Positions 1 to 64,000 of a DNA stretch of 64,000 nt are shown in pieces; position 1 is the first letter of the stretch; each line of letters opens with the position of its first letter. The stretch lies in assembly GCF_008271655.1 (NCBI RefSeq), contig NZ_VKKX01000011.1:682001-746000 (forward strand). The letters are read 5' to 3'. Below the pieces are notes generated by a model. It was given only the letters and a program-made list of their open reading frames with translations, was not told the DNA's origin and made no database searches. The DNA comes from Gemmobacter caeruleus. GTDB taxonomy: Bacteria > Pseudomonadota > Alphaproteobacteria > Rhodobacterales > Rhodobacteraceae. The position numbers and the translations under genes are program-made.

Positions 1-683
1 ACTTCTATGGCCGGACCCATGGCAAGACCCTGCGCGCCAGCCAGAAGACCTATCTGGCCGAGGATCTGGGCAAGCTGAGCCTGGACGGTGTGACCGTGCA
101 GTCGAACCCGGGGCGCAGGCCGCTGGATCTGGCGGCGCTGACGGGGGGGCGGCCGCTCTGGCTTGAGGTCGGCTTTGGCGGCGGCGAGCATCTGGTCCAT
201 ATGGCGGCGCGTTACCCGGACGTGTTCCTGATCGGCTGCGAGCCCTTTGTGAACGGCATTGCCATGCTGCTGGGCAAGATCCGCGCGGCCGGGGTCACCA
301 ATCTGGCGCTGCATCCGGGCGATGTGCGCGACCTGTTCGACGTGCTGCCGCCCGAAACCGTGTCAAAGGCCTTTCTGAACTACCCCGATCCCTGGCCCAA
401 GGCGCGCCATCACCGCCGCCGCTTCGTGACGCCCGATTACCTCGGGCCGCTGGCGCGCAGCCTGAAGCCGGGCGCGGAATTCCGGGTGGCGACCGATATC
501 CCCGATTATGTCCGTCAGACGCTGGAGGAAGTGCCGGTCGCGGGCTTCGATCTGGTCGAAAAGGCCGGCCCCGGTTTCGGCCAGGGCGCCGCCTGGGAGG
601 ACTGGCTTTCGACGCGCTATGAACAAAAGGCGCTGCGCGAGGGGCGCGACCCGCATTACCTGACCTTCCGCCGGCAGGGCTGA
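1..683 (+). CDS. trmB: tRNA (guanine-N7-)-methyltransferase, 5' truncated by window edge
   Basis: SAM-dependent methyltransferase that makes m7G46 in the variable loop of tRNAs. The reading frame is open from base 3, and its first residues (FYGRTHGKTLRASQK) look like the normal TrmB N-terminus, so the true start lies before the window; the GTG at 90 is internal. Visible are the SAM-binding segment LEVGFGGGEHL (about residues 55-65 of the visible 226) and the TrmB signature NYPDPWPKARHHRRR. The C-terminus is complete, ending TFRRQG. The next gene follows on the same strand after about 150 bases. The family assignment is secure. Confidence 0.95.
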   Translation, partial: FYGRTHGKTLRASQKTYLAEDLGKLSLDGVTVQSNPGRRPLDLAALTGGRPLWLEVGFGGGEHLVHMAARYPDVFLIGCEPFVNGIAMLLGKIRAAGVTNLALHPGDVRDLFDVLPPETVSKAFLNYPDPWPKARHHRRRFVTPDYLGPLARSLKPGAEFRVATDIPDYVRQTLEEVPVAGFDLVEKAGPGFGQGAAWEDWLSTRYEQKALREGRDPHYLTFRRQG

Positions 684-834
684 AGCCGCGCTGGCCGCGA
701 CTGAAACAATGAATCACATCCGTTTGACGGCGCGCGACCGGGGTTTGCATTGCGTTCCCGGCATCCTAGCTGTTTGCTGTGACCAAGCCCGGCGGGAGGC
801 CGGGCACGTTCTTGCGACCGAAAGGAGTTCTGCG

Positions 835-2313
835 GTGCAATCCAGAGCGATTTCCTTGGATGTTCCGGCCCTCGCCCCGCGGCAGCGGGCGGTGCGGATG
901 ATGGGGGCCCTGCTGCTGGGCCTGACCGTGGCCATGGGCCCCGCGCATTTCGTCGAGGCCCGGGGCGCCCCCGAGAGCTTTGCCGATCTGGCCGAAAAGA
1001 TCAGCCCGGCGGTGGTGAACATCACCACCTCGGCGGTGGTCGAAGCCTCGACCGAGTCGATGCCGCAACTGCCCGAGGGATCGCCCTTTCAGGATTTCTT
1101 CGACCAGTTCCAGAACCGCAACGGCGATACCGGCCCGCGCCGGTCCGAGGCGCTCGGTTCCGGTTTCGTGATTTCGGAGGATGGCTATATCGTCACCAAC
1201 AATCACGTCATCGAGGGCGCGGACCAGATCGAGATCGAGTTCTTTTCGCACAAGCGCCTGCCGGCCAAGCTGGTCGGGACCGATCCCAAGACCGATATCG
1301 CGCTGCTCAAGGTCGAAAGCCCCGAGGCGCTGCCCTTTGTCAGCTTTGGCGACAGCGATCTGATGCGCGTGGGCGATTGGGTCATGGCCATGGGCAACCC
1401 GCTGGGCCAGGGTTTTTCGGTCAGCGCGGGCATCGTCTCGGCGCGGGGGCGCGAATTGCAGGGCACCTATGACGACTTCCTGCAAACCGATGCCGCGATC
1501 AACAAGGGCAATTCGGGCGGGCCGCTGTTCAACATGGACGGGCAGGTGGTCGGGGTGAATACCGCGATCCTGTCGCCCACCGGCGGCTCGATCGGGATCG
1601 GCTTTTCGATGGCGTCGAATGTGGTGCAGAAGGTGACGAACCAGCTGCGCGAATTTGGCGAGACGCGGCGCGGCTGGCTGGGTGTGCGCATCCAGGACGT
1701 GACGCCCGACGTGGCCGAGGCCATGGGCCTGGGCGATGGCGCCGTGGGCGCGCTGATCACCGATGTGCCCGAGGGCCCGGCCAAGGAGGCCGGCATGATG
1801 GCGGGCGATGTGATCACGCTGTTCGACGGCAAGCCGATCAAGGATGTGCGCGACCTGACCCGCCGGGTGGCCGATGCGCCGGTGGGCGAGGCGGTCAAGG
1901 TCGAGGTGCTGCGCGAGGGCAAGACCGAGACGCTGACCGTGACGCTGGGCCGCCGCGAGGAGGCCGAGGCGACCGAGGCCGCCGCCGCCAAACCCGGCAC
2001 CCCGCAGGCGCCGGCCAAGGCCGAGCTGCTGGGCCTGACGGTGGAGCCGGTCTCTGCCGAGCTGCGCGAGAAGCTGGGGCTTCAGGGCGATGAGGGCGGC
2101 CTTGTCGTGACCAAGGTCGATGGCACCTCGGAGGCCTATACCAAGGGGCTGCGCGAAGGTGACCTGATCACCGAGGCCGGCCAGCAGAAGGTGGCCCGGA
2201 TCGAGGATCTGCAAGCGCGCATCGACGAGGCGAAAGAGGCGGGGCGCAAGTCGATCCTGCTCTTGATCCGGCGCGAGGGTGATCCGCGCTTTGTCGCGCT
2301 GTCGGTCGAATAG
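835..2313 (+). CDS. Do-like periplasmic serine endoprotease (DegP/HtrA family)
   Basis: Periplasmic protease/chaperone of the HtrA family (S1C), 492 residues. I chose the GTG at 835 because AAAGGAG lies about 8 bases before it and the frame then begins with a signal peptide (hydrophobic MMGALLLGLTVAMG, cleavage near VEARG); an ATG at 709 would add an implausible leader. The catalytic triad is His124 (NNHVIEG), Asp154 (KTDIALLKV) and Ser227 (GNSGGP). Two PDZ domains follow (about 295-385 and 400-490), separated by an Ala/Glu-rich linker, the DegP/DegQ arrangement. A Gln/Asn-rich segment sits before the protease domain. Expected to degrade misfolded envelope proteins. DegP, DegQ and MucD cannot be told apart from sequence alone. 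Confidence 0.93.
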   Translation: MQSRAISLDVPALAPRQRAVRMMGALLLGLTVAMGPAHFVEARGAPESFADLAEKISPAVVNITTSAVVEASTESMPQLPEGSPFQDFFDQFQNRNGDTGPRRSEALGSGFVISEDGYIVTNNHVIEGADQIEIEFFSHKRLPAKLVGTDPKTDIALLKVESPEALPFVSFGDSDLMRVGDWVMAMGNPLGQGFSVSAGIVSARGRELQGTYDDFLQTDAAINKGNSGGPLFNMDGQVVGVNTAILSPTGGSIGIGFSMASNVVQKVTNQLREFGETRRGWLGVRIQDVTPDVAEAMGLGDGAVGALITDVPEGPAKEAGMMAGDVITLFDGKPIKDVRDLTRRVADAPVGEAVKVEVLREGKTETLTVTLGRREEAEATEAAAAKPGTPQAPAKAELLGLTVEPVSAELREKLGLQGDEGGLVVTKVDGTSEAYTKGLREGDLITEAGQQKVARIEDLQARIDEAKEAGRKSILLLIRREGDPRFVALSVE

Positions 2314-2442
2314 GCGCACGGCGAACAGGGGCGCGACAGTTCGCGGAAATCATCGGGGCGGCGGCGGGGCGACCAGCCGCCGCTTTTGCTTGGCGGCCCC
2401 GCCCGGCTGCGGCATGCTGCGCCGAAACCGACAGGAGCGCCC

Positions 2443-2832
2443 ATGACAGACCCCGTTCTTCCGCCGACCTCGGAGCCGGTGATCCGCACCATCGCCATGC
2501 CCGCCGATACCAACCCTTCGGGCGACATCTTCGGCGGCTGGCTGATGGCGCAGATGGATCTGGCGGCGGGCAATCTGGCCGCCCGGCTGGCGCGCGGCCG
2601 GTCGGCCACCATCGCGGTAGAGGGGATGACCTTTCTCAAGCCGGTCAAGGTGGGGGATGAGGTATCGCTTTACGCCGATCTGGAGGGGATGGGGCGGACC
2701 TCGATGCGCATCCATGTCGAGGCCTGGCGACGCGATCGCTACGGGTCGGAAAGCATCAAGGTGACGGATGCGTCCTTCACCTTTGTCGCGCTGGATGCCG
2801 AGGGGCGGCCCCGGCCAATCCCGCGCGACTGA
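2443..2832 (+). CDS. acyl-CoA thioesterase, YciA/hotdog family
   Basis: Cytosolic single-hotdog thioesterase of 129 residues that hydrolyses acyl-CoA esters. The start ATG follows ACAGGAG at good spacing. The segment NPSGDIFGGWLMAQMD (about residues 23-38) is the YciA catalytic motif with its conserved Asp, and VEGMTFLKPVKVGDEV is the usual strand before the CoA-binding region. Length fits the family. A perfect hairpin plus conserved box (2856-2913) lies directly downstream in the convergent gap before the L,D-transpeptidase gene. The exact acyl chain preference cannot be read from sequence. Confidence 0.9.
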   Translation: MTDPVLPPTSEPVIRTIAMPADTNPSGDIFGGWLMAQMDLAAGNLAARLARGRSATIAVEGMTFLKPVKVGDEVSLYADLEGMGRTSMRIHVEAWRRDRYGSESIKVTDASFTFVALDAEGRPRPIPRD

Positions 2833-2855
2833 CGCCTGGCGCGGGGTGGTCAGCG

Positions 2856-2913
2856 CCGGAGGGGTTTTGCACCCCTCCGGACCTCCCCGCAGGATATTTT
2901 TGAACAGATGAAG
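2856..2913 (+). repeat. hairpin + ATATTTTTGAACAGATGAA box, copy 1
   Basis: A perfect 10-bp stem (CCGGAGGGGT / ACCCCTCCGG, loop TTTGC, 2856-2880) is followed by the conserved box at 2892-2913. It lies after the YciA thioesterase gene, on the same strand, in a convergent intergenic gap. The stem followed by an AT-rich TTTTT run resembles a Rho-independent terminator, but the box continues with a conserved GAACAGATGAAG that a terminator does not need. Six more copies occur in the window. Confidence 0.8.
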
Positions 2914-2920
2914 GGGGCGG

Positions 2921-3466
2921 TCAGGGGCGGATTTCGATCGGGGTGCCATCGGGCACCCGCGCCCAGATCGCCTCCATCTCGGTATTGGTGACGCCGATGC
3001 AGCCATCGGTCCAGTCCGCCATGCGGTGCAGCCTGCCAAGCGCGCCCCAGCCGTTCGGCAGACCATGGATCATCACCGCGCCGCCCGGGCTGACCCCGGC
3101 CGCCGCCGCCGCCGCACGGTCGCGGGCATCGGGGTAGGAGATGTGCAGGCTCAGATGCGCGACCGAGCGCGGGTTGCGCCAGTCGATGACATAGCTGCCT
3201 TCGGGCGTGCGTTCATCGCCCTCTTGGCGTTTGGGACCATCGCCGGGCGCGCCGCCAAGCGCGATGTCATAGCTGGCGATCCGGGTCGTGCCGCGCCACA
3301 GCTCCATCCGCCGGGCGGATTTCTCGACGATGATGCGGTCGGCCTGTTCCGCCACCGGGCGCATCGGCGGCGGTGTGCCGGGGGCGAGCCGCGCCATGGC
3401 CTTGGTATAAAGCGGCAGGCCCAGCAACAGGGCGATCGGCAGGCCCAGCCACCAGCGCCGCCGCAT
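2921..3466 (-). CDS. L,D-transpeptidase family protein (YkuD/YafK type)
   Basis: Predicted periplasmic enzyme that forms or edits 3-3 peptidoglycan crosslinks, or anchors proteins to peptidoglycan, 181 residues. The N-terminus is a membrane anchor or signal (RRRWWLGLPIALLLGLPLY). The catalytic signature is present: VMIHGLPN (about 132-139) and, downstream, DWTDGCIGVTN with the nucleophilic Cys (about residue 156) and the Gly-x-x-Asn end. The start ATG overlaps the stop of the upstream HD-domain gene by one base (TGATG), so the two are translationally coupled. The product of the first gene in this minus-strand set also binds peptidoglycan. The precise reaction is not determined. Confidence 0.88.
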   Translation of the reverse strand: MRRRWWLGLPIALLLGLPLYTKAMARLAPGTPPPMRPVAEQADRIIVEKSARRMELWRGTTRIASYDIALGGAPGDGPKRQEGDERTPEGSYVIDWRNPRSVAHLSLHISYPDARDRAAAAAAGVSPGGAVMIHGLPNGWGALGRLHRMADWTDGCIGVTNTEMEAIWARVPDGTPIEIRP

Positions 3467-4101
3467 CAGCCGATTTCCCGCAAGAGCCGCGTGCGGAAGG
3501 CGGCGACCCAGTCGGCGCGTTCCTCGGCCATGTCGCGGCCGGTTGCGGTCTGCATCGTGGCGACGATGGGAAACAGCTTGACCTCCAGATGGTCAAGCGC
3601 GAAGGCGCGGTCGTCCAGCGGGCGGTGCTGTGCCAGCGGATCGTCGGGGTCATAGATCTGGCCCCCCATCAGCCCGCTGACCGCGAACATCCGCGCAAGG
3701 CCGATGGCGCCAAGCGCCTCCAGCCTGTCGGCATCCTGCAAGATGCGCGCCTCGGCCGTTTCGGGGGCGATGCCGGCGGAAAAGCTGTGGGCGGCAATGG
3801 CATGGGCCACCGCGTCGAGCCTGGCCGCGGGAAAGCCGGCCTCGCGCAGCCAGTCCACCGCCGCCCGCGCCGAAAGGACCGAGGCCTCGTGCCGGTTGGG
3901 CGCATCCTTGGGCAGGTTCACCAGGTCATGCAGATAGGCGGCGGCGCAGAGCACCTCCAGATCGGCGCCGCCCTCGGCCGCGGCGATGCGGCGGCAATTG
4001 GCCCAGACCCGGCGCAGATGGCCGATATCATGCGCGGCATCCGACTGGCCTTGCCAGAGGTCGGCCAGCGCAGCCTCGTAATCGCGTTCGGTCAGGCTCA
4101 C
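3466..4101 (-). CDS. HD-domain phosphohydrolase
   Basis: Predicted metal-dependent phosphohydrolase of the HD superfamily (YedJ-like), 211 residues. The motifs are DAAHDIGHLRRVWANCR (first His), AAAYLHDLVNLPKD (HD pair) and, near 120-128, LQDADRLEA (distal Asp). I chose the GTG at 4101 because it overlaps the stop of the upstream lipoprotein gene (GTGA). The gene is the middle one of a three-gene minus-strand set between a peptidoglycan-binding lipoprotein and an L,D-transpeptidase. The substrate is unknown; members of the superfamily hydrolyse nucleotides or related phosphoesters. Confidence 0.85.
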   Translation of the reverse strand: MSLTERDYEAALADLWQGQSDAAHDIGHLRRVWANCRRIAAAEGGADLEVLCAAAYLHDLVNLPKDAPNRHEASVLSARAAVDWLREAGFPAARLDAVAHAIAAHSFSAGIAPETAEARILQDADRLEALGAIGLARMFAVSGLMGGQIYDPDDPLAQHRPLDDRAFALDHLEVKLFPIVATMQTATGRDMAEERADWVAAFRTRLLREIG

Positions 4102-4640
4102 AGCTCGTCCAACTCCGTCTTCACAAGGCCCAGCGTCTTGGCGCCCGCCAGCGACAGGACCGGGCTGTCGAGCCCCAGCGGCTCCTGAAAACGGCGGACG
4201 GCGTCCAGGGTGGCGGCGTCCATCGCCCCTGTCAGCGGCGCGAGGTAATAGCCCCGCGCCTTGAGCGCGCGCTGCACCGAGGCGATGAAATCCATCGTCA
4301 GTTCCTCGGGGCAGGGGGTGCGGATATGGATCGCCTGCCGGTCGCGCAGGATGCGCTGATGGGTCGAGGTCGCATAGGTCGCGGGGGTGACGACCGCGCC
4401 CGCCGCATCGGTCACGGCCGGGGTCACGACCACCTGTTCCGAAACCGTCTCGATCACGGCGGGGGTGATGTCGGTGGTCCAGCACCGACCGGGACGCGAG
4501 GGGGGGGGCGGGGTCTTGGTCCCGGCGACGCGGATCACGCCTTTTGACAGGTCGGCGGTGCCGGGGGCCGCGGGGCCGCCGCCGGTGCAGCCGGCAAGCA
4601 GCGGCAGGGCCAGCAGGACGGCGGTCTTCAAGAGGGTCAT
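4098..4640 (-). CDS. lipoprotein with peptidoglycan-binding-like domain
   Basis: 180-residue predicted lipoprotein. It starts with a lipoprotein signal (LLKTAVLLALPLLAGC, Cys about residue 18 as the lipidation site). A Pro/Thr-rich stretch and a central segment with CWTTDITPAVIETV follow. The C-terminal part (about 118-175: SVQRALKARGYYLAPLTGAMD, then DAVRRFQEPLGLDS) matches the helical peptidoglycan-binding (PG_binding_1) fold. It begins the set lipoprotein-HD hydrolase-L,D-transpeptidase, with overlapping stop/start codons. The role is inferred to be envelope maintenance; no enzymatic motif is seen. Confidence 0.8.
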   Translation of the reverse strand: MTLLKTAVLLALPLLAGCTGGGPAAPGTADLSKGVIRVAGTKTPPPPSRPGRCWTTDITPAVIETVSEQVVVTPAVTDAAGAVVTPATYATSTHQRILRDRQAIHIRTPCPEELTMDFIASVQRALKARGYYLAPLTGAMDAATLDAVRRFQEPLGLDSPVLSLAGAKTLGLVKTELDEL

Positions 4641-4687
4641 CGGTCGGTCTGCCCCTGGGTTCTGCCCGTTTCGACCCGGCACCATAG

Positions 4688-5838
<1,151 letters not shown>

Positions 5839-5844
5839 TCCACC

Positions 5845-5913
5845 CTTCATCTGTTCAAAAATATCCTCGGGGGTGAATTGGGCCGCAGGCCCAAGAGGGG
5901 GCAGACAGCCCCC
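5845..5913 (-). repeat. hairpin + ATATTTTTGAACAGATGAA box, copy 2
   Basis: On the minus strand a perfect GGGGGC/GCCCCC stem with loop TGTCT (5897-5913) and a second small stem (GGGCC/GGCCC, 5880-5892) precede the conserved box (5845-5866). The element lies just downstream of the minus-strand DUF1178 gene, between it and the convergent exported protein gene. Confidence 0.8.
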
Positions 5914-5923
5914 TTGCCCCGGC

Positions 5924-6343
5924 TCAGTTGGTCTTGCGGCCGGGCAGGAATGGCAGCGGCAGCACCGGCACGCCATCCTCGATCAGGCGGCGCGCCTCGT
6001 CGGGCTTTGCCTCGCCATGGATGGCGCGTTCCGGTGCCTCGCCCTCATGCATGCGGCGGGCCTCGGTGGCGAATTCCGTGCCGACATATTCCGATTTCGC
6101 CTCGATCTCGCGGCGCAGCGCGGCCAGCGCCTGTTCCTGCGGGCTGTTCTGGTCGCGCAGCGCGGCGCCGGTTTCGGTCCTGGCCGCGACCGAGGGCGCC
6201 ATCAGCGCCTTTTCCACCGTGCTGTTGCCGCAGATCGCGCAGGCGACCAGGCCGCGCGCCTGCAGCGTGTCAAAGGCGGTGGCCGACTGGAACCAGCTTT
6301 CAAAGCTGTGTCCCTCGGCGCAGGTCAGGGCGTAGCGGATCAT
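5924..6343 (-). CDS. DUF1178 family protein
   Basis: 139-residue protein of the DUF1178 family, common in alphaproteobacteria. The N-terminal MIRYALTCAEGHSFESWFQS and CAICGN (about 35-40) supply two pairs of potential zinc-binding Cys/His ligands, as in a small zinc ribbon. The rest is charged and helical (EQALAALRREIEAKSEYVG), ending in a short hydrophobic VLPLPFLPG tail. The function of the family is unknown. The gene lies downstream of the NUDIX gene on the same strand, with 70 bases between them. Confidence 0.85.
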   Translation of the reverse strand: MIRYALTCAEGHSFESWFQSATAFDTLQARGLVACAICGNSTVEKALMAPSVAARTETGAALRDQNSPQEQALAALRREIEAKSEYVGTEFATEARRMHEGEAPERAIHGEAKPDEARRLIEDGVPVLPLPFLPGRKTN

Positions 6344-6413
6344 GCCAGTGCTGCCGGAAAGCTGTTCTCTCCACATGGCGCTTGCGGCGTCGGAATGCAA
6401 CTGCCCGCGTTGC

Positions 6414-6920
6414 TCAGCCCCGGGCTGCGGCCTCGTGCCCGGGCCAGTTCGCCAGCGAACTGAGCAGCGCGCGCAGTTCCGGCTCGGCCACCTTGCGGGC
6501 GGCCTTTTCCGGGCGAAACCATTTGCGGCGGCGCTGTTTCTTTTCAGGGAAGCGGTCGGCCAGCCCGCGCACCTTGAGCGCATAGACTGCCACCACGCAG
6601 GGCAGGGGGCTGCGTTCCGGCCCCAGGCCCTTGTCATAGGAATAAAGCCCCAGGCAATGCGGATCGGGCTCGCCCTCGACCCCCGCCTCCTCCCAGGCCT
6701 CGCGCGCGGCCGAGGCTTCGGGGTTCAGGTCGCGGATCGGCCAGCCCTTCGGGATCACCCAGCGGCCGGTATCGCGGCTGGTGATCAGCAGCACCTCTAC
6801 CCCCGCGCCCCCCTTGAGCGCGGGGCGCCAGCACAGCGCCGCATATTGCGTGCGGATGTCACGGGCGTCGGGCGCCTCGGCCGCGCGAGGCGGGGCCTTC
6901 GGGGATGTCTGGCCAGTCAC
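6414..6920 (-). CDS. NUDIX hydrolase
   Basis: 168-residue pyrophosphohydrolase. The Nudix box is complete: G (in KGWPIRDLNPEAS), then AAREAWEEAGVEGE with the REUXEEXGU core at about residues 72-79. The surrounding WVIPKGWP and the short C-terminal WFRPEKAARKV helix resemble the diphosphoinositol-polyphosphate (DIPP) type of small bacterial Nudix enzymes. The substrate is not determined. The 70 bases after its stop, before the DUF1178 gene, hold no terminator I can see, so the two may be cotranscribed. Confidence 0.9.
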   Translation of the reverse strand: MTGQTSPKAPPRAAEAPDARDIRTQYAALCWRPALKGGAGVEVLLITSRDTGRWVIPKGWPIRDLNPEASAAREAWEEAGVEGEPDPHCLGLYSYDKGLGPERSPLPCVVAVYALKVRGLADRFPEKKQRRRKWFRPEKAARKVAEPELRALLSSLANWPGHEAAARG

Positions 6921-7221
6921 GGGTCTGCCTGCCTGCTTCGGATACCGTTTACCAAACCCGCCCCGGCCGCGTGCCGCATCGCCTGCGTCTGGCCGGATCG
7001 GGCGGCGCCCTGGATTGGTTCCCAGTGTCGCCTTGTCCTATTGACAAAGTATGAAGCCTTTGCGCGGGATTTCAACCCCATGCTGACCAGACGCGGCGTC
7101 GGGGCGGCAGGCGCGCCGCATCGGCGGTTGACCGGCCCGCGCGGCGCGTTGATGATCGGCGCCGGATCCGGGCAGAAGGAAGGTCGGCACTCCCCATGGT
7201 TTTCCTGTCTGCGGGCGCCGC
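6921..7221. other. intergenic region, no assignable feature
   Basis: Divergent gap of 301 bases between the NUDIX gene (minus) and the histone-deacetylase-like gene (plus). It has a lone TTGACA at 7041-7046 on the plus strand but no convincing -10 hexamer at the right distance. The short ATG-started frames in it lack ribosome-binding sites and recognisable products. It presumably contains both divergent promoters. Confidence 0.4.
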
Positions 7222-8340
7222 ATGACGCCGCTGTTCCTCGGATCGGAGATTTATCGCGGCTCGTCCTATGGCGGGGGCCATCCGCTGCGGGTGCCGCGGG
7301 TCTCGACCGTGATGGATCTGGCCCGGGCGCTCGATTGGCTGCCGGCCGCGCAGTATCGCAGCAGCCCCCGCGCGCGCCCCGCCGCGCTGACGGGCTGGCA
7401 TGACCCGGCCTATATCGCCGCGCTGGAACAGGCCGAGGCGCTGACCCGCGCGGGCCGGGCGCTGCCGGCGGATTGGGCGCGGCGCTTTGGTCTTGGCACC
7501 CCGTCGAACCCCGCCTATCCCGAGATGTTCCGCCGCCCCGCCACCGGCGCCGGGGGCATGATCTGGGCGGCCGAGACGCTGGCCCATGCGCCTGCCGGGG
7601 TGATCCATGTGCCGGGGGCGGGCACGCATCACGCCTTTGCCGGGCGGGCGGCGGGGTTTTGTTACCTCAATGACCTGGTGCTGGGGCTGCGGGCTTTGCA
7701 GCATGCCGGGCTGCGGCGGCTGGCCTATGTCGATCTTGATGCCCATCACGGCGACGGGGTGGAGGCCGCCTTTGCCGATGCGCCCGAGGTGCTGCTGATC
7801 TCGGTGCATGAAGAGGGGCGCTGGCCGTTTACCGGCGGGGTGGCGGATCGCGGCGCGGGGCAGGTGTTCAACCTGCCGGTGCCGCGCGGCTATAATGATA
7901 GCGAGGCGGCCGAGGTCTGCGCCCGGCTGCTGGTGCCGCGCCTTGTCGCCCATGCGCCCGAGGCATTGGTGATCCAGTGTGGCGCCGATGCGCTGGCCGA
8001 GGATCCCTTGTCGCGGCTGGCTCTGTCGAACCGCGCCTATCTGGCGACGCTGGCCGCGCTGTTGCCGCTGGCGCCGCGGGTGATCGTGACCGGCGGGGGC
8101 GGCTATCACCCCTGGGCGGTCGGGCGGCTGTGGACGGCGATCTGGGGGCTGATCGCGGGCCATGCGCCGCCCGACCGGCTTCCCCCGGCAGCGGAGGCGG
8201 TGCTGCGCGGGCTGGACTGGCGCGGCGGCGGCCGCCCCTTGCCGCCCGAGCCGCTTTACACCACGCTCCTCGACGCCCCGCGCCCGGGGCCAGTGCGCGC
8301 CGAACTGCGCGACCGCCTTGCCTTGCTGGAGCGCCGATGA
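7222..8340 (+). CDS. histone deacetylase family protein (acetylpolyamine/AcuC-like amidohydrolase)
   Basis: 372-residue arginase/deacetylase-fold enzyme, expected to remove acetyl groups from lysine or acetylated polyamines using zinc. All class I/II deacetylase active-site residues are visible: His136-His137 (GTHHAF), metal ligands Asp171/Asp173 and His175 (DLDAHHGDGV), Asp261 (GADALAEDP) and the transition-state Tyr295 (GGGGYH). The ATG of the next gene, thpR, overlaps its stop (ATGA). Bacterial homologues act on acetylpolyamines, acetoin-related substrates (AcuC) or acetylated proteins; which applies here is not shown. Confidence 0.9.
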   Translation: MTPLFLGSEIYRGSSYGGGHPLRVPRVSTVMDLARALDWLPAAQYRSSPRARPAALTGWHDPAYIAALEQAEALTRAGRALPADWARRFGLGTPSNPAYPEMFRRPATGAGGMIWAAETLAHAPAGVIHVPGAGTHHAFAGRAAGFCYLNDLVLGLRALQHAGLRRLAYVDLDAHHGDGVEAAFADAPEVLLISVHEEGRWPFTGGVADRGAGQVFNLPVPRGYNDSEAAEVCARLLVPRLVAHAPEALVIQCGADALAEDPLSRLALSNRAYLATLAALLPLAPRVIVTGGGGYHPWAVGRLWTAIWGLIAGHAPPDRLPPAAEAVLRGLDWRGGGRPLPPEPLYTTLLDAPRPGPVRAELRDRLALLERR

Positions 8341-8879
8341 CCCGAAGCTTCATCGCCCTTGGACTGCCCGAAGACCTGCATGCCGCCCTGCGGCTGGTGC
8401 AGATGCGCCTGCCCTTGCCCGCCCGGGTGGAGCCGGAGGATTTTCACCTGACCCTCGCCTTTCTCGGCGATCAGCCCGATCATGTGCTGCAAGAGGTGCA
8501 TGAGGGGCTGGAGGCGCTGCACATGCCGCCCTTCACCCTGCGGCTGACCGGGGTGAACGGCTTTGGCGGGGCGAAGCTGCGGCTGGTCTGGGCGGGGATT
8601 GCGCCCTCGGATCCGCTGATGCGGCTGCAAGCCAAGGTGGCGCAGGTGGCGGTGCGCGCGGGCATCGCGGTGAAAAGCGCGGGCTTTACCCCGCATGTGA
8701 CGCTGGGGCGGTTTCCCACGCCCGCCCCGGATCTGCTGGCACGGCTTGAGGCGGCGATGGTGGCGCAGCAGGGCTTTTCCGCCGGGCCATGGCCGGTCAC
8801 CGAACTGGGCCTTTATGCGTCTTATCCCCGGGCGCGGGGGCCGCGCTATGACCTGCTGACCAGCTATTCGCTGGGCTGA
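8337..8879 (+). CDS. thpR: RNA 2',3'-cyclic phosphodiesterase (LigT/2H family)
   Basis: 180-residue 2H phosphoesterase. The two catalytic HxTx motifs are present, HLTLAFLG (about 37-44) and HVTLGRF (about 121-127), at family spacing. Known members hydrolyse 2',3'-cyclic phosphate ends of RNA. The start ATG overlaps the stop of the deacetylase-like gene by four bases, so translation is coupled. Its 3' end overlaps the convergent waaA gene by 16 bases. Confidence 0.92.
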   Translation: MTRSFIALGLPEDLHAALRLVQMRLPLPARVEPEDFHLTLAFLGDQPDHVLQEVHEGLEALHMPPFTLRLTGVNGFGGAKLRLVWAGIAPSDPLMRLQAKVAQVAVRAGIAVKSAGFTPHVTLGRFPTPAPDLLARLEAAMVAQQGFSAGPWPVTELGLYASYPRARGPRYDLLTSYSLG

Positions 8880-10093
8880 GGCAGCAGAGGCCGCAGCGCC
8901 GCCAGCAGCGCGGCCTCGTCCGCCGGGGCCAGCACGGCCGGGGCGGCGGCGGCCAGCGCGGCCTGCCGCGCCGGGGTCAGGCCCCTCAGCGCGGGGCCCA
9001 GCGTTTCTGCCGTGACGGCAAGCGCCGCGCCGGCGGCATCGAGCCGGGCAAAGACCTCGCGGAAATTCGCGGTGCCCGGACCGTGCAGGATGGCCGAGCC
9101 ATGGGCGGCGGGTTCATAGGGCGTATGGCCGCCGGCATCGCCAAAGGTGCCGCCGATCACCGTCGCGCCGGCCATTGCATACCACGCGTCCATCTCGCCC
9201 AGCGTATCGGCCAGATAGACGGCGGTGCCCGGCCCCGGCACCTCGCCGGCGGATCGGGTGGCATGGGACAGGCCGCTGGCGCGGATCGCATCCGCCACCT
9301 CGGCGCTGCGGCGGGGGTGGCGCGGGGCGAGGATCAGCAGGTCAAAGACCTCGCGGGCCTGGGCGAAACCCGTGAGGATCACCGCCTCTTCGCCCGCATG
9401 GGTCGAGGCCGCGAGCAGGAGGCGCGCCCGCGCCGCGGGGGGGGCAAAGGGCAGGGTTGCCGCCTGCCCCGTGGCCCGGGCCTTGAGCATCAGCCGCGGC
9501 GCGATCCGATCCTGCGGCAGGCCGAGGGCGCGAAACCGCGTCTCCGACCCGGCATCCTGTGCCGAGAGCAGCGCGATCCGCCCCAGCATCGCCGCCGCCA
9601 GCCCGCCCGCCACCCGCCGCCAGTTGCGCGCCGACCCTTCGGACATGCGCGCGCCAAGCGCGATCACCGGCCCGCGTTCGGCCATGCGGGCGATGCGTTC
9701 GGGCCAAAGTTCGCTCTCGATCAGGATCAGCGCGTGGGGGCGCCAGGCCGCGATGAAGCGCCGCACCGCGCTGGGGCTGTCAAAGGGCGCCAGCCGCACC
9801 CGCAGCCCCGGCAGGCCCCAGCCCGCAACCATCGCGCGCGCGGTCCAGCTGTTGCAGGTGACGATGATGCGCAGCCCCGGCGTCTCGGCCAGCAGCCGCT
9901 CCAGCAGCCAGCGGACCGAGGTCAGTTCCCCGTTGGAGGCGCCATGTAGCCACAGATCGGCCCCCTCCGCCGCGCCAAGCGCCAGCCTTTCGCGCAGCGC
10001 ACCGGCCCCGACGCGCCCGCGCAGCCGCTGCCCCAGCACATGCAGGATCAGGACAGGCATCAGCAGCCTGAGCAGAAGGCGATAGAGACCCAA
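8864..10093 (-). CDS. waaA: 3-deoxy-D-manno-octulosonic acid (Kdo) transferase
   Basis: Inner-membrane-associated GT-B glycosyltransferase that adds Kdo to lipid A, 409 residues. The N-terminus is a membrane-anchor segment (GLYRLLLRLLMPVLILHVLG), followed by WLHGASNGELTSV with the catalytic Glu region, VTCNSWTARAM, LIESELWPERI, and in the second half STHAGEE, LAPRHPRRS and the TFGDAGGHTPYEPAAHG nucleotide-sugar loop. The first codon appears to be TTG, with GGAGGGG just upstream. It is rather Ala-rich but otherwise a normal family member. Confidence 0.92.
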   Translation of the reverse strand: MGLYRLLLRLLMPVLILHVLGQRLRGRVGAGALRERLALGAAEGADLWLHGASNGELTSVRWLLERLLAETPGLRIIVTCNSWTARAMVAGWGLPGLRVRLAPFDSPSAVRRFIAAWRPHALILIESELWPERIARMAERGPVIALGARMSEGSARNWRRVAGGLAAAMLGRIALLSAQDAGSETRFRALGLPQDRIAPRLMLKARATGQAATLPFAPPAARARLLLAASTHAGEEAVILTGFAQAREVFDLLILAPRHPRRSAEVADAIRASGLSHATRSAGEVPGPGTAVYLADTLGEMDAWYAMAGATVIGGTFGDAGGHTPYEPAAHGSAILHGPGTANFREVFARLDAAGAALAVTAETLGPALRGLTPARQAALAAAAPAVLAPADEAALLAALRPLLPQPSE

Positions 10094-10195
10094 GATGCCC
10101 CTCCGGCGCGGTGATCCCCTGCGGCATAGCCACAGCGCCCCTGCCGCGCAAGCCGGATGCGCTGCGGCGGGTATAATCTGGAATTGGAATTAGAA

Positions 10196-10209
10196 TTGAT
10201 CTAAATCAA
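10196..10209 (+). promoter_or_regulatory. FNR/FnrL-type binding site
   Basis: Perfect match to the FNR consensus, TTGAT-CTAA-ATCAA, centred about 72 bases before the cytochrome c peroxidase start codon. In Paracoccus and Rhodobacter, cytochrome c peroxidase is a known target of FNR homologues (FnrP/FnrL), so oxygen-limited activation is likely. I do not see an unambiguous -10 element for a class II position. Confidence 0.85.
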
Positions 10210-10274
10210 TGCGGCGCCCGAGGCCGGCGGGCAGGGTGCCACCGAACGCGCATGACCCAGGATGGAGTATTGCG

Positions 10275-11312
10275 ATGAAGTGGCTTACCGCCCTTGTGCT
10301 GGCCAGCACGGCAATGACGGGTGCCGCCGCGGCACAGACGCTGCGTGACAGCGCGCTGGAGATCTTCAAGCCCTTGCCCTCGACCGTGCCGGCGGTGAAG
10401 GACAACCCGGTCACCCCGGCAAAGATCGACCTGGGCAAAGCGCTGTTCTTCGATCCGCGCCTCTCGGCCTCGGGGGTGTTTTCCTGCTATTCCTGCCACA
10501 ACCTGACCACGGGCGGCGATGACAATATGGAGACCTCGGTCGGCCATGGCTGGCAGAAGGGGCCGCGCAACGCGCCGACCGCGCTCAATGCCGTGCTGAA
10601 CGAGGCGCAGTTCTGGGATGGCCGGGCCGAGGATCTCAAGGCCCAGGCCAAGGGGCCGGTGCAGGCCGGGGTGGAGATGGCGAATACGCCCGACAATGTG
10701 GTGGCCACGCTGAAATCCATGCCGGCCTATGTCACCGGGTTCACGACCGCCTTCCCCGATGAACCCGATCCGGTCAGCTTTGACAACATGGCCCGCGCGA
10801 TCGAGGCTTTCGAGGCGACGCTGATCACCCCTGCGCCCTTCGACGCCTGGCTGAACGGCGATGACAACGCCCTCACGCCCGAGGCGCAGGCCGGGCTGGC
10901 GCTGTTCATCGACAAGGGCTGTTCGTCGTGCCATTCCGGCGTGAATGTCGGCGGCCACGGCTATTACCCCTTCGGTCTGGTCGAAAAGCCCGGTGCCGAT
11001 GTGCTGCCTCCGGGCGACAAGGGGCGCTTTGCCGTGACCGAAACCGCGGATGACGCCTATGTCTTCCGCGCGGCCCCCCTGCGCAACATCGCGCTGACCG
11101 CGCCCTATTTCCATTCCGGCAAGGTCTGGGATCTCTCGGTCGCGGTGGAGATCATGGCCGAAAGCCAGTTGGGCGAGGCGCTGAAGCCCGAAGAAACCGC
11201 GCAGCTCGTTGCCTTTCTCGACAGCCTGACCGGCACGCTGCCGACGATCACGCTGCCCAGGCTGCCGTCTGAGACCGCGACGACCCCGCGCCCGACCTCT
11301 GAACTGCGCTGA
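10275..11312 (+). CDS. di-haem cytochrome c peroxidase
   Basis: Periplasmic enzyme that reduces hydrogen peroxide with electrons from c-type cytochromes, 345 residues. It has a signal peptide (KWLTALVLASTAMTGAAAAQ), and two haem-binding motifs, Cys71-x-x-Cys74-His75 (CYSCH) and Cys216-x-x-Cys219-His220 (CSSCH). Bacterial CcpA/MauG-family landmarks are ALFFDPRLSASGVFSC, GPRNAPTALNAVLN, FWDGRAEDL and LRNIALTAPYFHSGKV. The start ATG follows GGAG. The upstream perfect FNR box supports microaerobic induction. An intrinsic terminator follows the gene. Confidence 0.94.
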   Translation: MKWLTALVLASTAMTGAAAAQTLRDSALEIFKPLPSTVPAVKDNPVTPAKIDLGKALFFDPRLSASGVFSCYSCHNLTTGGDDNMETSVGHGWQKGPRNAPTALNAVLNEAQFWDGRAEDLKAQAKGPVQAGVEMANTPDNVVATLKSMPAYVTGFTTAFPDEPDPVSFDNMARAIEAFEATLITPAPFDAWLNGDDNALTPEAQAGLALFIDKGCSSCHSGVNVGGHGYYPFGLVEKPGADVLPPGDKGRFAVTETADDAYVFRAAPLRNIALTAPYFHSGKVWDLSVAVEIMAESQLGEALKPEETAQLVAFLDSLTGTLPTITLPRLPSETATTPRPTSELR

Positions 11313-11332
11313 TCCGCCGTGACGCATCCCAC

Positions 11333-11364
11333 CCCCCGCGCCAGCCCGGCGCGGGGGTCTTTTT
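11333..11364 (+). terminator. intrinsic terminator after cytochrome c peroxidase
   Basis: Ten-base-pair perfect stem CCCCCGCGCC / GGCGCGGGGG with loop AGCCC, followed by TCTTTTTG. Classical Rho-independent terminator 20 bases after the peroxidase stop. Confidence 0.88.
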
Positions 11365-11421
11365 GCTTGGCAGGGCGGGGCGGGATTGGCATCTTGCCGG
11401 CATTGCGATCCAGGAGGTTTC

Positions 11422-11952
11422 ATGATCCCGCATTTCCGGCTTTCCCTGCCTGCCTTCATCTGCGCCGCGCTGCTGGCGCCGCCCGCCCTTGCCGCCACGG
11501 GTGCTGCGCTCGAAACCTGCGAGATCGGCGCCACGGTCATGTCGCCCGGTCATGCGGTGCCGGGGGTGATCGAGGCCGATCATGGCGGCATGTGCGAGAT
11601 CCATTTGCAATCGGGCGATATCACGGTGATGCCGGCCTATGCCCTGACCCGGGCCGAGGGGGTTGACCTGCCGCGCGGCCCCGCCGCCCCGACCGAGGGG
11701 TTCGACGCGCTGGTCGAGGGCTATTGGGCCTGTGCCAACACCGCAGGCGAGGGGTTCGACATCCTGATCGCCCCGGGCAGCTATGACATGATGGATGGTT
11801 CGGGCGGCACCATGGCCGCCACGCCGGACGATCCGCTGGGCGTGCTGTTCAGCGGCGGGCCCTGGGACGGCCGCCATGCGGTGGTCAGCAATGCCATGCT
11901 GATGATCACCCCGCCCGAGGGGCTGGCGCTGACCTGCAAGCTGAAACCGTGA
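11422..11952 (+). CDS. exported protein of unknown function, paralogue A
   Basis: 176 residues starting from an ATG preceded by AGGAGG. It has a signal peptide (FRLSLPAFICAALLAPPALAA), then a cysteine-bearing N-terminal half (ETCEIGAT, GGMCEIHLQSGD) and a C-terminal half (YWACANTAGEGFDILIAPGSY, then MITPPEGLALTCKLKP). I do not recognise the family. The layout is shared with the next gene: two half-domains, each with a Cys pair, ending in a TPPEG...C motif. The GTG of that gene overlaps this stop (GTGA). Likely periplasmic; no catalytic motif seen. Confidence 0.72.
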   Translation: MIPHFRLSLPAFICAALLAPPALAATGAALETCEIGATVMSPGHAVPGVIEADHGGMCEIHLQSGDITVMPAYALTRAEGVDLPRGPAAPTEGFDALVEGYWACANTAGEGFDILIAPGSYDMMDGSGGTMAATPDDPLGVLFSGGPWDGRHAVVSNAMLMITPPEGLALTCKLKP

Positions 11953-12431
11953 CAGCGCTGCACGGCTTCGGGCGGGCGGTGGCGCTGATGCTGGCGCTGC
12001 CGGTCGGCGCGCAGGCGACGCCGATTTGTCCGCAGGCCACGCTTGTCACGGTGCCGGGGCAGGGCGAGGGCGTGGTAGAGGCCACCGCCGCCTCGGGCGA
12101 TTGCGCGGTGCGGCTGGCCGATGGCCGTCTGTTCGAGGCGCCGCCCGCCGCGCTGGTGCCGCTGGCCGCGGGCGACAGCCCGCCGGAGCCGGCGCTGCCG
12201 CCGGCCTTTCTGCGCTGCACGGGGGCAGGGGACGCGCGGCTTCTGGCGCTTGCGCCGGGGCTCTACATCCTGGCGCAGGGCGGGGCCGGCAGTCTCCGCC
12301 AGAGCGGGGGCGAGATCGGGTTTGACAGCGGCCCCTTGCAGGGTCATCGGGGCCGGATCACCGAAACCGGCCTGATCCTGACCCCGCCCGAAGGCGCGGC
12401 GCAGAGCTGCACGCCGCTGCCGCCCGGCTGA
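11949..12431 (+). CDS. exported protein of unknown function, paralogue B
   Basis: 160 residues from a GTG that overlaps the previous stop. It has a signal peptide (VALMLALPVGAQA) and cysteines at TPICPQ, SGDCAVR, LRCTGAG and AQSCTPL. It resembles the preceding protein in order and spacing (SGD motif, LAPGLYIL versus IAPGSYDM, FDSGPLQG versus FSGGPWDG, LTPPEGAAQSC versus ITPPEGLALTC), so the pair is a diverged tandem duplication. Function unknown. Confidence 0.7.
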   Translation: MTALHGFGRAVALMLALPVGAQATPICPQATLVTVPGQGEGVVEATAASGDCAVRLADGRLFEAPPAALVPLAAGDSPPEPALPPAFLRCTGAGDARLLALAPGLYILAQGGAGSLRQSGGEIGFDSGPLQGHRGRITETGLILTPPEGAAQSCTPLPPG

Positions 12432-13850
12432 TCACAGCGCCGGCGGGCGGCGGCCGGGCCAGTCGGTCGCGGCATGGTAGCTCTGCCCGATTGCCAGCAC
12501 CTCGGCATCGGCGCCAAAGCGGCCGATGATCTGCATTCCCATCGGCAGGCCCGTCGCGCCAAACCCGCAAGGCACCGCCAGACTGGGCAGGCCGATCAGG
12601 CTGATCGGCACCACCACCTCCATCCAGCGGTGATACGTGTCCATCGCCCGACCATTGATCGCCTGCGGCCAACGCCAGTCGGCCGGAAACGGCCAGACCT
12701 GCGCCGAAGGCATCACCAGCGCGTCATATCGGGCAAACAGCTTTGCCGCGCGTGCATACCAGCGCGACCGGATCACGCTGGCCGCATGCACCTCTGCCGC
12801 GGTCACCGCCAGACCCTGTTCGATCTCCCATTGCGTCTCTGGCTTGAGCTGCGCCCATTGCGCCGGATCGTCGCGCATTGCCCCCTTGGCCCCGGCATTG
12901 AGAAAGGCCCGCAGCGTGAGCCAGGCCCACCACAGCTTTTCCGCCGGAAAGGGCGGCGCCACCTCGTCGATCTCCGCGCCCTGATCGGCCAGCACGGCAA
13001 GCCCCGCGCGACACAGATCCAGGATGCCGGGCTCGCAAGGATAGGCCCCGCCCCAATCGCCCAGCCAGCCGATGCGCCGCCCCTTCAGATCGGCGGGCGG
13101 GCGCAGGAAATCGCCGCCGGGCAGGCCAAAGGGCACGGTCGGGTTCTCGCCCGCCAGCACGCCCAGAAACCGCGCGACATCCTCGACCGTGCGCGCCATC
13201 GGGCCTTCGGTCGCCAGCGTCGCCATGAAGGTATCGCCTAGGGCATCGCCCGGCACCCGCCCGTAAGAGGGGCGCATGCCATAGACGTTGCAAAAGGCCG
13301 CCGGATTGCGCAGCGACCCCATCATGTCGCTGCCATCGGCCAGCGGCACCAGCCGTGCCGCCAGCGCCGCCGCCGCCCCGCCCGAGGAGCCGCCCGCCGT
13401 GCGCGTCAGATCATAGGGGTTGCGCGTCACCCCGAAGACCGGGTTCAAACTGTGGCTGCCATGGCCCCATTCCGGCGTATTGGTCTTGCCGACAAGGATC
13501 GCCCCTGCCGCCCGCATCCGCGCCGCGACCAGATCGTCGGCACCCGGCACATGATCGGCAAAGATTGGTGACCCATAGGTCGTGCGCAGCCCTTTCACCG
13601 CCACCAGATCCTTCACCGCCAGCGGCAGACCATGCAGCCAGCCCCGAACCGGCGCGTCATCCGCCGCCCGTGCCTCATCCATCAACACCTCGGGCGCGCG
13701 CGGCGACACGATGGCATTCACCGCCCCGTTCACCGACGCGCTGCGCGCCAGATGCGCCTCCATCACCTCCGAGGGCTTTATCTCACGCGCGGCGATCATC
13801 CGCGCCAGATCCGAGGCCGAACGATCCAGCAGCACGATATCCTCTTTCAT
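12432..13850 (-). CDS. amidase (amidase-signature family)
   Basis: 472-residue amidase-signature hydrolase. The Ser-cisSer-Lys triad is visible: Lys in LPLAVKDLVAVKG, then GGSSGGAAAALAARLVPLADGSD with both serines. The tail TGLPMGMQIIGRFGAD is typical of this family. The ATG at 13850 is taken from the conserved intergenic box (copy 3); no other start in the following 20 codons is better placed. Last gene of the minus-strand set that carries a polyamine-type ABC importer and a second amidase, so its amide substrate may be what the importer brings in. Substrate unknown. Confidence 0.9.
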   Translation of the reverse strand: MKEDIVLLDRSASDLARMIAAREIKPSEVMEAHLARSASVNGAVNAIVSPRAPEVLMDEARAADDAPVRGWLHGLPLAVKDLVAVKGLRTTYGSPIFADHVPGADDLVAARMRAAGAILVGKTNTPEWGHGSHSLNPVFGVTRNPYDLTRTAGGSSGGAAAALAARLVPLADGSDMMGSLRNPAAFCNVYGMRPSYGRVPGDALGDTFMATLATEGPMARTVEDVARFLGVLAGENPTVPFGLPGGDFLRPPADLKGRRIGWLGDWGGAYPCEPGILDLCRAGLAVLADQGAEIDEVAPPFPAEKLWWAWLTLRAFLNAGAKGAMRDDPAQWAQLKPETQWEIEQGLAVTAAEVHAASVIRSRWYARAAKLFARYDALVMPSAQVWPFPADWRWPQAINGRAMDTYHRWMEVVVPISLIGLPSLAVPCGFGATGLPMGMQIIGRFGADAEVLAIGQSYHAATDWPGRRPPAL

Positions 13851-13895
13851 CTGTTCAAAAATATCCTGGGGGGTGTGGGGGGCAAAGCCCCCCAC
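13845..13895 (-). repeat. hairpin + ATATTTTTGAACAGATGAA box, copy 3 (box supplies a start codon)
   Basis: On the minus strand a perfect 9-bp stem (GTGGGGGGC/GCCCCCCAC, loop TTT, 13875-13895) precedes the box at 13845-13866. The element lies between the polyamine-type binding-protein gene and the amidase gene, and the ATG inside its final GATGAAAG is the apparent amidase start. A further GC stem (GCGCCGCC/GGCGGCGC) lies at about 13900-13920. Confidence 0.8.
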
Positions 13896-13931
13896 CTGCG
13901 CGCCGCCGCAAGGCGGCGCAACCCGTGTGGT

Positions 13932-14957
13932 TCATTTCTGCAATTCGGTCCAGATCGCGGTCACATAGTCCTGTGCCTTGCCGGTGCAGGTGGGCAGGAA
14001 CACGCCCGCCGCCTTGAACGCCTCGGGGATCACCACCTCGGGCGCGGTCTTCATGTCTTCCGGCATGAAGGCCTCGGACCCGGCGATGCCATTGGCATAG
14101 CGCGCAAAGGCCGAGATCATCGCGGCATTTTCCGGCACCATGATGAAGTCGAGGAACTTGTAGGCCGCGTCCACATTCTGCGCATCCTTGAGCAGCATCA
14201 CCGAATCCATGAACAGCGGGTAGCCCTCCTTGGGATAGCCATAGGCCACCGCCGGATTGGCGACCCGTGCCCGCATGGTCGATCCGTTCCAGTTCACGCT
14301 GGCCGCCCAGTCATTGTTCGACAGCTTTTCGGTCGCGCCGTAATCCATGCTGATCCAGTCGGGCTTGGCGGCGATCAGGGCGTCGCGCGCCTTTTTCAGC
14401 ACTTCGGCATCTTCGGAACAGGGCTGGCCGCCGGCCCACATCGTCGCCATGGCAACGATGTCGTTCATCTCGGGCACGACATTGATCTTGCCCTTCAGCT
14501 CTGCCGGCACTTCCAGAAAGACCGACGAGGTGTTGATGTCGCCGCCATAGACCGAAGTATTCACCGCGACCCCGGTCGAACCCCATTGCCACGGAACCGA
14601 GAATTTGCGGCCCGGATCCCAGCTCACATCCTGCCATTCGGGGGCGATATTGCCCTTGTTGGCCAGTTTGGCGGCATCCAGTTCGGTCACCAGACCCTTC
14701 TCGATCCAGATCGGCACATAGTTGGCCGAGGGCACGACCAGATCAAAGCCATGGCCGCCGGCCTCGATCTTGGCAAGTGCGGTGTCGTTGCTGTCGTAAT
14801 CGGTCACCGTGACCTTGATGCCGGTCTCGGCCTCGAATTTCGTCAGCAGTTCGGGGCTGGTGTAATTGCCCCAATTGTAGAGTTGCAGCACCCCCTCGGC
14901 CCGGGCAAGCCCGGTGGTGGCCATCAGAAGCGCGGTAGCGGTGATCAGTCTTTTCAT
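13932..14957 (-). CDS. extracellular substrate-binding protein, polyamine-type ABC importer (PotD/PotF-like)
   Basis: Periplasmic solute-binding protein of 341 residues, with signal peptide (KRLITATALLMATTGLARAEG) and the family opening LQLYNWGNYTSPELLTKFEAETGIKV seen in PotD/PotF-like proteins. The start follows AAGGAGA. It belongs with the two permease genes and ATPase gene upstream on the same strand, but an RTX-protein gene lies between. Spermidine/putrescine-type ligands are the family norm; the adjacent amidases suggest an amide or acylated amine instead. Ligand unproven. Confidence 0.9.
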   Translation of the reverse strand: MKRLITATALLMATTGLARAEGVLQLYNWGNYTSPELLTKFEAETGIKVTVTDYDSNDTALAKIEAGGHGFDLVVPSANYVPIWIEKGLVTELDAAKLANKGNIAPEWQDVSWDPGRKFSVPWQWGSTGVAVNTSVYGGDINTSSVFLEVPAELKGKINVVPEMNDIVAMATMWAGGQPCSEDAEVLKKARDALIAAKPDWISMDYGATEKLSNNDWAASVNWNGSTMRARVANPAVAYGYPKEGYPLFMDSVMLLKDAQNVDAAYKFLDFIMVPENAAMISAFARYANGIAGSEAFMPEDMKTAPEVVIPEAFKAAGVFLPTCTGKAQDYVTAIWTELQK

Positions 14958-15005
14958 CAGTCTCTCCTTGCTGGTAAATCCGGGCTCGGTCGGCCCGGTT
15001 CGGGA

Positions 15006-16667
15006 TCAGGTGAACAGGAAATCGGCGCTGGTCAGGGTGGTGGCGGTGCTGCCATGCAGCCGGATCGACTGATCGCCCCAGCCGATCAGCCAGTCCTGCG
15101 CCGATAACCGGTCGAGGTGAAGCGCGCCAAAGCCGCGGGCCAGGTCGCGGTCGATCACGATCCGGTCCAGCCCGTCCTGGAAATCGGTGATCACGTCGCG
15201 CGCCGCCCCGGCATTGGCAAAGACAAAGCGGTCGGCCCCGGCGCCGCCGGTCAGCCGGTCGCTGCCGGCCCCGCCGTCCAGACGGTCGGCGCCCGCGCCG
15301 CCCGACAGGCGGTCGCGCCCGCTGCCGCCCAGCAGGATGTCGGCGCCCAGACCGCCGCCCAGGTCGTCGGCGCCGCTGCCCCCGCGCAGGCTGTCCCTGC
15401 CGCCCCAGCCGCGCAGGCTGTCGGTGCCGCTGCCGCCGGCCAGCATGTCGTCGAAGCGCGATCCATGTAACTGGTCGGCGCCGCGCCCGCCCTCCACATG
15501 GCTGGTGAGATCGGCGATATCGGCGCCGCGCAGGATCACGCGATCATTGCCCGCCCCGGCCAGAACGACGCTGCCGCTGCGGCCATCGGTCTGGCGCAGC
15601 GTGTCGTCGCCGCTGCCGGTCACGGCGGCGATTCGATCCTCGGCGGCGATGCGGTCGGCCCAGGCGGAACCGATGACCGAGGCCAGCACGTCGGAGATGA
15701 CGCTGAGCCCGCGCCCGGCCTCGACCGCGATGAAATAGCCGCGGTCGGCGATGCTGTCTCGGTTGTAGCCTTCGGAGACAAAGACCTTCTGGCTGGTCAG
15801 CAGCCGCGCCAGGCCGTCGATCTGTTCGGGTGCCATGCCGGCAAGCTCCGGCTGGCCGGACAGCGCGCGCACAAGCCCGTCGCGTGCCGTGATCTGCGCC
15901 TGCCAGAGCGCGGCGGAGGCCGGACGGAAATCGCCGCTGAAGGCGCCGTTCTGGTCTGTCTGGGTCAGCGCATCGGCCACGTCCAGCGCGCGGTCCAGCA
16001 CATTATCCAGCAGATCGGCGGCGGAAGCGAAGTCGCCCGCGGCCTGGCTTGGCCCCCGGTTCACCGCCGGATGAATCGCCGAGGCCGAGCTTTCGATCCC
16101 CAGAAGGGCGGCGACGGCCGCGAAAATCTCGGGCGTGGCGGCGGTGGTGCCGGAGAGAAAGGTCGCGATGGCGGCCAGCGTCTGCTGGTGGATCACCGGG
16201 TAAAGCGCGGCATAGCCATCGCTGCTGGGGTAGTAATGCACGATGCCCGCATCGTCGATCCAATGGTCGCTCCAGCGGCCCATATAGCGGTCGGCGGGCG
16301 GGTCGGGTTCGGTCGGGGTCGTGGGTGTGGTCGGCGTGCCGCCGCCATCATCGGGCGGCTGTGGCACGGGCGCGTCGGTGTCGATCACGCCCCAGCCGCC
16401 CACCAGCGAGTGCGCGCCCTCTGCCCAGGTGGTGTTGAACCCCGCCGGCCGTTCCGAATAGACCGCGATCACCTTCAACTCGTCGTAATCAACGTCATTC
16501 GTGGCGTCGTAGAAATCGTAATAGCGCTGATAGGGGCCGGCGCCGAGCGTCCCGTCCGAGTTCAGGTAATAGACCGCCGCCCCCGCATAGGTCAGCGCGA
16601 CGTTCCGCCCGCCGGGCAGGTCTTCATGCACTGTGGCCAGGCCGAGCCTGACGTAATATCTGGGCAT
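15006..16667 (-). CDS. RTX (haemolysin-type calcium-binding repeat) protein
   Basis: 553 residues, no N-terminal signal peptide, as expected for type I secretion. An N-terminal aromatic-rich domain (about 1-105) is followed by a Pro/Thr linker (PTTPTTPTEPDPPADRYMG, about 108-126). Next comes an Ala-rich helical middle part (about 150-340), then about ten glycine-Asp nonapeptide repeats of GGxGxDxLx type (about 390-485), preceded by weaker GSGDDTL and AGAGNDRV units. The end (DVITDFQDGLDRIVID ... SADFLFT) is the usual RTX C-terminal secretion segment. The start follows GGAG. It sits, in the same orientation, between the permease and binding-protein genes of an ABC importer. Activity unknown; no protease HExxH seen. 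Confidence 0.88.
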   Translation of the reverse strand: MPRYYVRLGLATVHEDLPGGRNVALTYAGAAVYYLNSDGTLGAGPYQRYYDFYDATNDVDYDELKVIAVYSERPAGFNTTWAEGAHSLVGGWGVIDTDAPVPQPPDDGGGTPTTPTTPTEPDPPADRYMGRWSDHWIDDAGIVHYYPSSDGYAALYPVIHQQTLAAIATFLSGTTAATPEIFAAVAALLGIESSASAIHPAVNRGPSQAAGDFASAADLLDNVLDRALDVADALTQTDQNGAFSGDFRPASAALWQAQITARDGLVRALSGQPELAGMAPEQIDGLARLLTSQKVFVSEGYNRDSIADRGYFIAVEAGRGLSVISDVLASVIGSAWADRIAAEDRIAAVTGSGDDTLRQTDGRSGSVVLAGAGNDRVILRGADIADLTSHVEGGRGADQLHGSRFDDMLAGGSGTDSLRGWGGRDSLRGGSGADDLGGGLGADILLGGSGRDRLSGGAGADRLDGGAGSDRLTGGAGADRFVFANAGAARDVITDFQDGLDRIVIDRDLARGFGALHLDRLSAQDWLIGWGDQSIRLHGSTATTLTSADFLFT

Positions 16668-16689
16668 TGCGACGCTCCGGGATGAGGGG

Positions 16690-17493
16690 TCAGTTTCTCT
16701 TTCGGGTCAGCAGGAAAAAGGCGGTCAGCAGGATCACGGTCAGACCCAGCAGCCCGGTGGAGATTGCGTTCACCTCGGGGGTGATGGCGCGGCGCATCTG
16801 GCCCAGCATGTAGGTGGGCAAGGTATCCTGCCCGCCGGATTTCACAAACTCGGTGATCACCACGTCATCGAGGCTGATGACGAAGGCCAGCATGGCCCCG
16901 GCCAGAATCCCCGGCGCGAGCAGCGGCAGCGTGACATGGCGAAAAGTCTGCCAGGGCGAGGCGTAAAGATCGGCCGCCGCGGTCTCCAGGCTCAGGTCCA
17001 TCCCCTCCAGCCGGGCGCGGATCGGCAGATAGGCAAAGGGGATGCAGAAGGCCGCATGGGCCAGGATCAGGTAGCCCAGCCCCTGATAGCCGGTCCAGGA
17101 TTTGACCATGCCGAACAGGATCAGCAGCGCGACCGCGGTCACGATCTCGGGCACCATCAGGGGCTGGTTGATCATGACATAGATGAAGGTCTGCCCCTTG
17201 AACCCGGCGCGCCGCGTGGTGCCAAGGGCGGCCAGCGTCGCCGCCGTGGTCGCCACCGCCGCCGCCGAGGCCGCGATCACCAGCGACCGCAAGGTCGCCG
17301 ATTTCACCGCCTCGTTCGCCCAGGCCTTGCTGAACCAGTGCAGCGACAACCCCTCCCATACCGCGATGGAGGTGCCGCCGTTGAAGGCATAGGCGACCAG
17401 CGTGAAGATCGGCAGGTAAAGCGCCACGAAGGCCAGCATGGCGATGGCGGCAAAGCCCGGAATGCGCGCAGGCTGAAAACGGGTCTCAGCCAT
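16690..17493 (-). CDS. ABC transporter permease, polyamine type (PotC/PotI-like)
   Basis: Inner-membrane permease of about 267 residues with six predicted membrane segments (first: AAIAMLAFVALYLPIFTLVAYAF). The EAA-type loop is seen in LETAAADLYASPWQTFRHVTLPLLAPGI. Two ATGs (17499 and 17493) are possible; the second has the better distance from the upstream GGGGGG. Either overlaps the upstream permease gene by 8-14 bases. Works with the second permease, the ATPase and the binding protein of this cluster. Confidence 0.9.
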   Translation of the reverse strand: MAETRFQPARIPGFAAIAMLAFVALYLPIFTLVAYAFNGGTSIAVWEGLSLHWFSKAWANEAVKSATLRSLVIAASAAAVATTAATLAALGTTRRAGFKGQTFIYVMINQPLMVPEIVTAVALLILFGMVKSWTGYQGLGYLILAHAAFCIPFAYLPIRARLEGMDLSLETAAADLYASPWQTFRHVTLPLLAPGILAGAMLAFVISLDDVVITEFVKSGGQDTLPTYMLGQMRRAITPEVNAISTGLLGLTVILLTAFFLLTRKRN

Positions 17494-18397
17494 GGCCATT
17501 GCCCCCCTTGTTCGCGGCCCGCACATAGAACAGCAGCGCCGCCGTGGTAATCAGCAGCAGCGTCACCGACAGCGCCGCGCCCAGCGGCCAGTTCCGGCCC
17601 TGACCGAATTGCAGCTCGATGAAATTGCCGATCATCATGTTCTTGCCGCCGCCCAGCACGCGCGGCGTGACATAGGCCCCCAGCGAGGGCACGAAGACCA
17701 GGATCGACCCGGCCACGATGCCCGGCTTCACGATGGGCAGGATGACATGGCGCAAGACCTGCCAGCGGTTCGCGTAAAGGTCATAGCCCGCCTCCAGCAG
17801 GCGCATGTCGAAACGGTCGATCGCGGCAAAAAGCGGTAGCACCATCAGCGGCAGATAGACATAGGTCATGCCCATCAGCACCGCCGCATCGGTGTTGATG
17901 ATGCGCAGCGGTTCGGAAAACAACCCCAGCCGGATCATCACCGTGTTGAACAGCCCCTCGTTGCGGATCACCTCATTGATGGCGAAGGTGCGGATCAGCA
18001 GGTTGGTCCAGAACGGGATGGTGATCAGGAACAGCCAGAACCCCCGCGCGCGGGGCGGGCGGGTGGCGATGAACCAGGCGGTCGGAAAGCCCACGGCAAA
18101 GGTGAACAGCGTGGTCAGCAGCGACAGCCGGACCGAGCGCCACCAGATTGTCAGATGCGCATCGGCCAGTTTCAGCGTCTCGTCAAAGATGTCGCGGGTG
18201 AACAGGATGCCCAGCCAGCCATCGGTGCTGAACTGCCATTCCACATTGCCGTATTTGCCGGGCGTCAGAAAGGAATAGACCAGCACGATCAGCAGCGGCC
18301 CGACCGCCGCCACCGCAAGGATCACCAGTGCCGGCGCCGACAGCGCCCAGGCATTGCGGACGGAACGGGCCCGGGCCTGATCTTCCAGCGCGCTCAT
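17486..18397 (-). CDS. ABC transporter permease, polyamine type (PotB/PotH-like)
   Basis: 303-residue inner-membrane permease. The N-terminus has ALSAPALVILAVAAVGPLLIVLVYSF as first membrane helix, followed by a large periplasmic loop typical for PotB/PotH, further hydrophobic helices, and the EAA loop EAGYDLYANRWQVLRHVILPIVKPGI. It begins four bases after the ATPase gene ends and overlaps the next permease gene, so the set is one transcript. Confidence 0.9.
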   Translation of the reverse strand: MSALEDQARARSVRNAWALSAPALVILAVAAVGPLLIVLVYSFLTPGKYGNVEWQFSTDGWLGILFTRDIFDETLKLADAHLTIWWRSVRLSLLTTLFTFAVGFPTAWFIATRPPRARGFWLFLITIPFWTNLLIRTFAINEVIRNEGLFNTVMIRLGLFSEPLRIINTDAAVLMGMTYVYLPLMVLPLFAAIDRFDMRLLEAGYDLYANRWQVLRHVILPIVKPGIVAGSILVFVPSLGAYVTPRVLGGGKNMMIGNFIELQFGQGRNWPLGAALSVTLLLITTAALLFYVRAANKGGNGHG

Positions 18398-18401
18398 GGC
18401 C

Positions 18402-19520
18402 CTAATCCTCCACCACCTGCACGGCGCCGGGGGCAAAGCGCACCCCCATGGCGCCGCCGCGCGTCAGGTCGGTTTCGCCCGAGGGGTTGCTTTGCAGCCG
18501 CGCGACCAGGGCGGTGCCATCGCGCAATTGCAGATGCACATGCGTATCGGTGCCGAGATAGACCCAGTCGGTCACGGTGGCGGGCAGGGCGCCCGGCTCG
18601 TCCGGCGGGGTCAGGCGCAACTGTTCGGGGCGCACGGTCAGGGTGACGGGGCCGTGACGGGGGCCAGGCGTGGCCAGTTCGATCACCTCACCGCCAGACA
18701 GACGCGCGCCTTCGGGGCCGAGTGTGGCGGGCAGGAAATTCGTCTCGCCGATGAAGCTTGCGACAAAGCGGTTCACCGGTCGGGTATAGATCTCGCGCGG
18801 GGATCCGATCTGCTGGATCTTGCCCGCGCTCATCACCCCGATCCGGTCCGACATGGTCAGCGCCTCTTCCTGGTCATGGGTGACAAAGACAAAGGTGATG
18901 CCGGTCTCGTGCTGAAGGCGCTTCAGCTCCACCTGCATTTCCTGCCGCAGCTTGAGGTCAAGCGCCGAAAGCGGCTCGTCCAGCAGCAGGACTTGCGGGC
19001 GTGCCGCCAGCGCGCGGGCCAGCGCCACGCGCTGTTGCTGGCCGCCCGACATCTGGGTGATCCGGCGATCCGCGAGATGGCCGAGGCGCACCAGTTCCAG
19101 CATCTCGCGCGCGGTCTGCGCCACTTCGGCCCGGGGGCGGCCCTGCATCTTCAGCGCAAAGCCCACGTTTTCGGCCACGGTCAGATGCGGAAACAGGGCG
19201 TAGCTTTGGAATACGGTATTCACCGGGCGCTTGTTGGGCGGCAGATGGGTGATGTCCGTGCCATGCAGCAGGATCTGTCCCGAGGTCGGTGTCTCGAACC
19301 CGGCGATCAGCCGCAGCAGCGTGGTCTTGCCGCAGCCAGATGGGCCAAGCAGGGTAAAGAACTCGCCCTTGCGGATCTCCACCGACACATCGTCCAGCGC
19401 CCGCACCGCAACCCCGCCCTGACCAAAGGCCTTGATGGTATTGCGGGCTTCAATGGCAATCTCGTTCACGCGCGTCCCATCCCCTGTGCCGTTCCTTTTC
19501 TCGTCGGAACTTTTGATCAT
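18402..19520 (-). CDS. ABC transporter ATP-binding protein, polyamine type (PotA-like)
   Basis: 372-residue ATPase that drives the importer. Motifs: Walker [11 protein letters not shown]-loop [12 protein letters not shown], signature [15 protein letters not shown], Walker [13 protein letters not shown], and switch HDQEEALTM. The C-terminal TOBE-like part (from about 260) carries VRPEQLRL. The ATG at 19520 follows AGGCG; a GTG about 17 codons later ([10 protein letters not shown]) is an alternative. It lies 28 bases after the second amidase gene. Order in the transcript: amidase, ATPase, two permeases, RTX protein, binding protein, amidase. Confidence 0.92.
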
Positions 19521-19548
19521 GTTTTCGCCTGCCGGCGCGTCTGGCAAG

Positions 19549-20985
19549 TCATTTCGCGCGAATGCCCGGCTGTGCCGTGATCCAGGCACCGGATTTCTCC
19601 AGTTCCGCACAAAGCGCGATCAGCGTCTCATCCGCGCCAAAGGGGGCGGCGAGGTGGATGCCCAGCGGCAGCCCCCCGGCCGAAAGCCCCATCGGCACCG
19701 AGGCCGCCGGCTGGCCGCTGGCGTTGAACACCGCGCAGAACGGGGAATAGGCAAAGATGCCGTCGGGGCCGGTGCGATAGCCGACATAATCCTCGGTCGC
19801 ATGGGCAAAGCGCCCGATCCGGGCGGGCGGTTCGGCCAGGGTCGCGGACAGGATGATGTCGCAATCGGCAAAGGCCGCCGCCATCTGCCGGCCAAAGGCG
19901 TGAATTTCGCCCACGGCCTCCAGATAGCGGGTCGGGTGCAGGGTTTCGGCATGGGCCAGCGCGCCGCGCACGACACCCTCGACCAGATCGGGGGTCAGGG
20001 GGCGGCCCTTCAGCGCCTTGCGGATGCCAAGCGCGGTGCCGATGCCGACGATATCGGTCCAGGCCGTCATCATGCGCGCGACATCGGCGCGCGGCAGGCC
20101 GGGGGTGACGATATGGCCCAGCCGCTCCAGCCAGGCGGCGGCGTCCAGCACGGCGGCGCGCATTTCGGGGTGGATCGGCTGGCCGGTAAAGGTGCCCTCG
20201 ACCAGCAGGATGCGCAGGCGGGGAGGCGGGCGGCTGATCGCGTCCATATGGCTGCGCTGCAAGGCGGGCGCGTGATAGGGCGCGCCGGCATCCGGCCCGG
20301 CGCAGGCATCCAGCATCGCGGCGGTATCGCGTACCGAGCGGGTCAGGAAGCCGTCGATCGCCATGCCGGCCCAGCCCTCGCCGACATAGGGGCCGTCGGG
20401 CAGGCGCGCGCGGGTGGGCTTGAAGCCGAACAGCCCGCAGCACGCGGCCGGAATGCGCACCGACCCGCCCCCGTCCGAGCCATGGGCAAAGGGCACGATC
20501 CCTGCCGCCACCGCCGCGCCGGCGCCGCCCGACGATCCGCCGGGCGTGTGATCGGGGTTCCAGGGGTTGCGGGTGGGGCCGCCATAGACCGCCGCCTCGG
20601 TCGCAGCACCAATGCCGCCTTCGGGGCTGGTGGTGCGGCCCCAGGTCACCACGCCGGTCGCGCGGATCCGGTCAAAGATCGCGCTGTCGCGGTCATAGCG
20701 GGTCTGTGCCAGCAGGCGCGAGCCGTTATGCGACGGGAAATCCACCGCCTCGCAGCCCAGATCCTTCAGCAGGAACGGCACACCGGTAAAGGGGCCGCGC
20801 GGCAGGCCGGCGGCGATGGCGCGGCGGGCCACGCCTTCTTGCGGCAGGACCACGGCATTGAGCGTCGGGTTCAGCGCCGCGCAGGCCTCAAGGGCTGCGT
20901 CCAGCAATTCGTCCGGGCTGACGGCACGGCGGGCCACCAGCGCGGCGAGGTCGGTCGCATCACGGGCCCCGAAACGCTCCAGCAT
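19549..20985 (-). CDS. amidase (amidase-signature family), first gene of the importer cluster
   Basis: 478-residue amidase-signature hydrolase. The triad is seen as Lys in VPFLLKDLG, and [30 protein letters not shown] with the Ser pair; [11 protein letters not shown] is the usual following loop. It differs clearly from the other amidase of the cluster (12432-13850), so the two are not recent duplicates. Start ATG at 20985; the upstream region is shared divergently with the ArsR gene. Substrate unknown; context points to an amide taken up by the linked ABC importer. Confidence 0.9.
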
Positions 20986-21112
20986 GATTCCCGTGCCTTC
21001 CTGTTGTGCTATTTGATCATATGTTGGCGGCGCAAGGCGGTTGCGGCAATGCCTTGGGCGACAGGCTGGCGTCGGTTTTGCCTCAGCCTTGGCTAGGTTG
21101 GGCAAAAGTCAA

Positions 21113-21161
21113 TTCATTATACCTGATGGTTGACTCAGGGGCGGGGCGCGTTCATTATACC
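21113..21161. promoter_or_regulatory. direct repeat TTCATTATACC with promoter-like hexamers
   Basis: The 11-base sequence TTCATTATACC occurs twice (21113-21123 and 21151-21161). The second copy overlaps a possible -10 (CATTAT, 21153-21158) 17 bases after TTGACT (21130-21135), directly before the ArsR-family gene. ArsR regulators often repress their own promoter, so these copies are candidate operator sites. The same sequence on the minus strand contains TATAAT, which could serve the divergent amidase gene, though I see no matching -35. Confidence 0.5.
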
Positions 21162-21183
21162 AAAAGGATGAATGAGGAGAGCC

Positions 21184-21507
21184 ATGGACGCCATCTTTCA
21201 CGCCCTGGGTGACGCGACCCGCCGCGCCATGCTGCGCGATCTGGCGCAGGGGCCGCGCACGGTGGGCGAGCTGGCGGCGCCGCATCCGATGACGCTGGCC
21301 GCCGCCTCGAAACATATCAGGGTGCTGGAGGCGGCGGGCCTCTTGCGGCGCGAGGTGCAGTGGCGCCGGCACCTGTGCCATCTGGAGCCGGCGCCGCTGC
21401 GGCAGGCACAGGCGGAACTGGCCTTTTACGAACATTTCTGGACCACGCGGCTGGATACGCTGGAGCAGATCCTGCGCGGCGCCGATCCTGCATCAGAGGG
21501 GGAATAG
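21184..21507 (+). CDS. ArsR-family transcriptional regulator
   Basis: 107-residue winged-helix regulator. The DNA-binding helix region is VGELAAPHPMTLAAASKHIRVLEAAGLL (about 28-55), followed by the wing RREVQWRRHLCHLE. No metal-binding cysteine pair is present, so it is probably not a metal sensor. The start follows GAGGAG. The next gene, an AHSA1/SRPBCC protein, follows after three bases, a pairing known widely in bacteria where the regulator belongs to the SdpR-like subgroup. Confidence 0.9.
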   Translation: MDAIFHALGDATRRAMLRDLAQGPRTVGELAAPHPMTLAAASKHIRVLEAAGLLRREVQWRRHLCHLEPAPLRQAQAELAFYEHFWTTRLDTLEQILRGADPASEGE

Positions 21508-21510
21508 ACC

Positions 21511-22044
21511 ATGGATGACACGGAAATCCGCGACGACACCGCCCGGCTGCACGGGGGCGACACGCTGGTCATCAGCCGCTGGCTACCCGGTCCGGCCGAA
21601 CGGATCTGGCGTTACCTGACCGATGCGGATCTGCGCCGGCTCTGGCTGGCCGATGGCGTGATGGTGCCACGGGCGGGCGCGCCGCTGGAACTGATATGGC
21701 GCAATGACGGCTTGTCTTCCCCCGGCGACCCGCGCCCCGAAGGCTTTGCCGAGGAACAGCGGATGACCAGCCGGGTGATCGCCTTCGATCCGCCGCATCG
21801 GTTGGTGATCGCTTGGGGCGCGACGGGCGAGGTGGCCTTTGACCTGCTGCCCCGGGGCGACCGGGTGCTGCTGCGCATCACCCATTCCGGCCTGGGCGAT
21901 CCGGCCCCGCGCAGCATGATCGCGGCGGGCTGGCACAGCCATCTGGACATCCTGCGCGCCCGGCTGGACGGGGGCGCCGCGCCCTCGTTCTGGGGGCATT
22001 GGGCGGCGCTGCGGGCCGAATACGACCGGCAGTTCAGCGGCTGA
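21511..22044 (+). CDS. SRPBCC/AHSA1-domain protein
   Basis: 177-residue START/Bet v1-like fold protein with a hydrophobic ligand cavity. The typical opening is ISRWLPGPAERIWRYLTDADLRRLWLADG, and later EGFAEEQRMTSRVIAFDPPHRLVIAWG and GWHSHLDILRARL. The gene follows the ArsR gene and is probably cotranscribed. The ligand is unknown; such proteins bind lipids or other hydrophobic molecules, or assist protein stability. Its 3' end overlaps the convergent DUF6476 gene by 11 bases. Confidence 0.88.
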   Translation: MDDTEIRDDTARLHGGDTLVISRWLPGPAERIWRYLTDADLRRLWLADGVMVPRAGAPLELIWRNDGLSSPGDPRPEGFAEEQRMTSRVIAFDPPHRLVIAWGATGEVAFDLLPRGDRVLLRITHSGLGDPAPRSMIAAGWHSHLDILRARLDGGAAPSFWGHWAALRAEYDRQFSG

Positions 22045-22333
22045 TCGCCACCTCTTGCGTCAGCGTGCCGGCGGTGTCGAAGATCAGGATGCGGTTGTCT
22101 TGGGTGACGACCGCCACCCAGCCCTGACCGCGCGTCACCGCCTGCGGCACCGCCCCGGCGGGCAGGGCCAGATTTTCGGGGAAGGGTTGCGCCACGCCCA
22201 GCGGCAGGCGCGTGACAAGCAGGCCCACGATGGTTATGACGCCCAGGATCAGGGTGAGGGTCAGCGCCGTCACCAGCCATTTCAGCCAACGCAGGCTGGG
22301 CGGCAGTTCCAGCTTTTCCGAGGTATCGTCCAT
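22034..22333 (-). CDS. small single-pass membrane protein, DUF6476-like
   Basis: 99 residues with one membrane helix (WLVTALTLTLILGVITIVGLLV, about 20-41) after a short cytoplasmic N-terminus, and a periplasmic C-terminal part (VTRGQGWVAVVTQDNRILIFD). I recognise the layout of a small Rhodobacteraceae family usually annotated DUF6476. The start ATG shares the palindrome CATG (22331-22334) with the divergent rluD start, so there is no intergenic DNA between them. AAGGGG lies eight bases before the start. Function unknown. Confidence 0.82.
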   Translation of the reverse strand: MDDTSEKLELPPSLRWLKWLVTALTLTLILGVITIVGLLVTRLPLGVAQPFPENLALPAGAVPQAVTRGQGWVAVVTQDNRILIFDTAGTLTQEVAISR

Positions 22334-23411
22334 GACCCGGCCCCTTGAAGATGACGATGACGACGCCCCGCAGGGGCGCTTGCGCGTGGTGATCGGCGAA
22401 GACCCGCCCGACCGTCTGGATAAGGCACTCGTGCGGGAGGTGCCAGAGAAAGCGTCGCTGTCGCGTTCGCGCCTGATGAAGATGATCGCCGCCGGCGAGG
22501 TCACGCGCGATGGCGTGCCGGTGACCGATCCCAAGACCCGCGTGGCCGAGGGCGAGGTGTTCGACCTGGTCGTGGGCCATGCCGCCGAGGTGGAGACCCA
22601 GCCCGAGAACATCCCGCTGGAGGTGGTGTGGGAGGATGCCGATCTGATCGTGGTGAACAAGCCCGTCGGCATGGTGGTGCATCCCGCGCCGGGGTCTTGG
22701 TCGGGCACTCTGGTCAACGCGCTGCTGTTTCACTGTGGCGACACGCTTTCCGGTGTCGGGGGCGAGCGGCGGCCCGGCATCGTGCATCGCATCGACAAGG
22801 ATACTTCGGGCCTGCTGGTCGTGGCGAAAAGCGACCGCGCCCATCACGGGCTGGCCGCGCAGTTTGAACGCCACAGCGTGAACCGGCATTATCTGGCGCT
22901 GGTGCAGGGTGTGCCTTCAGCCGCCGATCCGCGCCTGCGCGGCACGCGCGGCGTCAGTTTCGAATCCGGTGGCATTCTCAAGATCGCCACCCATCTGGCG
23001 CGTCACAAGACCGACCGCCAGCGGCAGGCCGTGGTCTGGAACGAAGGCCGCCATGCCGTGACCCGCGTGCGCGTGCTGGAAAGCTATGGCACGCCCGAGG
23101 CGGCCAGTCTGGTGGAATGCTGGCTGGAAACCGGGCGCACCCATCAGATCCGGGTGCATATGGCCCATGCGGGCCATGGGCTGATCGGGGATCAGACCTA
23201 TGGCGGCAAGCGCCGGGTGGCGGCGAAATCGGTGGGGCCTGCGGCGGCTGATGCGGCGAATGCCTTTCCCCGCCAGGCGCTGCACGCCGCGACGCTGGGC
23301 TTCACCCATCCGGTGACCGGCGAGGAGTTGCAATTCGAGGCCCCGCTGCCTCCTGACATGCAGGCGCTGGCCGATCTGTTGCGCCTGGGGGCCGAGGCGT
23401 CGGCGGGGTAA
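22332..23411 (+). CDS. rluD: 23S rRNA pseudouridine synthase, RluD type
   Basis: 359 residues: an Asp-rich N-terminal tail, an S4 RNA-binding domain (about 25-85: RLDKALVREVPEKASLSRSRLMKMI) and a pseudouridine synthase domain with the catalytic Asp in GIVHRIDKDTSGLLVVAKSD (about residue 153). The end has GRTHQIRVHMAHAGHGLIGD. RluD modifies positions in helix 69 of 23S rRNA. The start ATG lies inside the same CATG as the divergent small membrane protein gene; GAGG is eight bases upstream, inside the other gene. Confidence 0.92.
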   Translation: MTRPLEDDDDDAPQGRLRVVIGEDPPDRLDKALVREVPEKASLSRSRLMKMIAAGEVTRDGVPVTDPKTRVAEGEVFDLVVGHAAEVETQPENIPLEVVWEDADLIVVNKPVGMVVHPAPGSWSGTLVNALLFHCGDTLSGVGGERRPGIVHRIDKDTSGLLVVAKSDRAHHGLAAQFERHSVNRHYLALVQGVPSAADPRLRGTRGVSFESGGILKIATHLARHKTDRQRQAVVWNEGRHAVTRVRVLESYGTPEAASLVECWLETGRTHQIRVHMAHAGHGLIGDQTYGGKRRVAAKSVGPAAADAANAFPRQALHAATLGFTHPVTGEELQFEAPLPPDMQALADLLRLGAEASAG

Positions 23412-23829
23412 GGCCCCGGCAGGGCGGGGCGGGGCATGTTGACTTCCGCTGTGCGGCGTCCTGCCCGATGGTGCCGGGGTGCTTGTGCTTTTGGTGCCGT
23501 TGCCGCCCCAGGGGGCGGCCCTTGGTGCAGGTGGCTACGCAGGTTTTCGGCTAATGGTCTGGCCGAAACCGCCCTCGCCGGCGCCGCGCCTGCGGAGACG
23601 GCTAGAATCCCCTGGCGCCTCGCGGAGGGCGGCCGATTGCTCCCGGTGCGGCAGTGGGGGGGCACGCCCAACCAAAAGGGGTTTCCCTTGGTTGTCCGGC
23701 CCTGCGGCGTGGAAGACCCGTGCCATTCCCCGCCCGCATGGCGCAAACAAAGCCGGAACGTGCGGCGGTGCAGGCGGGGTTTTACCGCCTTGCGGCAGGC
23801 TGGGGCGGTTGACGACCGGAGCCTGCCCA
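23412..23829 (+). other. 418-base non-coding leader with several strong hairpins
   Basis: No convincing gene is present in either strand. Several inverted repeats are seen: TTTTCGGC...GCCGAAA (about 23547-23570), AACCAA...TTGGTT around 23670-23694, and a strong one at 23794-23827. The last pairs GGCAGGCT with AGCCTGCC, with an inner CGGT/ACCG stem, ends two bases before the ATG of the next gene and buries its only Shine-Dalgarno-like CGGAG. This looks like a long structured 5' leader, but I cannot match it to a known riboswitch or RNA gene. Confidence 0.5.
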
Positions 23830-24921
23830 ATGACCCCCATCCGCATCACCAATTGCCACACCCACACCTTTACCGAGGCTCATATCCCCAGCCGATACCC
23901 GCATTGGGGGCTGATGCCCTTCAAGCGCGCGCCGGTGCTGGTGCGCGGGCTGGCGGGCCTTGCCCGGCTGCTGGGGCATGAAGGCGCCGCCGACGGGCTG
24001 CGCCGGCTGCACCGCTTTCAGGCCGAGGCGCGGGCGCCGGGGCAGGCCGCCATTCTGGAACGGCTGATCGCGCAATATCCGCGCGGCACGCGCTTTGTGG
24101 TGCTGCCCATGCAGATGGCGGGCATGGGGCAGGGGGCCTGCCGCGCCACGCTGGCGGCCCAGCATGACGAACTGGCCGATCTGGCCCGCGCCTGCCCCGG
24201 CATCGTCATTCCCTTTGCCGCCTGCGACCCTCGCCTGCCCGGCGCCGCCGAGGAGGTGCGCCGCTGCATCGAGGATCTGGGCTTTCGCGGGCTGAAGCTC
24301 TACCCCCGCCTCGGCTATGCGCCCGATCATCCGCTGCTGATGCGCGAGGTCTATCCGCTGCTGGATGCGCGGGGGCTGGCGGTGGTGTCACATTGTTCGC
24401 GCGGCGGCGTGACCGGCAATGTGACCCGGGCCGAGGCCGATGCCCTCAGCCATCCGCGCGCCTTTGCGCCGGTCTTGCGGGCCTTTCCGCATATGCAGGT
24501 CAATCTGGCGCATATGGGCGGGCAGACCGATTGGGAAAGCTATATCGCCGAGGGGATCGACCCCTATGACCCGCAGGCGCAAGCCGACAATTTCCTGATC
24601 GCGCTGCGCGAGATGATCGAAAGCGGCGATTTCCCGAATCTCTGGACGGATGTGTCCTATACCCTGTTCCAGTCCGAGGCCTTCCTGCCCTTCCTGCGGC
24701 TTTTCCTCGATCATCCGGCGCTCCGGGCGCGCACCCTGTTCGGGTCGGATTTCTACATGACGCGGCAAGAGGCGCTGTCGGAACGCGCGGTGGCGGTGCG
24801 GCTGCGCGCGGGTCTGGGCGAGGCGCTGTTTCGCCAGATCGCAGAGACCAACCCCGAACAATGGCTGGGCGAGGCGCGGGTGGCGCAGGCCGGTTGCCCG
24901 GCCCGCGCGGCGGTGGCCTGA
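23830..24921 (+). CDS. amidohydrolase family 2 protein (TIM barrel)
   Basis: 363-residue metal-dependent hydrolase or decarboxylase of the amidohydrolase_2 group. The N-terminal ITNCHTHTF supplies the HxH metal ligands; LKLYPRLGYAPDHPL, VVSHCSRGG, VNLAHMGG and the late TLFGSDFYM with the conserved Asp complete the barrel. Reactions in this group range from hydrolysis to decarboxylation, and the substrate is not evident. The ATG has no accessible ribosome-binding site (it is two bases after a hairpin), see the leader upstream. Confidence 0.82.
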   Translation: MTPIRITNCHTHTFTEAHIPSRYPHWGLMPFKRAPVLVRGLAGLARLLGHEGAADGLRRLHRFQAEARAPGQAAILERLIAQYPRGTRFVVLPMQMAGMGQGACRATLAAQHDELADLARACPGIVIPFAACDPRLPGAAEEVRRCIEDLGFRGLKLYPRLGYAPDHPLLMREVYPLLDARGLAVVSHCSRGGVTGNVTRAEADALSHPRAFAPVLRAFPHMQVNLAHMGGQTDWESYIAEGIDPYDPQAQADNFLIALREMIESGDFPNLWTDVSYTLFQSEAFLPFLRLFLDHPALRARTLFGSDFYMTRQEALSERAVAVRLRAGLGEALFRQIAETNPEQWLGEARVAQAGCPARAAVA

Positions 24922-24953
24922 CGGGCGCAAGCGCCCGCGATTCAGGGGCGGAT

Positions 24954-25556
24954 TCAGGCCGCGATGGTCAGGAAACGGCCTTCGTCGGCGATGAAGGTCT
25001 TTTCGGCCAGATCGCCCTCATGCGAGCCGAAGGGCATCTGCGCACGCAGCTTCCAGCTGGCCGGCACGTTGAACGCCTTGGCGGCGGGTTCGTCGGCGAT
25101 CGGGCTGTAATGCTGAAGCGAGGCACCCAGACCGGCATCGGCCAGCGCATTCCACACCGCGATCTGCGCCATGCCCGCCGAATGTTCCGAGAAGGTCGGG
25201 AAGGCATCGGCATAAAGCGGGAAATTCTCTTGCAGGCCCTTCACGGTGTCCTGGTCCTCATAGAACAGCACGGTGCCAAGGCCGGCGGCAAAGGCGCGCA
25301 TCTTGGCTTCGGTCGGGGCAAAGGCCTCGGCCGGGACGATGGCGCGCAGGGCGTCTTCGGTCAGTTGCCAGAACTGTTCCGAGGCGGCGCCGAACAGGAT
25401 CACGGCACGCGAGGATTGCGAATTGAACGACGACGGCGCGAGGCGGATCGCCTCCTTGATCAGCGCGTCGATCTGGTCATTCGACAGGTCGGAGTTGCGG
25501 CCAAGCGCATATTGGGTGCGACGGTTCTTCAGGCTGGTGATGGTGGCATTGGTCAT
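24954..25556 (-). CDS. nitroreductase family protein (Frm2/HBN1-like)
   Basis: 200-residue FMN-dependent oxidoreductase. The start TNATITSLKNRRTQYALG (FMN-phosphate binding Arg pair), RLAPSSFNSQSSRAVILFG and FSEHSAGMAQIAVWNALADAGLGASLQHY match the short Frm2/HBN1-like nitroreductases found in fungi and bacteria. It may reduce nitro compounds or quinones; physiological substrate unknown. It stands alone on the minus strand. Confidence 0.9.
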   Translation of the reverse strand: MTNATITSLKNRRTQYALGRNSDLSNDQIDALIKEAIRLAPSSFNSQSSRAVILFGAASEQFWQLTEDALRAIVPAEAFAPTEAKMRAFAAGLGTVLFYEDQDTVKGLQENFPLYADAFPTFSEHSAGMAQIAVWNALADAGLGASLQHYSPIADEPAAKAFNVPASWKLRAQMPFGSHEGDLAEKTFIADEGRFLTIAA

Positions 25557-25673
25557 GGGAGGAGGCCCTTTTCTGGCGGTTCCCCCTGAAAATGCTGCTG
25601 TGCGGCATCAGGTTCAAGCCTTGAAACCTGTGCATTTCCGCAGGTTTGGCGTTCACCTGTGCAGGGCGGAATA

Positions 25674-27524
25674 TCAGTCCGCCGCCGCCTCCAGACGTTC
25701 TTGCGCCTCCAGCCACAGGGCCTCGGCCTTGGCTTCGGCCTGTTCCAGTTCGGCGAATTTGGCGGTCCATTGCGCCAGATCGGCCTTGCGCGCCTCGTCA
25801 TAGAGCGCGGGGTCGGCCAGCTTGTCTTGCAGCTTCACCCGCATCTCGGAGAGTTTCGCCAGACGCTCCTCGCATTTGCGCACCTCGCTGCGCAGGGAAA
25901 GCACCTCGTCCCGGCTGGATTTGCGGGGCTTTTCAACGGGTTTCGGGGCGTCCTTCACAGGCTCGTCCCCGGCCAGAAGCTCGGCCCGATAGGCCTCCAG
26001 ATCCTTGTCATAGGGCGTCACCGCGCCGCCCTTGACCAGCCAGAGCCGGTCTGCGACCAGCGACAGCAGGTGCATGTCATGGCTGACCAGGATCACCGCG
26101 CCGGAATATTCGGTCAGCGCCTCCACCAGGGCCTCGCGGCTTTCGATATCGAGGTGGTTGGTCGGTTCGTCCAGGATCAGCAGATGCGGCGCGTCGATTG
26201 TGGCCAGCAAGAGCGACAGTCGGGCCTTCTGCCCGCCCGAGAGCCGCCCCACCACCGTCTCGGCCTGTTCGGCCATCAGCCCGAACCCGGCCAGCCGCGC
26301 GCGCAGCCGCGCCTGATGTTCCTCGGGGCGCAGGCGCTGCACATGTTGCAGCGGGGTTTCGTCGATGTGGAGTTCCTCGACCTGATGCTGGGCGAAAAAG
26401 CCGATGCGCAGCTTGGAATGGCGGTGCAGATCGCCGCCCATGACCGAAAGCTTGCCCGCCAGCAGCTTGGACAGCGTCGATTTCCCCTCGCCGTTGCGGC
26501 CCAGAAGCGCGATCCGGTCATCCTGGTCGATCCGCAGCGACAGCCGCCGCAGGATCGCGCGGTCGCCATAGCCCACGCTCGCGCCTTCGAGGTTGATGAT
26601 GGGGGGCGGCAGGGCCTCGGGCTCGGGGAAGGTGAAGACCATCTTGCGCGCTTCTTCGGGCGCGGTGATCGGGGTCAGCTTTTCCAGCATCTTGACGCGC
26701 GATTGCGCCTGCGCGGCCTTGGTCGCCTTGGCCTTGAAACGATCGACGAAACTTTGCAGATGGGCCCGCCGGGCCTCGACCTTTTTCGCCTCGGCAGCCT
26801 GCACGGCGCGGCGCTCGGCCATCTGGCGGGCGAACTGGTCATAGCCGCCCTGCCAATAGGTCAGCTTGCGATTGTCGAGATGCAGGATCCCCTGCACGGC
26901 GCGGTTCAACAGGCCGCGGTCATGGCTGATGATGATGACGGTATGGGGATATTTCTGAAGATAGCTTTCCAGCCAGAGCGCGCCTTCCAGATCGAGATAG
27001 TTGGTCGGTTCGTCCAGCAGAAGGTAATCGGGCTGCGCGAACAGAACCCCCGCCAGCGCGACGCGCATCCGCCACCCGCCCGAGAAATCGGAACAGGGGC
27101 GCAGCTGCGCCTCGGCGTCGAAGCCAAGGCCGCGCAGGATCGCGCTGGCGCGGCCCTCGGCGCTCCAGGCGTCGATATCGGCGAGGCGGGTCTGAATCTC
27201 GGCAATGCGATGCGGGTCGGTCGCGGTCTCGGCCTCGGTCATCAGCGCGCTGCGTTCGGTATCGGCGGCCAGCACCGTGTCGATCAGCGAGGTGGCCGAC
27301 GAGGGCACCTCTTGCGCCACGCCGCCGATGCGGGCGCGGGCGGGGATCGCGATCTCGCCGCCCTCCAGCGCCAGTTCCCCCCGGATCAACCGGAAAAGCG
27401 TGGTCTTGCCCGCGCCGTTGCGCCCGACAAGCCCCACCTTGTGCCCGGTGGGGATGGTGGCCGTGGCCCCCTCGAACAGGGGGCGGCCTTCGATGGAATA
27501 GGTGAGGTCGTTGATGCGCAGCAT
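25674..27524 (-). CDS. ABC-F family ATP-binding protein (YheS/Uup-like)
   Basis: 616-residue soluble protein with two ABC domains and no membrane helices. Domain 1: Walker A GRNGAGKTT, signature FSGGWRMRVALAG, Walker B LLLDEPTNYLDLE. A charged linker of about 80 residues (MAERRAVQAAEAKKVEARRAHLQSF) follows. Domain 2: GRNGEGKST, LSGGQKARLSLLLA, LILDEPTNHLDIE. A C-terminal coiled coil (about 545-612) is rich in Glu/Lys/Ala. ABC-F proteins act at the ribosomal E site or in resistance; the subgroup is YheS-like. Divergent from dnaG with 97 bases between. Confidence 0.92.
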   Translation of the reverse strand: MLRINDLTYSIEGRPLFEGATATIPTGHKVGLVGRNGAGKTTLFRLIRGELALEGGEIAIPARARIGGVAQEVPSSATSLIDTVLAADTERSALMTEAETATDPHRIAEIQTRLADIDAWSAEGRASAILRGLGFDAEAQLRPCSDFSGGWRMRVALAGVLFAQPDYLLLDEPTNYLDLEGALWLESYLQKYPHTVIIISHDRGLLNRAVQGILHLDNRKLTYWQGGYDQFARQMAERRAVQAAEAKKVEARRAHLQSFVDRFKAKATKAAQAQSRVKMLEKLTPITAPEEARKMVFTFPEPEALPPPIINLEGASVGYGDRAILRRLSLRIDQDDRIALLGRNGEGKSTLSKLLAGKLSVMGGDLHRHSKLRIGFFAQHQVEELHIDETPLQHVQRLRPEEHQARLRARLAGFGLMAEQAETVVGRLSGGQKARLSLLLATIDAPHLLILDEPTNHLDIESREALVEALTEYSGAVILVSHDMHLLSLVADRLWLVKGGAVTPYDKDLEAYRAELLAGDEPVKDAPKPVEKPRKSSRDEVLSLRSEVRKCEERLAKLSEMRVKLQDKLADPALYDEARKADLAQWTAKFAELEQAEAKAEALWLEAQERLEAAAD

Positions 27525-27621
27525 GATGCCCCGACTTGCCCGCCTTTCGCCGGGGCGTCAACCGCAGAGAGGCGCCGGCGCCGCACTGGACAGCGGCGCC
27601 CGCAGGGCCGATATAGGGATC

Positions 27622-29619
27622 ATGTCCCTGCCGCCCGGATTCCTTGACGAGCTTCGCAACCGCGTCACGCTCTCCAGCGTGGTGGGGCGCAAGGTCGTCT
27701 GGGATATGCGCAAGTCGAACCAGGCCAAGGGCGACTGGTGGGCGCCATGCCCGTTTCACCAGGAAAAATCGGCCTCTTTCCATGTCGATGACCGCAAGGG
27801 GTTTTATTACTGCTTTGGCTGCCACGCCAAGGGCGACGCGCTTGGCTTTGTGAAGGAGAGCGAGAACCTGTCCTTCATGGAGGCGGTGGAGCTTTTGGCG
27901 CGCGAGGCCGGCATGCAGATGCCCGCCCGCGACCCGGCGGCGGCGCAAAAGGCCGACCGCCGCAGCCAGTTGGCCGAGGTGATGGAGGAGGCGGTCAAGT
28001 TCTACCGCCTGCAATATCGCGCGGGCGCCGGCCAGATGGCGCGCGACTATGTGGGGGGCAAGCGCCGGCTGTCGGCGCCGGCGCAGGATCGCTGGGAAAT
28101 CGGCTGGGCGCCCGACAGCCGCAACGCGCTGCTGACCGCGCTCAAGGGCAAGGGTGTGCCGGCCGACCTGATGGTCGCCTCGGGCCTGATCGCCAAGGGC
28201 GAGGATGGCAGCCTGTATGACCGCTTTCGCGCCCGGGTGATCTTTCCGATCCGCGATGCGCGGGGGCGGGCGATCAGTCTGGGGGGGCGGTCGCTCGACC
28301 CCAATGCGCGGGCGAAATACCTGAACGGCCCGGAGACGGAGCTGTTCGACAAGGGGCGCAACCTGTTCAACCATGGCCCCGCGCGCGAGGCGGCGGGCAA
28401 GGGCCGGCCGCTGATCGTGGGCGAGGGCTATATGGATGTCATCGCCATGGTGGAGGCGGGCTTTCCCGCCGCCGTGGCGCCGCTGGGCACCGCCATCACC
28501 GAAGACCAGTTGCGCCTGATGTGGCGCATCAGCCCCGAGCCCGTCATCACGCTGGATGGCGACACCGCCGGCCAGCGCGCGGCGCTGCGGGTGATCGACC
28601 TTGCGCTGCCCATGCTGGAGGCGGGGCAGGGCCTGCGCTTTGCCGTGCTGCCGCAGGGCATGGACCCGGACGACCTGCTCAAGGAACGCGGCGCCCCCGC
28701 GCTGCAAGAGGTGCTGGATCAGGCGCTGCCGATGGTGACGCTGCTCTGGCGGCGCGAGACCGAGGGCCAGGTCTTTGACAGCCCCGAACGCAAGGCCGCG
28801 CTGGACAAGCGGCTGCGCGCGGCGCTGCAAAAGATCGCCGATCCCTCGATCCGCAGCCATTACGGCGAGGATATCAAGGAATTGCGCTGGTCGCTGTTCC
28901 GGCAGGGCCGTCGCCCGGCGCGCGACCCCGCCCGCCCGCTGGGGGCGCCGGGCGGCTTTCGCCCCGGCCCGCGTGGCGCCGGTCGTCCCATGGTGGTGGA
29001 GCCGCTGGCCACCACCCGCGCCTCGCTGCTGGCCTCGGCCCCCGATGATGCGGCGATGCTGCATCTGCGTATTTCGGTCGTGCTGGCCACGCTCTGCACC
29101 CAGTCGCAACTGATCGACCGGCACGAGGCGCAGGTGGAACGCATGGTGCTGCGCGACGATCTGCACCGGCATTTGCGGCAGGTGATTCTGACCCATGCCC
29201 ATGACGCCGATCCGGGCAGCCGCGCCGCCCGGCTGATCCGTGCCGCCGGGCCCGATCTTGAAACGCTGCTTGCCCATCCCCAAATCCGTATCCAGCCGCA
29301 TATCCGCCGCCCCGACGACACCGATTGCGCCGAGAAATGCCTGGAGATGGAGCTGGCCAAGCTCGAGGCGCATTGGAGTGCCGAGGCCGAGATGCGCGAG
29401 GCCGAGGAAGATATCGAAGGTCTGGCCGATGAGGGGCTGACCTGGCGGGTCAGCCAGGCCCGCAAGGCCGCGCTGGATGCCGAAAAAGGCCCCGAAACCG
29501 CCCGCGCCGAAGGCGTGGTGGCGGCCAATGGCGTGGAACTGGACCGCGAAGAACTGGATCATGCCCAGAAAATCTGGGCCAGCATTGATTTCACCCGGGG
29601 CGGAAAGGCCCGAAAATGA
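27622..29619 (+). CDS. dnaG: DNA primase
   Basis: 665 residues. N-terminal zinc-binding domain with CPFHQEKSASFHV ... YYCFGCHAKGD (CHC2). The catalytic core has the TOPRIM motifs IVGEGYMDVIAM and TLDGDTAGQRAAL. The C-terminal helicase-binding part follows a Pro/Gly/Arg-rich linker (about 430-460, FRPGPRGAGRP). The ATG at 27622 gives the normal family N-terminus SLPPGFLDELRNRV. It is followed by rpoD, the widely conserved dnaG-rpoD arrangement. Confidence 0.96.
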   Translation: MSLPPGFLDELRNRVTLSSVVGRKVVWDMRKSNQAKGDWWAPCPFHQEKSASFHVDDRKGFYYCFGCHAKGDALGFVKESENLSFMEAVELLAREAGMQMPARDPAAAQKADRRSQLAEVMEEAVKFYRLQYRAGAGQMARDYVGGKRRLSAPAQDRWEIGWAPDSRNALLTALKGKGVPADLMVASGLIAKGEDGSLYDRFRARVIFPIRDARGRAISLGGRSLDPNARAKYLNGPETELFDKGRNLFNHGPAREAAGKGRPLIVGEGYMDVIAMVEAGFPAAVAPLGTAITEDQLRLMWRISPEPVITLDGDTAGQRAALRVIDLALPMLEAGQGLRFAVLPQGMDPDDLLKERGAPALQEVLDQALPMVTLLWRRETEGQVFDSPERKAALDKRLRAALQKIADPSIRSHYGEDIKELRWSLFRQGRRPARDPARPLGAPGGFRPGPRGAGRPMVVEPLATTRASLLASAPDDAAMLHLRISVVLATLCTQSQLIDRHEAQVERMVLRDDLHRHLRQVILTHAHDADPGSRAARLIRAAGPDLETLLAHPQIRIQPHIRRPDDTDCAEKCLEMELAKLEAHWSAEAEMREAEEDIEGLADEGLTWRVSQARKAALDAEKGPETARAEGVVAANGVELDREELDHAQKIWASIDFTRGGKARK

Positions 29620-29674
29620 CCCCCGATGTTGCGCTCGCCGCGAAACTGGCGCACGCACCCCCCTTGCCCTTCCG

Positions 29675-29715
29675 TGATTCGCAGGGTTGATTCGTAACCC
29701 GATACGGCTGATTCG
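29675..29715 (+). promoter_or_regulatory. three TGATTCG repeats (GANTC sites) in the rpoD leader
   Basis: TGATTCG occurs at 29675-29681, 29688-29694 and 29709-29715, ending 28 bases before the rpoD ATG. Each contains GATTC, a GANTC site recognised by the alphaproteobacterial CcrM methylase. Three in 41 bases is more than expected in GC-rich DNA. They may also be part of a rpoD promoter or regulator site. Function unproven. Confidence 0.45.
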
Positions 29716-29743
29716 GCCCCACGACGCGCCTTCAGGAGATCCC

Positions 29744-31738
<1,995 letters not shown>

Positions 31739-31777
31739 CGGGGCGCCGCGCCGCCTTGCACCCGACATGACGGACAG

Positions 31778-31803
31778 AACGCCCCCCTTTGCGGGGGCGT
31801 TTT
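31778..31803 (+). terminator. intrinsic terminator after rpoD
   Basis: Nine-base-pair stem AACGCCCCC / GGGGGCGTT with a short loop and a T-rich end (TTTTG). It begins 39 bases after the rpoD stop codon. Confidence 0.85.
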
Positions 31804-31903
31804 GCTGCGCGCGCCCGCCGGATTCTGCCGATGGGCCACGCTGGCACTGGACGCCGGGCCGGGCATGGGTCATATGGGGGCAAACACCTTTCGGAGGTCC
31901 GTG

Positions 31904-32278
31904 ATGTATTTCCTCAAGCGTCTCGTCACCTGGTGGAACAGCCAGACGCTGGGCACCCAGATCTTTACCGCGCGCAAGGGCGTGAAGGTGGGCGAGGACG
32001 ATCAGGGCAATGTCTATTACCAGACCCGCGATGGCAAGCGCCGCTGGGTGATCTTCAACGGCGAGGCCGAGGCCAGCCGCGTGTCGCCCGACTGGCATGG
32101 CTGGCTGCATTTCACCTGGGACCAGCCGCCGACCCAGGCGCCGCTGCCGCACAAGGCCTGGGAACGCCCGCATCAGGAAAACCTGACCGGCACCCTGTCG
32201 GCCTATGCCCCCGCCGGCTCGATCCGCAAGGGCGCCCCGGTCGCCCGCCAGGATTACGAGGCCTGGCAGCCCGAATGA
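31904..32278 (+). CDS. NADH:ubiquinone oxidoreductase accessory subunit, NDUFA12 family
   Basis: 124-residue homologue of the mitochondrial Complex I subunit NDUFA12 (B17.2), found in alphaproteobacterial Complex I. Family features: [48 protein letters not shown] and [15 protein letters not shown]. The ATG at 31904 lies 6 bases from GGAGG (a GTG at 31901 is an alternative). It is located outside the nuo operon and starts a three-gene set with MlaD-like and DUF2155 proteins. Confidence 0.93.
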
Positions 32279-32297
32279 CCCCGCAAGAGAGGGCATG

Positions 32298-32759
32298 ATG
32301 TCGGAAAACACCACCGAAGTTCTGGCCGGCACCGCGGTTCTGGCCGTGGCGCTTGGTTTTCTGGTCTATGCGGCGCAGGGCACCGGCCTGACCGCCCGCG
32401 CCAGCGGCTATGACCTGCGCGCCTCGTTCCAGTCGGCCGAAGGCATCTCGGTCGGCACCGATGTGCGGCTGGCCGGCGTGAAGGTCGGCACGGTCTCGCA
32501 GCTCGACCTGAACCCGCAGACCTTTTATGCCGATGCCACGCTGACCCTGCGCGACAGCATCGCGCTGCCCGACGATTCCGCGGCGCTAGTCTCCTCCGAA
32601 GGCTTGCTTGGCGGCAATTACATCGAGATCCGCCCCGGCGGCTCGCCCGAGAATCTGCCGGCGGGCGCCGAGATCGAGGATACCCAAGGCTCGGTCAGCC
32701 TGATCGGCCTTCTGATGAAATTCGTCGGCAAAAGCGCCGAAGACGCGCTGAACCAATGA
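32298..32759 (+). CDS. mlaD: outer membrane lipid asymmetry protein, MlaD/MCE domain
   Basis: 153 residues with one N-terminal membrane helix (EVLAGTAVLAVALGFLVYAA) and one MCE domain (about 37-120) with FQSAEGISVGTDVRLAGVKVG and SEGLLGGNYIEIRPGG. MlaD forms a hexameric periplasmic ring that carries phospholipids between membranes. The other mla genes are not in this window. ATG at 32298 after AGAGAGGG (32295 is also possible). Its stop overlaps the next start (ATGA). Confidence 0.9.
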   Translation: MSENTTEVLAGTAVLAVALGFLVYAAQGTGLTARASGYDLRASFQSAEGISVGTDVRLAGVKVGTVSQLDLNPQTFYADATLTLRDSIALPDDSAALVSSEGLLGGNYIEIRPGGSPENLPAGAEIEDTQGSVSLIGLLMKFVGKSAEDALNQ

Positions 32760-33181
32760 GGGTGGCGGCGCTCGCCCTCGCGCTGCTGGTGGCCGGTCCG
32801 GCGGCGGCGCAACAGGTGACGGCCGCCCCCGGCGGCATCCTGCGCTGGCTCGACAAGGTCACCGGCGAAACCGCCGATATCGAACTGGCCGATGGACAGG
32901 CCGCCATCTCGGGCCGGCTGACCATCCAGCTCGACGAATGCCGCTACCCGACCGCCAACCCCGCCTCGGATGCCTTCGCCCATCTCACGGTGATGGAAGA
33001 AGGTCAGGCCCAGCCCGCCTTTTCCGGCTGGATGGTGGCCTCCAGCCCGGCGCTGTCGGCACTGGAACATCCGCGCTACGATGTCTGGGTGCTGCGCTGC
33101 CTGACGCCGGATCAGCCGGAACTCGAGGTCGAGCCGCCCCCCGCCACCGACGAGGAATTCGAGGCCCCGCAAGAGGGCTGA
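32756..33181 (+). CDS. DUF2155 exported protein
   Basis: 141 residues with a signal peptide (RVAALALALLVAGPAAAQQ). The conserved family part includes GILRWLDKVTGETADIELADGQ, RLTIQLDECRYPTANPASDAFA and AFSGWMVASSPALSALEHPRYDVWVLRC, with two cysteines that may pair. The C-terminus is acidic. Translationally coupled to the MlaD-like gene by ATGA. The arrangement NDUFA12-mlaD-DUF2155 is common in Rhodobacteraceae. Function unknown. Confidence 0.87.
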   Translation: MRVAALALALLVAGPAAAQQVTAAPGGILRWLDKVTGETADIELADGQAAISGRLTIQLDECRYPTANPASDAFAHLTVMEEGQAQPAFSGWMVASSPALSALEHPRYDVWVLRCLTPDQPELEVEPPPATDEEFEAPQEG

Positions 33182-33186
33182 TCCGT

Positions 33187-33774
33187 TCAGTCGAACCGCG
33201 CCGGAGGCCCCTGCAAGGCCTTGGCCAGCCGCGCCTGATAGGCCGCGCGCGGGATCTCGATCCCGCCCAGGGTCGCCAGATGCGGCGTCAGGAATTGCGT
33301 GTCCAGCAACACAAAGCCGCGCGCCTTCAACCGGGCCACCAGATGCGCCAGCACGATCTTTGACGCCGAGCGGCGGCGCGAGAACATGCTTTCGCCAAAG
33401 AAGGCCCGGCCCAGCGTCACCCCATAGGTGCCGCCGCGCAGCGCGCCATCCTCCCACAGCTCCAGCGAATGCGCATGGCCGCGCGCATGCAGCGCCAGAT
33501 ACAGGTCGCGGATCTGCCCGTTGATCCAGGTCTCCGGCCGGTCGGCGCAGCCCGCCAGCACGCCGGCGAAATCGCGATTGGCAACGATCTCGAATCCGCC
33601 GCGCCGCATCTCCTTTGCCAGCGAACGCGAAAGGTGAAACCCGTCCAGCGGCAGGATGCCGCGCATCCGCGGCTCCACCCAGTGCAACTCCGCCGCCTCG
33701 GCGCTGTCGGCCATGGGGAAAACCCCCATCGCATAGGCCCGCAACAACAGCTCTGGCGTGATCTCGAAAGACAA
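33187..33774 (-). CDS. aat: leucyl/phenylalanyl-tRNA--protein transferase
   Basis: 195 residues. It adds Leu or Phe from tRNA to N-terminal Arg/Lys of proteins, marking them for ClpAP by the N-degron pathway. Family motifs: ELLLRAYAMGVFPMAD, WVEPRMRGILPLDGFHLSRSL, GGTYGVTLGRAFFGESMFS and FVLLDTQFLTPHLATLGGIEIPR. The first codon is TTG, with GGAG six bases upstream. It lies downstream of accC on the minus strand, separated by the conserved hairpin/box element (copy 4). Confidence 0.94.
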   Translation of the reverse strand: MSFEITPELLLRAYAMGVFPMADSAEAAELHWVEPRMRGILPLDGFHLSRSLAKEMRRGGFEIVANRDFAGVLAGCADRPETWINGQIRDLYLALHARGHAHSLELWEDGALRGGTYGVTLGRAFFGESMFSRRRSASKIVLAHLVARLKARGFVLLDTQFLTPHLATLGGIEIPRAAYQARLAKALQGPPARFD

Positions 33775-33800
33775 AGGGGGCTCCGCTGACGCCGACCCCC

Positions 33801-33852
33801 CTTCATCTGTTCATAAATATCCCACGGGGGTCCGGGGGTGTGAAACCCCCGG
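33801..33852 (-). repeat. hairpin + ATATTTATGAACAGATGAA box, copy 4
   Basis: On the minus strand the box (33801-33822) follows a perfect stem CCGGGGGT/ACCCCCGG (33832-33852). A second near-identical hairpin (CTGGGGGT...ACCCCCGG region, 33877-33896) is a direct repeat further upstream. The element lies between accC and aat, both on this strand. Confidence 0.78.
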
Positions 33853-33926
33853 AACCTGTCCGCTCGGCGCGGGGCTCTGGGGGTGTGAAACCCCCGGCGC
33901 TGCCTGCAAGGGCGCCGGGGATCGGT

Positions 33927-35273
33927 TCAGGCGAACTGCTCCGCCAGCCATTTCTCCAGCCAGTGAATGTTGTAATCACCGTTCTGGATATCCGGCTCGG
34001 CCAGCAGCATGTGGAAAAGCGGCACCGAGGTTTCCACCCCGTCGATGATCAACTCGCTCAGCGCGCGTTTCAGCCGGGCCAGTGCCTCGGGCCGGTCGCG
34101 GCCATGCACGATCAGCTTGCCGATCAGGCTGTCGTAATAGGGCGGAATCGAATAGCCGCCATAAAGCGCCGAATCCATCCGCACACCCAGCCCGCCGGGG
34201 GCGTGGAACACCTTCACCTTGCCGGGGCAGGGGGTGAAATTCGGCAGGCGTTCGGCGTTGATCCGCACCTCGATCGCGTGGCCGTTGATCTCCAGATCGC
34301 TTTGCGTGAACGACATCGACAGGCCCGAGGCCACGCGGATCTGTTCGCGCACCAGATCGACGCCGAAGATGCCCTCGGTCACCGGATGTTCCACCTGAAG
34401 CCGGGTGTTCATCTCGATGAAATAGAACCGGCCATCCTCATAGAGGAACTCGATGGTGCCGGCGCCGATATAGTGCAGCTTGCGCATCGCGCTGGCGCAG
34501 ACCTCGCCAATCTCGGCGCGCATCTTGGGGGTGATGCAGGGGCCGGGCGCCTCTTCAAAGACCTTCTGGTGGCGGCGCTGCAAGGAACAGTCGCGCTCGC
34601 CCAGATGGACCGCATTGCCCTTGCCGTCGCCAAAGACCTGGATCTCGATATGCCGCGGCTTCTGGAGGTATTTCTCGATATAGACCTCGTCATTGCCGAA
34701 GGCGGCCTTGGCCTCCGACCGGGCGGTGCGGAAGGCGATCTCCAGCTCCTCGGCGCTGCGCGCGACCTTCATCCCGCGCCCGCCGCCGCCGGCGGTGGCC
34801 TTGATGATCACCGGATATTCGATTTCCGCCGCCACTTTCAGCGCGGTCTCGAAATCCGGCACGCCGCCATCCGACCCCGGCACGACCGGGATGCCCAGTT
34901 CCTTGGCGGTATCCTTGGCGGTGATCTTGTCGCCCATGATGCGGATGTGTTCCGCCGTCGGGCCGATGAAGGTGATGCCGTGATCCTGCAAGGCCTGCGC
35001 GAAGCTCGCGTTTTCCGACAGGAAGCCATAGCCCGGATGCACCGCCTGCGCGCCGGTGATCTCGCAGGCCGAGATGATGGCGGCCTTGTTGAGGTAGCTC
35101 TGCCCCGAGGGGGCGGGGCCGATACAGACCGATTCATCGGCCATGCGCACATGCATCGCATCGGCATCGGCTGTGGAATGCACCGCGACCGATTTGATGC
35201 CCATCTCGCGGCAGGCGCGGATCACGCGCAGCGCGATCTCTCCCCGGTTGGCGATCAGGATTTTCTCGAACAT
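33927..35273 (-). CDS. accC: acetyl-CoA carboxylase biotin carboxylase subunit
   Basis: 448-residue ATP-grasp enzyme that carboxylates biotin on AccB in the first step of fatty acid synthesis. Starts [22 protein letters not shown] from the ATG at 35273 (a GTG three codons earlier is possible). The glycine-rich ATP loop is [33 protein letters not shown] and [10 protein letters not shown] are characteristic. It follows accB after 19 bases. Confidence 0.96.
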
Positions 35274-35292
35274 CTGGCTCACGCGCGCGGCC

Positions 35293-35790
35293 TCACTCGA
35301 TGATCAGCAGCGGGGCGCCGAATTCGACCGGCGTGCCGTCGCCCACCAGAATGCGCTTCACCGTGCCAGCCCGCGGCGCGGGGATGTGGTTCATGGTCTT
35401 CATCGCCTCGATGATCAGCACGGTCTGGCCTTCGGTCACGGTCGCGCCGACCGCGACAAAGGGCGTGGCACCGGGTTCGGCCGCCAGATAGGCGGTGCCC
35501 ACCATGGGCGAGGTCACGGCGCCCGGATGCTGGGCGGGGTCTTCCGGCGCGGCGGAGGCGGCGGGGGCGGGCGCTGCAGCGGCCGGGGCCGCGACGGCCG
35601 CCGGGGCCATCGCCATGGGGGCGGCGACCGCGGTCGTCACGATATTGGCCTGTTTCACCACGCGCACTTCAAGGCTGTCATCCTCGCCATATTCGCGCTT
35701 CACCGACAGCTCGGTCAGGTCGTTCTTGTTCAGAAGCTCGGCCAGCGCCTGAATGAAGGCCACGTCGGCGTCGGGGGAGTGTTTGCTCAT
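35293..35790 (-). CDS. accB: acetyl-CoA carboxylase biotin carboxyl carrier protein
   Basis: 165 residues. N-terminal helix region ([22 protein letters not shown]), Ala/Pro-rich flexible linker (about 55-88), C-terminal biotinyl domain with the attachment Lys in [12 protein letters not shown] (AMKT rather than AMKM, a variant usual in this group). Together with accC forms the accBC operon on the minus strand. Confidence 0.95.
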
Positions 35791-36071
35791 GCCATCCTCA
35801 TTGGTGTTGTTCGACCTGTGGGCCGCGCGGTGTTTGCGCAAGCAGCCCCGGCCATGGCTGGCCGTCCTTATACGCGAGGCGGTCAAGGCTGAAAAGCCTG
35901 ACTGTGCCGCCGCGTCGTTCCGGCGGATTTGCCGCATTTTCGGGCAGTCGCGCGGCGGTTCGGGCGGGGCTGCGAAAAAATGCGGGCCGGAAAAATTTAC
36001 CGATTGATAAAAAATTCGCCTGTGGCACAGTGATCCCAACCACAAGAAACCGAAAACGGGAGGTTTGCGCC
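35791..36071. other. divergent promoter region between accB and preT
   Basis: 281 bases. Next to preT an AT-rich stretch (AAAAATTTACCGATTGATAAAAAATT, given here in two parts: about 35990-36002 and 36003-36016) contains TTGATA and a possible -10 CACAGT 17 bases later. The accB side has TTGACC at 35886-35881 on the minus strand, but the nearest TATAAG is only eight bases away. No RutR-type palindrome is present, unlike the other pyrimidine genes here. Confidence 0.4.
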
Positions 36072-37400
36072 TTGTCCAACAGCCAGCTCACGCCCGGCAT
36101 CGTGCCCGCGCGTCTGCCCGCCGCCAGCTATGAGGCGAATTTCGCCGATCACGAACCGCCGCTGGATCGGCACGAGGCGCGGGTGGCGGCCGATCGCTGC
36201 TATTTCTGCCATGACGCGCCCTGCATGACGGCGTGCCCCACCTCGATCGACATTCCGCTGTTCATCCGCCAGATCGCCACCGGCACGCCGGAGGCGGCGG
36301 CGAAGACCATCCTGTCGCAGAACATCATGGGCGGCATGTGCGCCCGCGTCTGCCCGACCGAAACGCTGTGCGAAGAGGTCTGCGTGCGCGAGGTGGCCGA
36401 GGGCAAGCCGGTGGAGATCGGCCGGCTGCAACGCTATGCCACCGATACGCTGATGGCCAGGGACGTGCATCCCTTTACCCGCGCGGCGGCGACGGGCAAG
36501 CGCGTGGCGGTGGTCGGGGCAGGGCCCTCGGGGCTGGCCTGCGCGCATCGTCTGGCGATGAAGGGCCATGAGGTGACGGTGTTCGAACGCCGCCCCAAGG
36601 CGGGCGGTCTGAACGAATACGGCATCGCCACCTATAAATCGACCAACGATTTCGCCGCGCGCGAGGTGGACTGGCTGCTGAAGATCGGGGGGATCACGGT
36701 GAAAACCGGCGTCACCCTTGGCAAGGATGTCGCGCTGGCCGATCTGATGAACGATTACGACGCGGTGTTCCTTGGCATCGGTCTGGCCGGGGTGAACGCC
36801 CTGCGCGCGGCGGGCGAGGATCTGCCGGGGGTGGAAAATGCCGTCGATTTCATCGCCGGGCTGCGGCAGGCGGGCGACCGTTCGACCGTCGCCGTGGGGC
36901 GCGATGTGGTGGTGATCGGCGGCGGCATGACGGCGGTCGATGCCGCCGTGCAGTCGAAACTGCTGGGCGCCGAGAATGTGACCATCGTCTATCGCCGCGG
37001 GCGCGAGAAGATGAGCGCCTCGGGCCATGAACAGGAACACGCGACGCAGACCGGCGTCCGTATCATCTATGGCGCGGCGCCGGTGAAGGTGACGGGCGGC
37101 GCGCGGGCCGAGGCGGTGGAGTTCGCCTATACCGAAGACGGCCCCGCGGGGCTGAGGCTGATGGATCAGGGCTTCACCCTGAAGGCCGATCAGGTGTTCA
37201 AGGCCATTGGCCAGACCCTTGCCGGTGTGCCGGACAGCCTGTCGGTGACGGGGGGCAAGCTGCCGCGCCATCCGGGGCCAAAGCTCTGGTGTGGCGGCGA
37301 CTGTGCCGAGGGCGGCGAGGATCTGACGGTGACCGCCGTGGCCGAGGGCCGCGACGCCGCCGAGGAGATCCACGCGGCACTGACGGGGGCAGCGGGCTGA
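36072..37400 (+). CDS. preT: dihydropyrimidine dehydrogenase, NADH-dependent, small subunit (PreT-like)
   Basis: 442 residues. NAD(P)H:flavin/iron-sulfur subunit that reduces uracil or thymine together with PreA. N-terminal cysteine clusters CYFCHDAPCMTACPTSIDIP and CARVCPTETLCEEVCVR hold [4Fe-4S] centres. FAD-binding GxGxxG: VAVVGAGPSGLACAHRLA; second nucleotide motif VVVIGGGMTAVDAA. The first codon is TTG at 36072, with GGGAGG eight bases before it and a product start SNSQLTPGIVPARLP. Followed by preA after 24 bases. Confidence 0.93.
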   Translation: MSNSQLTPGIVPARLPAASYEANFADHEPPLDRHEARVAADRCYFCHDAPCMTACPTSIDIPLFIRQIATGTPEAAAKTILSQNIMGGMCARVCPTETLCEEVCVREVAEGKPVEIGRLQRYATDTLMARDVHPFTRAAATGKRVAVVGAGPSGLACAHRLAMKGHEVTVFERRPKAGGLNEYGIATYKSTNDFAAREVDWLLKIGGITVKTGVTLGKDVALADLMNDYDAVFLGIGLAGVNALRAAGEDLPGVENAVDFIAGLRQAGDRSTVAVGRDVVVIGGGMTAVDAAVQSKLLGAENVTIVYRRGREKMSASGHEQEHATQTGVRIIYGAAPVKVTGGARAEAVEFAYTEDGPAGLRLMDQGFTLKADQVFKAIGQTLAGVPDSLSVTGGKLPRHPGPKLWCGGDCAEGGEDLTVTAVAEGRDAAEEIHAALTGAAG

Positions 37401-37424
37401 GCGCCCGCATCAGGAGACAAGCAT

Positions 37425-38726
37425 ATGGCCAATCTCGCATCGAATTTCATCGGCATCAAATCCCCCAACCCGTTCTGGCTGGCCTCGGCCCCGCCCACCG
37501 ACAAGAAGGTGAACGTGGAACGCGCCTATGAGGCGGGATGGGGCGGCGTGGTCTGGAAGACGCTGGGGTCGGAAGGGCCGCCGGTCGTCAATGTCAACGG
37601 CCCGCGCTACGGCGCGATCTGGGGCGCCGACCGCCGCCTGCTGGGGCTGAACAATATCGAACTGATCACCGACCGCCCGCTGGAGGTGAACCTGCAAGAG
37701 ATCAAGGAGGTCAAGCGCAAGTGGCGCGACCGCGCCCTGATCATAAGCCTGATGGTGCCCTGCGACGAAGAATCGTGGAAGGACATCCTCAAGCGCATCG
37801 AGGATACCGAGGCCGACGGGGTGGAGCTGAACTTCGGCTGCCCGCATGGCATGGCCGAACGCGGCATGGGCAGCGCCGTGGGGCAGGTGCCGGAATATAT
37901 CGAGATGGTCACCCGCTGGGTGAAGCAATATTCCCGCATGCCCTGCATCGTGAAGCTGACCCCCAATATCACCGATATCCGCAAACCGGCCGAGGCGGCG
38001 AAACGCGGCGGGGCCGATGCGGTCAGCCTGATCAACACCATCAATTCGATCACTGCCGTCGATCTGGACGATTTCGCGCCGGAACCGACCATCGACGGCA
38101 AGGGCACCCATGGCGGCTATTGCGGCCCGGCGGTCAAGCCGATCGCGCTGAACATGGTGGCGGAAATCGCGCGGTCGCGCGAAACCGCCGGTATCCCCAT
38201 CAGCGGCATCGGCGGCGTCACCACCTGGCGCGACGCGGCGGAGTTCATGGCGCTTGGCGCGGGCAATGTGCAGGTCTGCACCGCCGCCATGACCTATGGC
38301 TTCAAGGTCGTGCAGGAAATGATCTCGGGCCTGTCGGATTACATGGACCGCAAGGGATTTGCCGACACGTCCGAACTGGTGGGTCGTGCGGTGCCGAATG
38401 TCACCGACTGGCAGTTCCTGAACCTGAATTATGTGACCAAGGCGCATATCTCGCAGGATGACTGCATCAAATGCGGGCGCTGCTACATCGCCTGCGAGGA
38501 TACCAGCCATCAGGCCATCGAAATGGGGCCGGACCGCACCTTTACCGTCAAGGACGAGGAATGCGTGGCCTGCAACCTGTGCGTCAATGTCTGCCCGGTG
38601 GAGAATTGCATCACCATGGTCGAGATGCCCAAGGGGCAGGTCGATCCGCGCACCGGCCGGACGGTGGGCGATTATGCCAACTGGACCACGCATCCGAACA
38701 ACCCTTTGGCGCGGGCGGCAGAGTGA
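37425..38726 (+). CDS. preA: dihydropyrimidine dehydrogenase catalytic subunit (PreA)
   Basis: 433 residues. FMN-containing dihydroorotate-dehydrogenase-like barrel: IKSPNPFWLASAPPTDK, LNFGCPHGMAERGMGSAVGQ (catalytic Cys region, as in DPD) and PISGIGGVTTWRDAAEFM. Two C-terminal [4Fe-4S] ferredoxin motifs, CIKCGRCYIAC and CVACNLCVNVCP. Catalyses uracil/thymine reduction to the dihydro form. ATG preceded by AGGAG. Followed by element copy 5. Confidence 0.95.
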   Translation: MANLASNFIGIKSPNPFWLASAPPTDKKVNVERAYEAGWGGVVWKTLGSEGPPVVNVNGPRYGAIWGADRRLLGLNNIELITDRPLEVNLQEIKEVKRKWRDRALIISLMVPCDEESWKDILKRIEDTEADGVELNFGCPHGMAERGMGSAVGQVPEYIEMVTRWVKQYSRMPCIVKLTPNITDIRKPAEAAKRGGADAVSLINTINSITAVDLDDFAPEPTIDGKGTHGGYCGPAVKPIALNMVAEIARSRETAGIPISGIGGVTTWRDAAEFMALGAGNVQVCTAAMTYGFKVVQEMISGLSDYMDRKGFADTSELVGRAVPNVTDWQFLNLNYVTKAHISQDDCIKCGRCYIACEDTSHQAIEMGPDRTFTVKDEECVACNLCVNVCPVENCITMVEMPKGQVDPRTGRTVGDYANWTTHPNNPLARAAE

Positions 38727-38731
38727 GGAAC

Positions 38732-38783
38732 GGGGGGCTGTCTGCCCCCCGCGCCCCCCGAGGATATTTGTGAACAGATGAAG
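38732..38783 (+). repeat. hairpin + ATATTTGTGAACAGATGAA box, copy 5
   Basis: Perfect 7-bp stem GGGGGGC/GCCCCCC with loop TGTCT (38732-38750), then the box at 38762-38783. Located between the convergent preA and kup genes, just five bases after the preA stop and in its orientation. The TGTCT loop is the same as in copy 2. Confidence 0.8.
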
Positions 38784-38807
38784 GGGGGCCGGCGGGCCCC
38801 TCTTTCG

Positions 38808-40697
38808 TCAGATGGTGAGTTGCTGGCCGAGTTCCAGCACACGGTTCGAGGGCAGGCGGTAGAACTCGGTCGCGTTGGTGGCGCCGCGCGACAGGGCGAT
38901 GAACAGCCTTTCCTGCCAGCGCGGCAGCCCCTCGTTCGGGGCGGAGCGATAGCTGCGATGGTTGAGGAAGAAGGAGGTGGTCATGATGTCGAAGCGTTCG
39001 CCCTGCCGGCGGGCCAGGGCGAGGGCGCGGGGCACGTTCTGATCGTCGAGATAGCCGAAATTCAGCCGCACCTTGACGAAGCGGTCATTGACGCGGTGCA
39101 GGACCAGGCGGTCTTCCTCGGGGACGAAGGGGACCGGGGCCACGACCACGGTGACGATGAAATTGAGCCGGTGCAGCACCCGGTTGTGCTTGAGGTTGTG
39201 CATCAGCGCGGGGGGCGCGCGGTCGGGATCGGCGGTCAGGAAGACGGCGGTGCCGGGCACATCCACCGGATGCGACTTGCCCAGCATGGCGATCAGGTTG
39301 TCAAAGCCGATGGAGCTGTCGCGCGACTTGCGCTGCACATGGGCCGAGCCGCGCACCCAGGTCCACATCACGAGGCAGAGGAAGGCCGCGAACAGGATCG
39401 GGATATAGCCGCCATCGGCGACCTTGGTCATGTTGGCGGCGAGGAACAGCCCCTCGAGCGCGAGCAGCGGCAGCATGACCGCGAGGCTGAGCCAGACCGG
39501 CCATTTCCAGGCGCGGTTCAAGAGGAAAATCGCGAGGATCGAGGTGATCACCATGTCGCCGGTCACCGCGATGCCATAGGCCGAGGCGAGGTTGGTGGAG
39601 GAGCCGAAGGTCAGCACGAGCGCGACCACGCCAAGCAGCAGGATCGTGTTGATGCGCGGCATGAAGATCTGGCCGAACTGGGTTTCCGAGGTGTGGCGGA
39701 TCTGCATGCGCGGCAGCAGCCCCATCTGCACCGCCTGTTTCGCCACCGAAAACGCGCCCGAGATCACCGCCTGGCTGGCGATCACCGTGGCGGCGGTGGC
39801 CAGCAAGACCAGCCAGGGCAGGGCCCAGTCCGGCGCCAGCAGGAAGAACGGGTTGCTGGCGCGTTCCGGGTGGGCCAGCACCATCGCGCCCTGCCCGAGA
39901 TAGGAGAGGGTCAGCGCGGGAAAGACCAGCACCACCCAGGCAATTCGGATGGGGCGGCGGCCGAAATGGCCCATATCGGTATAAAGCGCCTCGCCCCCGG
40001 TGACCGCGAGGAAGACCGAGCCCAGCACGATGAAAGAGCCCAGCCCGTTGTCGATCAGAAAGCCGATGGCATGGGCGGGGTTGAGGGCGGCGAAGATGCC
40101 CAGATCGTCGCGGATATGGATCAGCCCGAGCAGCGCCATCACCAGGAACCAGACGATCATGATCGGGCCGAACAGCGCCGAGACGGTCTCGGTGCCGCGC
40201 GACTGCACCGCGAACAGCGCCACGATGATGCCCAGCGTGATCGGCACGACGTAATCGCCCATGACCGGGGCGACCAGGGTGCTGCCCTCGACCGCCGACA
40301 GCACGGACATGGCCGGGGTGATCATCGAATCGCCGAAGAACAGCGCGATACCGACCGCGCCGATTGCCATCAGGGCCTGGGGCCGGGACTTCATCGCGCG
40401 TTGCACCAGCGCGATCAGCGACAGCGTGCCGCCTTCGCCGTTATTGTCGGCCCGCATGATGAGCGTGACATATTTCAGCGTCACGATCAGCATCAGCGTC
40501 CAGACCAAGAGCGAGATCACGCCCAGCACATCTTCGCGCACAAGGCCATCGCGCGAGGCGGCATGCAGGGATTCGCGCATCGCATACAGCGGGCTGGTGC
40601 CGATATCGCCATAGACAACGCCAATGGCGCCAAGGGTCAGCCGGGCAAGAGAGCCGTGGCTGTGGGGGGCGGACGCGCCGGGGGCTGGTTGCGACAC
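38808..40697 (-). CDS. kup: Kup-family potassium transporter
   Basis: 629 residues. Inner-membrane K+ uptake protein: about 12 membrane helices in the first 430 residues and a cytoplasmic C-terminal domain. Landmarks: LTLGAIGVVYGDIGTSPLYA, NNGEGGTLSLIALVQRA, GDSMITPAMSVLSAVEG and VFLAVTGGEALYTDMGHFG. Start codon is GTG; the ribosome-binding site is weak. The gene lies inside the pyrimidine degradation region without an obvious functional link. Confidence 0.93.
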   Translation of the reverse strand: MSQPAPGASAPHSHGSLARLTLGAIGVVYGDIGTSPLYAMRESLHAASRDGLVREDVLGVISLLVWTLMLIVTLKYVTLIMRADNNGEGGTLSLIALVQRAMKSRPQALMAIGAVGIALFFGDSMITPAMSVLSAVEGSTLVAPVMGDYVVPITLGIIVALFAVQSRGTETVSALFGPIMIVWFLVMALLGLIHIRDDLGIFAALNPAHAIGFLIDNGLGSFIVLGSVFLAVTGGEALYTDMGHFGRRPIRIAWVVLVFPALTLSYLGQGAMVLAHPERASNPFFLLAPDWALPWLVLLATAATVIASQAVISGAFSVAKQAVQMGLLPRMQIRHTSETQFGQIFMPRINTILLLGVVALVLTFGSSTNLASAYGIAVTGDMVITSILAIFLLNRAWKWPVWLSLAVMLPLLALEGLFLAANMTKVADGGYIPILFAAFLCLVMWTWVRGSAHVQRKSRDSSIGFDNLIAMLGKSHPVDVPGTAVFLTADPDRAPPALMHNLKHNRVLHRLNFIVTVVVAPVPFVPEEDRLVLHRVNDRFVKVRLNFGYLDDQNVPRALALARRQGERFDIMTTSFFLNHRSYRSAPNEGLPRWQERLFIALSRGATNATEFYRLPSNRVLELGQQLTI

Positions 40698-40774
40698 GAT
40701 GAGGTCCGGGAGGGATTCGCACTTTGCCCGGCATATCCCGCTTCGCGGCGCTTGTCAGCGGGGCATCGGCGGGC

Positions 40775-41197
40775 TCAGCCCTCGCTGCCGCGTGGCGGCG
40801 GGCCAAAGGCCGGGGGCCCCCAGGGCGGCAGCTTGGAGGCCTCCAGCGCCATGTCGCCCTTTTCGGGCAGCAGAACCACCCGGTCGATCAGCGCCTTGGC
40901 GGAATTGAGCAGCAGCGCCGTTTCCTCATAGGCGCGCACGGCGCGGACCTGCGCGGCCTCGGCCCGGGAACCGGGCATCTGGCGCAGGGTGCTGTCCTGT
41001 GCCACGGCCAGGCGGCTGATTTCGGTCGCGGCGAGATGCGCGATCAGCATCGGGGCGGGGCTGTCGCTGGGGGTGCCCTCCTCCGGGCGGGCGGTGGCGC
41101 GTTCGGCGGCAGAGGTGGCGGCGCGGGCATCCTGCCGCGCCTCGCTTGCGGGCAGGGGCGGCAGGGCCGCCGCCGCGCCGGTTGCAGAAATTTCCAT
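40775..41197 (-). CDS. hypothetical protein upstream of kup
   Basis: 140 residues, no signal peptide. The Ala-rich N-terminal half is low in complexity (AAAALPPLPASEARQDARAATSAAERATARPEEG), and the second half has a plausible helical segment (AEAAQVRAVRAYEETALLLNSAKALIDRVVLLPEK). The C-terminus is Pro-rich. I chose the ATG at 41197, nine bases after AAGGG. It lies 77 bases before kup on the same strand. No family recognised; possibly a Rhodobacteraceae-specific protein. Confidence 0.55.
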   Translation of the reverse strand: MEISATGAAAALPPLPASEARQDARAATSAAERATARPEEGTPSDSPAPMLIAHLAATEISRLAVAQDSTLRQMPGSRAEAAQVRAVRAYEETALLLNSAKALIDRVVLLPEKGDMALEASKLPPWGPPAFGPPPRGSEG

Positions 41198-41298
41198 CAC
41201 ACGCATCCCTTGCAGGCACCCCCGCAGCCATCTTGCCACGCGGCCCGGCGTCACGCCTGCCCTGACAGGGTTAACCGCGCGGGAAAATGCGGGGCATT

Positions 41299-41937
41299 CT
41301 ACGCATCCCGCGGGGCATTCGCGCCGCGCGGGGTCAGGCTGTTGCGAAACAGCGTCATCAGAAAGCTGTCGGCCTCGGCATAGGGATCATGGCCGGGGCC
41401 CAGCACGGCGCGCACCTGCACGTCGAAATCGGCGTAATGCTGCGTCGTCGCCCAGATCGAGAAGATGAGGTGATGCGGATCGACCGGCGCCAGCCGCCCC
41501 TGGGCGATCCAGCTGGCGATGAGGGCGGCCTTGTCATCGACCAGCGGCTTCAATTCGTCATGCAGCGGCCCCTGCACCCGGGGCGCGCCTTGGAGGATCT
41601 CATTGGCGAAAAGCCGGCTTTCGCGGGGAAAATCGCGGCTTAGTTCCAGCTTGCGGCGCACATAATCGAGGATCTCGTCCATCGGATCGCCCGCCGCATC
41701 CAGTTCGCGCAGCGGATCGAGCCAGACCTTGAGCAGCCCGCGGATCAGCTCTGCATGGATCGCCTCTTTCGAGGGGAAGTAATACAGCAGGTTGGGCTTG
41801 GACAGGCCCGCGCGTTCGGCGATCTGGTCCAGAGTCGCGCCCCGGAACCCGGCCTGGGAAAACACCTCCAGCGCGGCCTCCAGAATCGCTTCGGAGTTCT
41901 TTTGCTGGATACGGGTTTTCGGGCGGCTGCGAGGCAT
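41299..41937 (-). CDS. rutR: TetR-family regulator, RutR-like (pyrimidine utilisation)
   Basis: 212 residues. N-terminal TetR DNA-binding domain: ILEAALEVFSQAGFRGATLDQ and IAERAGLSKPNLLYYFPSKEAI. The C-terminal domain (ESRLFANEILQGAP, DDKAALIASWIAQGRLAPVDPHHLIFSIWATTQHYADF) closely follows RutR of E. coli, where uracil or thymine releases it from DNA. The gene is divergent from the aminotransferase gene, and a perfect TTGACC/GGTCAA palindrome lies between them. A second, related TetR protein is encoded at 44707-45339. Confidence 0.88.
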   Translation of the reverse strand: MPRSRPKTRIQQKNSEAILEAALEVFSQAGFRGATLDQIAERAGLSKPNLLYYFPSKEAIHAELIRGLLKVWLDPLRELDAAGDPMDEILDYVRRKLELSRDFPRESRLFANEILQGAPRVQGPLHDELKPLVDDKAALIASWIAQGRLAPVDPHHLIFSIWATTQHYADFDVQVRAVLGPGHDPYAEADSFLMTLFRNSLTPRGANAPRDA

Positions 41938-42104
41938 GGGCGCGCGTCCTGCATTTGATCAAAATGTCGCAATCAGACTGCCGGCAAGGCCGAACCCGAT
42001 TGAGCGAAGCCGGCAAAGCCGTCAATATGCAATTCGTGAACCGGCACCCCGACGCAGGCGTCTGTAACGCGCTTGACGCAGGGTTTGCCGCATGACAGCT
42101 TCAA

Positions 42105-42122
42105 TTTGACCGCGCGGTCAAA
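42105..42122. promoter_or_regulatory. RutR-type operator before the aminotransferase
   Basis: Perfect 18-base palindrome TTTGACCGC-GCGGTCAAA, centred 57 bases before the aminotransferase start. It preserves the TTGACC...GGTCAA arms of the E. coli RutR site (TTGACCAnnTGGTCAA). It lies in the 233-base divergent region shared with the rutR-like gene, so it could control both. Confidence 0.78.
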
Positions 42123-42170
42123 AAAATCAAGCCGTTTCGCCCGACGACACGGCCAACCGGGAGAGCCACC

Positions 42171-43499
42171 ATGGCGCTTGATCGCAAGCCCACGCCGAAT
42201 GACCTCAATGCCTTCTGGATGCCCTTCACCTCGAACCGGCAGTTCAAGAAAGCGCCGCGCATGTTCGTGGCGGCCAAGGACATGCATTACACCACCTCGG
42301 ACGGGCGGCAGGTGCTGGATGGCACCGCGGGCCTGTGGTGCTGCAATGCCGGCCATTGCCGCCCCAAGATCACCGAGGCGATCCAGAAACAGGCGGCGGA
42401 GCTGGATTATGCACCGGCCTTCCAGATGGGGCATCCGATTGCCTTTGAACTGGCCAATCGCATCATCGACATCGCGCCCAAGGGCATCGAACATGTGTTC
42501 TACACCAATTCGGGGTCCGAGTCGGTCGAGACCGCGCTGAAGATCGCCATCGCCTATCACCGGGCGCGGGGCGAGGGCGCGCGCACCCGGCTGATCGGGC
42601 GCGAGCGCGGCTATCACGGGGTGAATTTCGGCGGCATCTCGGTCGGCGGCATCGTCAATAACCGCAAGATGTTCGGCACGCTGCTGGGCGGGGTTGATCA
42701 CCTGCCGCATACCCATCTGCCGGCGCAGAACGCCTTTACCAGGGGCCAGCCCGAACATGGCGCCAACCTGGCCGACGATCTGGAACGCATCGTGGCGCTG
42801 CATGGCGCGGAAACCATCGCGGCCGTCATCGTCGAACCGATGGCCGGGTCTACCGGCGTGCTCATGCCGCCGAAGGGCTATCTGGAAAAGCTGCGCGCCA
42901 TCACCAAAAAACACGGCATCCTGCTGATCTTTGACGAGGTGATCACCGGCTTCGGGCGCCTGGGTTCGGCCTTTGCGGCCCAGCATTTCGACGTGCTGCC
43001 CGACATGATGACCACCGCCAAGGGCCTGACCAACGGCGTCATTCCGATGGGCGCGGTGCTGACCACGGCCGAGGTGCATGACGCCTTCATGAACGGCCCG
43101 GAACACATGATCGAGCTGTTCCACGGCTATACCTATTCCGGCAACCCCATCGCCAGCGCCGCCGGCATCGCCACGCTGGACACCTACAAGGAAGAAGGGC
43201 TGTTCGAGCGCGCCAATGACCTGGCCCCCTATTGGGAACAGGCGCTGCACAGCCTGCGTGGCCTGCCGCATGTGATCGACATCCGCAACATGGGCCTCAT
43301 CGGCGCGGTGGAACTGGAGCCGATCGCGGGCGAGCCGACCAAGCGCGCCTTCAACGCCTTCCTCAAGGCCTATGAAAAGGGCATCCTGATCCGCACCACC
43401 GGCGACATCATCGCCATGTCGCCGCCGCTCATCATCTCCAGGGCGGAAATCGACACGCTGATCGGCACCCTTGCGGATGTGCTGAAAACGCTGGACTAA
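42171..43499 (+). CDS. omega-amino acid:pyruvate aminotransferase (beta-alanine:pyruvate type)
   Basis: 442-residue class III PLP aminotransferase. The PLP-binding Lys284 is in TTAKGLTNGVIPMGAVL; other motifs are GLWCCNAGHCRPKI, FYTNSGSESVETALKIA and LLIFDEVITGFGRLG. The family (beta-alanine/omega-amino acid:pyruvate) produces malonate semialdehyde from beta-alanine, the end product of HyuC action on N-carbamoyl-beta-alanine. Preceded by a RutR-type palindrome. A strong hairpin follows the stop. Confidence 0.93.
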   Translation: MALDRKPTPNDLNAFWMPFTSNRQFKKAPRMFVAAKDMHYTTSDGRQVLDGTAGLWCCNAGHCRPKITEAIQKQAAELDYAPAFQMGHPIAFELANRIIDIAPKGIEHVFYTNSGSESVETALKIAIAYHRARGEGARTRLIGRERGYHGVNFGGISVGGIVNNRKMFGTLLGGVDHLPHTHLPAQNAFTRGQPEHGANLADDLERIVALHGAETIAAVIVEPMAGSTGVLMPPKGYLEKLRAITKKHGILLIFDEVITGFGRLGSAFAAQHFDVLPDMMTTAKGLTNGVIPMGAVLTTAEVHDAFMNGPEHMIELFHGYTYSGNPIASAAGIATLDTYKEEGLFERANDLAPYWEQALHSLRGLPHVIDIRNMGLIGAVELEPIAGEPTKRAFNAFLKAYEKGILIRTTGDIIAMSPPLIISRAEIDTLIGTLADVLKTLD

Positions 43500-43506
43500 T
43501 GGGGCA

Positions 43507-43527
43507 GGGGCGGGATCCTCCCGCCCC
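43507..43527 (+). terminator. GC hairpin after aminotransferase (possible terminator/attenuator)
   Basis: Perfect stem GGGGCGGGA / TCCCGCCCC around TCC, nine bases after the aminotransferase stop. There is no T run after it, so it may stabilise the 3' end or attenuate rather than terminate. Confidence 0.4.
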
Positions 43528-43550
43528 GCTTACCCCGGCAGGAGATCACG

Positions 43551-43850
43551 ATGACCGACAGCGAAATCCGTTTGCAGGCCACCGGAACGCTTCTGATGGA
43601 AACCGACCGGGTGATGGTCTGGCGTTACGATTTCGCCCCGGGGGCCGAAACCGGCTGGCATATCCATGGCCATGATTATGTCATCACCACCCTGACCGAT
43701 TGCGCGCTGCGCCTGGAACTGCCGGGCGGCGAGGTGCGCGAAAGTTTCATCCCCGCCGGCAGCGCCTATTCGCGCCCGCAGGGCACCGAACACAATGTGA
43801 TCAACGCCTCGGACCAGACCATGAGCTTTATCGAGGTCGAGCTGAAGTGA
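43551..43850 (+). CDS. cupin-domain protein
   Basis: 99-residue single-domain cupin. Metal-binding motif 1 is GWHIHGHDYVITTL (His-x-His), motif 2 is SRPQGTEHNVIN. Start after CAGGAG. It lies between the aminotransferase and an exported protein in the pyrimidine region. Such small cupins can be enzymes or ligand-binding proteins; the substrate is unknown. Cupins have been noted beside omega-amino acid aminotransferases, so a role in beta-alanine metabolism is possible but unproven. Confidence 0.8.
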   Translation: MTDSEIRLQATGTLLMETDRVMVWRYDFAPGAETGWHIHGHDYVITTLTDCALRLELPGGEVRESFIPAGSAYSRPQGTEHNVINASDQTMSFIEVELK

Positions 43851-43921
43851 TCGGCACCTGGCCTTGCCGGGCGTCAGGGGCGGGCCTATCTCGGGCCGGA
43901 TTGCGCCCCGGGGGTTTCGTG

Positions 43922-44701
43922 ATGCGTGCCATTCTTGCCGTTCTGCCATGTCTGCTGCTGCCGGGGGTGGCGGCGGCTGGCGATCTGGTTCCGTGCCAGA
44001 CCTCCATGCGGGGCGAGGCGGTGTCCTTCGTCTACGATCCCGACAGCCCCGATCTGCAAGACAGTCTGACCCTGCGGCAAAAGCTGGCGGGCGCTGCGGG
44101 GGACGGGGTCACCTGCCCGGGTCTGGTGACGCTGCGCGTCTTTACCCCTGAAATGACCGATGCCGACCGCGCGCCGTTCTGCCTGCAATGGGACCGGGGC
44201 CTCGGCACCTATCTGGGCTATGATCTGGGGCCGCGCGACGGGTTCCTGACCTGCAAGACCGCGAAAAAGCAGTTCTGCCAGCGGGTGAACGGGTCGAAAC
44301 AGGCCGCCGCGCGCTGGACCGGCGTTGCCCGCGATCTGGCGGTGGATGCCGGGACCGAGACGCTGCTTTACAATTCGGGCGTGATGTCGGTGCAGGGGCC
44401 GGCGGCGCTGATCGGGGAAAAGCTGCTGGGCCTTGGCGCCACGGCGGTCGAAGGGATGGGCGCGGGGGCCGCCCTGGGCGCGGTGGCGGTGACGGCGGTT
44501 GCCGTGGGCGGCGCGGTCTATGTCTGCTCTGACGAGGGCGCGGCGGCGGCGGCGGTGGAGGCCGACCCGGTGCCGAAACTGCGCGCCGGCGAAGTGGCCC
44601 CTGGCGCCAACCTGCCGGAAGGCGAGCCGCGCATCACCGCGACCCCGATTCCGACCCCGGGCACGGGGACCAGCACCCCGGCCCCCGTCGCCGGAGAGTG
44701 A
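43922..44701 (+). CDS. exported protein of unknown function
   Basis: 259 residues. Signal peptide (RAILAVLPCLLLPGVAAAGD), a mature N-terminal domain with seven cysteines (PCQTSM, VTCPGL, PFCLQWD, LTCKTAKKQFCQRV), a Gly/Ala-rich hydrophobic segment (about 180-205, GATAVEGMGAGAALGAVAVTAVAVGGAVYVC) and a Pro/Thr-rich tail (TPIPTPGTGTSTPAPVAGE). No family recognised. ATG at 43922; no clear Shine-Dalgarno. Located between the cupin and the convergent TetR gene in the pyrimidine region, so it may be an outsider to the pathway. Confidence 0.62.
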   Translation: MRAILAVLPCLLLPGVAAAGDLVPCQTSMRGEAVSFVYDPDSPDLQDSLTLRQKLAGAAGDGVTCPGLVTLRVFTPEMTDADRAPFCLQWDRGLGTYLGYDLGPRDGFLTCKTAKKQFCQRVNGSKQAAARWTGVARDLAVDAGTETLLYNSGVMSVQGPAALIGEKLLGLGATAVEGMGAGAALGAVAVTAVAVGGAVYVCSDEGAAAAAVEADPVPKLRAGEVAPGANLPEGEPRITATPIPTPGTGTSTPAPVAGE

Positions 44702-44706
44702 GAGGG

Positions 44707-45339
44707 TCAGATCGCGCCGATGCCGCGCAGGATGATCTGTTTGACCGTCTCGGTCGCCTCTTGCCATTGCGCATCGCTCAGCGGCGTGGCGCCGTTCAAC
44801 GTTTCGATCTGATGGCCGAAATCGGCGTAATGCTGCGTGGTGGCCCATAGCATGTAGAGAAGACGCTCCGGGTCCACCGGGCGCATCTTGCCCGCCGCGA
44901 TCCAGGCGCGGATCAGCGCCACGCGCCCCGCCGTCCAGTCTCGCAGCGTGGTTTCCAGATAGTCCTGGATCACCGGCGCGCCATGCATCACCTCGGCCGC
45001 CCAGACCTTTGACCCATGCGGATGCCGGCGCGAGATCTCCATCTTGGCCTCGATATAGGCGCCGATCCCCTCGGCCGGGCTGTCGGTGCCGTCCATGCTG
45101 TCGGCGGCATGCAGCCAGATCTCGAAGATATTGCCGACGACGCGGCGATAGAGTTCTTCCTTGGTTGCGAAATAATAGTGCAGATTGGCCTTGGGCAGCC
45201 CGGCCATATCGGCGATCAACTGCATGGTGGCACCGCCAAACCCCGCCTCGGCAAAGACTTTTTCCGCCGCCTGCAAAATAAGCGCCTCGTTCTGGGCGCG
45301 GATCTCGTTGCGGCGATGCGGGCGGGGGCTGTCTGACAC
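44707..45339 (-). CDS. TetR-family regulator, second RutR-like paralogue
   Basis: 210 residues from a GTG at 45339 (GGAG ten bases upstream). An upstream in-frame ATG at about 45404 would run through the operator region, so I do not favour it. HTH: ILQAAEKVFAEAGFGGATMQL then IADMAGLPKANLHYYFATKEEL. C-terminal ligand domain resembles RutR (GRVALIRAWIAAGKMRPVDPERLLYMLWATTQHYADF). Divergent from hyuC over two TTGACC/GGTCA palindromes. About as related to the other RutR-like protein here as paralogues usually are; which one senses uracil is open. Confidence 0.88.
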   Translation of the reverse strand: MSDSPRPHRRNEIRAQNEALILQAAEKVFAEAGFGGATMQLIADMAGLPKANLHYYFATKEELYRRVVGNIFEIWLHAADSMDGTDSPAEGIGAYIEAKMEISRRHPHGSKVWAAEVMHGAPVIQDYLETTLRDWTAGRVALIRAWIAAGKMRPVDPERLLYMLWATTQHYADFGHQIETLNGATPLSDAQWQEATETVKQIILRGIGAI

Positions 45340-45370
45340 GCGCGGCGGGCTCCGATCCGGTTGCGAATTT

Positions 45371-45399
45371 TTGTTGACCAGTTGGTCAGGAGGTATAGC
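45371..45399 (+). promoter_or_regulatory. hyuC promoter candidate overlapping operator 1
   Basis: TTGTTG (45371-45376) and TATAGC (45394-45399) are separated by 17 bases. Operator 1 (45374-45389) covers the -35 and spacer, and operator 2 begins about where transcription would start (about 45406). This is the geometry expected for repression by a TetR/RutR protein. Confidence 0.55.
45374..45389. promoter_or_regulatory. RutR-type operator 1 before hyuC
   Basis: TTGACCA-GT-TGGTCAG matches the E. coli RutR consensus TTGACCAnnTGGTCAA at all but the last defined base. It lies between the divergent TetR paralogue gene and hyuC. Confidence 0.85.
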
Positions 45400-45406
45400 C
45401 TTCATC

Positions 45407-45422
45407 TTGACCATACGGTCAG
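45407..45422. promoter_or_regulatory. RutR-type operator 2 before hyuC
   Basis: TTGACCA-TA-CGGTCAG, a weaker copy of the same palindrome. Its centre is 33 bases from that of operator 1, about three helical turns, so both can be occupied on the same face of the DNA. Confidence 0.78.
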
Positions 45423-45480
45423 GATCAGATTCGCCGCAAGACCCGCAAAAGACGGGCGCGGAGACAGGGAGAGCAAGCTG

Positions 45481-46731
45481 ATGCCAGCACCCGGAGAGAA
45501 CCTTCGCATCGACCCCGCGCGCCTGTGGGACAGCCTGATGGAAATGGCGAAGATCGGCCCCGGCGTGGCGGGCGGCTGCAACCGCCAGACCCTGACCGAT
45601 GCCGATGGCGAGGGCCGCCACCTGTTTCAGCGCTGGTGCGAGGGGGCGGGCATGACCATGGGTGTCGATACCATGGGCAACATGTTCGCGACGCGGCCCG
45701 GCACCGACCCCGACGCGCTGCCGGTCTATATGGGCAGCCATCTGGATACCCAGCCCACGGGCGGCAAATATGACGGCGTGCTGGGCGTGCTGGGCGCGCT
45801 GGAGGTGGTGCGCACGATCAATGACATGGGGCTGAAGACCCGGCATCCGATCGTGGTGACCAACTGGACAAATGAGGAAGGCGCGCGTTTCGCCCCCGCC
45901 ATGCTGGCCTCGGGTGTGTTCGCGGGTATCCATACCCAGGACTATGCCTATGGCCGCACCGACCCCGAGGGCAAACGCTTTGGCGACGAACTGGCCCGCA
46001 TCGGCTGGGTCGGGGATGAGGTCGTGGGCGCGCGCAAGATGAAGGCGATGTTCGAGCTGCATATCGAACAGGGCCCGATCCTGGAGGCCGAGGGCCGCAG
46101 CATCGGTGTCGTCACTCATGGGCAGGGCCTGTGGTGGCTGGAAATCACCCTGACCGGCAAGGATGCGCATACCGGATCGACTCCGATGAATATGCGGGTG
46201 AATGCGGGCCTTGGCATGGCGCGGATCACCGAGCGGGTGCATCAGATCGCGATGAGCCACCAGCCCAATGCCGTGGGGGCGGTCGGGCAGGTCTTCGTCC
46301 ATCCGAATTCGCGCAACGTGATCCCCGGCAAGGTGGTGTTCACGGTCGATATCCGCAGCCCCGAACAGGCCAAGCTGGACGCCATGCGCGCCGAGGTGGA
46401 GCGCGCGGCCCATGCGGTTGCCGCCGAGCTGGGCCTTGGGTGCAGCATCGAGCCGGTCGGGCATTTCGACCCGGTCACCTTTGACCCCGACCTTGTGAAG
46501 ATCGTTCGGCAATCGGCTGAAAAGCTGGGATATTCCCATATGGATATTGTCTCGGGCGCCGGGCATGACGCCTGCTGGATCAACCGCGTGGCGCCCACGA
46601 CCATGGTCATGTGCCCCTGCGTGGACGGGCTGAGCCATAACGAGGCCGAGGAGATCAGCCCGGAATGGGCGGCGGCGGGGGCGGATGTGCTGCTGCATGC
46701 GGTGTTGCAGGTGGCCGAAGTGGTCGAATGA
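45481..46731 (+). CDS. hyuC: Zn-dependent N-carbamoyl-beta-alanine amidohydrolase (beta-ureidopropionase, M20 type)
   Basis: 416 residues. M20-family amidohydrolase that splits N-carbamoyl-beta-alanine to beta-alanine, CO2 and ammonia. Metal ligands: MGSHLDTQPTGGKYDGVLG (His and Asp), NEEGARF (Glu), HIEQGP (His) and a late DGLSHNEAE. The ATG follows AGGGAGAGC. Two RutR-type operators precede it. Downstream is hydA, separated by element copy 6. Confidence 0.92.
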   Translation: MPAPGENLRIDPARLWDSLMEMAKIGPGVAGGCNRQTLTDADGEGRHLFQRWCEGAGMTMGVDTMGNMFATRPGTDPDALPVYMGSHLDTQPTGGKYDGVLGVLGALEVVRTINDMGLKTRHPIVVTNWTNEEGARFAPAMLASGVFAGIHTQDYAYGRTDPEGKRFGDELARIGWVGDEVVGARKMKAMFELHIEQGPILEAEGRSIGVVTHGQGLWWLEITLTGKDAHTGSTPMNMRVNAGLGMARITERVHQIAMSHQPNAVGAVGQVFVHPNSRNVIPGKVVFTVDIRSPEQAKLDAMRAEVERAAHAVAAELGLGCSIEPVGHFDPVTFDPDLVKIVRQSAEKLGYSHMDIVSGAGHDACWINRVAPTTMVMCPCVDGLSHNEAEEISPEWAAAGADVLLHAVLQVAEVVE

Positions 46732-46740
46732 CGGCAGGCC

Positions 46741-46792
46741 CCGGGGGCTTCGCGCCCCCGGACCCCCGCGGGATATTTAGGAACAGATGAAG
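46741..46792 (+). repeat. hairpin + ATATTTAGGAACAGATGAA box, copy 6
   Basis: Perfect 8-bp stem CCGGGGGC/GCCCCCGG with loop TTCGC (46741-46761), then the box at 46771-46792. It lies between hyuC and hydA, on the coding strand, inside what should be one pathway operon. Confidence 0.8.
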
Positions 46793-46806
46793 GCAGGGAG
46801 GCCGGG

Positions 46807-48261
46807 ATGGCATCGACGGTGATCAAGGGCGGGACGGTTGTCACGGCGGATCTGTCCTATGAGGCGGATGTGCTGGTCGAGGGGGGCGTGATCACCGCGA
46901 TTGGCGCCGGGCTGACCGGCGACACGGTGCTGGACGCCTCGGGCTGTTACATCATGCCGGGCGGGATCGACCCGCATACCCATCTGGAAATGCCGTTCAT
47001 GGGCACCTATTCCGCCGATGATTTCGAAAGCGGCACGCGGGCGGCGCTGGCAGGCGGCACCACGATGGTGGTGGATTTCGTGCTGCCGGGGCAGGGCCAG
47101 GGGCTGATGGATGCCGCGCAGATGTGGCACAACAAGTCGGGCCGGGCGAATTGCGATTATTCCTATCACATGGCGATCACCTGGTGGGGTGAGAAGGTCT
47201 GGGAGGACATGGAGGCCAGCGTGAAGGCGGGCATCACCTCCTTCAAGCATTTCATGGCCTACAAGGGCGCGCTGATGGTGAATGATGACGAGCTGTTCGC
47301 GTCGTTCCGCCGGGTGGGCGATCTGGGCGGGCTGGCCATGGTTCATGCCGAAAACGGCGATGTGGTGGCGGAACTGACGGCAAAGCTGCTGGCCGAGGGC
47401 AATGCCGGCCCCGAGGCGCATGCCTATTCCCGCCCGCCGCAGGTGGAGGGCGAGGCCACGAACCGCGCCATCATGATCGCCGATATGGCGGGGGTGCCGC
47501 TTTATGTGGTCCATACCTCTTGCGAGGAGGCGCATGAGGCGATCCGTAGGGCGCGGCAGGCGGGCAAGCGGGTCTGGGGCGAGCCGCTGATCCAGCATCT
47601 GACGCTCGACGAGAGCGAATATTTCAACCCCGACTGGGACCATGCGGCGCGGCGTGTCATGTCGCCGCCCTTCCGCAACAAGGCGCATCAGGCGAGCCTC
47701 TGGGCCGGGTTGCAGGCGGGCAGCCTGTCTTGCGTGGCGACCGATCATTGCGCCTTCACCACCGCGCAGAAGCGCTTTGGCGTGGGCGATTTTTCCAAGA
47801 TCCCGAATGGCACCGGCGGGCTGGAGGATCGTTTGCCGATGCTCTGGACGCATGGGGTGAATACCGGGCGGCTGACGCCGAATGAGTTTGTCGCCGTGAC
47901 CTCGACCAATATCGCCAAGATCCTGAACCTTTACCCGAAGAAGGGGGCGGTTCTGGTCGGCGCGGATGCCGATCTGGTGGTCTGGGATCCGGCGAAGGAA
48001 AAGGTGATCTCGGCCGGCAGCCAGCAATCGAGCATTGATTACAACGTGTTCGAGGGGCAGGCGGTGAAGGGACTGCCGCGGTTTACCCTGTCGCGTGGCA
48101 AGGTGGTGGTGCAGGATGGCGAGATGCGGACCGAGGAGGGCCATGGCCAGTTCGTCGGCCGCACGCCGCGCCCGGCCGTGAACCGCGCGCTGAGCGCCTG
48201 GAAGGAACTGACCGCGCCGCGCCCGGTGGCGCGCAGCGGCATCCCGGCGACGGGGGTCTGA
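46807..48261 (+). CDS. hydA: dihydropyrimidinase
   Basis: 484 residues. Cyclic amidohydrolase that opens dihydrouracil/dihydrothymine to N-carbamoyl-beta-amino acids. Metal-binding HxH in GGIDPHTHLEMPF, bridging Lys in ITSFKHFMAYKGALM, later ligands in MVHAENGD and YVVHTSCEEAHEAI, and Asp in CVATDHCAF. The ATG follows GGGAGG. Forms the second step of the reductive pyrimidine pathway between PreTA and HyuC. Confidence 0.95.
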   Translation: MASTVIKGGTVVTADLSYEADVLVEGGVITAIGAGLTGDTVLDASGCYIMPGGIDPHTHLEMPFMGTYSADDFESGTRAALAGGTTMVVDFVLPGQGQGLMDAAQMWHNKSGRANCDYSYHMAITWWGEKVWEDMEASVKAGITSFKHFMAYKGALMVNDDELFASFRRVGDLGGLAMVHAENGDVVAELTAKLLAEGNAGPEAHAYSRPPQVEGEATNRAIMIADMAGVPLYVVHTSCEEAHEAIRRARQAGKRVWGEPLIQHLTLDESEYFNPDWDHAARRVMSPPFRNKAHQASLWAGLQAGSLSCVATDHCAFTTAQKRFGVGDFSKIPNGTGGLEDRLPMLWTHGVNTGRLTPNEFVAVTSTNIAKILNLYPKKGAVLVGADADLVVWDPAKEKVISAGSQQSSIDYNVFEGQAVKGLPRFTLSRGKVVVQDGEMRTEEGHGQFVGRTPRPAVNRALSAWKELTAPRPVARSGIPATGV

Positions 48262-48270
48262 GGGCGTCTT

Positions 48271-48414
48271 TCAGGCGCTGTCGGTCTCGGGGTCGTCTTC
48301 GGGATCGGCGTCGGGGCACAGATGCAGGGTTGCAGGCCAGACGGGCAGAAAGATCGGATTGAAAAGGGGATGGCCTTGCGCGGCAAGGAATGTCGGAAAA
48401 AATGGCAGAAACAT
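48271..48414 (-). CDS. small hydrophobic protein (47 aa), predicted
   Basis: 47 residues, MFLPFFPTFLAAQ then GHPLFNPIFLPVWPATLHLC and an acidic end (DADPEDDPETDSA). An exceptional GGAGGAGG lies seven bases before the ATG at 48414, which is why I report it. It runs opposite to hydA and stops 10 bases after hydA ends. No membrane anchor of standard length, but two aromatic/Pro hydrophobic patches. No homologue recognised. Confidence 0.5.
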   Translation of the reverse strand: MFLPFFPTFLAAQGHPLFNPIFLPVWPATLHLCPDADPEDDPETDSA

Positions 48415-48537
48415 CGGGGCCTCCTCCAGCCTGCCGGGGCATCCTGCGCCCGGCGCGTGACAGGGGTATGACGCGATGAGGGATCGGCCTTGCCCGGCAT
48501 CCCAGGCGGCAGAGCTGGCGCGGCGGAGGGCCGGGGT

Positions 48538-49035
48538 GTGACCGCGCGCGCGCATGAGGCGCGGATCGAGGCCAGGACCGGCATCGGCGCGCGGCTGGCG
48601 CTGACGGTGGTCGCGTCGAGCCTTGTGATGCCGCTGGTGCTGGCGGTTCCGGCGATCGTCCGGGCCGGGCTGGACCAGGGGGCGGGCGCTGCTTTCGAGA
48701 TGACGGGCGCGTCGGTCCGGGGGATGGCACCTGTCGCGATCCTGCTCTGGCCGGTGACCTTGCCGGGGGCGCTGTTGCTCTGGGCGGGGGCCTGGTATCT
48801 GGGCTGGCGCCGGGGCTGGCCGGAGCTTGGGCGCGCGGCCCTGGCCGGGGTGGCGGCGGGGGTCGGTGCCACGCTCGGCTTGCTGTTCGGGCTGGGCATG
48901 GGCGGCGATGCCTCGGCAGGTGCCGCGCGGGGCATGTCGGTCATCGCATTGGCCGCGATGCTGGCCGGGGCGGTGGCGGCGTTTGTGATCTATCACCCGG
49001 TCTGGCAGTCTGGCCGGGCCCGGAGCCTGCAATGA
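48538..49035 (+). CDS. polytopic membrane protein of unknown function
   Basis: 165 residues with four predicted membrane helices (about LALTVVASSLVMPLVLAVPAIV, GMAPVAILLWPVTLPGALLLWAG, AALAGVAAGVGATLGLLFGLG, GMSVIALAAMLAGAVAAFVIY). The start is a GTG at 48538, seven bases from GGAGGG. The stop overlaps one possible ATG of the following ATPase gene (ATGA), so it is probably translated with the NMT1-type transporter. Not an ABC permease by sequence. Function unknown. Confidence 0.7.
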   Translation: MTARAHEARIEARTGIGARLALTVVASSLVMPLVLAVPAIVRAGLDQGAGAAFEMTGASVRGMAPVAILLWPVTLPGALLLWAGAWYLGWRRGWPELGRAALAGVAAGVGATLGLLFGLGMGGDASAGAARGMSVIALAAMLAGAVAAFVIYHPVWQSGRARSLQ

Positions 49036-49049
49036 AGGAGAATGACAGC

Positions 49050-49841
49050 ATGAGCCCGGTGATCGACCCGGTGATCGAGGCAAGGGGGCTGGATCTGGTG
49101 TTCCAGACCGCCGACGGGCCGGTGCAGGCGTTGAAGGACGTGAGCCTGACCATTGGCAAGGGCGAATTCGTCAGCTTCATCGGCCCCTCGGGCTGCGGCA
49201 AGACAACCTTTCTGCGCTGTATCGCCGCGCTGGAACATCCGACCGGGGGCAGCCTGACGGTGAACGGCATGACGCCGGACGAGGCGCGGCGCAAGCGGGC
49301 CTATGGCTATGTCTTTCAGGCGGCGGGGCTCTATCCCTGGCGCAGCATTGCCGGCAATATCAAGCTGCCGCTGGAGATCATGGGCTTTTCCCGCGACGAG
49401 CAGGAACAGCGCGTGCGCAAGGTGTTGCAGCTGGTGGATCTGGAGGGGTTCGGCAAGAAATTCCCCTGGCAGCTATCAGGCGGCATGCAGCAACGCGCCA
49501 GCATCGCGCGGGCGCTGGCCTTTGACGCCGATCTCCTCTTGATGGACGAGCCCTTTGGCGCGCTGGACGAGATCGTGCGCGACCGGCTGAACGAGGAGGT
49601 GCTGAAGCTTTGGGCGCGGACCGGCAAGACCATCGGCTTTGTCACCCATTCCATCCCCGAGGCGGTCTATCTTTCGACCAAGATCGTGGTGATGAGCCCG
49701 CGTCCGGGGCGGATCACCGATGTCATCGACAGCCCGCTGCCGCGCGAAAGGCCGCTGGAAATTCGCGACAGCCGGGAGTTCATCGAGATTGCCCATCGGG
49801 TGCGCGAGGGGCTGCGGGCGGGGCATGGCGATGAGATCTGA
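49050..49841 (+). CDS. ABC transporter ATP-binding protein (nitrate/sulfonate/pyrimidine-precursor type)
   Basis: 263 residues from the ATG at 49050, nine bases after AAGGAG (an ATG at 49032 overlapping the previous stop is an alternative). Motifs: [13 protein letters not shown] (Walker A), VFQAAGLYPWRS (Q loop), LSGGMQQRASIARAL (signature), LLLMDEPFGALDEIV (Walker B), and switch VTHSIPEAVYL. Of the SsuB/TauB/ThiZ kind. First transporter gene of the set that follows hydA. Confidence 0.9.
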   Translation: MSPVIDPVIEARGLDLVFQTADGPVQALKDVSLTIGKGEFVSFIGPSGCGKTTFLRCIAALEHPTGGSLTVNGMTPDEARRKRAYGYVFQAAGLYPWRSIAGNIKLPLEIMGFSRDEQEQRVRKVLQLVDLEGFGKKFPWQLSGGMQQRASIARALAFDADLLLMDEPFGALDEIVRDRLNEEVLKLWARTGKTIGFVTHSIPEAVYLSTKIVVMSPRPGRITDVIDSPLPRERPLEIRDSREFIEIAHRVREGLRAGHGDEI

Positions 49842-49867
49842 GCGCGCTTGCGGGCGGGGCCGTCGCC

Positions 49868-49910
49868 GGGGGGCCGTCTGCCCCCCGCGGATATGTGAGA
49901 AAACAAGAAG
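49868..49910 (+). repeat. degenerate hairpin + box, copy 7
   Basis: Perfect 7-bp stem GGGGGGC/GCCCCCC with loop CGTCT (49868-49886), then a decayed box GATATGTGAGAAAACAAGAAG (49890-49910). It lies between the ATPase and first permease genes. Its hairpin is nearly identical to copies 2 and 5; the box shares about 16 of 22 positions with copy 1. Confidence 0.6.
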
Positions 49911-49919
49911 GGACCAGGG

Positions 49920-50783
49920 ATGCGCAATCTGCTGCCCGTTCTGACGGTGGTGCTGGCGATTGTCGGGCTGTGGTATCTGGCCGCGGTCTGGATGAATGCG
50001 ACCTGGGTCTATGATCAGGCCGCGCGCGAGGGGCGCGAGGTGTTTCTGGTCGATCTGCTGGGCGAGACGATGATGCAGGAGCGCCCGGTGCTGCCGGCGC
50101 CGCATCAGGTGGCCAAGGGGCTGTATGACGGGCTGTTCGGGCAGGCCATCACCTCGAAGCGCAGTCTGATCTATCATGGCTGGGTGACGCTTTCGGCGAC
50201 GCTTCTGGGGTTTGTCATCGGTTCGGCCGCGGGGATCCTGCTCGCCGTGGGGATCGTCTATAACCGCGCGATGGATCAGAGCGTGATGCCCTGGGCCATC
50301 GCCAGCCAGACCATTCCGATCCTGGCCATCGCGCCGATGATCATCGTGGTGCTGAACAGCATGGGGGTGACGGGGATCGTGCCCAAGGCCATCATCTCGG
50401 CCTATCTGTCGTTCTTTCCGGTGGTGGTGGGCATGGTGAAGGGCCTGCGCAGCCCGGATGCGATGCAGCTGGATCTGATGCGCACCTATAATGCCAGCGG
50501 GGGGCAGAGCTTCGCCAAGCTGCGGCTGCCCTCGTCGATGCCCTATCTCTTTGCCTCGCTCAAGGTCGGGGTGGCGGCCTCGCTGGTGGGGACGATCGTG
50601 GGCGAATTGCCGACCGGGGCGGTGGCGGGGCTGGGCTCGCGGCTGCTCTCGGGCAGCTATTACGGGCAGACGGTGCAGATCTGGGCCGCGCTCTTTGCGG
50701 CGGCGGCGCTGGCCGCCGGGCTGGTCGCGCTGATCGGGCTGGCGGAGCGGGTGGTCTTGCAGCGCATGGGGTTGGTGCGATGA
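49920..50783 (+). CDS. ABC transporter permease 1 (NMT1/ThiX-type importer)
   Basis: 287 residues, about six membrane helices (first LLPVLTVVLAIVGLWYLAAVW). The characteristic EAA loop is seen in MRTYNASGGQSFAKLRLPSSMPYLFASLKVGVAASLVG (shown here as landmark positions about 195-230, with Gly/Ala/Ser pattern). Family relatives are SsuC/TauC/ThiX. Stop overlaps the next start (ATGA). Confidence 0.88.
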   Translation: MRNLLPVLTVVLAIVGLWYLAAVWMNATWVYDQAAREGREVFLVDLLGETMMQERPVLPAPHQVAKGLYDGLFGQAITSKRSLIYHGWVTLSATLLGFVIGSAAGILLAVGIVYNRAMDQSVMPWAIASQTIPILAIAPMIIVVLNSMGVTGIVPKAIISAYLSFFPVVVGMVKGLRSPDAMQLDLMRTYNASGGQSFAKLRLPSSMPYLFASLKVGVAASLVGTIVGELPTGAVAGLGSRLLSGSYYGQTVQIWAALFAAAALAAGLVALIGLAERVVLQRMGLVR

Positions 50784-51658
50784 GCGTCTTGCCGGATATC
50801 TGGGCCGTTCTGACCGATCCGCGCGGCTGGATCCTGCTGGCGATGTGGGGCGGGGCCTGGGCCTTGAATGCCGGTCTGGCCGAGGCGCGCAGCCCGGCGC
50901 TGCGGCGCCTGGTGCCGGTGATCTTTGGCGTGACGCTGCTGGTTCTGTGGCAGATGGCGGTGCGGCTTTATGCGATCAGCCCGGTCATCCTGCCGGCGCC
51001 GAGCGAGATCTGGGCGCAACTGATGGGCAGCATTCTGACGCTCTGGGCCGATTTCGTGCAGACCTTCGTCAAGGGTGCTGTGTCGGGCTATGTGATCGGC
51101 TGCGCCGCGGCGATCGGCACGGCGATCGTGATCGACCGTTCGCCCTTTCTGCAACGCGGCCTCTTGCCGGTGGGGAATTTCGTGGCGGCCCTGCCCATCG
51201 TCGGCATCGCGCCGATCATGGTCATGTGGTTCGGGTTCGACTGGCAGTCGAAGGCGGCGGTGGTCGTGGTCATGGTGTTCTTTCCGGTGCTGGTCAACAT
51301 GGTGGCGGGGCTGAAGGCGACCGAACCCATGCAGCGCGACCTGATGGCGACCTATTCGGCAAGCTATTGGCAGACATTGCTGAAACTGCGCCTGCCGGCG
51401 GCCTTGCCCTTTCTGTTCAACGGGTTGAAGATCGCCACAACCCTGGCGTTGATCGGCGCCATCGTTGCCGAATTTTTCGGCAGCCCCATCGTCGGCATGG
51501 GCTTTCGCATCACCGCCGAGATCGGGCGGCTTGGCCTGCCGATGATCTGGGCCGAGATTGCGGTGGCGGCCGTGGCGGGATCGGCCTTTTACGGGCTGGT
51601 CGCGCTGATCGAGAAACGGATGACCTTCTGGCATCCGTCGCAGAGACGAAGACAGTGA
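50780..51658 (+). CDS. ABC transporter permease 2 (NMT1/ThiX-type importer)
   Basis: 292 residues with six predicted helices; the EAA loop (about 195-225) has ATYSASYWQTLLKLRLPAALP. Homologous to the preceding permease, so the importer is probably heterodimeric in its membrane part. Coupled by ATGA to permease 1, with the binding-protein gene 34 bases downstream. Confidence 0.88.
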   Translation: MSVLPDIWAVLTDPRGWILLAMWGGAWALNAGLAEARSPALRRLVPVIFGVTLLVLWQMAVRLYAISPVILPAPSEIWAQLMGSILTLWADFVQTFVKGAVSGYVIGCAAAIGTAIVIDRSPFLQRGLLPVGNFVAALPIVGIAPIMVMWFGFDWQSKAAVVVVMVFFPVLVNMVAGLKATEPMQRDLMATYSASYWQTLLKLRLPAALPFLFNGLKIATTLALIGAIVAEFFGSPIVGMGFRITAEIGRLGLPMIWAEIAVAAVAGSAFYGLVALIEKRMTFWHPSQRRRQ

Positions 51659-51692
51659 AAAACCGGGGCAACCGGCAACATGGAGGTTTGAA

Positions 51693-52667
51693 ATGAAATT
51701 CCTGATGACGACCGCGGCGGGACTGGCCTTTCTGGCCGGGGCGGCCCATGCCGAGGATGTGACGCTCCAGTTGAAATGGGTCACCCAGGCCCAGTTCGCG
51801 GGCTATTTCGTGGCCAAGGACAAGGGGTTCTACGAGGAGGAGGGGCTGAATGTCACCATCCTGCCCGGCGGCCCCGATGTGGCGCCGACCCAGGTGATCG
51901 CCGGCGGTGGTGCCGATGTGGTGGTGGACTGGATGCCCTCGGCCCTGGCCGCGCGGGAAAAGGGGCTGGCGCTGGTCAATATCGCGCAGCCGTTCAAATC
52001 GTCGGGCATGATGCTGACCTGCCTCAAGGAATCGGGTGTGGCGAGCCCGGCCGATTTCAAGGGCAAGACGCTGGGCGTCTGGTTCGGCGGCAACGAATAT
52101 CCGTTCCTGAACTGGATGAACAAGCTGGGGCTGAAGACCGATGGCAGCGATGTCACCGTGCTGAAACAGGGCTTCAACGTCGATCCGCTGTTGCAGAAAC
52201 AGGCGGCCTGCATCTCCACCATGACCTATAACGAATATTGGCAGGTGATTGATGCGGGCGTGAAGCCCGAAGACCTCGTGACCTTCAAATACGAGGATGA
52301 GGGCGTGGCGACGCTGGAAGACGGGCTTTATGTCATGGAAGACAAGCTCGCCGATCCGGCCTTTGACGAAAAGATGGTGAAATTCGTCCGCGCCAGCATG
52401 AAAGGCTGGAAATATGCCGAGGCAAACCCGGATGAGGCGGCGATGATCGTGCTGGAAAACGACGAGACCGGCGCCCAGACCGAAACCCATCAAAAGCGCA
52501 TGATGGGCGAGATCGCCAAGCTGACCGCGGGCAGCAATGGCGCGCTGGACGAGGCCGATTATCAGCGCACGGTCGATGCGCTGATGTCGGGCGGGTCGGA
52601 TCCGGTCATCACCAAGGCGCCGGAAGGGGCGTGGACGCATCAGATCACCGACAAGGCGCTGCAATAA
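51693..52667 (+). CDS. substrate-binding protein, NMT1/ThiY-like ABC importer
   Basis: 324 residues. Signal peptide (KFLMTTAAGLAFLAGAAHAED) and the NMT1/THI5-type start LQLKWVTQAQFAGYFVAKDKGFYEEEGL, GGGADVVVDWMPSALAAREKG, GKTLGVWFGGNEYPF. Such proteins bind pyrimidine-like thiamine precursors, sulfonates or riboflavin. The position directly after hyuC-hydA suggests a pyrimidine base or hydropyrimidine as ligand. Start after GGAGG. A terminator follows. Confidence 0.9.
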   Translation: MKFLMTTAAGLAFLAGAAHAEDVTLQLKWVTQAQFAGYFVAKDKGFYEEEGLNVTILPGGPDVAPTQVIAGGGADVVVDWMPSALAAREKGLALVNIAQPFKSSGMMLTCLKESGVASPADFKGKTLGVWFGGNEYPFLNWMNKLGLKTDGSDVTVLKQGFNVDPLLQKQAACISTMTYNEYWQVIDAGVKPEDLVTFKYEDEGVATLEDGLYVMEDKLADPAFDEKMVKFVRASMKGWKYAEANPDEAAMIVLENDETGAQTETHQKRMMGEIAKLTAGSNGALDEADYQRTVDALMSGGSDPVITKAPEGAWTHQITDKALQ

Positions 52668-52686
52668 GCGCGGCGGAGCGACCAGG

Positions 52687-52717
52687 GGCGCGGCGGGGTT
52701 CGCCGCGCCTTTTCTTT
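52687..52717 (+). terminator. intrinsic terminator after the NMT1-type importer
   Basis: Nine-base-pair stem GGCGCGGCG / CGCCGCGCC with loop GGGTT, followed by TTTTCTTTT. It closes the transporter transcript. Confidence 0.88.
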
Positions 52718-52730
52718 TGGCTGGCGTGCT

Positions 52731-52754
52731 TGTAAAGTTTACAGGTCATGTAAA
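52731..52754. promoter_or_regulatory. TGTAAA palindrome before the ScfR/PrpR-type regulator
   Basis: TGTAAA-G-TTTACA (52731-52743) and a further TGTAAA (52749-52754) in a 24-base stretch ending 20 bases before the regulator start. Likely site for autoregulation by the XRE-family product, by analogy with other XRE/PrpR regulators. The relation is inference. Confidence 0.55.
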
Positions 52755-52774
52755 TTCTTGCGCGGGGCCTGCCG

Positions 52775-54028
52775 ATGCCGCTGAGCGAACTGACCGGAAG
52801 CCGCGTGCGTGAAAGGCGGCTGGCGCTTGGGCTGCGGCAGGCGGAACTGGCGCAGGCCGTGGGCATTTCGGCCTCATACCTCAATCTGATCGAACATAAC
52901 CGGCGCCGGGTCGCGGGGGATGTGCTGCTGCGGCTGGCGGCGGAACTGGGCGTCGCGACAGATGTCTTGCAGCAGGGCGCGGCGGCCGGTCTGGCCGAGG
53001 CGCTGCGGGGTGCTGCGGGTGAGGCGGGCGGCGAGGCGGCCGAGATCGACCGGCTGGAGGAATTTCTGGGCCGCTTTCCCGGCTGGGCCGCGGTGCTGGC
53101 CGGGCAGCAGACCCGGATCGGTCAGCTGGAACGCGCCGTGGCCGCGCTGAACGACCGGATCGCGCATGACCCGCATCTGGGGGCCGCGCTGCATGAGGTG
53201 CTGTCGGCGGTCAGTTCGGTCCGCTCCACCGCCGGGATTCTGGCCGAAACCGAGGATATCGCCGCCGATTGGCGCGCCCGGTTTCACGCCAATCTCTATC
53301 AGGACAGCGAGCGGCTGGCCCAGGGGGCCGAGGCGCTGGTGACCTATCTGGAGGGCGCCGAGCAGACCGCGACCCCCGGCAGCGGCTCGCCCGAGGAGGA
53401 ACTGGATCAATGGCTGGTCGCGCGCGACTGGCAGCTTGACGGGGCGGCGGCCGATCTGGACCAACTGGCGACCGAGGCGGCGCGCGGCATGGCGCGGGGC
53501 CTGATCCTTCAGGCCGAGGCCGATGCCGCCCGGATGCCCGATGCCGCCTTTCGCGCCGCGCGCAGTGCCGAGGCCGATGATCTCTTGCGCCTTGCCGCGC
53601 GTTTCGGGGTTTCGGCCCTGGCGGTGATGCGGCGCATCGCGCTGCGCCCCGGCGCGGCCGAGGGGTTGGTGATCTGCGACGGGGCGGGGGCGCTGATCCT
53701 GCGCAAGCCGGTCGCGGGGTTCAGCCCGCCCCGCTTTGGCGCGGCCTGCGCGCTCTGGCCGCTTTTCCGGGCGCTCACCCGATTGGGGCAGCCGATCCGT
53801 GCGGAAATCGAGATGGCCGGCCGGCGGGGCGAGCGGTTCAGCGCCCGCGCCTGGGCCGAGGCCGAACACCCGGCGGGCTTTGACGGGATCGAGGTGCGCC
53901 GGGCCGGGATGCTGCTGTCGCCGCAATTGCCCGGCACCGCCGCGCCGGTGCTGCGGGTGGGGGCCAGTTGCCGCATCTGCCCCGAAGCCGCCTGCGCCGC
54001 CCGGCGCGAGGCGTCGATCCTGGGCTAG
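52775..54028 (+). CDS. XRE-family transcriptional regulator with PrpR/ScfR-like C-terminus
   Basis: 417 residues. N-terminal helix-turn-helix: VRERRLALGLRQAELAQAVGISASYLNLIEHNRRRV. A long central region follows, with coiled/ligand-binding character (about 100-340), then the C-terminal cysteine motif CRICPEAACAARREASILG, the mark of DUF2083 regulators (PrpR/RamB/ScfR group, often sensing short-chain acyl-CoA). It is closest to the ScfR-type by length and motif. Ends on the same CTAG as the convergent next gene. Confidence 0.86.
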   Translation: MPLSELTGSRVRERRLALGLRQAELAQAVGISASYLNLIEHNRRRVAGDVLLRLAAELGVATDVLQQGAAAGLAEALRGAAGEAGGEAAEIDRLEEFLGRFPGWAAVLAGQQTRIGQLERAVAALNDRIAHDPHLGAALHEVLSAVSSVRSTAGILAETEDIAADWRARFHANLYQDSERLAQGAEALVTYLEGAEQTATPGSGSPEEELDQWLVARDWQLDGAAADLDQLATEAARGMARGLILQAEADAARMPDAAFRAARSAEADDLLRLAARFGVSALAVMRRIALRPGAAEGLVICDGAGALILRKPVAGFSPPRFGAACALWPLFRALTRLGQPIRAEIEMAGRRGERFSARAWAEAEHPAGFDGIEVRRAGMLLSPQLPGTAAPVLRVGASCRICPEAACAARREASILG

Positions 54029-54381
54029 AGGTCGATCGCGTCGCCCTCGGGCGTCTTGTCGGGCGTGACCTTCGGCAAGTCGGGCGGCTTGGGCGCGCCG
54101 GGCTTGCGGCGGATCAGGATATCGCCATTGGGCAGGCGTTCGGGCATGTCGTAATGCTGCACATCGCCCATCAGCTCCACCAGTCGCTGCAATTCGGGCT
54201 TCATCTGTTCCAGCGTGTCGCGCATCTCGCCGATTTCGGGGCCGACCTCCTCCATCAGCCCGCGCAGGAACATTTCCACCCCGCGTTCCATCAGGCCGGG
54301 TTCCTCGGGCCGGTCCTGTGCGGCAAGCGGCAGAGGCGCGGCAAGCGCGAGGGTGAGGGCGGCAATCGACAGGCGGCGCAT
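54025..54381 (-). CDS. exported hypothetical protein
   Basis: 118 residues. Signal peptide (RRLSIAALTLALAAPLPLAAQ), then an acidic helix region (ERGVEMFLRGLMEEVGPEIGEMRDTLEQMKPELQRLVELM) and a Pro/Lys-rich C-terminus (RRKPGAPKPPDLPKVTPDK). Such proteins occur in Rhodobacteraceae and have been labelled AAA+ ATPase in databases, but I see no Walker motif. Start at 54381 with AAGGAG upstream. Function unknown. Confidence 0.68.
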   Translation of the reverse strand: MRRLSIAALTLALAAPLPLAAQDRPEEPGLMERGVEMFLRGLMEEVGPEIGEMRDTLEQMKPELQRLVELMGDVQHYDMPERLPNGDILIRRKPGAPKPPDLPKVTPDKTPEGDAIDL

Positions 54382-54450
54382 GGGCAGGCTCCTTGACAAG
54401 GGCGCCCCTTCAATATGGGCGCGCGCCGCCCCGCTGCAAAGGGGGAAAGG

Positions 54451-55458
54451 CTAGAGCGCGATATCCACCGTGACCGGAAAGTGATCCGATGCCGCCAGCA
54501 GCGCGTCGCGCAGTTCGGGCACGTCCCAGCATTTCGGGTCGTTCAACGGATGCCAGATCCGCCAGCGCGGTTGGCGCTGCATCAGCGCGGGCGACAGCAT
54601 GATGAAATCCAGCAGCGCCTCGAAATAGCGCGATTCCTCGGGGTTCCAGAACCGGGCGCTGGTGGGTTGCAGCCGGCTTTTCAGCGCCATGTCGGCATGG
54701 CGGTCGAACAATTGCCGTTCGGGCGGGCAGCCCACACCCATCACCACCTCGACACCGGAATGGCCGAACAGGCGCTCGAATTCATCAAGGCCCGGGCCGT
54801 CGTTGAAATCGCCCAGCACGACCAGATCGTCGCCCGCCGCCAGATGTTCCTCAACGCGCACGCGCAGCCACAGGCATTCGGCCAGTTGCTTGCGCCGGTT
54901 CTCGATGGCGATGCGCTTGGCCTCGACCGCGTTGCGCGCGCCATGCGGGGCCTTGGATTTCACATGCACCCCGATCAGCCGCAGCGCATGGCCGCGAAAG
55001 CCGACCGCCAGTTCCAGCGGCGGCTTGGAGGGGCGGATCGGTTCGGGCTGGCCATCATCGTTCAGGTCATAGTGAAAGGTGCCGTCAAAGCGCGGATCGC
55101 CGCGCGGGTCGTGGCGCACCGTCAGCCGGTCGGGATTGTAGAGAAAGCTGATCTCCTGCTCGGTCTCCGATTTGAAGCCTGTCACCGCGCGGCTGGTGGG
55201 CAGGTCATAGCGGCGGGCAAAGCGTTCCAGCGCGCGCACCGAGTTGCGCTTGCTGTTGCTATCGGGCGCTTCGATGATCATGATCCCGTCGGCCTGCATC
55301 GCGGTCATCACGATGGCAATGGCGGCCAGCTGGTCGCCCCGGCTGATGCCATGGCGCTGCGCCGGGGCGCCATCCTCCAGCGGGCGGCCATTATCGTCGA
55401 ACAGGGCGTTGAACCATTCGACATTCCAGCTTGCCAGACGCAGCGGGCGCGGGGTCAT
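54451..55458 (-). CDS. endonuclease/exonuclease/phosphatase family protein
   Basis: 335 residues. EEP-family metal-dependent phosphohydrolase: LASWNVEWFN (first motif), IMIIEAPDSNS (catalytic Glu), VLGDFNDGPG and SDHFPVTVDIAL (C-terminal Asp-His). Family members cut DNA, RNA, or inositol phosphates; the substrate is not evident. The stop end shares an ATGA overlap at its start with the upstream DnaJ-like gene. Not obviously secreted. Confidence 0.88.
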   Translation of the reverse strand: MTPRPLRLASWNVEWFNALFDDNGRPLEDGAPAQRHGISRGDQLAAIAIVMTAMQADGIMIIEAPDSNSKRNSVRALERFARRYDLPTSRAVTGFKSETEQEISFLYNPDRLTVRHDPRGDPRFDGTFHYDLNDDGQPEPIRPSKPPLELAVGFRGHALRLIGVHVKSKAPHGARNAVEAKRIAIENRRKQLAECLWLRVRVEEHLAAGDDLVVLGDFNDGPGLDEFERLFGHSGVEVVMGVGCPPERQLFDRHADMALKSRLQPTSARFWNPEESRYFEALLDFIMLSPALMQRQPRWRIWHPLNDPKCWDVPELRDALLAASDHFPVTVDIAL

Positions 55459-56150
55459 GCCGCCTCGCGGGCGGAGATTTCCTCCCAGGCGGCATTGACG
55501 GCGATCAGCCGTTCCTGCGCCAGATCGACCGCCTCGGCCGGCACGCCGCGGGCCATCAGCCGGTCGGGGTGGTTGTCGCGCACCGCGGCCTTCCAGGCGG
55601 CGCGGGCATCGGCCAGCGTCGCATTTGCGGGCAGGCCCAGCACGTCATAGGGATCGCGCGGGGCATCGGGCACATGGCGCGCGCGAATGGCGCGGAAACA
55701 GGCCGAACCGACGCCGAAGATGCGCGCGACCTCTTGCAGAAAGGCATCCTCGGCCGGGTGATAGCTGCCATCGGCGACCGAGACATGGAACAGCCCCTCC
55801 AGCACATCGATCAGCACCTTGTTGTCGCCCTGAAACATGGCGCGGATCTTGCGGGCATAGAGATCGAACCCCGCGACATCCTGCCGGGCCAGGTTGAAGA
55901 CGCGGGCGGCGTTCGCCTCCTCCTCGGGGGGGACGTGGAACACCTCGCGGAAAGCCGCCACCTCGTTGCGGGTCACTTCGCCATCGGCCTTGGCCATCTT
56001 GGCGCCAAGCGCGATCACGGCGATGGTAAAGGCAACGGTGCGTTCCGGGCAGGCCTCGGGCGGGGTGCGCAGCCGGTCAAAGACGGCGCCCAGCCCCTCG
56101 CCCTGGGCCAGCGCGGAAATGGCCTCGAAGATGCGGGTCCAGATCGACAT
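55455..56150 (-). CDS. DnaJ-like protein with TerB domain (DjlA-like)
   Basis: 231 residues. TerB-like helical domain (about 35-150: AFTIAVIALGAKMAKADGEVTRNEVAAF) is followed by a J domain (about 165-230) with DPYDVLGLPANATLADAR and the HPD motif in RDNHPDRLM. The helix pairing resembles DjlA, but no membrane anchor is present at the N-terminus (MSIWTRIFEAISALAQ). Co-chaperone for DnaK presumably. ATGA overlap with the EEP gene. Confidence 0.88.
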   Translation of the reverse strand: MSIWTRIFEAISALAQGEGLGAVFDRLRTPPEACPERTVAFTIAVIALGAKMAKADGEVTRNEVAAFREVFHVPPEEEANAARVFNLARQDVAGFDLYARKIRAMFQGDNKVLIDVLEGLFHVSVADGSYHPAEDAFLQEVARIFGVGSACFRAIRARHVPDAPRDPYDVLGLPANATLADARAAWKAAVRDNHPDRLMARGVPAEAVDLAQERLIAVNAAWEEISAREAA

Positions 56151-56181
56151 GGGCATAGAATAGCGGTGAAAGACCAAGCTG

Positions 56182-56670
56182 TCAGGTCAAGATTTTTTGC
56201 ATCAGCCACAAGTCCCAGTAGCGGCCGAATTTCCAGCCGGCCTCGGGCACGGTGCCGACCAGCCGATAGCCGAGCGCGGCATGAAAGTCGCGCCCCGCCG
56301 GGTTGCCGCCCGACACGCCGCCGATCATCGTGTGATGGCCGGCATCGCGGGCGTGCCCCTCGACCGCCGCCATCAGGGCGCGCCCCAGACCGCGGCCATG
56401 CGCCTCGGCGGCGAGGATCACCGTATGTTCCATACTGCGCGCATAGCCATTGCCGCCCCGGAACTGGCTGTAAGAGGCAAAGCCGACGGGCCGGTCGCCG
56501 GCCAGCGCGGTAAAGGTGCCGTGGCCCGCCGCCTGACGCGCCGCGAACCAGTCGCGCATGCCCTGTTCGGTCTTTTCCTCGGATGAAAAGGTGACCGCCG
56601 TGTCGCGGATCATCGGGTTCCAGAAGGCGCGGATTGGCTCCAGATCGGCGGCAAGGGTGGGGCGGATCAT
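56182..56670 (-). CDS. GNAT-family N-acetyltransferase (Pat/PPT-resistance type)
   Basis: 162 residues. Acetyl-CoA loop HGRGLGRALMAAVEGHARDAG (about 92-112). Starts IRPTLAADLEPIRAFWNPMIRDTAVTFSSE and contains GYARSMEHTVILA and GVSGGNPAGRDFHAALGYRLVG, the layout of phosphinothricin/methionine-sulfone acetyltransferases. The start overlaps the end of the VOC gene (ATGA). Substrate not proved. Confidence 0.88.
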   Translation of the reverse strand: MIRPTLAADLEPIRAFWNPMIRDTAVTFSSEEKTEQGMRDWFAARQAAGHGTFTALAGDRPVGFASYSQFRGGNGYARSMEHTVILAAEAHGRGLGRALMAAVEGHARDAGHHTMIGGVSGGNPAGRDFHAALGYRLVGTVPEAGWKFGRYWDLWLMQKILT

Positions 56671-57266
56671 TCCAGAAACCTCGGGCCGTGCGGGGTGGCG
56701 ATGGTGGCGCGCAGGGCGGGGGCGCCGCTGACAAGGACAAGCCGCGGATCGTCGAGCCCCGGCAGGGCGTCGCGCAGGGCGGCGGGGTCGGGCAGGGCGA
56801 CCTCCAGCCGGGTCAGGCGCGCGCCGCTTTCGGGCAGGCGCTGTGTCGGGTGGAATGGGCCAAGCCATTGGATCAGCGCGGGAAATACCCCGTCAAAGGG
56901 CAGGATGCCGCTGTCGGGCACCGCCATGCGCCAGCGCAGATCGCCGCGCGCCAGGTCAAGCGCCCGGCCCGCCTGTGGCGGTGCGCGGTCCAGATCGTCG
57001 GTCCGGCAGATCCAGGTCGTCAGCCGGGGCGGGCCGGTGAAACGGTCCAGATCGAACCAGCGTGGAAAGGCCGGGCGCGGCGCGGCGGGGTCGATGGCGA
57101 TGACCTCCAGATAGAGATCGCCCAGACCCAGCAGCCGGTTATGCGTGCCCATCAGCGCATGCTGCCCGCCCCCCGCCACCGGCAGGCCAAGTGCGGCTTC
57201 CAGAAAGGCCGCGCCGTCGTCCAGCGATCTGGCCGACAGCGCCAGATGATCGAGCGCGAGGGTCAT
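56667..57266 (-). CDS. VOC/glyoxalase-like-domain protein
   Basis: 199 residues. Glyoxalase-like fold (glyoxalase_3 type): LDHLALSARSLDDGAAFLEAALGLPV, GTHNRLLGLGDLYLEVIAIDP and a second half FDGVFPALIQWLGPFHPTQRL. Ligand unknown. Coupled to ppx upstream (ATGA) and to the GNAT gene downstream (ATGA), so the three are one translation unit. Confidence 0.85.
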   Translation of the reverse strand: MTLALDHLALSARSLDDGAAFLEAALGLPVAGGGQHALMGTHNRLLGLGDLYLEVIAIDPAAPRPAFPRWFDLDRFTGPPRLTTWICRTDDLDRAPPQAGRALDLARGDLRWRMAVPDSGILPFDGVFPALIQWLGPFHPTQRLPESGARLTRLEVALPDPAALRDALPGLDDPRLVLVSGAPALRATIATPHGPRFLE

Positions 57267-58810
57267 TCCCGCAGGGTGATCTTGGGCGTGGCGCGCAGCG
57301 CCTGCACCAATGCGCTGAACCGGGCCTGCGTCACCTCGCCCATCAGCCCGGTGCCGCGTTCGGTCAGCCGCAATTCCAGCACGCGCTTCTTGGGCGACCA
57401 GACCAGACTGCCCGCCTGTTCCGGGTGGTCGATCGAGAACATGGCGCCAAAGCGCATCGCCTTGCCCAGCACCTCGGCCTCGGTGATTTCTTCGTCGCTC
57501 AGCAGGCGGAACAGTGGTTCCATCCGGCTGCCGGCGCGGCTGTTCTTGTAGCGGTGCAGCAGCGCCAGCCCCAGGAAGACCCGGCCGGGATGGTCGAGCC
57601 CGCCCAGATTGGCGCGGGTGGCGTTGTCGAAACAGGCCTCGGCGCGGTAATCGGGATGGGCGCGCCAGGTCGTGTCATGCAGCAGGCAGGCCGCCTTGAT
57701 CAGCCGGTGCCGTTCCTCGGAACTGGCCTTGAACAGCGGCGCGATGAAGGCATAGAGCTTTTTGCCAAAGCCGGGCAGGCGGGCCTGAGTGGCCTCGGCG
57801 GCGCGGGCGGCCTCGATCAGCGGGTCACGGGCGCGCAGCCGTTCGGGCATCTGTTCATACAGCATCCCTTCGCGGATACCGTAGGACGACACGTCGATTT
57901 CCGACGGTTTCAGGATATCGACCAGTTCGCGCAGCACCTCGCAGGCCAGCGGCACCAGTTCCATGCGTTCCGCCGAGGTGCCGGTGCGCGCGCGCAGCAG
58001 CGTCAGGTCCGAGGTGGCCAGCCAATCCAGCGTGTCGAGCAGCGATTTCGGCGTCATGCGATATTCATGCAGCACGGTCAGCGGGTAATTGCGCCGTTCC
58101 ATATCCAGCCGCGCGATCACCCGCCACGACCCGCCGACCAGATAGACCCGTTCATCCTTGGTCTTAAGTTCGGCCTGCAAGCTCTTGAGGATGCGCCGAA
58201 TATGTTCGCGACGCTGTTTCGGCCCGCCCTCGACCTGTTGCAGGCGGAACGGTCCCAGCGGCGAGGTGGCGCGCTTGCCGACCTTGCCGCCGCCGATGCG
58301 GGCCAGTTCCATCGAGTTGCCGCCGATATCGCAGACAATGCCCTGCGCGCCCGGCCAGCCCAGCAACACGCCCTGCGCCGAAAGCCGCGCCTCCTCGTCG
58401 CCGTCGATCACATGGATATGCAGGCCTGTCTCGCGTAGCACCTGATCCTGAAAGGCGGGGCCGTCCTCGGCCTCGCGCACGGCGGCGGTGGCCACGACGC
58501 TGAGCGTGTGGATCCCCATCCCCTCGGCCAGAAGGGCAAAACGCTTGAGCGCGATCAGCGCGCGCCGCGCGCCTTCGGGGTTCAGCCGACCGGTTTCCGC
58601 CAGGCCCTTGCCCAGCCCCGCCATGACCTTTTCGTTGTAGAAATAGGCAGGCGAGCGCGCCGCGCCGTCAAACACCACCATCCGCACCGAGTTGGAGCCG
58701 ACATCGACCACCCCCACCCGACTGAGCGCCCGGGCCGACGGATCGTCAAACAGCGGCTGGCCGAACAAGCCGGTTTCGTCATGCGGGTCAGGGGGCGAGG
58801 GAAGGGGCAT
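57263..58810 (-). CDS. ppx: exopolyphosphatase / guanosine pentaphosphatase family
   Basis: 515 residues, Ppx/GppA type. Actin-like ATPase fold: VVDVGSNSVRMVVFDG, IVCDIGGNSMELARIGGG, VLHEYRMTPKSL, and the C-terminal HD-like helices (LIKAACLLHDTTW). It removes terminal phosphate from polyphosphate. It follows ppk after 97 bases. Long hydrophilic N-terminal tail (about 30 residues) before the first motif. Confidence 0.93.
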   Translation of the reverse strand: MPLPSPPDPHDETGLFGQPLFDDPSARALSRVGVVDVGSNSVRMVVFDGAARSPAYFYNEKVMAGLGKGLAETGRLNPEGARRALIALKRFALLAEGMGIHTLSVVATAAVREAEDGPAFQDQVLRETGLHIHVIDGDEEARLSAQGVLLGWPGAQGIVCDIGGNSMELARIGGGKVGKRATSPLGPFRLQQVEGGPKQRREHIRRILKSLQAELKTKDERVYLVGGSWRVIARLDMERRNYPLTVLHEYRMTPKSLLDTLDWLATSDLTLLRARTGTSAERMELVPLACEVLRELVDILKPSEIDVSSYGIREGMLYEQMPERLRARDPLIEAARAAEATQARLPGFGKKLYAFIAPLFKASSEERHRLIKAACLLHDTTWRAHPDYRAEACFDNATRANLGGLDHPGRVFLGLALLHRYKNSRAGSRMEPLFRLLSDEEITEAEVLGKAMRFGAMFSIDHPEQAGSLVWSPKKRVLELRLTERGTGLMGEVTQARFSALVQALRATPKITLRE

Positions 58811-58907
58811 TGGGGGCAGGCTCCGTCAGGTCGCGGCGAGGATGGGCGAGACGCCCCCCGGGGTCAAGCGCCGCAATCGCGCGGCGCCGGCCCCGCGGGC
58901 GGGGGCG

Positions 58908-61100
58908 TCATTCCGCCGCGACCTCGTCGCGCGGGCGGGCCAGACGCGGCACATCCTTGGCCCCCGCCGTGCCGCGACCCGAAAGCGAGGGGTTGTCCAT
59001 GAAGAAGCGGTGGCAGGAAAACAGCGGCCCGCCCGTCGCGCTGGACAATTGCCGCTGATAGCTGCCATCGGGTTGCAAGACCCAGCTTTGCGCCTCATCC
59101 GCCAGATTGGCGGCCATGATCTGCCCCATGATCTGATTCTTGACCGTGGGGTTCAGCGCCTCGACCAGGGTTTCCACCCGGCGGTTGAGGTTGCGGCCCA
59201 TCCAGTCGGCCGAGGACAGGAAGACCCGCGCCTGTTGGGACGGCAGCCCGCCGCCATTGCCGAAACAGACGATGCGGCTGTGTTCCAGGAACCGCCCCAC
59301 CACCGATTTCACCCGGATATTTTCCGACAGGCCCTTGATGCCGGGGCGCAGCCCGCAGATGCCGCGCACCACCAGGCTGATCTTCACCCCGGCCTGGCTG
59401 GCGGCATAAAGCGCGTCGATCACTTCGGGTTCGATCAGGCTGTTGAGCTTGATCCAGATCTCGGCCGGGCGTCCGGCGCGGGCATGGTCGGCCTCGGCGC
59501 GGATCATTTCCAGCAGCCGGGGCTTGAGCGTCATCGGCGCGATGGCGAGGTTTTCAAGCCCCTGCGGCTGCACATAGCCCGACAGGTAGTTGAAGACCTT
59601 GGTCGCATCGCGGCCAAGCGCCGCATCGCAGGTAAAGAACGACAGGTCAGTATAGATGCGGGCGGTGATCGGGTGATAATTGCCGGTGCCGTAATGGGTA
59701 TAGGTCACCAGATTGTCGCCTTCGCGCCGCACGACGGTGCTGATTTTCGCGTGTGTTTTCAGGTGCATGAAGCCGTAGACGACATGCGCCCCGGCGCGTT
59801 CCAGCCGCCGCGACTGGCGGATATTGGCGGCCTCGTCGAAGCGGGCCTTGAGCTCGACCAGCGCGGTGACCGATTTGCCCGCCTCGGCCGCCTCGCACAG
59901 GGCCGAGACGATCGGGCTGTCCCAGCTGGTGCGATAGAGCGTCTGCTTGATCGCCAGCACGTTGGGGTCGCGCGCCGCCTGTTCCAGAAACCGGATCACC
60001 AGATCGAAGGTTTCATAGGGATGGTGCAGCAGCATGTCCTTTTGCCGGATCGCGGCGAACATGTCGCCTTCGTGATCCTGCACCCGTTCGGGCACGCGCG
60101 GGGTGAAGGGCGGCCAGAGCAGATCGGGGCGCGAGGACAGCACCAGTTCCTTGAGATCGGCCACGCCCAGCAGGCCGCGCACCTCCACCACCTCGTCGGG
60201 GGCGGCGTGCAACTCCTCCATGATCAACTGGCGCAGTTCCGGCGGGGCGCCGGCGCTGATCTTCATGCGGATCACCTCGCCGCGCCGGCGGCGTTTCAGC
60301 GCGGATTCAAAGCTGCGGACCAGATCCTCTGCCTCGTCCTCCACCTCCAGATCGCTGTCGCGCAGCACGCGGAAGGCGCAATGGCCGCGCATGACATAGC
60401 CGGGGAACAGCATGTCGAGATGCAGCAGCAGCAATTCCTCCAGCGGCAGGCAGCGATGTTCGCCCGGCGCCGCCGGCAGGGTGACAAAGCGGGCCACCTG
60501 TTGCGGAATGGGCAGCAGCGCCTGAAGGATGCGGTGATCCTCCTCGCGCTCCAGCTCCAGCGCCAGGGTAAAGCCGGTATTGGGGATGAAGGGGAAGGGG
60601 TGGGCCGGGTCGATCGCCAGCGGCGACAGCACCGGAAACACCTTGTGCAGGAAGTGATCTTCCAGATGTTTCAGATCCTTGCCCGTCAGCTTGGAGCGGG
60701 TCAGGATCTCGATCCCCTGCGCCTCCATCTCGCGCTTGAGCTTCTTGTAGGTGATCTGCTGCATCTTCATCAGACGCCGCGCATCGTCATGGATCAGGCG
60801 CAACTGTTCGGCCGGGGTGCGGCCATCCTCCGACGGGGTCGGCGTGCCGTTGCGCACCAGCGCGCGCAGGCCCGCCACCCGCACCGTATAGAATTCGTCC
60901 AGATTGGTGGCGGAAATCGACAGGAAGCGCAGCCGTTCCAGCAGCGGCACGGCAGGGTTCGCCGCCTCTTCCAGCACGCGCCAGTTGAAGGCGAGCCAGC
61001 TGAGTTCACGGTTGAAATAGCGCCGCCGCCCGGTGATCTCGGCCTCGGGCCGTTCGACGGGGGCGGGGAAGGGTGCGCGGAGGAAATCTGCCTGTGTCAT
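58908..61100 (-). CDS. ppk1: polyphosphate kinase 1
   Basis: 730 residues. Makes polyphosphate from ATP. N-terminal helical domain (YFNRELSWLAFNWRVLEEAANP), catalytic domains with the phospho-His in LKTHAKISTVVRREG and the second conserved His in EHSRIVCFGNGG; NLDEFYTVRVAGL and DVSQ-like end segments fit the family. The C-terminal 30 residues are unusual (GAKDVPRLARPRDEVAAE). Followed by ppx. Confidence 0.95.
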   Translation of the reverse strand: MTQADFLRAPFPAPVERPEAEITGRRRYFNRELSWLAFNWRVLEEAANPAVPLLERLRFLSISATNLDEFYTVRVAGLRALVRNGTPTPSEDGRTPAEQLRLIHDDARRLMKMQQITYKKLKREMEAQGIEILTRSKLTGKDLKHLEDHFLHKVFPVLSPLAIDPAHPFPFIPNTGFTLALELEREEDHRILQALLPIPQQVARFVTLPAAPGEHRCLPLEELLLLHLDMLFPGYVMRGHCAFRVLRDSDLEVEDEAEDLVRSFESALKRRRRGEVIRMKISAGAPPELRQLIMEELHAAPDEVVEVRGLLGVADLKELVLSSRPDLLWPPFTPRVPERVQDHEGDMFAAIRQKDMLLHHPYETFDLVIRFLEQAARDPNVLAIKQTLYRTSWDSPIVSALCEAAEAGKSVTALVELKARFDEAANIRQSRRLERAGAHVVYGFMHLKTHAKISTVVRREGDNLVTYTHYGTGNYHPITARIYTDLSFFTCDAALGRDATKVFNYLSGYVQPQGLENLAIAPMTLKPRLLEMIRAEADHARAGRPAEIWIKLNSLIEPEVIDALYAASQAGVKISLVVRGICGLRPGIKGLSENIRVKSVVGRFLEHSRIVCFGNGGGLPSQQARVFLSSADWMGRNLNRRVETLVEALNPTVKNQIMGQIMAANLADEAQSWVLQPDGSYQRQLSSATGGPLFSCHRFFMDNPSLSGRGTAGAKDVPRLARPRDEVAAE

Positions 61101-61154
61101 GACGTGCTTTTGTGCCTTCGTTGTAACGCCATGATGACAGTCTGGCGGGGGGCG

Positions 61155-61829
61155 TCAATCGCTCTCCCGCAGGCGCAGGATTTCGGCGGCAAGAGCCCGC
61201 GTGACCGGCCCGCCCCGCGCCAGCGCGGCCGCGTCCAGATCGGCCACCAGCGCCCGCGCGGCGGCCAGGCTGCGATCCATCCGCGCCGTCAGCCAGTCGA
61301 TCAGCGCGGGCGGCACCGCGATTTGCCGGTCGGCGAATTGCTTGACCAGAACGGCGGTCAGCAGCGCATCATCGGGCGCCTCGATCCGGGTGACGGCGGT
61401 GGCCTGAAGCCGGCTGATCAGGTCGGGCAGGCGCAGGCCCCAGTCGCGTGGCGGGCTGGCGGCGGTGATCAGCAGCGGCAGCCGCCGTTCGGCCAGCCGG
61501 TTATGCAGATGGAACAGCGCGGCTTCGGCGCGCGGGTCGCCGGCGATGGCCTCGGCATCTTCCAGCGCGACGGGGGTCTGGCTGCGGGCCTCGATATCTG
61601 CCTGGGCCAAGGCCGCGCCCTGCATCAGCGCCGCGCCCGAGGCGGCGGCCCAGATATGCGCGAGATGGGTCTTGCCCGACCCCGCCGGCCCGATCAGCAG
61701 CAACTTGCCCTGCGGCCAGCCGCCGGCCTCCAGCGTGGCGAGCGCCAGCGCATTGGCGGGCGAGGGGAAGAAATCCTCCCGTCGCAGCGCGGCGCGGGCA
61801 GGCAGGTCGAAGGCCAGTTGTGCGGTCAA
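61155..61829 (-). CDS. hdaA: DnaA-related regulator of replication initiation (HdaA-like)
   Basis: 224 residues. Single AAA+ domain similar to DnaA domain III: GPAGSGKTHLAHIWAAASG (Walker A), LEDAEAIAGDPRAEAALFHLHN (Walker B region), LRLPDLISRLQATAV (sensor 1 area). No DNA-binding domain IV. The N-terminal QLAFDLPARAALRREDFF contains the clamp-binding-like QLAFDL seen in Hda. HdaA with the beta clamp stimulates ATP hydrolysis by DnaA. TTG start overlapping the upstream stop (TTGA). Confidence 0.92.
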   Translation of the reverse strand: MTAQLAFDLPARAALRREDFFPSPANALALATLEAGGWPQGKLLLIGPAGSGKTHLAHIWAAASGAALMQGAALAQADIEARSQTPVALEDAEAIAGDPRAEAALFHLHNRLAERRLPLLITAASPPRDWGLRLPDLISRLQATAVTRIEAPDDALLTAVLVKQFADRQIAVPPALIDWLTARMDRSLAAARALVADLDAAALARGGPVTRALAAEILRLRESD

Positions 61830-62914
61830 GCGCCGGGGCCCTCGGGTGGTGGGGCGGGGGTGTCATGCAAGCCGGTATAGAGCCGGCTGAGCTTGTATTG
61901 CTCGATCCCGAAGCGGGCCAGCACGCCAAGCGCCGCCGCCACCGGCACCGCGACCAGCATGCCCACAAAACCGAACAGCGTGCCAAAGGCCGACAGCGCG
62001 AACAACAGCCAGACCGGGTGCAGCCCGACCGAATTGCCCACCAAGCGCGGCGTGATCACATTGCCTTCCAGAAACTGCCCAAGCGCAAAGATGCCGGCGA
62101 CGATGCCGATCGACAGCCAGTCGCCCCAGAACTGGAACAGCGCCAGCCCGATGGCCAGCGCGCCGCCGATGATGGCGCCGACATAGGGGATGAAGGTCAC
62201 CGCCCCCGCAATGGCCCCGACGATCAGCCCGTAATTCAGCCCCGCCAGCATCAGCGCCACCGAATAGAAGGTGCCCAGCACGATACAGACCGAGATCTGG
62301 CCGCGCACAAAGGCCGCCAGCACCGTGTCGATTTCCCGCGCCAGCCGGCGCACCACGCCGACATGGTCGCGCGGCAGGATGTCATCCACCCGCGCCACCA
62401 TTCGGTCCCAGTCCAGCAGCAGGTAAAAGGCCACCACCGGCACGACGACGATGAACACGATGGCCGAGATCACGCTCATCGCCGATCCGACCAGCGCATT
62501 GGCCAGCTCGCCGCCCTTGGACTGGATCACCGCGCCGATGCTTTCCAGCGTCTGCCGCAGGGTCGAGGTTTCGTCCTGCATCTGCGGAAAGCGTTCGGTC
62601 ATGAAGGTTTGCAGGCGGCGGAAAATCTCGGGCGCCTCGTTCACAAGGCCGGTCAGCTGCTTGAACAGCATGGGCAGGATCGCCAGCGCCAGCAGGATCG
62701 TCACCAAGAGCGCCAGAACCGAGATGGTGCCCGTGGCAGCGGCCCGGCTGAGCCCCGCACGTTCCAGCCGGTCGGCGACCGGATCCATGAAATAGGCGAT
62801 GGCCCCGCCGACGATGAAGGGCAGGATCACATTGCCAAGCGCCCAGAGCAAGGCCAGCAGCACCAGGGCCGCGATGCCCCAGTATTTCAGTTGAACGCGC
62901 ACCGGCAAGGCCAT
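61826..62914 (-). CDS. AI-2E family transporter (PerM-like)
   Basis: 362 residues, six to eight predicted membrane helices (first IAALVLLALLWALGNVILPFIVGGAIAY). The family's conserved part is GLIVGAIAGAVTFIPYVGAIIGGALAI and FLEGNVITPRLVGNSVGLHPVWLLFAL. The family name comes from quorum-sensing work, but many members are sodium/proton antiporters or permeases of unknown substrate. Coupled to hdaA by TTGA. Confidence 0.88.
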   Translation of the reverse strand: MALPVRVQLKYWGIAALVLLALLWALGNVILPFIVGGAIAYFMDPVADRLERAGLSRAAATGTISVLALLVTILLALAILPMLFKQLTGLVNEAPEIFRRLQTFMTERFPQMQDETSTLRQTLESIGAVIQSKGGELANALVGSAMSVISAIVFIVVVPVVAFYLLLDWDRMVARVDDILPRDHVGVVRRLAREIDTVLAAFVRGQISVCIVLGTFYSVALMLAGLNYGLIVGAIAGAVTFIPYVGAIIGGALAIGLALFQFWGDWLSIGIVAGIFALGQFLEGNVITPRLVGNSVGLHPVWLLFALSAFGTLFGFVGMLVAVPVAAALGVLARFGIEQYKLSRLYTGLHDTPAPPPEGPGA

Positions 62915-62983
62915 GACGGCTCCTTCACTCGACCAGTTATCAGAAATTGCCGATCCGGCCCGAGGTTTCAAGGGGCAGGGGCG

Positions 62984-63868
62984 TCAGATATCCTCGCCCT
63001 GCACCATGCGCGCCGCCGCCCGGCCCAGATCGCGGCTGACGCGGACAAAGCTCGCGTCAAAGGCGGCAAACAGCGCGGCATTCAGTTGCCGGCCGGCCTC
63101 GGTCTCGGAAAAGGCCTGATAGGCCTGCATTTCCTCATCCGAAAGCGGCTGATAGGCCAGTGTCAGATAGGGCCAGAGCCATTCCTCGGCATCGGCGCGC
63201 ACCTGGGCCTCCTGGCTCCAGACTTCCGACAGCATGTCGGCCTCGCTCATCTGCCCGTCCAGCGCGCCGCCTTCGGCCAGGCCCTTGTAAAAGGCGAAAT
63301 TGGCGTTCAGCCCGCCCATCACATTCATCTCGATCAGGTCATTGGTCGCCACAAAGCGGCGCAGCGCCTCGACCCGGGGGGCGGCCTGGGTCTCAAGATC
63401 GGCGGCGGCCTCGCGGGCGGCGGCCTCGGTCGCCTCGTCCAGCAGGGCGCGCCGGGCCTCCAGTTCCAGCGAGAGGATCTTCTGGCCGGTGGGCGATCCG
63501 AAAAACGCCTGCGCCGCGCTCAGCGCCTGCGGATGCGCGGCCAGTTCCTGCGCCAGCCGGTTCTCGATATCGCGCAGCAGCACCGCCGGATCGTAGATGC
63601 GCGCCACGCTGGCCTCCCAGTCGGGGCCGCCGCGACCGGGGAACATCTCGTCCTGCAACTGCTTGCCGTAATCGACGCCCTCGGCGCGCATGACATCGAC
63701 AATGCCGGGCAGCAGCAGCGTTTCCGAAAGTTTGCGCGCCTGGGCCGTCAGCGCCGGCGGCACCGTCACCTCGGCCCGGAGCGGCGCAGCCCCCAAGCCG
63801 GCCAGGCCCAGCAGCCCCGCCCCGAGAAGCATGCGCAGGCCCTGTCGCAGCCCTTGGCCCTTGTGCAT
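62984..63868 (-). CDS. DUF2059 domain exported protein
   Basis: 294 residues with an N-terminal signal peptide (RQGLRMLLGAGLLGLAGLGAAPLRAEV) and DUF2059-type helix pairs (about 210-270, YLTLAYQPLSDEEMQAYQAFSETEAGRQLNAALFAAFD). It also has a Cys-free central region rich in Ala/Glu helices. Start follows AAGGAG. The family's function is unknown. It lies before the AI-2E gene (70 bases). Confidence 0.82.
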   Translation of the reverse strand: MHKGQGLRQGLRMLLGAGLLGLAGLGAAPLRAEVTVPPALTAQARKLSETLLLPGIVDVMRAEGVDYGKQLQDEMFPGRGGPDWEASVARIYDPAVLLRDIENRLAQELAAHPQALSAAQAFFGSPTGQKILSLELEARRALLDEATEAAAREAAADLETQAAPRVEALRRFVATNDLIEMNVMGGLNANFAFYKGLAEGGALDGQMSEADMLSEVWSQEAQVRADAEEWLWPYLTLAYQPLSDEEMQAYQAFSETEAGRQLNAALFAAFDASFVRVSRDLGRAAARMVQGEDI

Positions 63869-64000
63869 CGAACGCTCCTTACCCTTGTCGACTCGGCCAG
63901 GCTCACAACCCGCGCCTGTCCTGTGCAACAGCTAATCGCTGCACCCCCGCTTGCCAAGGGATCGCAGGGGGTTGCCCGAACACGAGCCCGTGCGCCGACC
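63869..64000. other. intergenic sequence at window end
   Basis: Last 132 bases. No coding region can be supported; it should contain the promoter of the minus-strand DUF2059 gene. TTGCAC lies at about 63924-63929 on the minus strand but without a clear -10. Sequence continues beyond the window. Confidence 0.35.

Follow-up and report, generated by a model that had tools for sequence, protein, structure and literature searches.

Seven elements in the window and their copies across the genome

The window, i.e., the whole 64,000-nucleotide stretch of Gemmobacter caeruleus DNA analyzed here, contains seven dispersed copies of an intergenic element, located next to the genes listed in Table 1. The sequence-only reading of this DNA had placed all seven boxes correctly, by position and by strand and with a GC hairpin preceding each, and the TGTCT or CGTCT loops that it described are present in copies 2, 5 and 7. 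The box is found in six of the seven, which match GGATATTTNNGAACAGATGAAR; the seventh (at 49889), which it had called decayed, does not match, and contains neither TATTT nor a second C-tract. TTTTT is not a fixed part of this box as had been proposed, since the two bases after TATTT vary among 115 copies from the same genome (TT in 45, GT in 21 and GG in 18), and while the hairpin and the box stand, the earlier description missed the second C-tract, the mirror relation of this tract to the stem, the tail dialects and the family-wide distribution.

Table 1. Elements located in the window, with their parts and neighboring genes
Copy	Span	Strand	Arm	Pyrimidine arm	Third tract	Box or tail	Neighboring genes
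1 (stem type A)	2858-2913	+	2858-2864 (purine, GGAGGGG)	2872-2878	2882-2888 (mirror, CCTCCCC)	2892-2913	convergent: 4HBT thioesterase 2479-2832 (+); YkuD 2921-3466 (-)
2 (stem type C; second hairpin as linker)	5845-5913	-	5909-5913	5897-5901	5869-5873	5845-5866	convergent: DUF1178 5924-6343 (-); FG-GAP 5185-5838 (+)
3	13845-13893	-	13888-13893	13877-13882	13868-13873	13845-13866	solute-binding protein and amidase, both on one strand; box ATG in frame with amidase
4	33801-33850	-	33846-33850	33834-33838	33826-33830	33801-33822	biotin carboxylase; leucyl/phenylalanyl-tRNA transferase (aat)
5	38732-38783	+	38732-38737	38745-38750	38754-38759	38762-38783	convergent: DHO_dh/Fer4 37425-38726 (+); K+ transporter 38808-40697 (-)
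6	46743-46792	+	46743-46747	46755-46759	46763-46767	46771-46792	M20 peptidase family; amidohydrolase
7 (incomplete)	49868-49910	+	49868-49873, 49881-49886 (hairpin arms)		without	GGATATGTG + GAAAACAAGAAG tail	ABC ATPase; permease

Among these elements and their relatives we distinguish type A, type C and the GGGGAGGG element. A reading of the box ATG as a start codon was rejected, in that the frame shared with the amidase at 13845 is not general, and the 717-aa frame at 38778 is spurious, with the K+ transporter gene occupying the opposite strand. Covariance models of Rfam 15 gave no matches in the window at the gathering threshold, and none at E ≤ 1 within positions 2700-3100.

The box is not random outside the window, as the sequence-only reading had anticipated: the 3.99-Mb genome contains 109 matches to its 16-mer at two mismatches or fewer, and none to the reversed pattern. 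In 457,713 bases of G. caeruleus DNA (the window and 20 stretches picked for holding copies), we counted 67 copies at zero to two mismatches, none at three, two at four (both hairpin-linked variants), seven at five and 16 at six. Six shuffled consensus sequences, used as a control, gave mean counts of 0 (zero to four mismatches), 0.7 (five mismatches) and 2.8 (six mismatches). By eye, the five-mismatch matches resemble coding DNA. The type A unit of ~58 bases is present in 28 copies and three near-variants, and among the matches listed all type A matches were in this genome, a spread within the species that fits a mobile component. A plasmid search with copy 1 returned one match, in Paracoccus liaowanqingii (79.7%). 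Carriage by phages was considered and rejected, with the AAC pattern found in one stretch of viral contigs and the CCA pattern in 113, many of them probably by chance. Mobilization of the RAYT/REP kind was likewise rejected, as a search of the genome for the Y1 transposase (PF01797) gave no matches, with controls matching in 5 of 14.

The third tract mirrors the hairpin arm

Intact copies have a constant order, i.e., a purine arm, a loop, a pyrimidine arm, a second C-rich tract and G(G)ATATTT. Starting from 454 boxes, of which 329 had a scannable stem and 312 of these a GC content of at least 60%, we found the third tract to be equal in length to the arm in 207 of 251 pure-G arms, compared to a mean of 97 and a maximum of 122 in 2000 shuffles. 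Where the arm is interrupted, the third tract is its mirror, and this mirror order is what a parallel Hoogsteen third strand requires. A search of 394 genomes of the family with one fixed arm, totals being summed, identified 111 matches with a mirror third tract in 38 genomes and two matches with a direct one in two genomes, and these two are compatible with the mirror form as well. In the backwards control there was no preference (58 vs 49). The 111 matches are partly non-independent, with 13, 10 and 9 of them coming from three genomes (G263, G408 and G314).

Opening 30 of these mirror matches, one per genome and 28 of them outside the genus, demonstrated that TATTT directly follows the tract in 22; of the eight without TATTT, six resemble chance matches or coding DNA. 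In our G. caeruleus stretches, the third tract is present in 89 of 96 TATTT-linked hairpins and in 5 of 40 other hairpin strands, a set that excludes the antisense strands of TATTT elements. Arms with an A at or beside the bottom (AGGGGG, GAGGGGG) have a third tract that contains A and not the matching T. Read in the sense direction, the three tracts follow one another as purine-pyrimidine-pyrimidine with the third mirroring the second, as in class III intrastrand triplexes, and this arrangement makes the element a good candidate for a triple-stranded structure that occurs naturally at the end of a message. Counts of G.U vs A.C were uninformative as a pointer to the functional strand, and counts of second hairpins were contaminated by mis-scanned stems.

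Gene ends, site turnover and tail dialects

Copies stand directly behind stop codons, at a few to tens of bases, and those of both orientations do so. Using gene calls made by our own script, in stretches that were picked for holding copies and whose densities are not genome averages, we found occupancies of 20 of 34 for convergent gaps, 26 of 134 for tandem gaps and 2 of 68 for divergent ones. The claim that the element always follows the orientation of the preceding gene is true for the seven copies in the window, three of which (1, 2 and 5) are in convergent gaps where either orientation follows a gene. It does not extend to the fetched sequence of G. caeruleus and genome G006, likewise picked for holding copies, where single copies in tandem gaps of 30-2000 bases (paired copies and other gap sizes being dropped) were sense in 37 cases and antisense in 19 (p = 0.022). 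A fixed relation to gene ends, as presumed by the sequence-only reading, is present for position and only in part for orientation. We had considered that sense elements have more downstream space than antisense ones, and there was no difference (p = 0.44). The 19 antisense copies among 56 tandem singles, together with this equal spacing, argue that the element is not a dedicated terminator. Some copies form head-to-head pairs, with TATTT starts ~46-60 bp apart; a first impression that variable bases are matched within inverted pairs did not hold, the bases being equal in 15 of 43 pairs vs ~9.2 expected.

Comparison of orthologous sites, which covers copies 1, 3, 4, 5 and 6, showed a TATTT element at the copy 6 site in all eight relatives with a readable gap, and at the copy 3 site in seven of eight. 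The copy 4 element is absent in 3 of 10 relatives and decayed in two, the copy 5 element is absent in two of four, and copy 1 (type A) is absent from both relatives in which the site is covered from two sides (G001 and G005). Site turnover is therefore real. At the copy 5 site, both relatives without the element (G003 and G010) show, by eye, a hairpin of the ordinary kind flanked by T-rich sequence.

The tail that ends the element is a lineage-specific dialect, and at an orthologous site it has switched in situ while the stem remained the same. The G. caeruleus genome contains 97 AAC tails and no CCA or AGAAAATGA tails, with the exception of two AAAAGAAG-type variants in the fetched stretches. 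Two or three dialects coexist in some genomes, for example in G008 (CCA 57, AGAAAATGA 38, AAC-AGATGAA 21). That tails change while their stems do not poses a puzzle of its own, one of concerted evolution.

A candidate triplex element at 3′ ends and its alternatives

Several known systems resemble this element in part. REP elements and BIMEs are short palindromic intergenic repeats behind genes, scarce in promoter regions and with paired inverted units, and a REP element has a conserved tetranucleotide at the foot of its stem. Our element shares the short palindromic units behind genes, the scarcity in promoter regions and the inverted pairs, but has a third tract, and the Y1/RAYT transposase was not found in the genome. 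Intrinsic (Rho-independent) terminators consist of a GC hairpin and a T-containing tract, and are located past stop codons and where convergent genes meet, all of which applies here; however, the T tract is not flush with the hairpin, in that the third tract and G(G)A intervene. The distance from stem to TATTT is ~9-14 bases, or longer where a second hairpin is present, TATTT is succeeded by two variable bases and a conserved tail, and one in three tandem singles is antisense. RNA triple-helix elements at 3′ ends, such as the MALAT1 and PAN ENE, also place a third strand on a hairpin or duplex near the RNA 3′ end, but these come from eukaryotes or viruses and are rich in U.A-U, whereas the present element is C+.G-C rich and bacterial.

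The closest likeness is to the intrastrand triplex repeats known in bacteria as BoxC/PIT/TM-ECO (Holder et al. 2015, PMC4666352), which are also dispersed, intergenic and GC-rich, with three consecutive triplex-capable tracts, at times in inverted pairs, and with copy numbers that vary much among relatives. Their consensus, CCCTCNCCC-N3-6-GGGNGAGGG-N3-GGGNGAGGG, is pyrimidine-purine-purine (class II), with GGGNGAGGG as printed repeated directly (PMC4666352); our aligned copies do not follow it, being purine-pyrimidine-pyrimidine (class III) in the sense direction and purine-purine-pyrimidine on the other strand, with interrupted tracts mirrored. For TM-ECO, the part of that paper used here reports no strand bias and describes no box (PMC4666352), whereas the present element has TATTT and a dialect tail and stands behind stop codons. 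We read it as belonging to this kind of repeat, apparently in a new form with another strand order and a TATTT box.

Our leading reading, which is tentative but could well be correct, is that this is a dispersed 3′-end element found across the Rhodobacteraceae, i.e., a class III intrastrand-triplex hairpin that would act in RNA as a 3′-end barrier and partial terminator. On the sense strand, the three tracts are followed by G(G)(A/G)TATTT, a pair of variable bases and a lineage-specific tail rich in purines. In the transcript, the C-rich tract may insert itself into the hairpin's major groove and clamp the RNA up to some nine to eleven bases short of the end of UAUUU, and this clamp would be a barrier to 3′-5′ exonucleases and a full or partial terminator. 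As such, it would mark 3′ ends between convergent genes and separate the expression of neighboring operon cistrons, while the repeats may have spread by copying, type A recently. Among the functions offered by the sequence-only reading, a 3′-end, stability or partial-terminator role fits the position behind stop codons, the enrichment in convergent gaps and the retention of the operon-internal copies 3 and 6, and a mobile component fits the spread of type A. In RNA, intrastrand triplexes of the pyrimidine motif are found, whereas those of the purine motif are not possible (PMC4666352). For PIT/BoxC elements, the same source, as far as consulted, notes that earlier work saw no terminator activity, that footprinting of triplex repeats in cells did not support stable triplex formation, and that a regulatory role was not observed (PMC4666352). 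The need of C+.G-C triplets for protonation counts against an RNA triplex. A bolder version of this reading, which we consider unlikely, would make the element a new bacterial class of terminator and 3′-end protector based on an RNA triple helix formed during transcription, in which the C-rich third strand would zip into the hairpin groove on leaving the polymerase and replace the base of a terminator stem, with a pH-dependent strength through C protonation and a tail tuned by lineage dialect.

A somewhat unlikely alternative is a DNA-level, REP/BoxC-like dispersed repeat, with the triplex forming in single-stranded DNA (the antisense strand being purine-motif class I and pH-independent), a role in the replication or recombination of DNA, in supercoiling or in spread, and gene ends being simply the sites where it is tolerated. 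Such a repeat would account for both orientations lying directly behind stop codons, the rarity of copies in divergent gaps, the head-to-head pairs, and a type A confined to G. caeruleus (G000) among the matches listed, with the copy 1 site empty in G001 and G005, and TM-ECO repeats are known to be intergenic, without strand bias and at times in inverted pairs (PMC4666352); it sits poorly with several sites being kept across species, the sense bias of 37 to 19, the adjoining of TATTT to the tract in most opened loci and the Y1 transposase not being found. Ordinary Rho-independent terminators with a family-typical sequence, in which the second C-tract is incidental or a Watson-Crick partner of the G arm in an alternative stem, appear improbable: placement shortly past stop codons, the enriched convergent gaps and the replacement of the element by such terminators at site 5 in two relatives (by eye) agree with them, but alternative Watson-Crick pairing predicts a direct repeat where we observe a mirror (111 vs 2), this genome also contains ordinary hairpins, some of which lack a third tract and are directly adjoined by a T run (by eye), and one third of tandem singles are antisense. 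Most improbable of these is a protein or small-RNA binding site in which the tail is read and shifts of specificity between lineages drive the dialects, as the near uniformity of the G. caeruleus tails and the switch on unchanged stems would suggest, but which the genomes holding two or three dialects together, such as G008, argue against.

Counts of triplex repeats exist for many bacterial genomes. The mirroring of the arm by the third tract, for one arm in 38 of 394 genomes and coupled to TATTT in 22 of 30 opened loci, is an evolutionary signal, and together with this coupling it allows a possible natural function of an intrastrand triple helix to be tested directly in Rhodobacteraceae that can be cultured.

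Anatomy, abundance and novelty of the element

All seven boxes reported by the sequence-only reading lie where it placed them, and copy 7, which it had called decayed, proved incomplete on inspection. Listing 115 copies from the same genome side by side, we observe the following order on the sense strand. A purine arm, a loop and a pyrimidine arm come first; a linker, either a second hairpin or just one to a few bases long, joins these to another C-rich tract (the third tract). Next come G(G)A, TATTT and two bases that vary, followed by a purine, a three-base dialect, i.e., a lineage-specific triplet, and AGATGAAR. A few families account for the stems. The genome (3.99 Mb) contains 109 matches to TTTTTGAACAGATGAA with at most two mismatches, versus none for the reversed control. 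In 457,713 bases of this genome, made up of stretches picked for containing copies, 67 copies occur at zero to two mismatches, none at three, and 2, 7 and 16 at four, five and six; shuffled consensuses gave means of 0 up to four mismatches, 0.7 for five mismatches and 2.8 for six.

The same box is present on named contigs including Gemmobacter caeni and G. lutimaris. An AAC box also occurs on a contig labelled DPANN group archaeon (L144), possibly a mis-binned Rhodobacteraceae contig. Rfam gave no match at gathering across the whole window, and none at E ≤ 1 around copy 1.

Type A, the stem type of copy 1 (arm GGAGGGG), comprises 28 copies plus three near-variants by eye, about 58 bases long and near-identical except at the final base and the two variable positions. 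The two bases following TATTT in the 28 copies are TT (18), GT (6), GG (2), TA (1) and AT (1). Type A seems to have spread recently, since every type A match among those listed in our genus search is in this genome and the copy 1 site is empty in G001 and G005.

Searches of the open-access literature with the box sequence as text (among the matches listed) and with the box tail plus “Rhodobacter” returned no paper on the element by title. Intrastrand triplex motifs are described as abundant in the available part of Holder et al. 2015 (PMC4666352), whose subject is class II TM-ECO and whose main text does not mention Rhodobacter, Rhodobacteraceae or Paracoccus. The available part of PMC7866481 reports no motif at PNPase-dependent 3′ ends in R. 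sphaeroides. Intrastrand triplex repeats are thus already known, and the present form is new among them as far as open-access searches, which also covered terminators and REP-like and mirror repeats, show.

The third tract mirrors the pyrimidine arm

Of 251 copies with pure-G arms, 207 have a longest C-run ahead of TATTT that is as long as the G-run, against a mean of 97 and a maximum of 122 over 2000 shuffles, a figure inflated by common ancestry within stem families. Interrupted arms are the discriminating cases: under alternative Watson-Crick pairing the tract should repeat the pyrimidine arm directly, and as a parallel Hoogsteen third strand it should mirror that arm. Among 55 local arms with an A away from the very bottom, the mirror fits fully in 26 of 29 GGAGGGG arms (one amplified family), 8 of 8 GGGGAGGG, 3 of 3 GGGGGA, and the single GGGGGGA and GGGGGAGG arms. 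GAGGGGG (n = 6) and GAGGGG (n = 1) have A instead of T opposite the arm's A, mirror and direct tie in GGAGG (n = 4) and GGGAGG (n = 1), and direct is favoured in one mis-scanned GGAGGG arm.

Across 394 family genomes, one fixed arm sequence gave 111 mirror matches in 38 genomes versus two direct matches in two genomes, both of which also fit the mirror pattern; backwards-read controls gave 58 (mirror) and 49 (direct). G068, another genome, alone supplied 16 control matches, perhaps another repeat with pyrimidine tracts ahead of a hairpin. Of 30 mirror matches inspected (one per genome, two within the genus), 22 have TATTT within about 12 bases, two have near-variants of it and six look chance- or coding-like. 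In our stretches of the Gemmobacter caeruleus genome, the mirror tract accompanies 89 of 96 TATTT-linked purine-arm hairpins; among the 40 hairpin strands of other kinds it accompanies 5, including a copy with TACTT.

Position, conservation and tail dialects

Sites of the seven copies and the genes around copies 6 and 7 (G001-G010 are relatives)
Feature	Position (box start for copies)	Observed
Copy 1	2892	absent in G001 and G005, both relatives with two sides resolved
Copy 2	5845	
Copy 3	13845	element in 7/8 relatives
Copy 4	33801	
Copy 5	38762	element in G006, G009; none in G003, G010 (four relatives compared)
Copy 6	46771	TATTT element in 8/8 relatives with readable gap (G007 gap not readable, G008 one-sided)
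Copy 7	49889	TATTT in 5/10 relatives (G001, G002, G004, G005, G008); TATTG in G007; none in G003, G009, G010; G006 in partial view
Genes around copies 6 and 7	37425-50783	DHO_dh/ferredoxin-type, M20, amidohydrolase, ABC transporter genes; copies 6 and 7 fall within the co-directional run

Using gene calls made in this analysis, with names from Pfam, we place three of the seven copies in convergent gaps and the other four in gaps between co-directional genes. Going by names, the genes at 37425-50783 appear pyrimidine-degradation-like. Among gaps of at least 60 bases in sampled stretches of this genome, 20 of 34 convergent, 26 of 134 tandem and 2 of 68 divergent gaps are occupied. Among copies standing singly in a tandem gap (30-2000 bases; this genome and G006), 37 are sense and 19 antisense (p = 0.022), with no difference in downstream space (p = 0.44); many in either orientation have a stop codon a few bases away. 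In our stretches, the next gene starts 10-15 bases beyond a few copies. At the solute-binding-protein-amidase site (13845-13866), the amidase gene (472 aa, Pfam Amidase) shares its reading frame with the ATG of the box tail, perhaps in relatives too (by eye; L406, L399, L398, L408), and the tail may have been co-opted to start translation. TATTT-start distances in 43 head-to-head pairs (e.g., convergent L039, L048, L430) cluster at about 46-48, 51-54 and 56-60, roughly half-turn steps.

Tail dialect counts per genome (own, this genome)
Dialect	Copies	Genomes with none
AAC-AGATGAA	own 97, G004 65, G005 36, G008 21, G036 11, G001 8, G002 5, G031 1	remaining 53/61
CCA	G008 57, G003 55, G006 52, G009 33, G001 25, G002 24, G007 4	remaining 34/41, own among them
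NAC-AGAAAATGA	G008 38, G006 26, G004 22, G009 16, G002 10, G001 6, G005 1	remaining 34/41, own among them

Of 120 family genomes, each from a different genus, 79 contain a looser TATTT...AGATGAAG pattern with other triplets, some low counts being chance. At the biotin carboxylase-aat site, the stem ccgggggtttcacacccccggacccccgtg is identical in this genome, G002, G005, G006 and G009, and one base off in G008, with tails AAC (this genome, G005), CCA (G006), GAC-AGAAAATGA (G009) and AAC-AGAAAATGA (G008), and an altered box and tail in G002. At this site G004 has a different stem, the element of G001 is decayed, and none is present in G003, G007 or G010. Among the G006 copies listed (22 CCA, 28 AAC/GAC-type), the two dialects share stem families, as judged by eye. 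Therefore, the stem can stay the same while the tail changes.

A DNA repeat or an RNA 3′ end

Mirror covariation of this kind is hard to explain unless selection has favoured a three-stranded structure formed by a single strand; H-DNA by itself could do without the purine arm. The sense strand would form a pyrimidine-motif triplex, possible in RNA, and the antisense strand a purine-motif triplex, possible in DNA only, as the available part of PMC4666352 distinguishes them.

A third of tandem singles are antisense and, according to the same part of PMC4666352, the third strand needs C protonation and PIT elements are reported without terminator activity. These three points speak against an RNA role and keep our confidence in it somewhat short of even; a DNA-level repeat seems to us less likely still. 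The excess of sense copies, their coupling to TATTT and their location just after stop codons nevertheless lead us, tentatively, to read the element as an RNA 3′-end element, which would serve as a putative exonuclease barrier and as a full or partial terminator.
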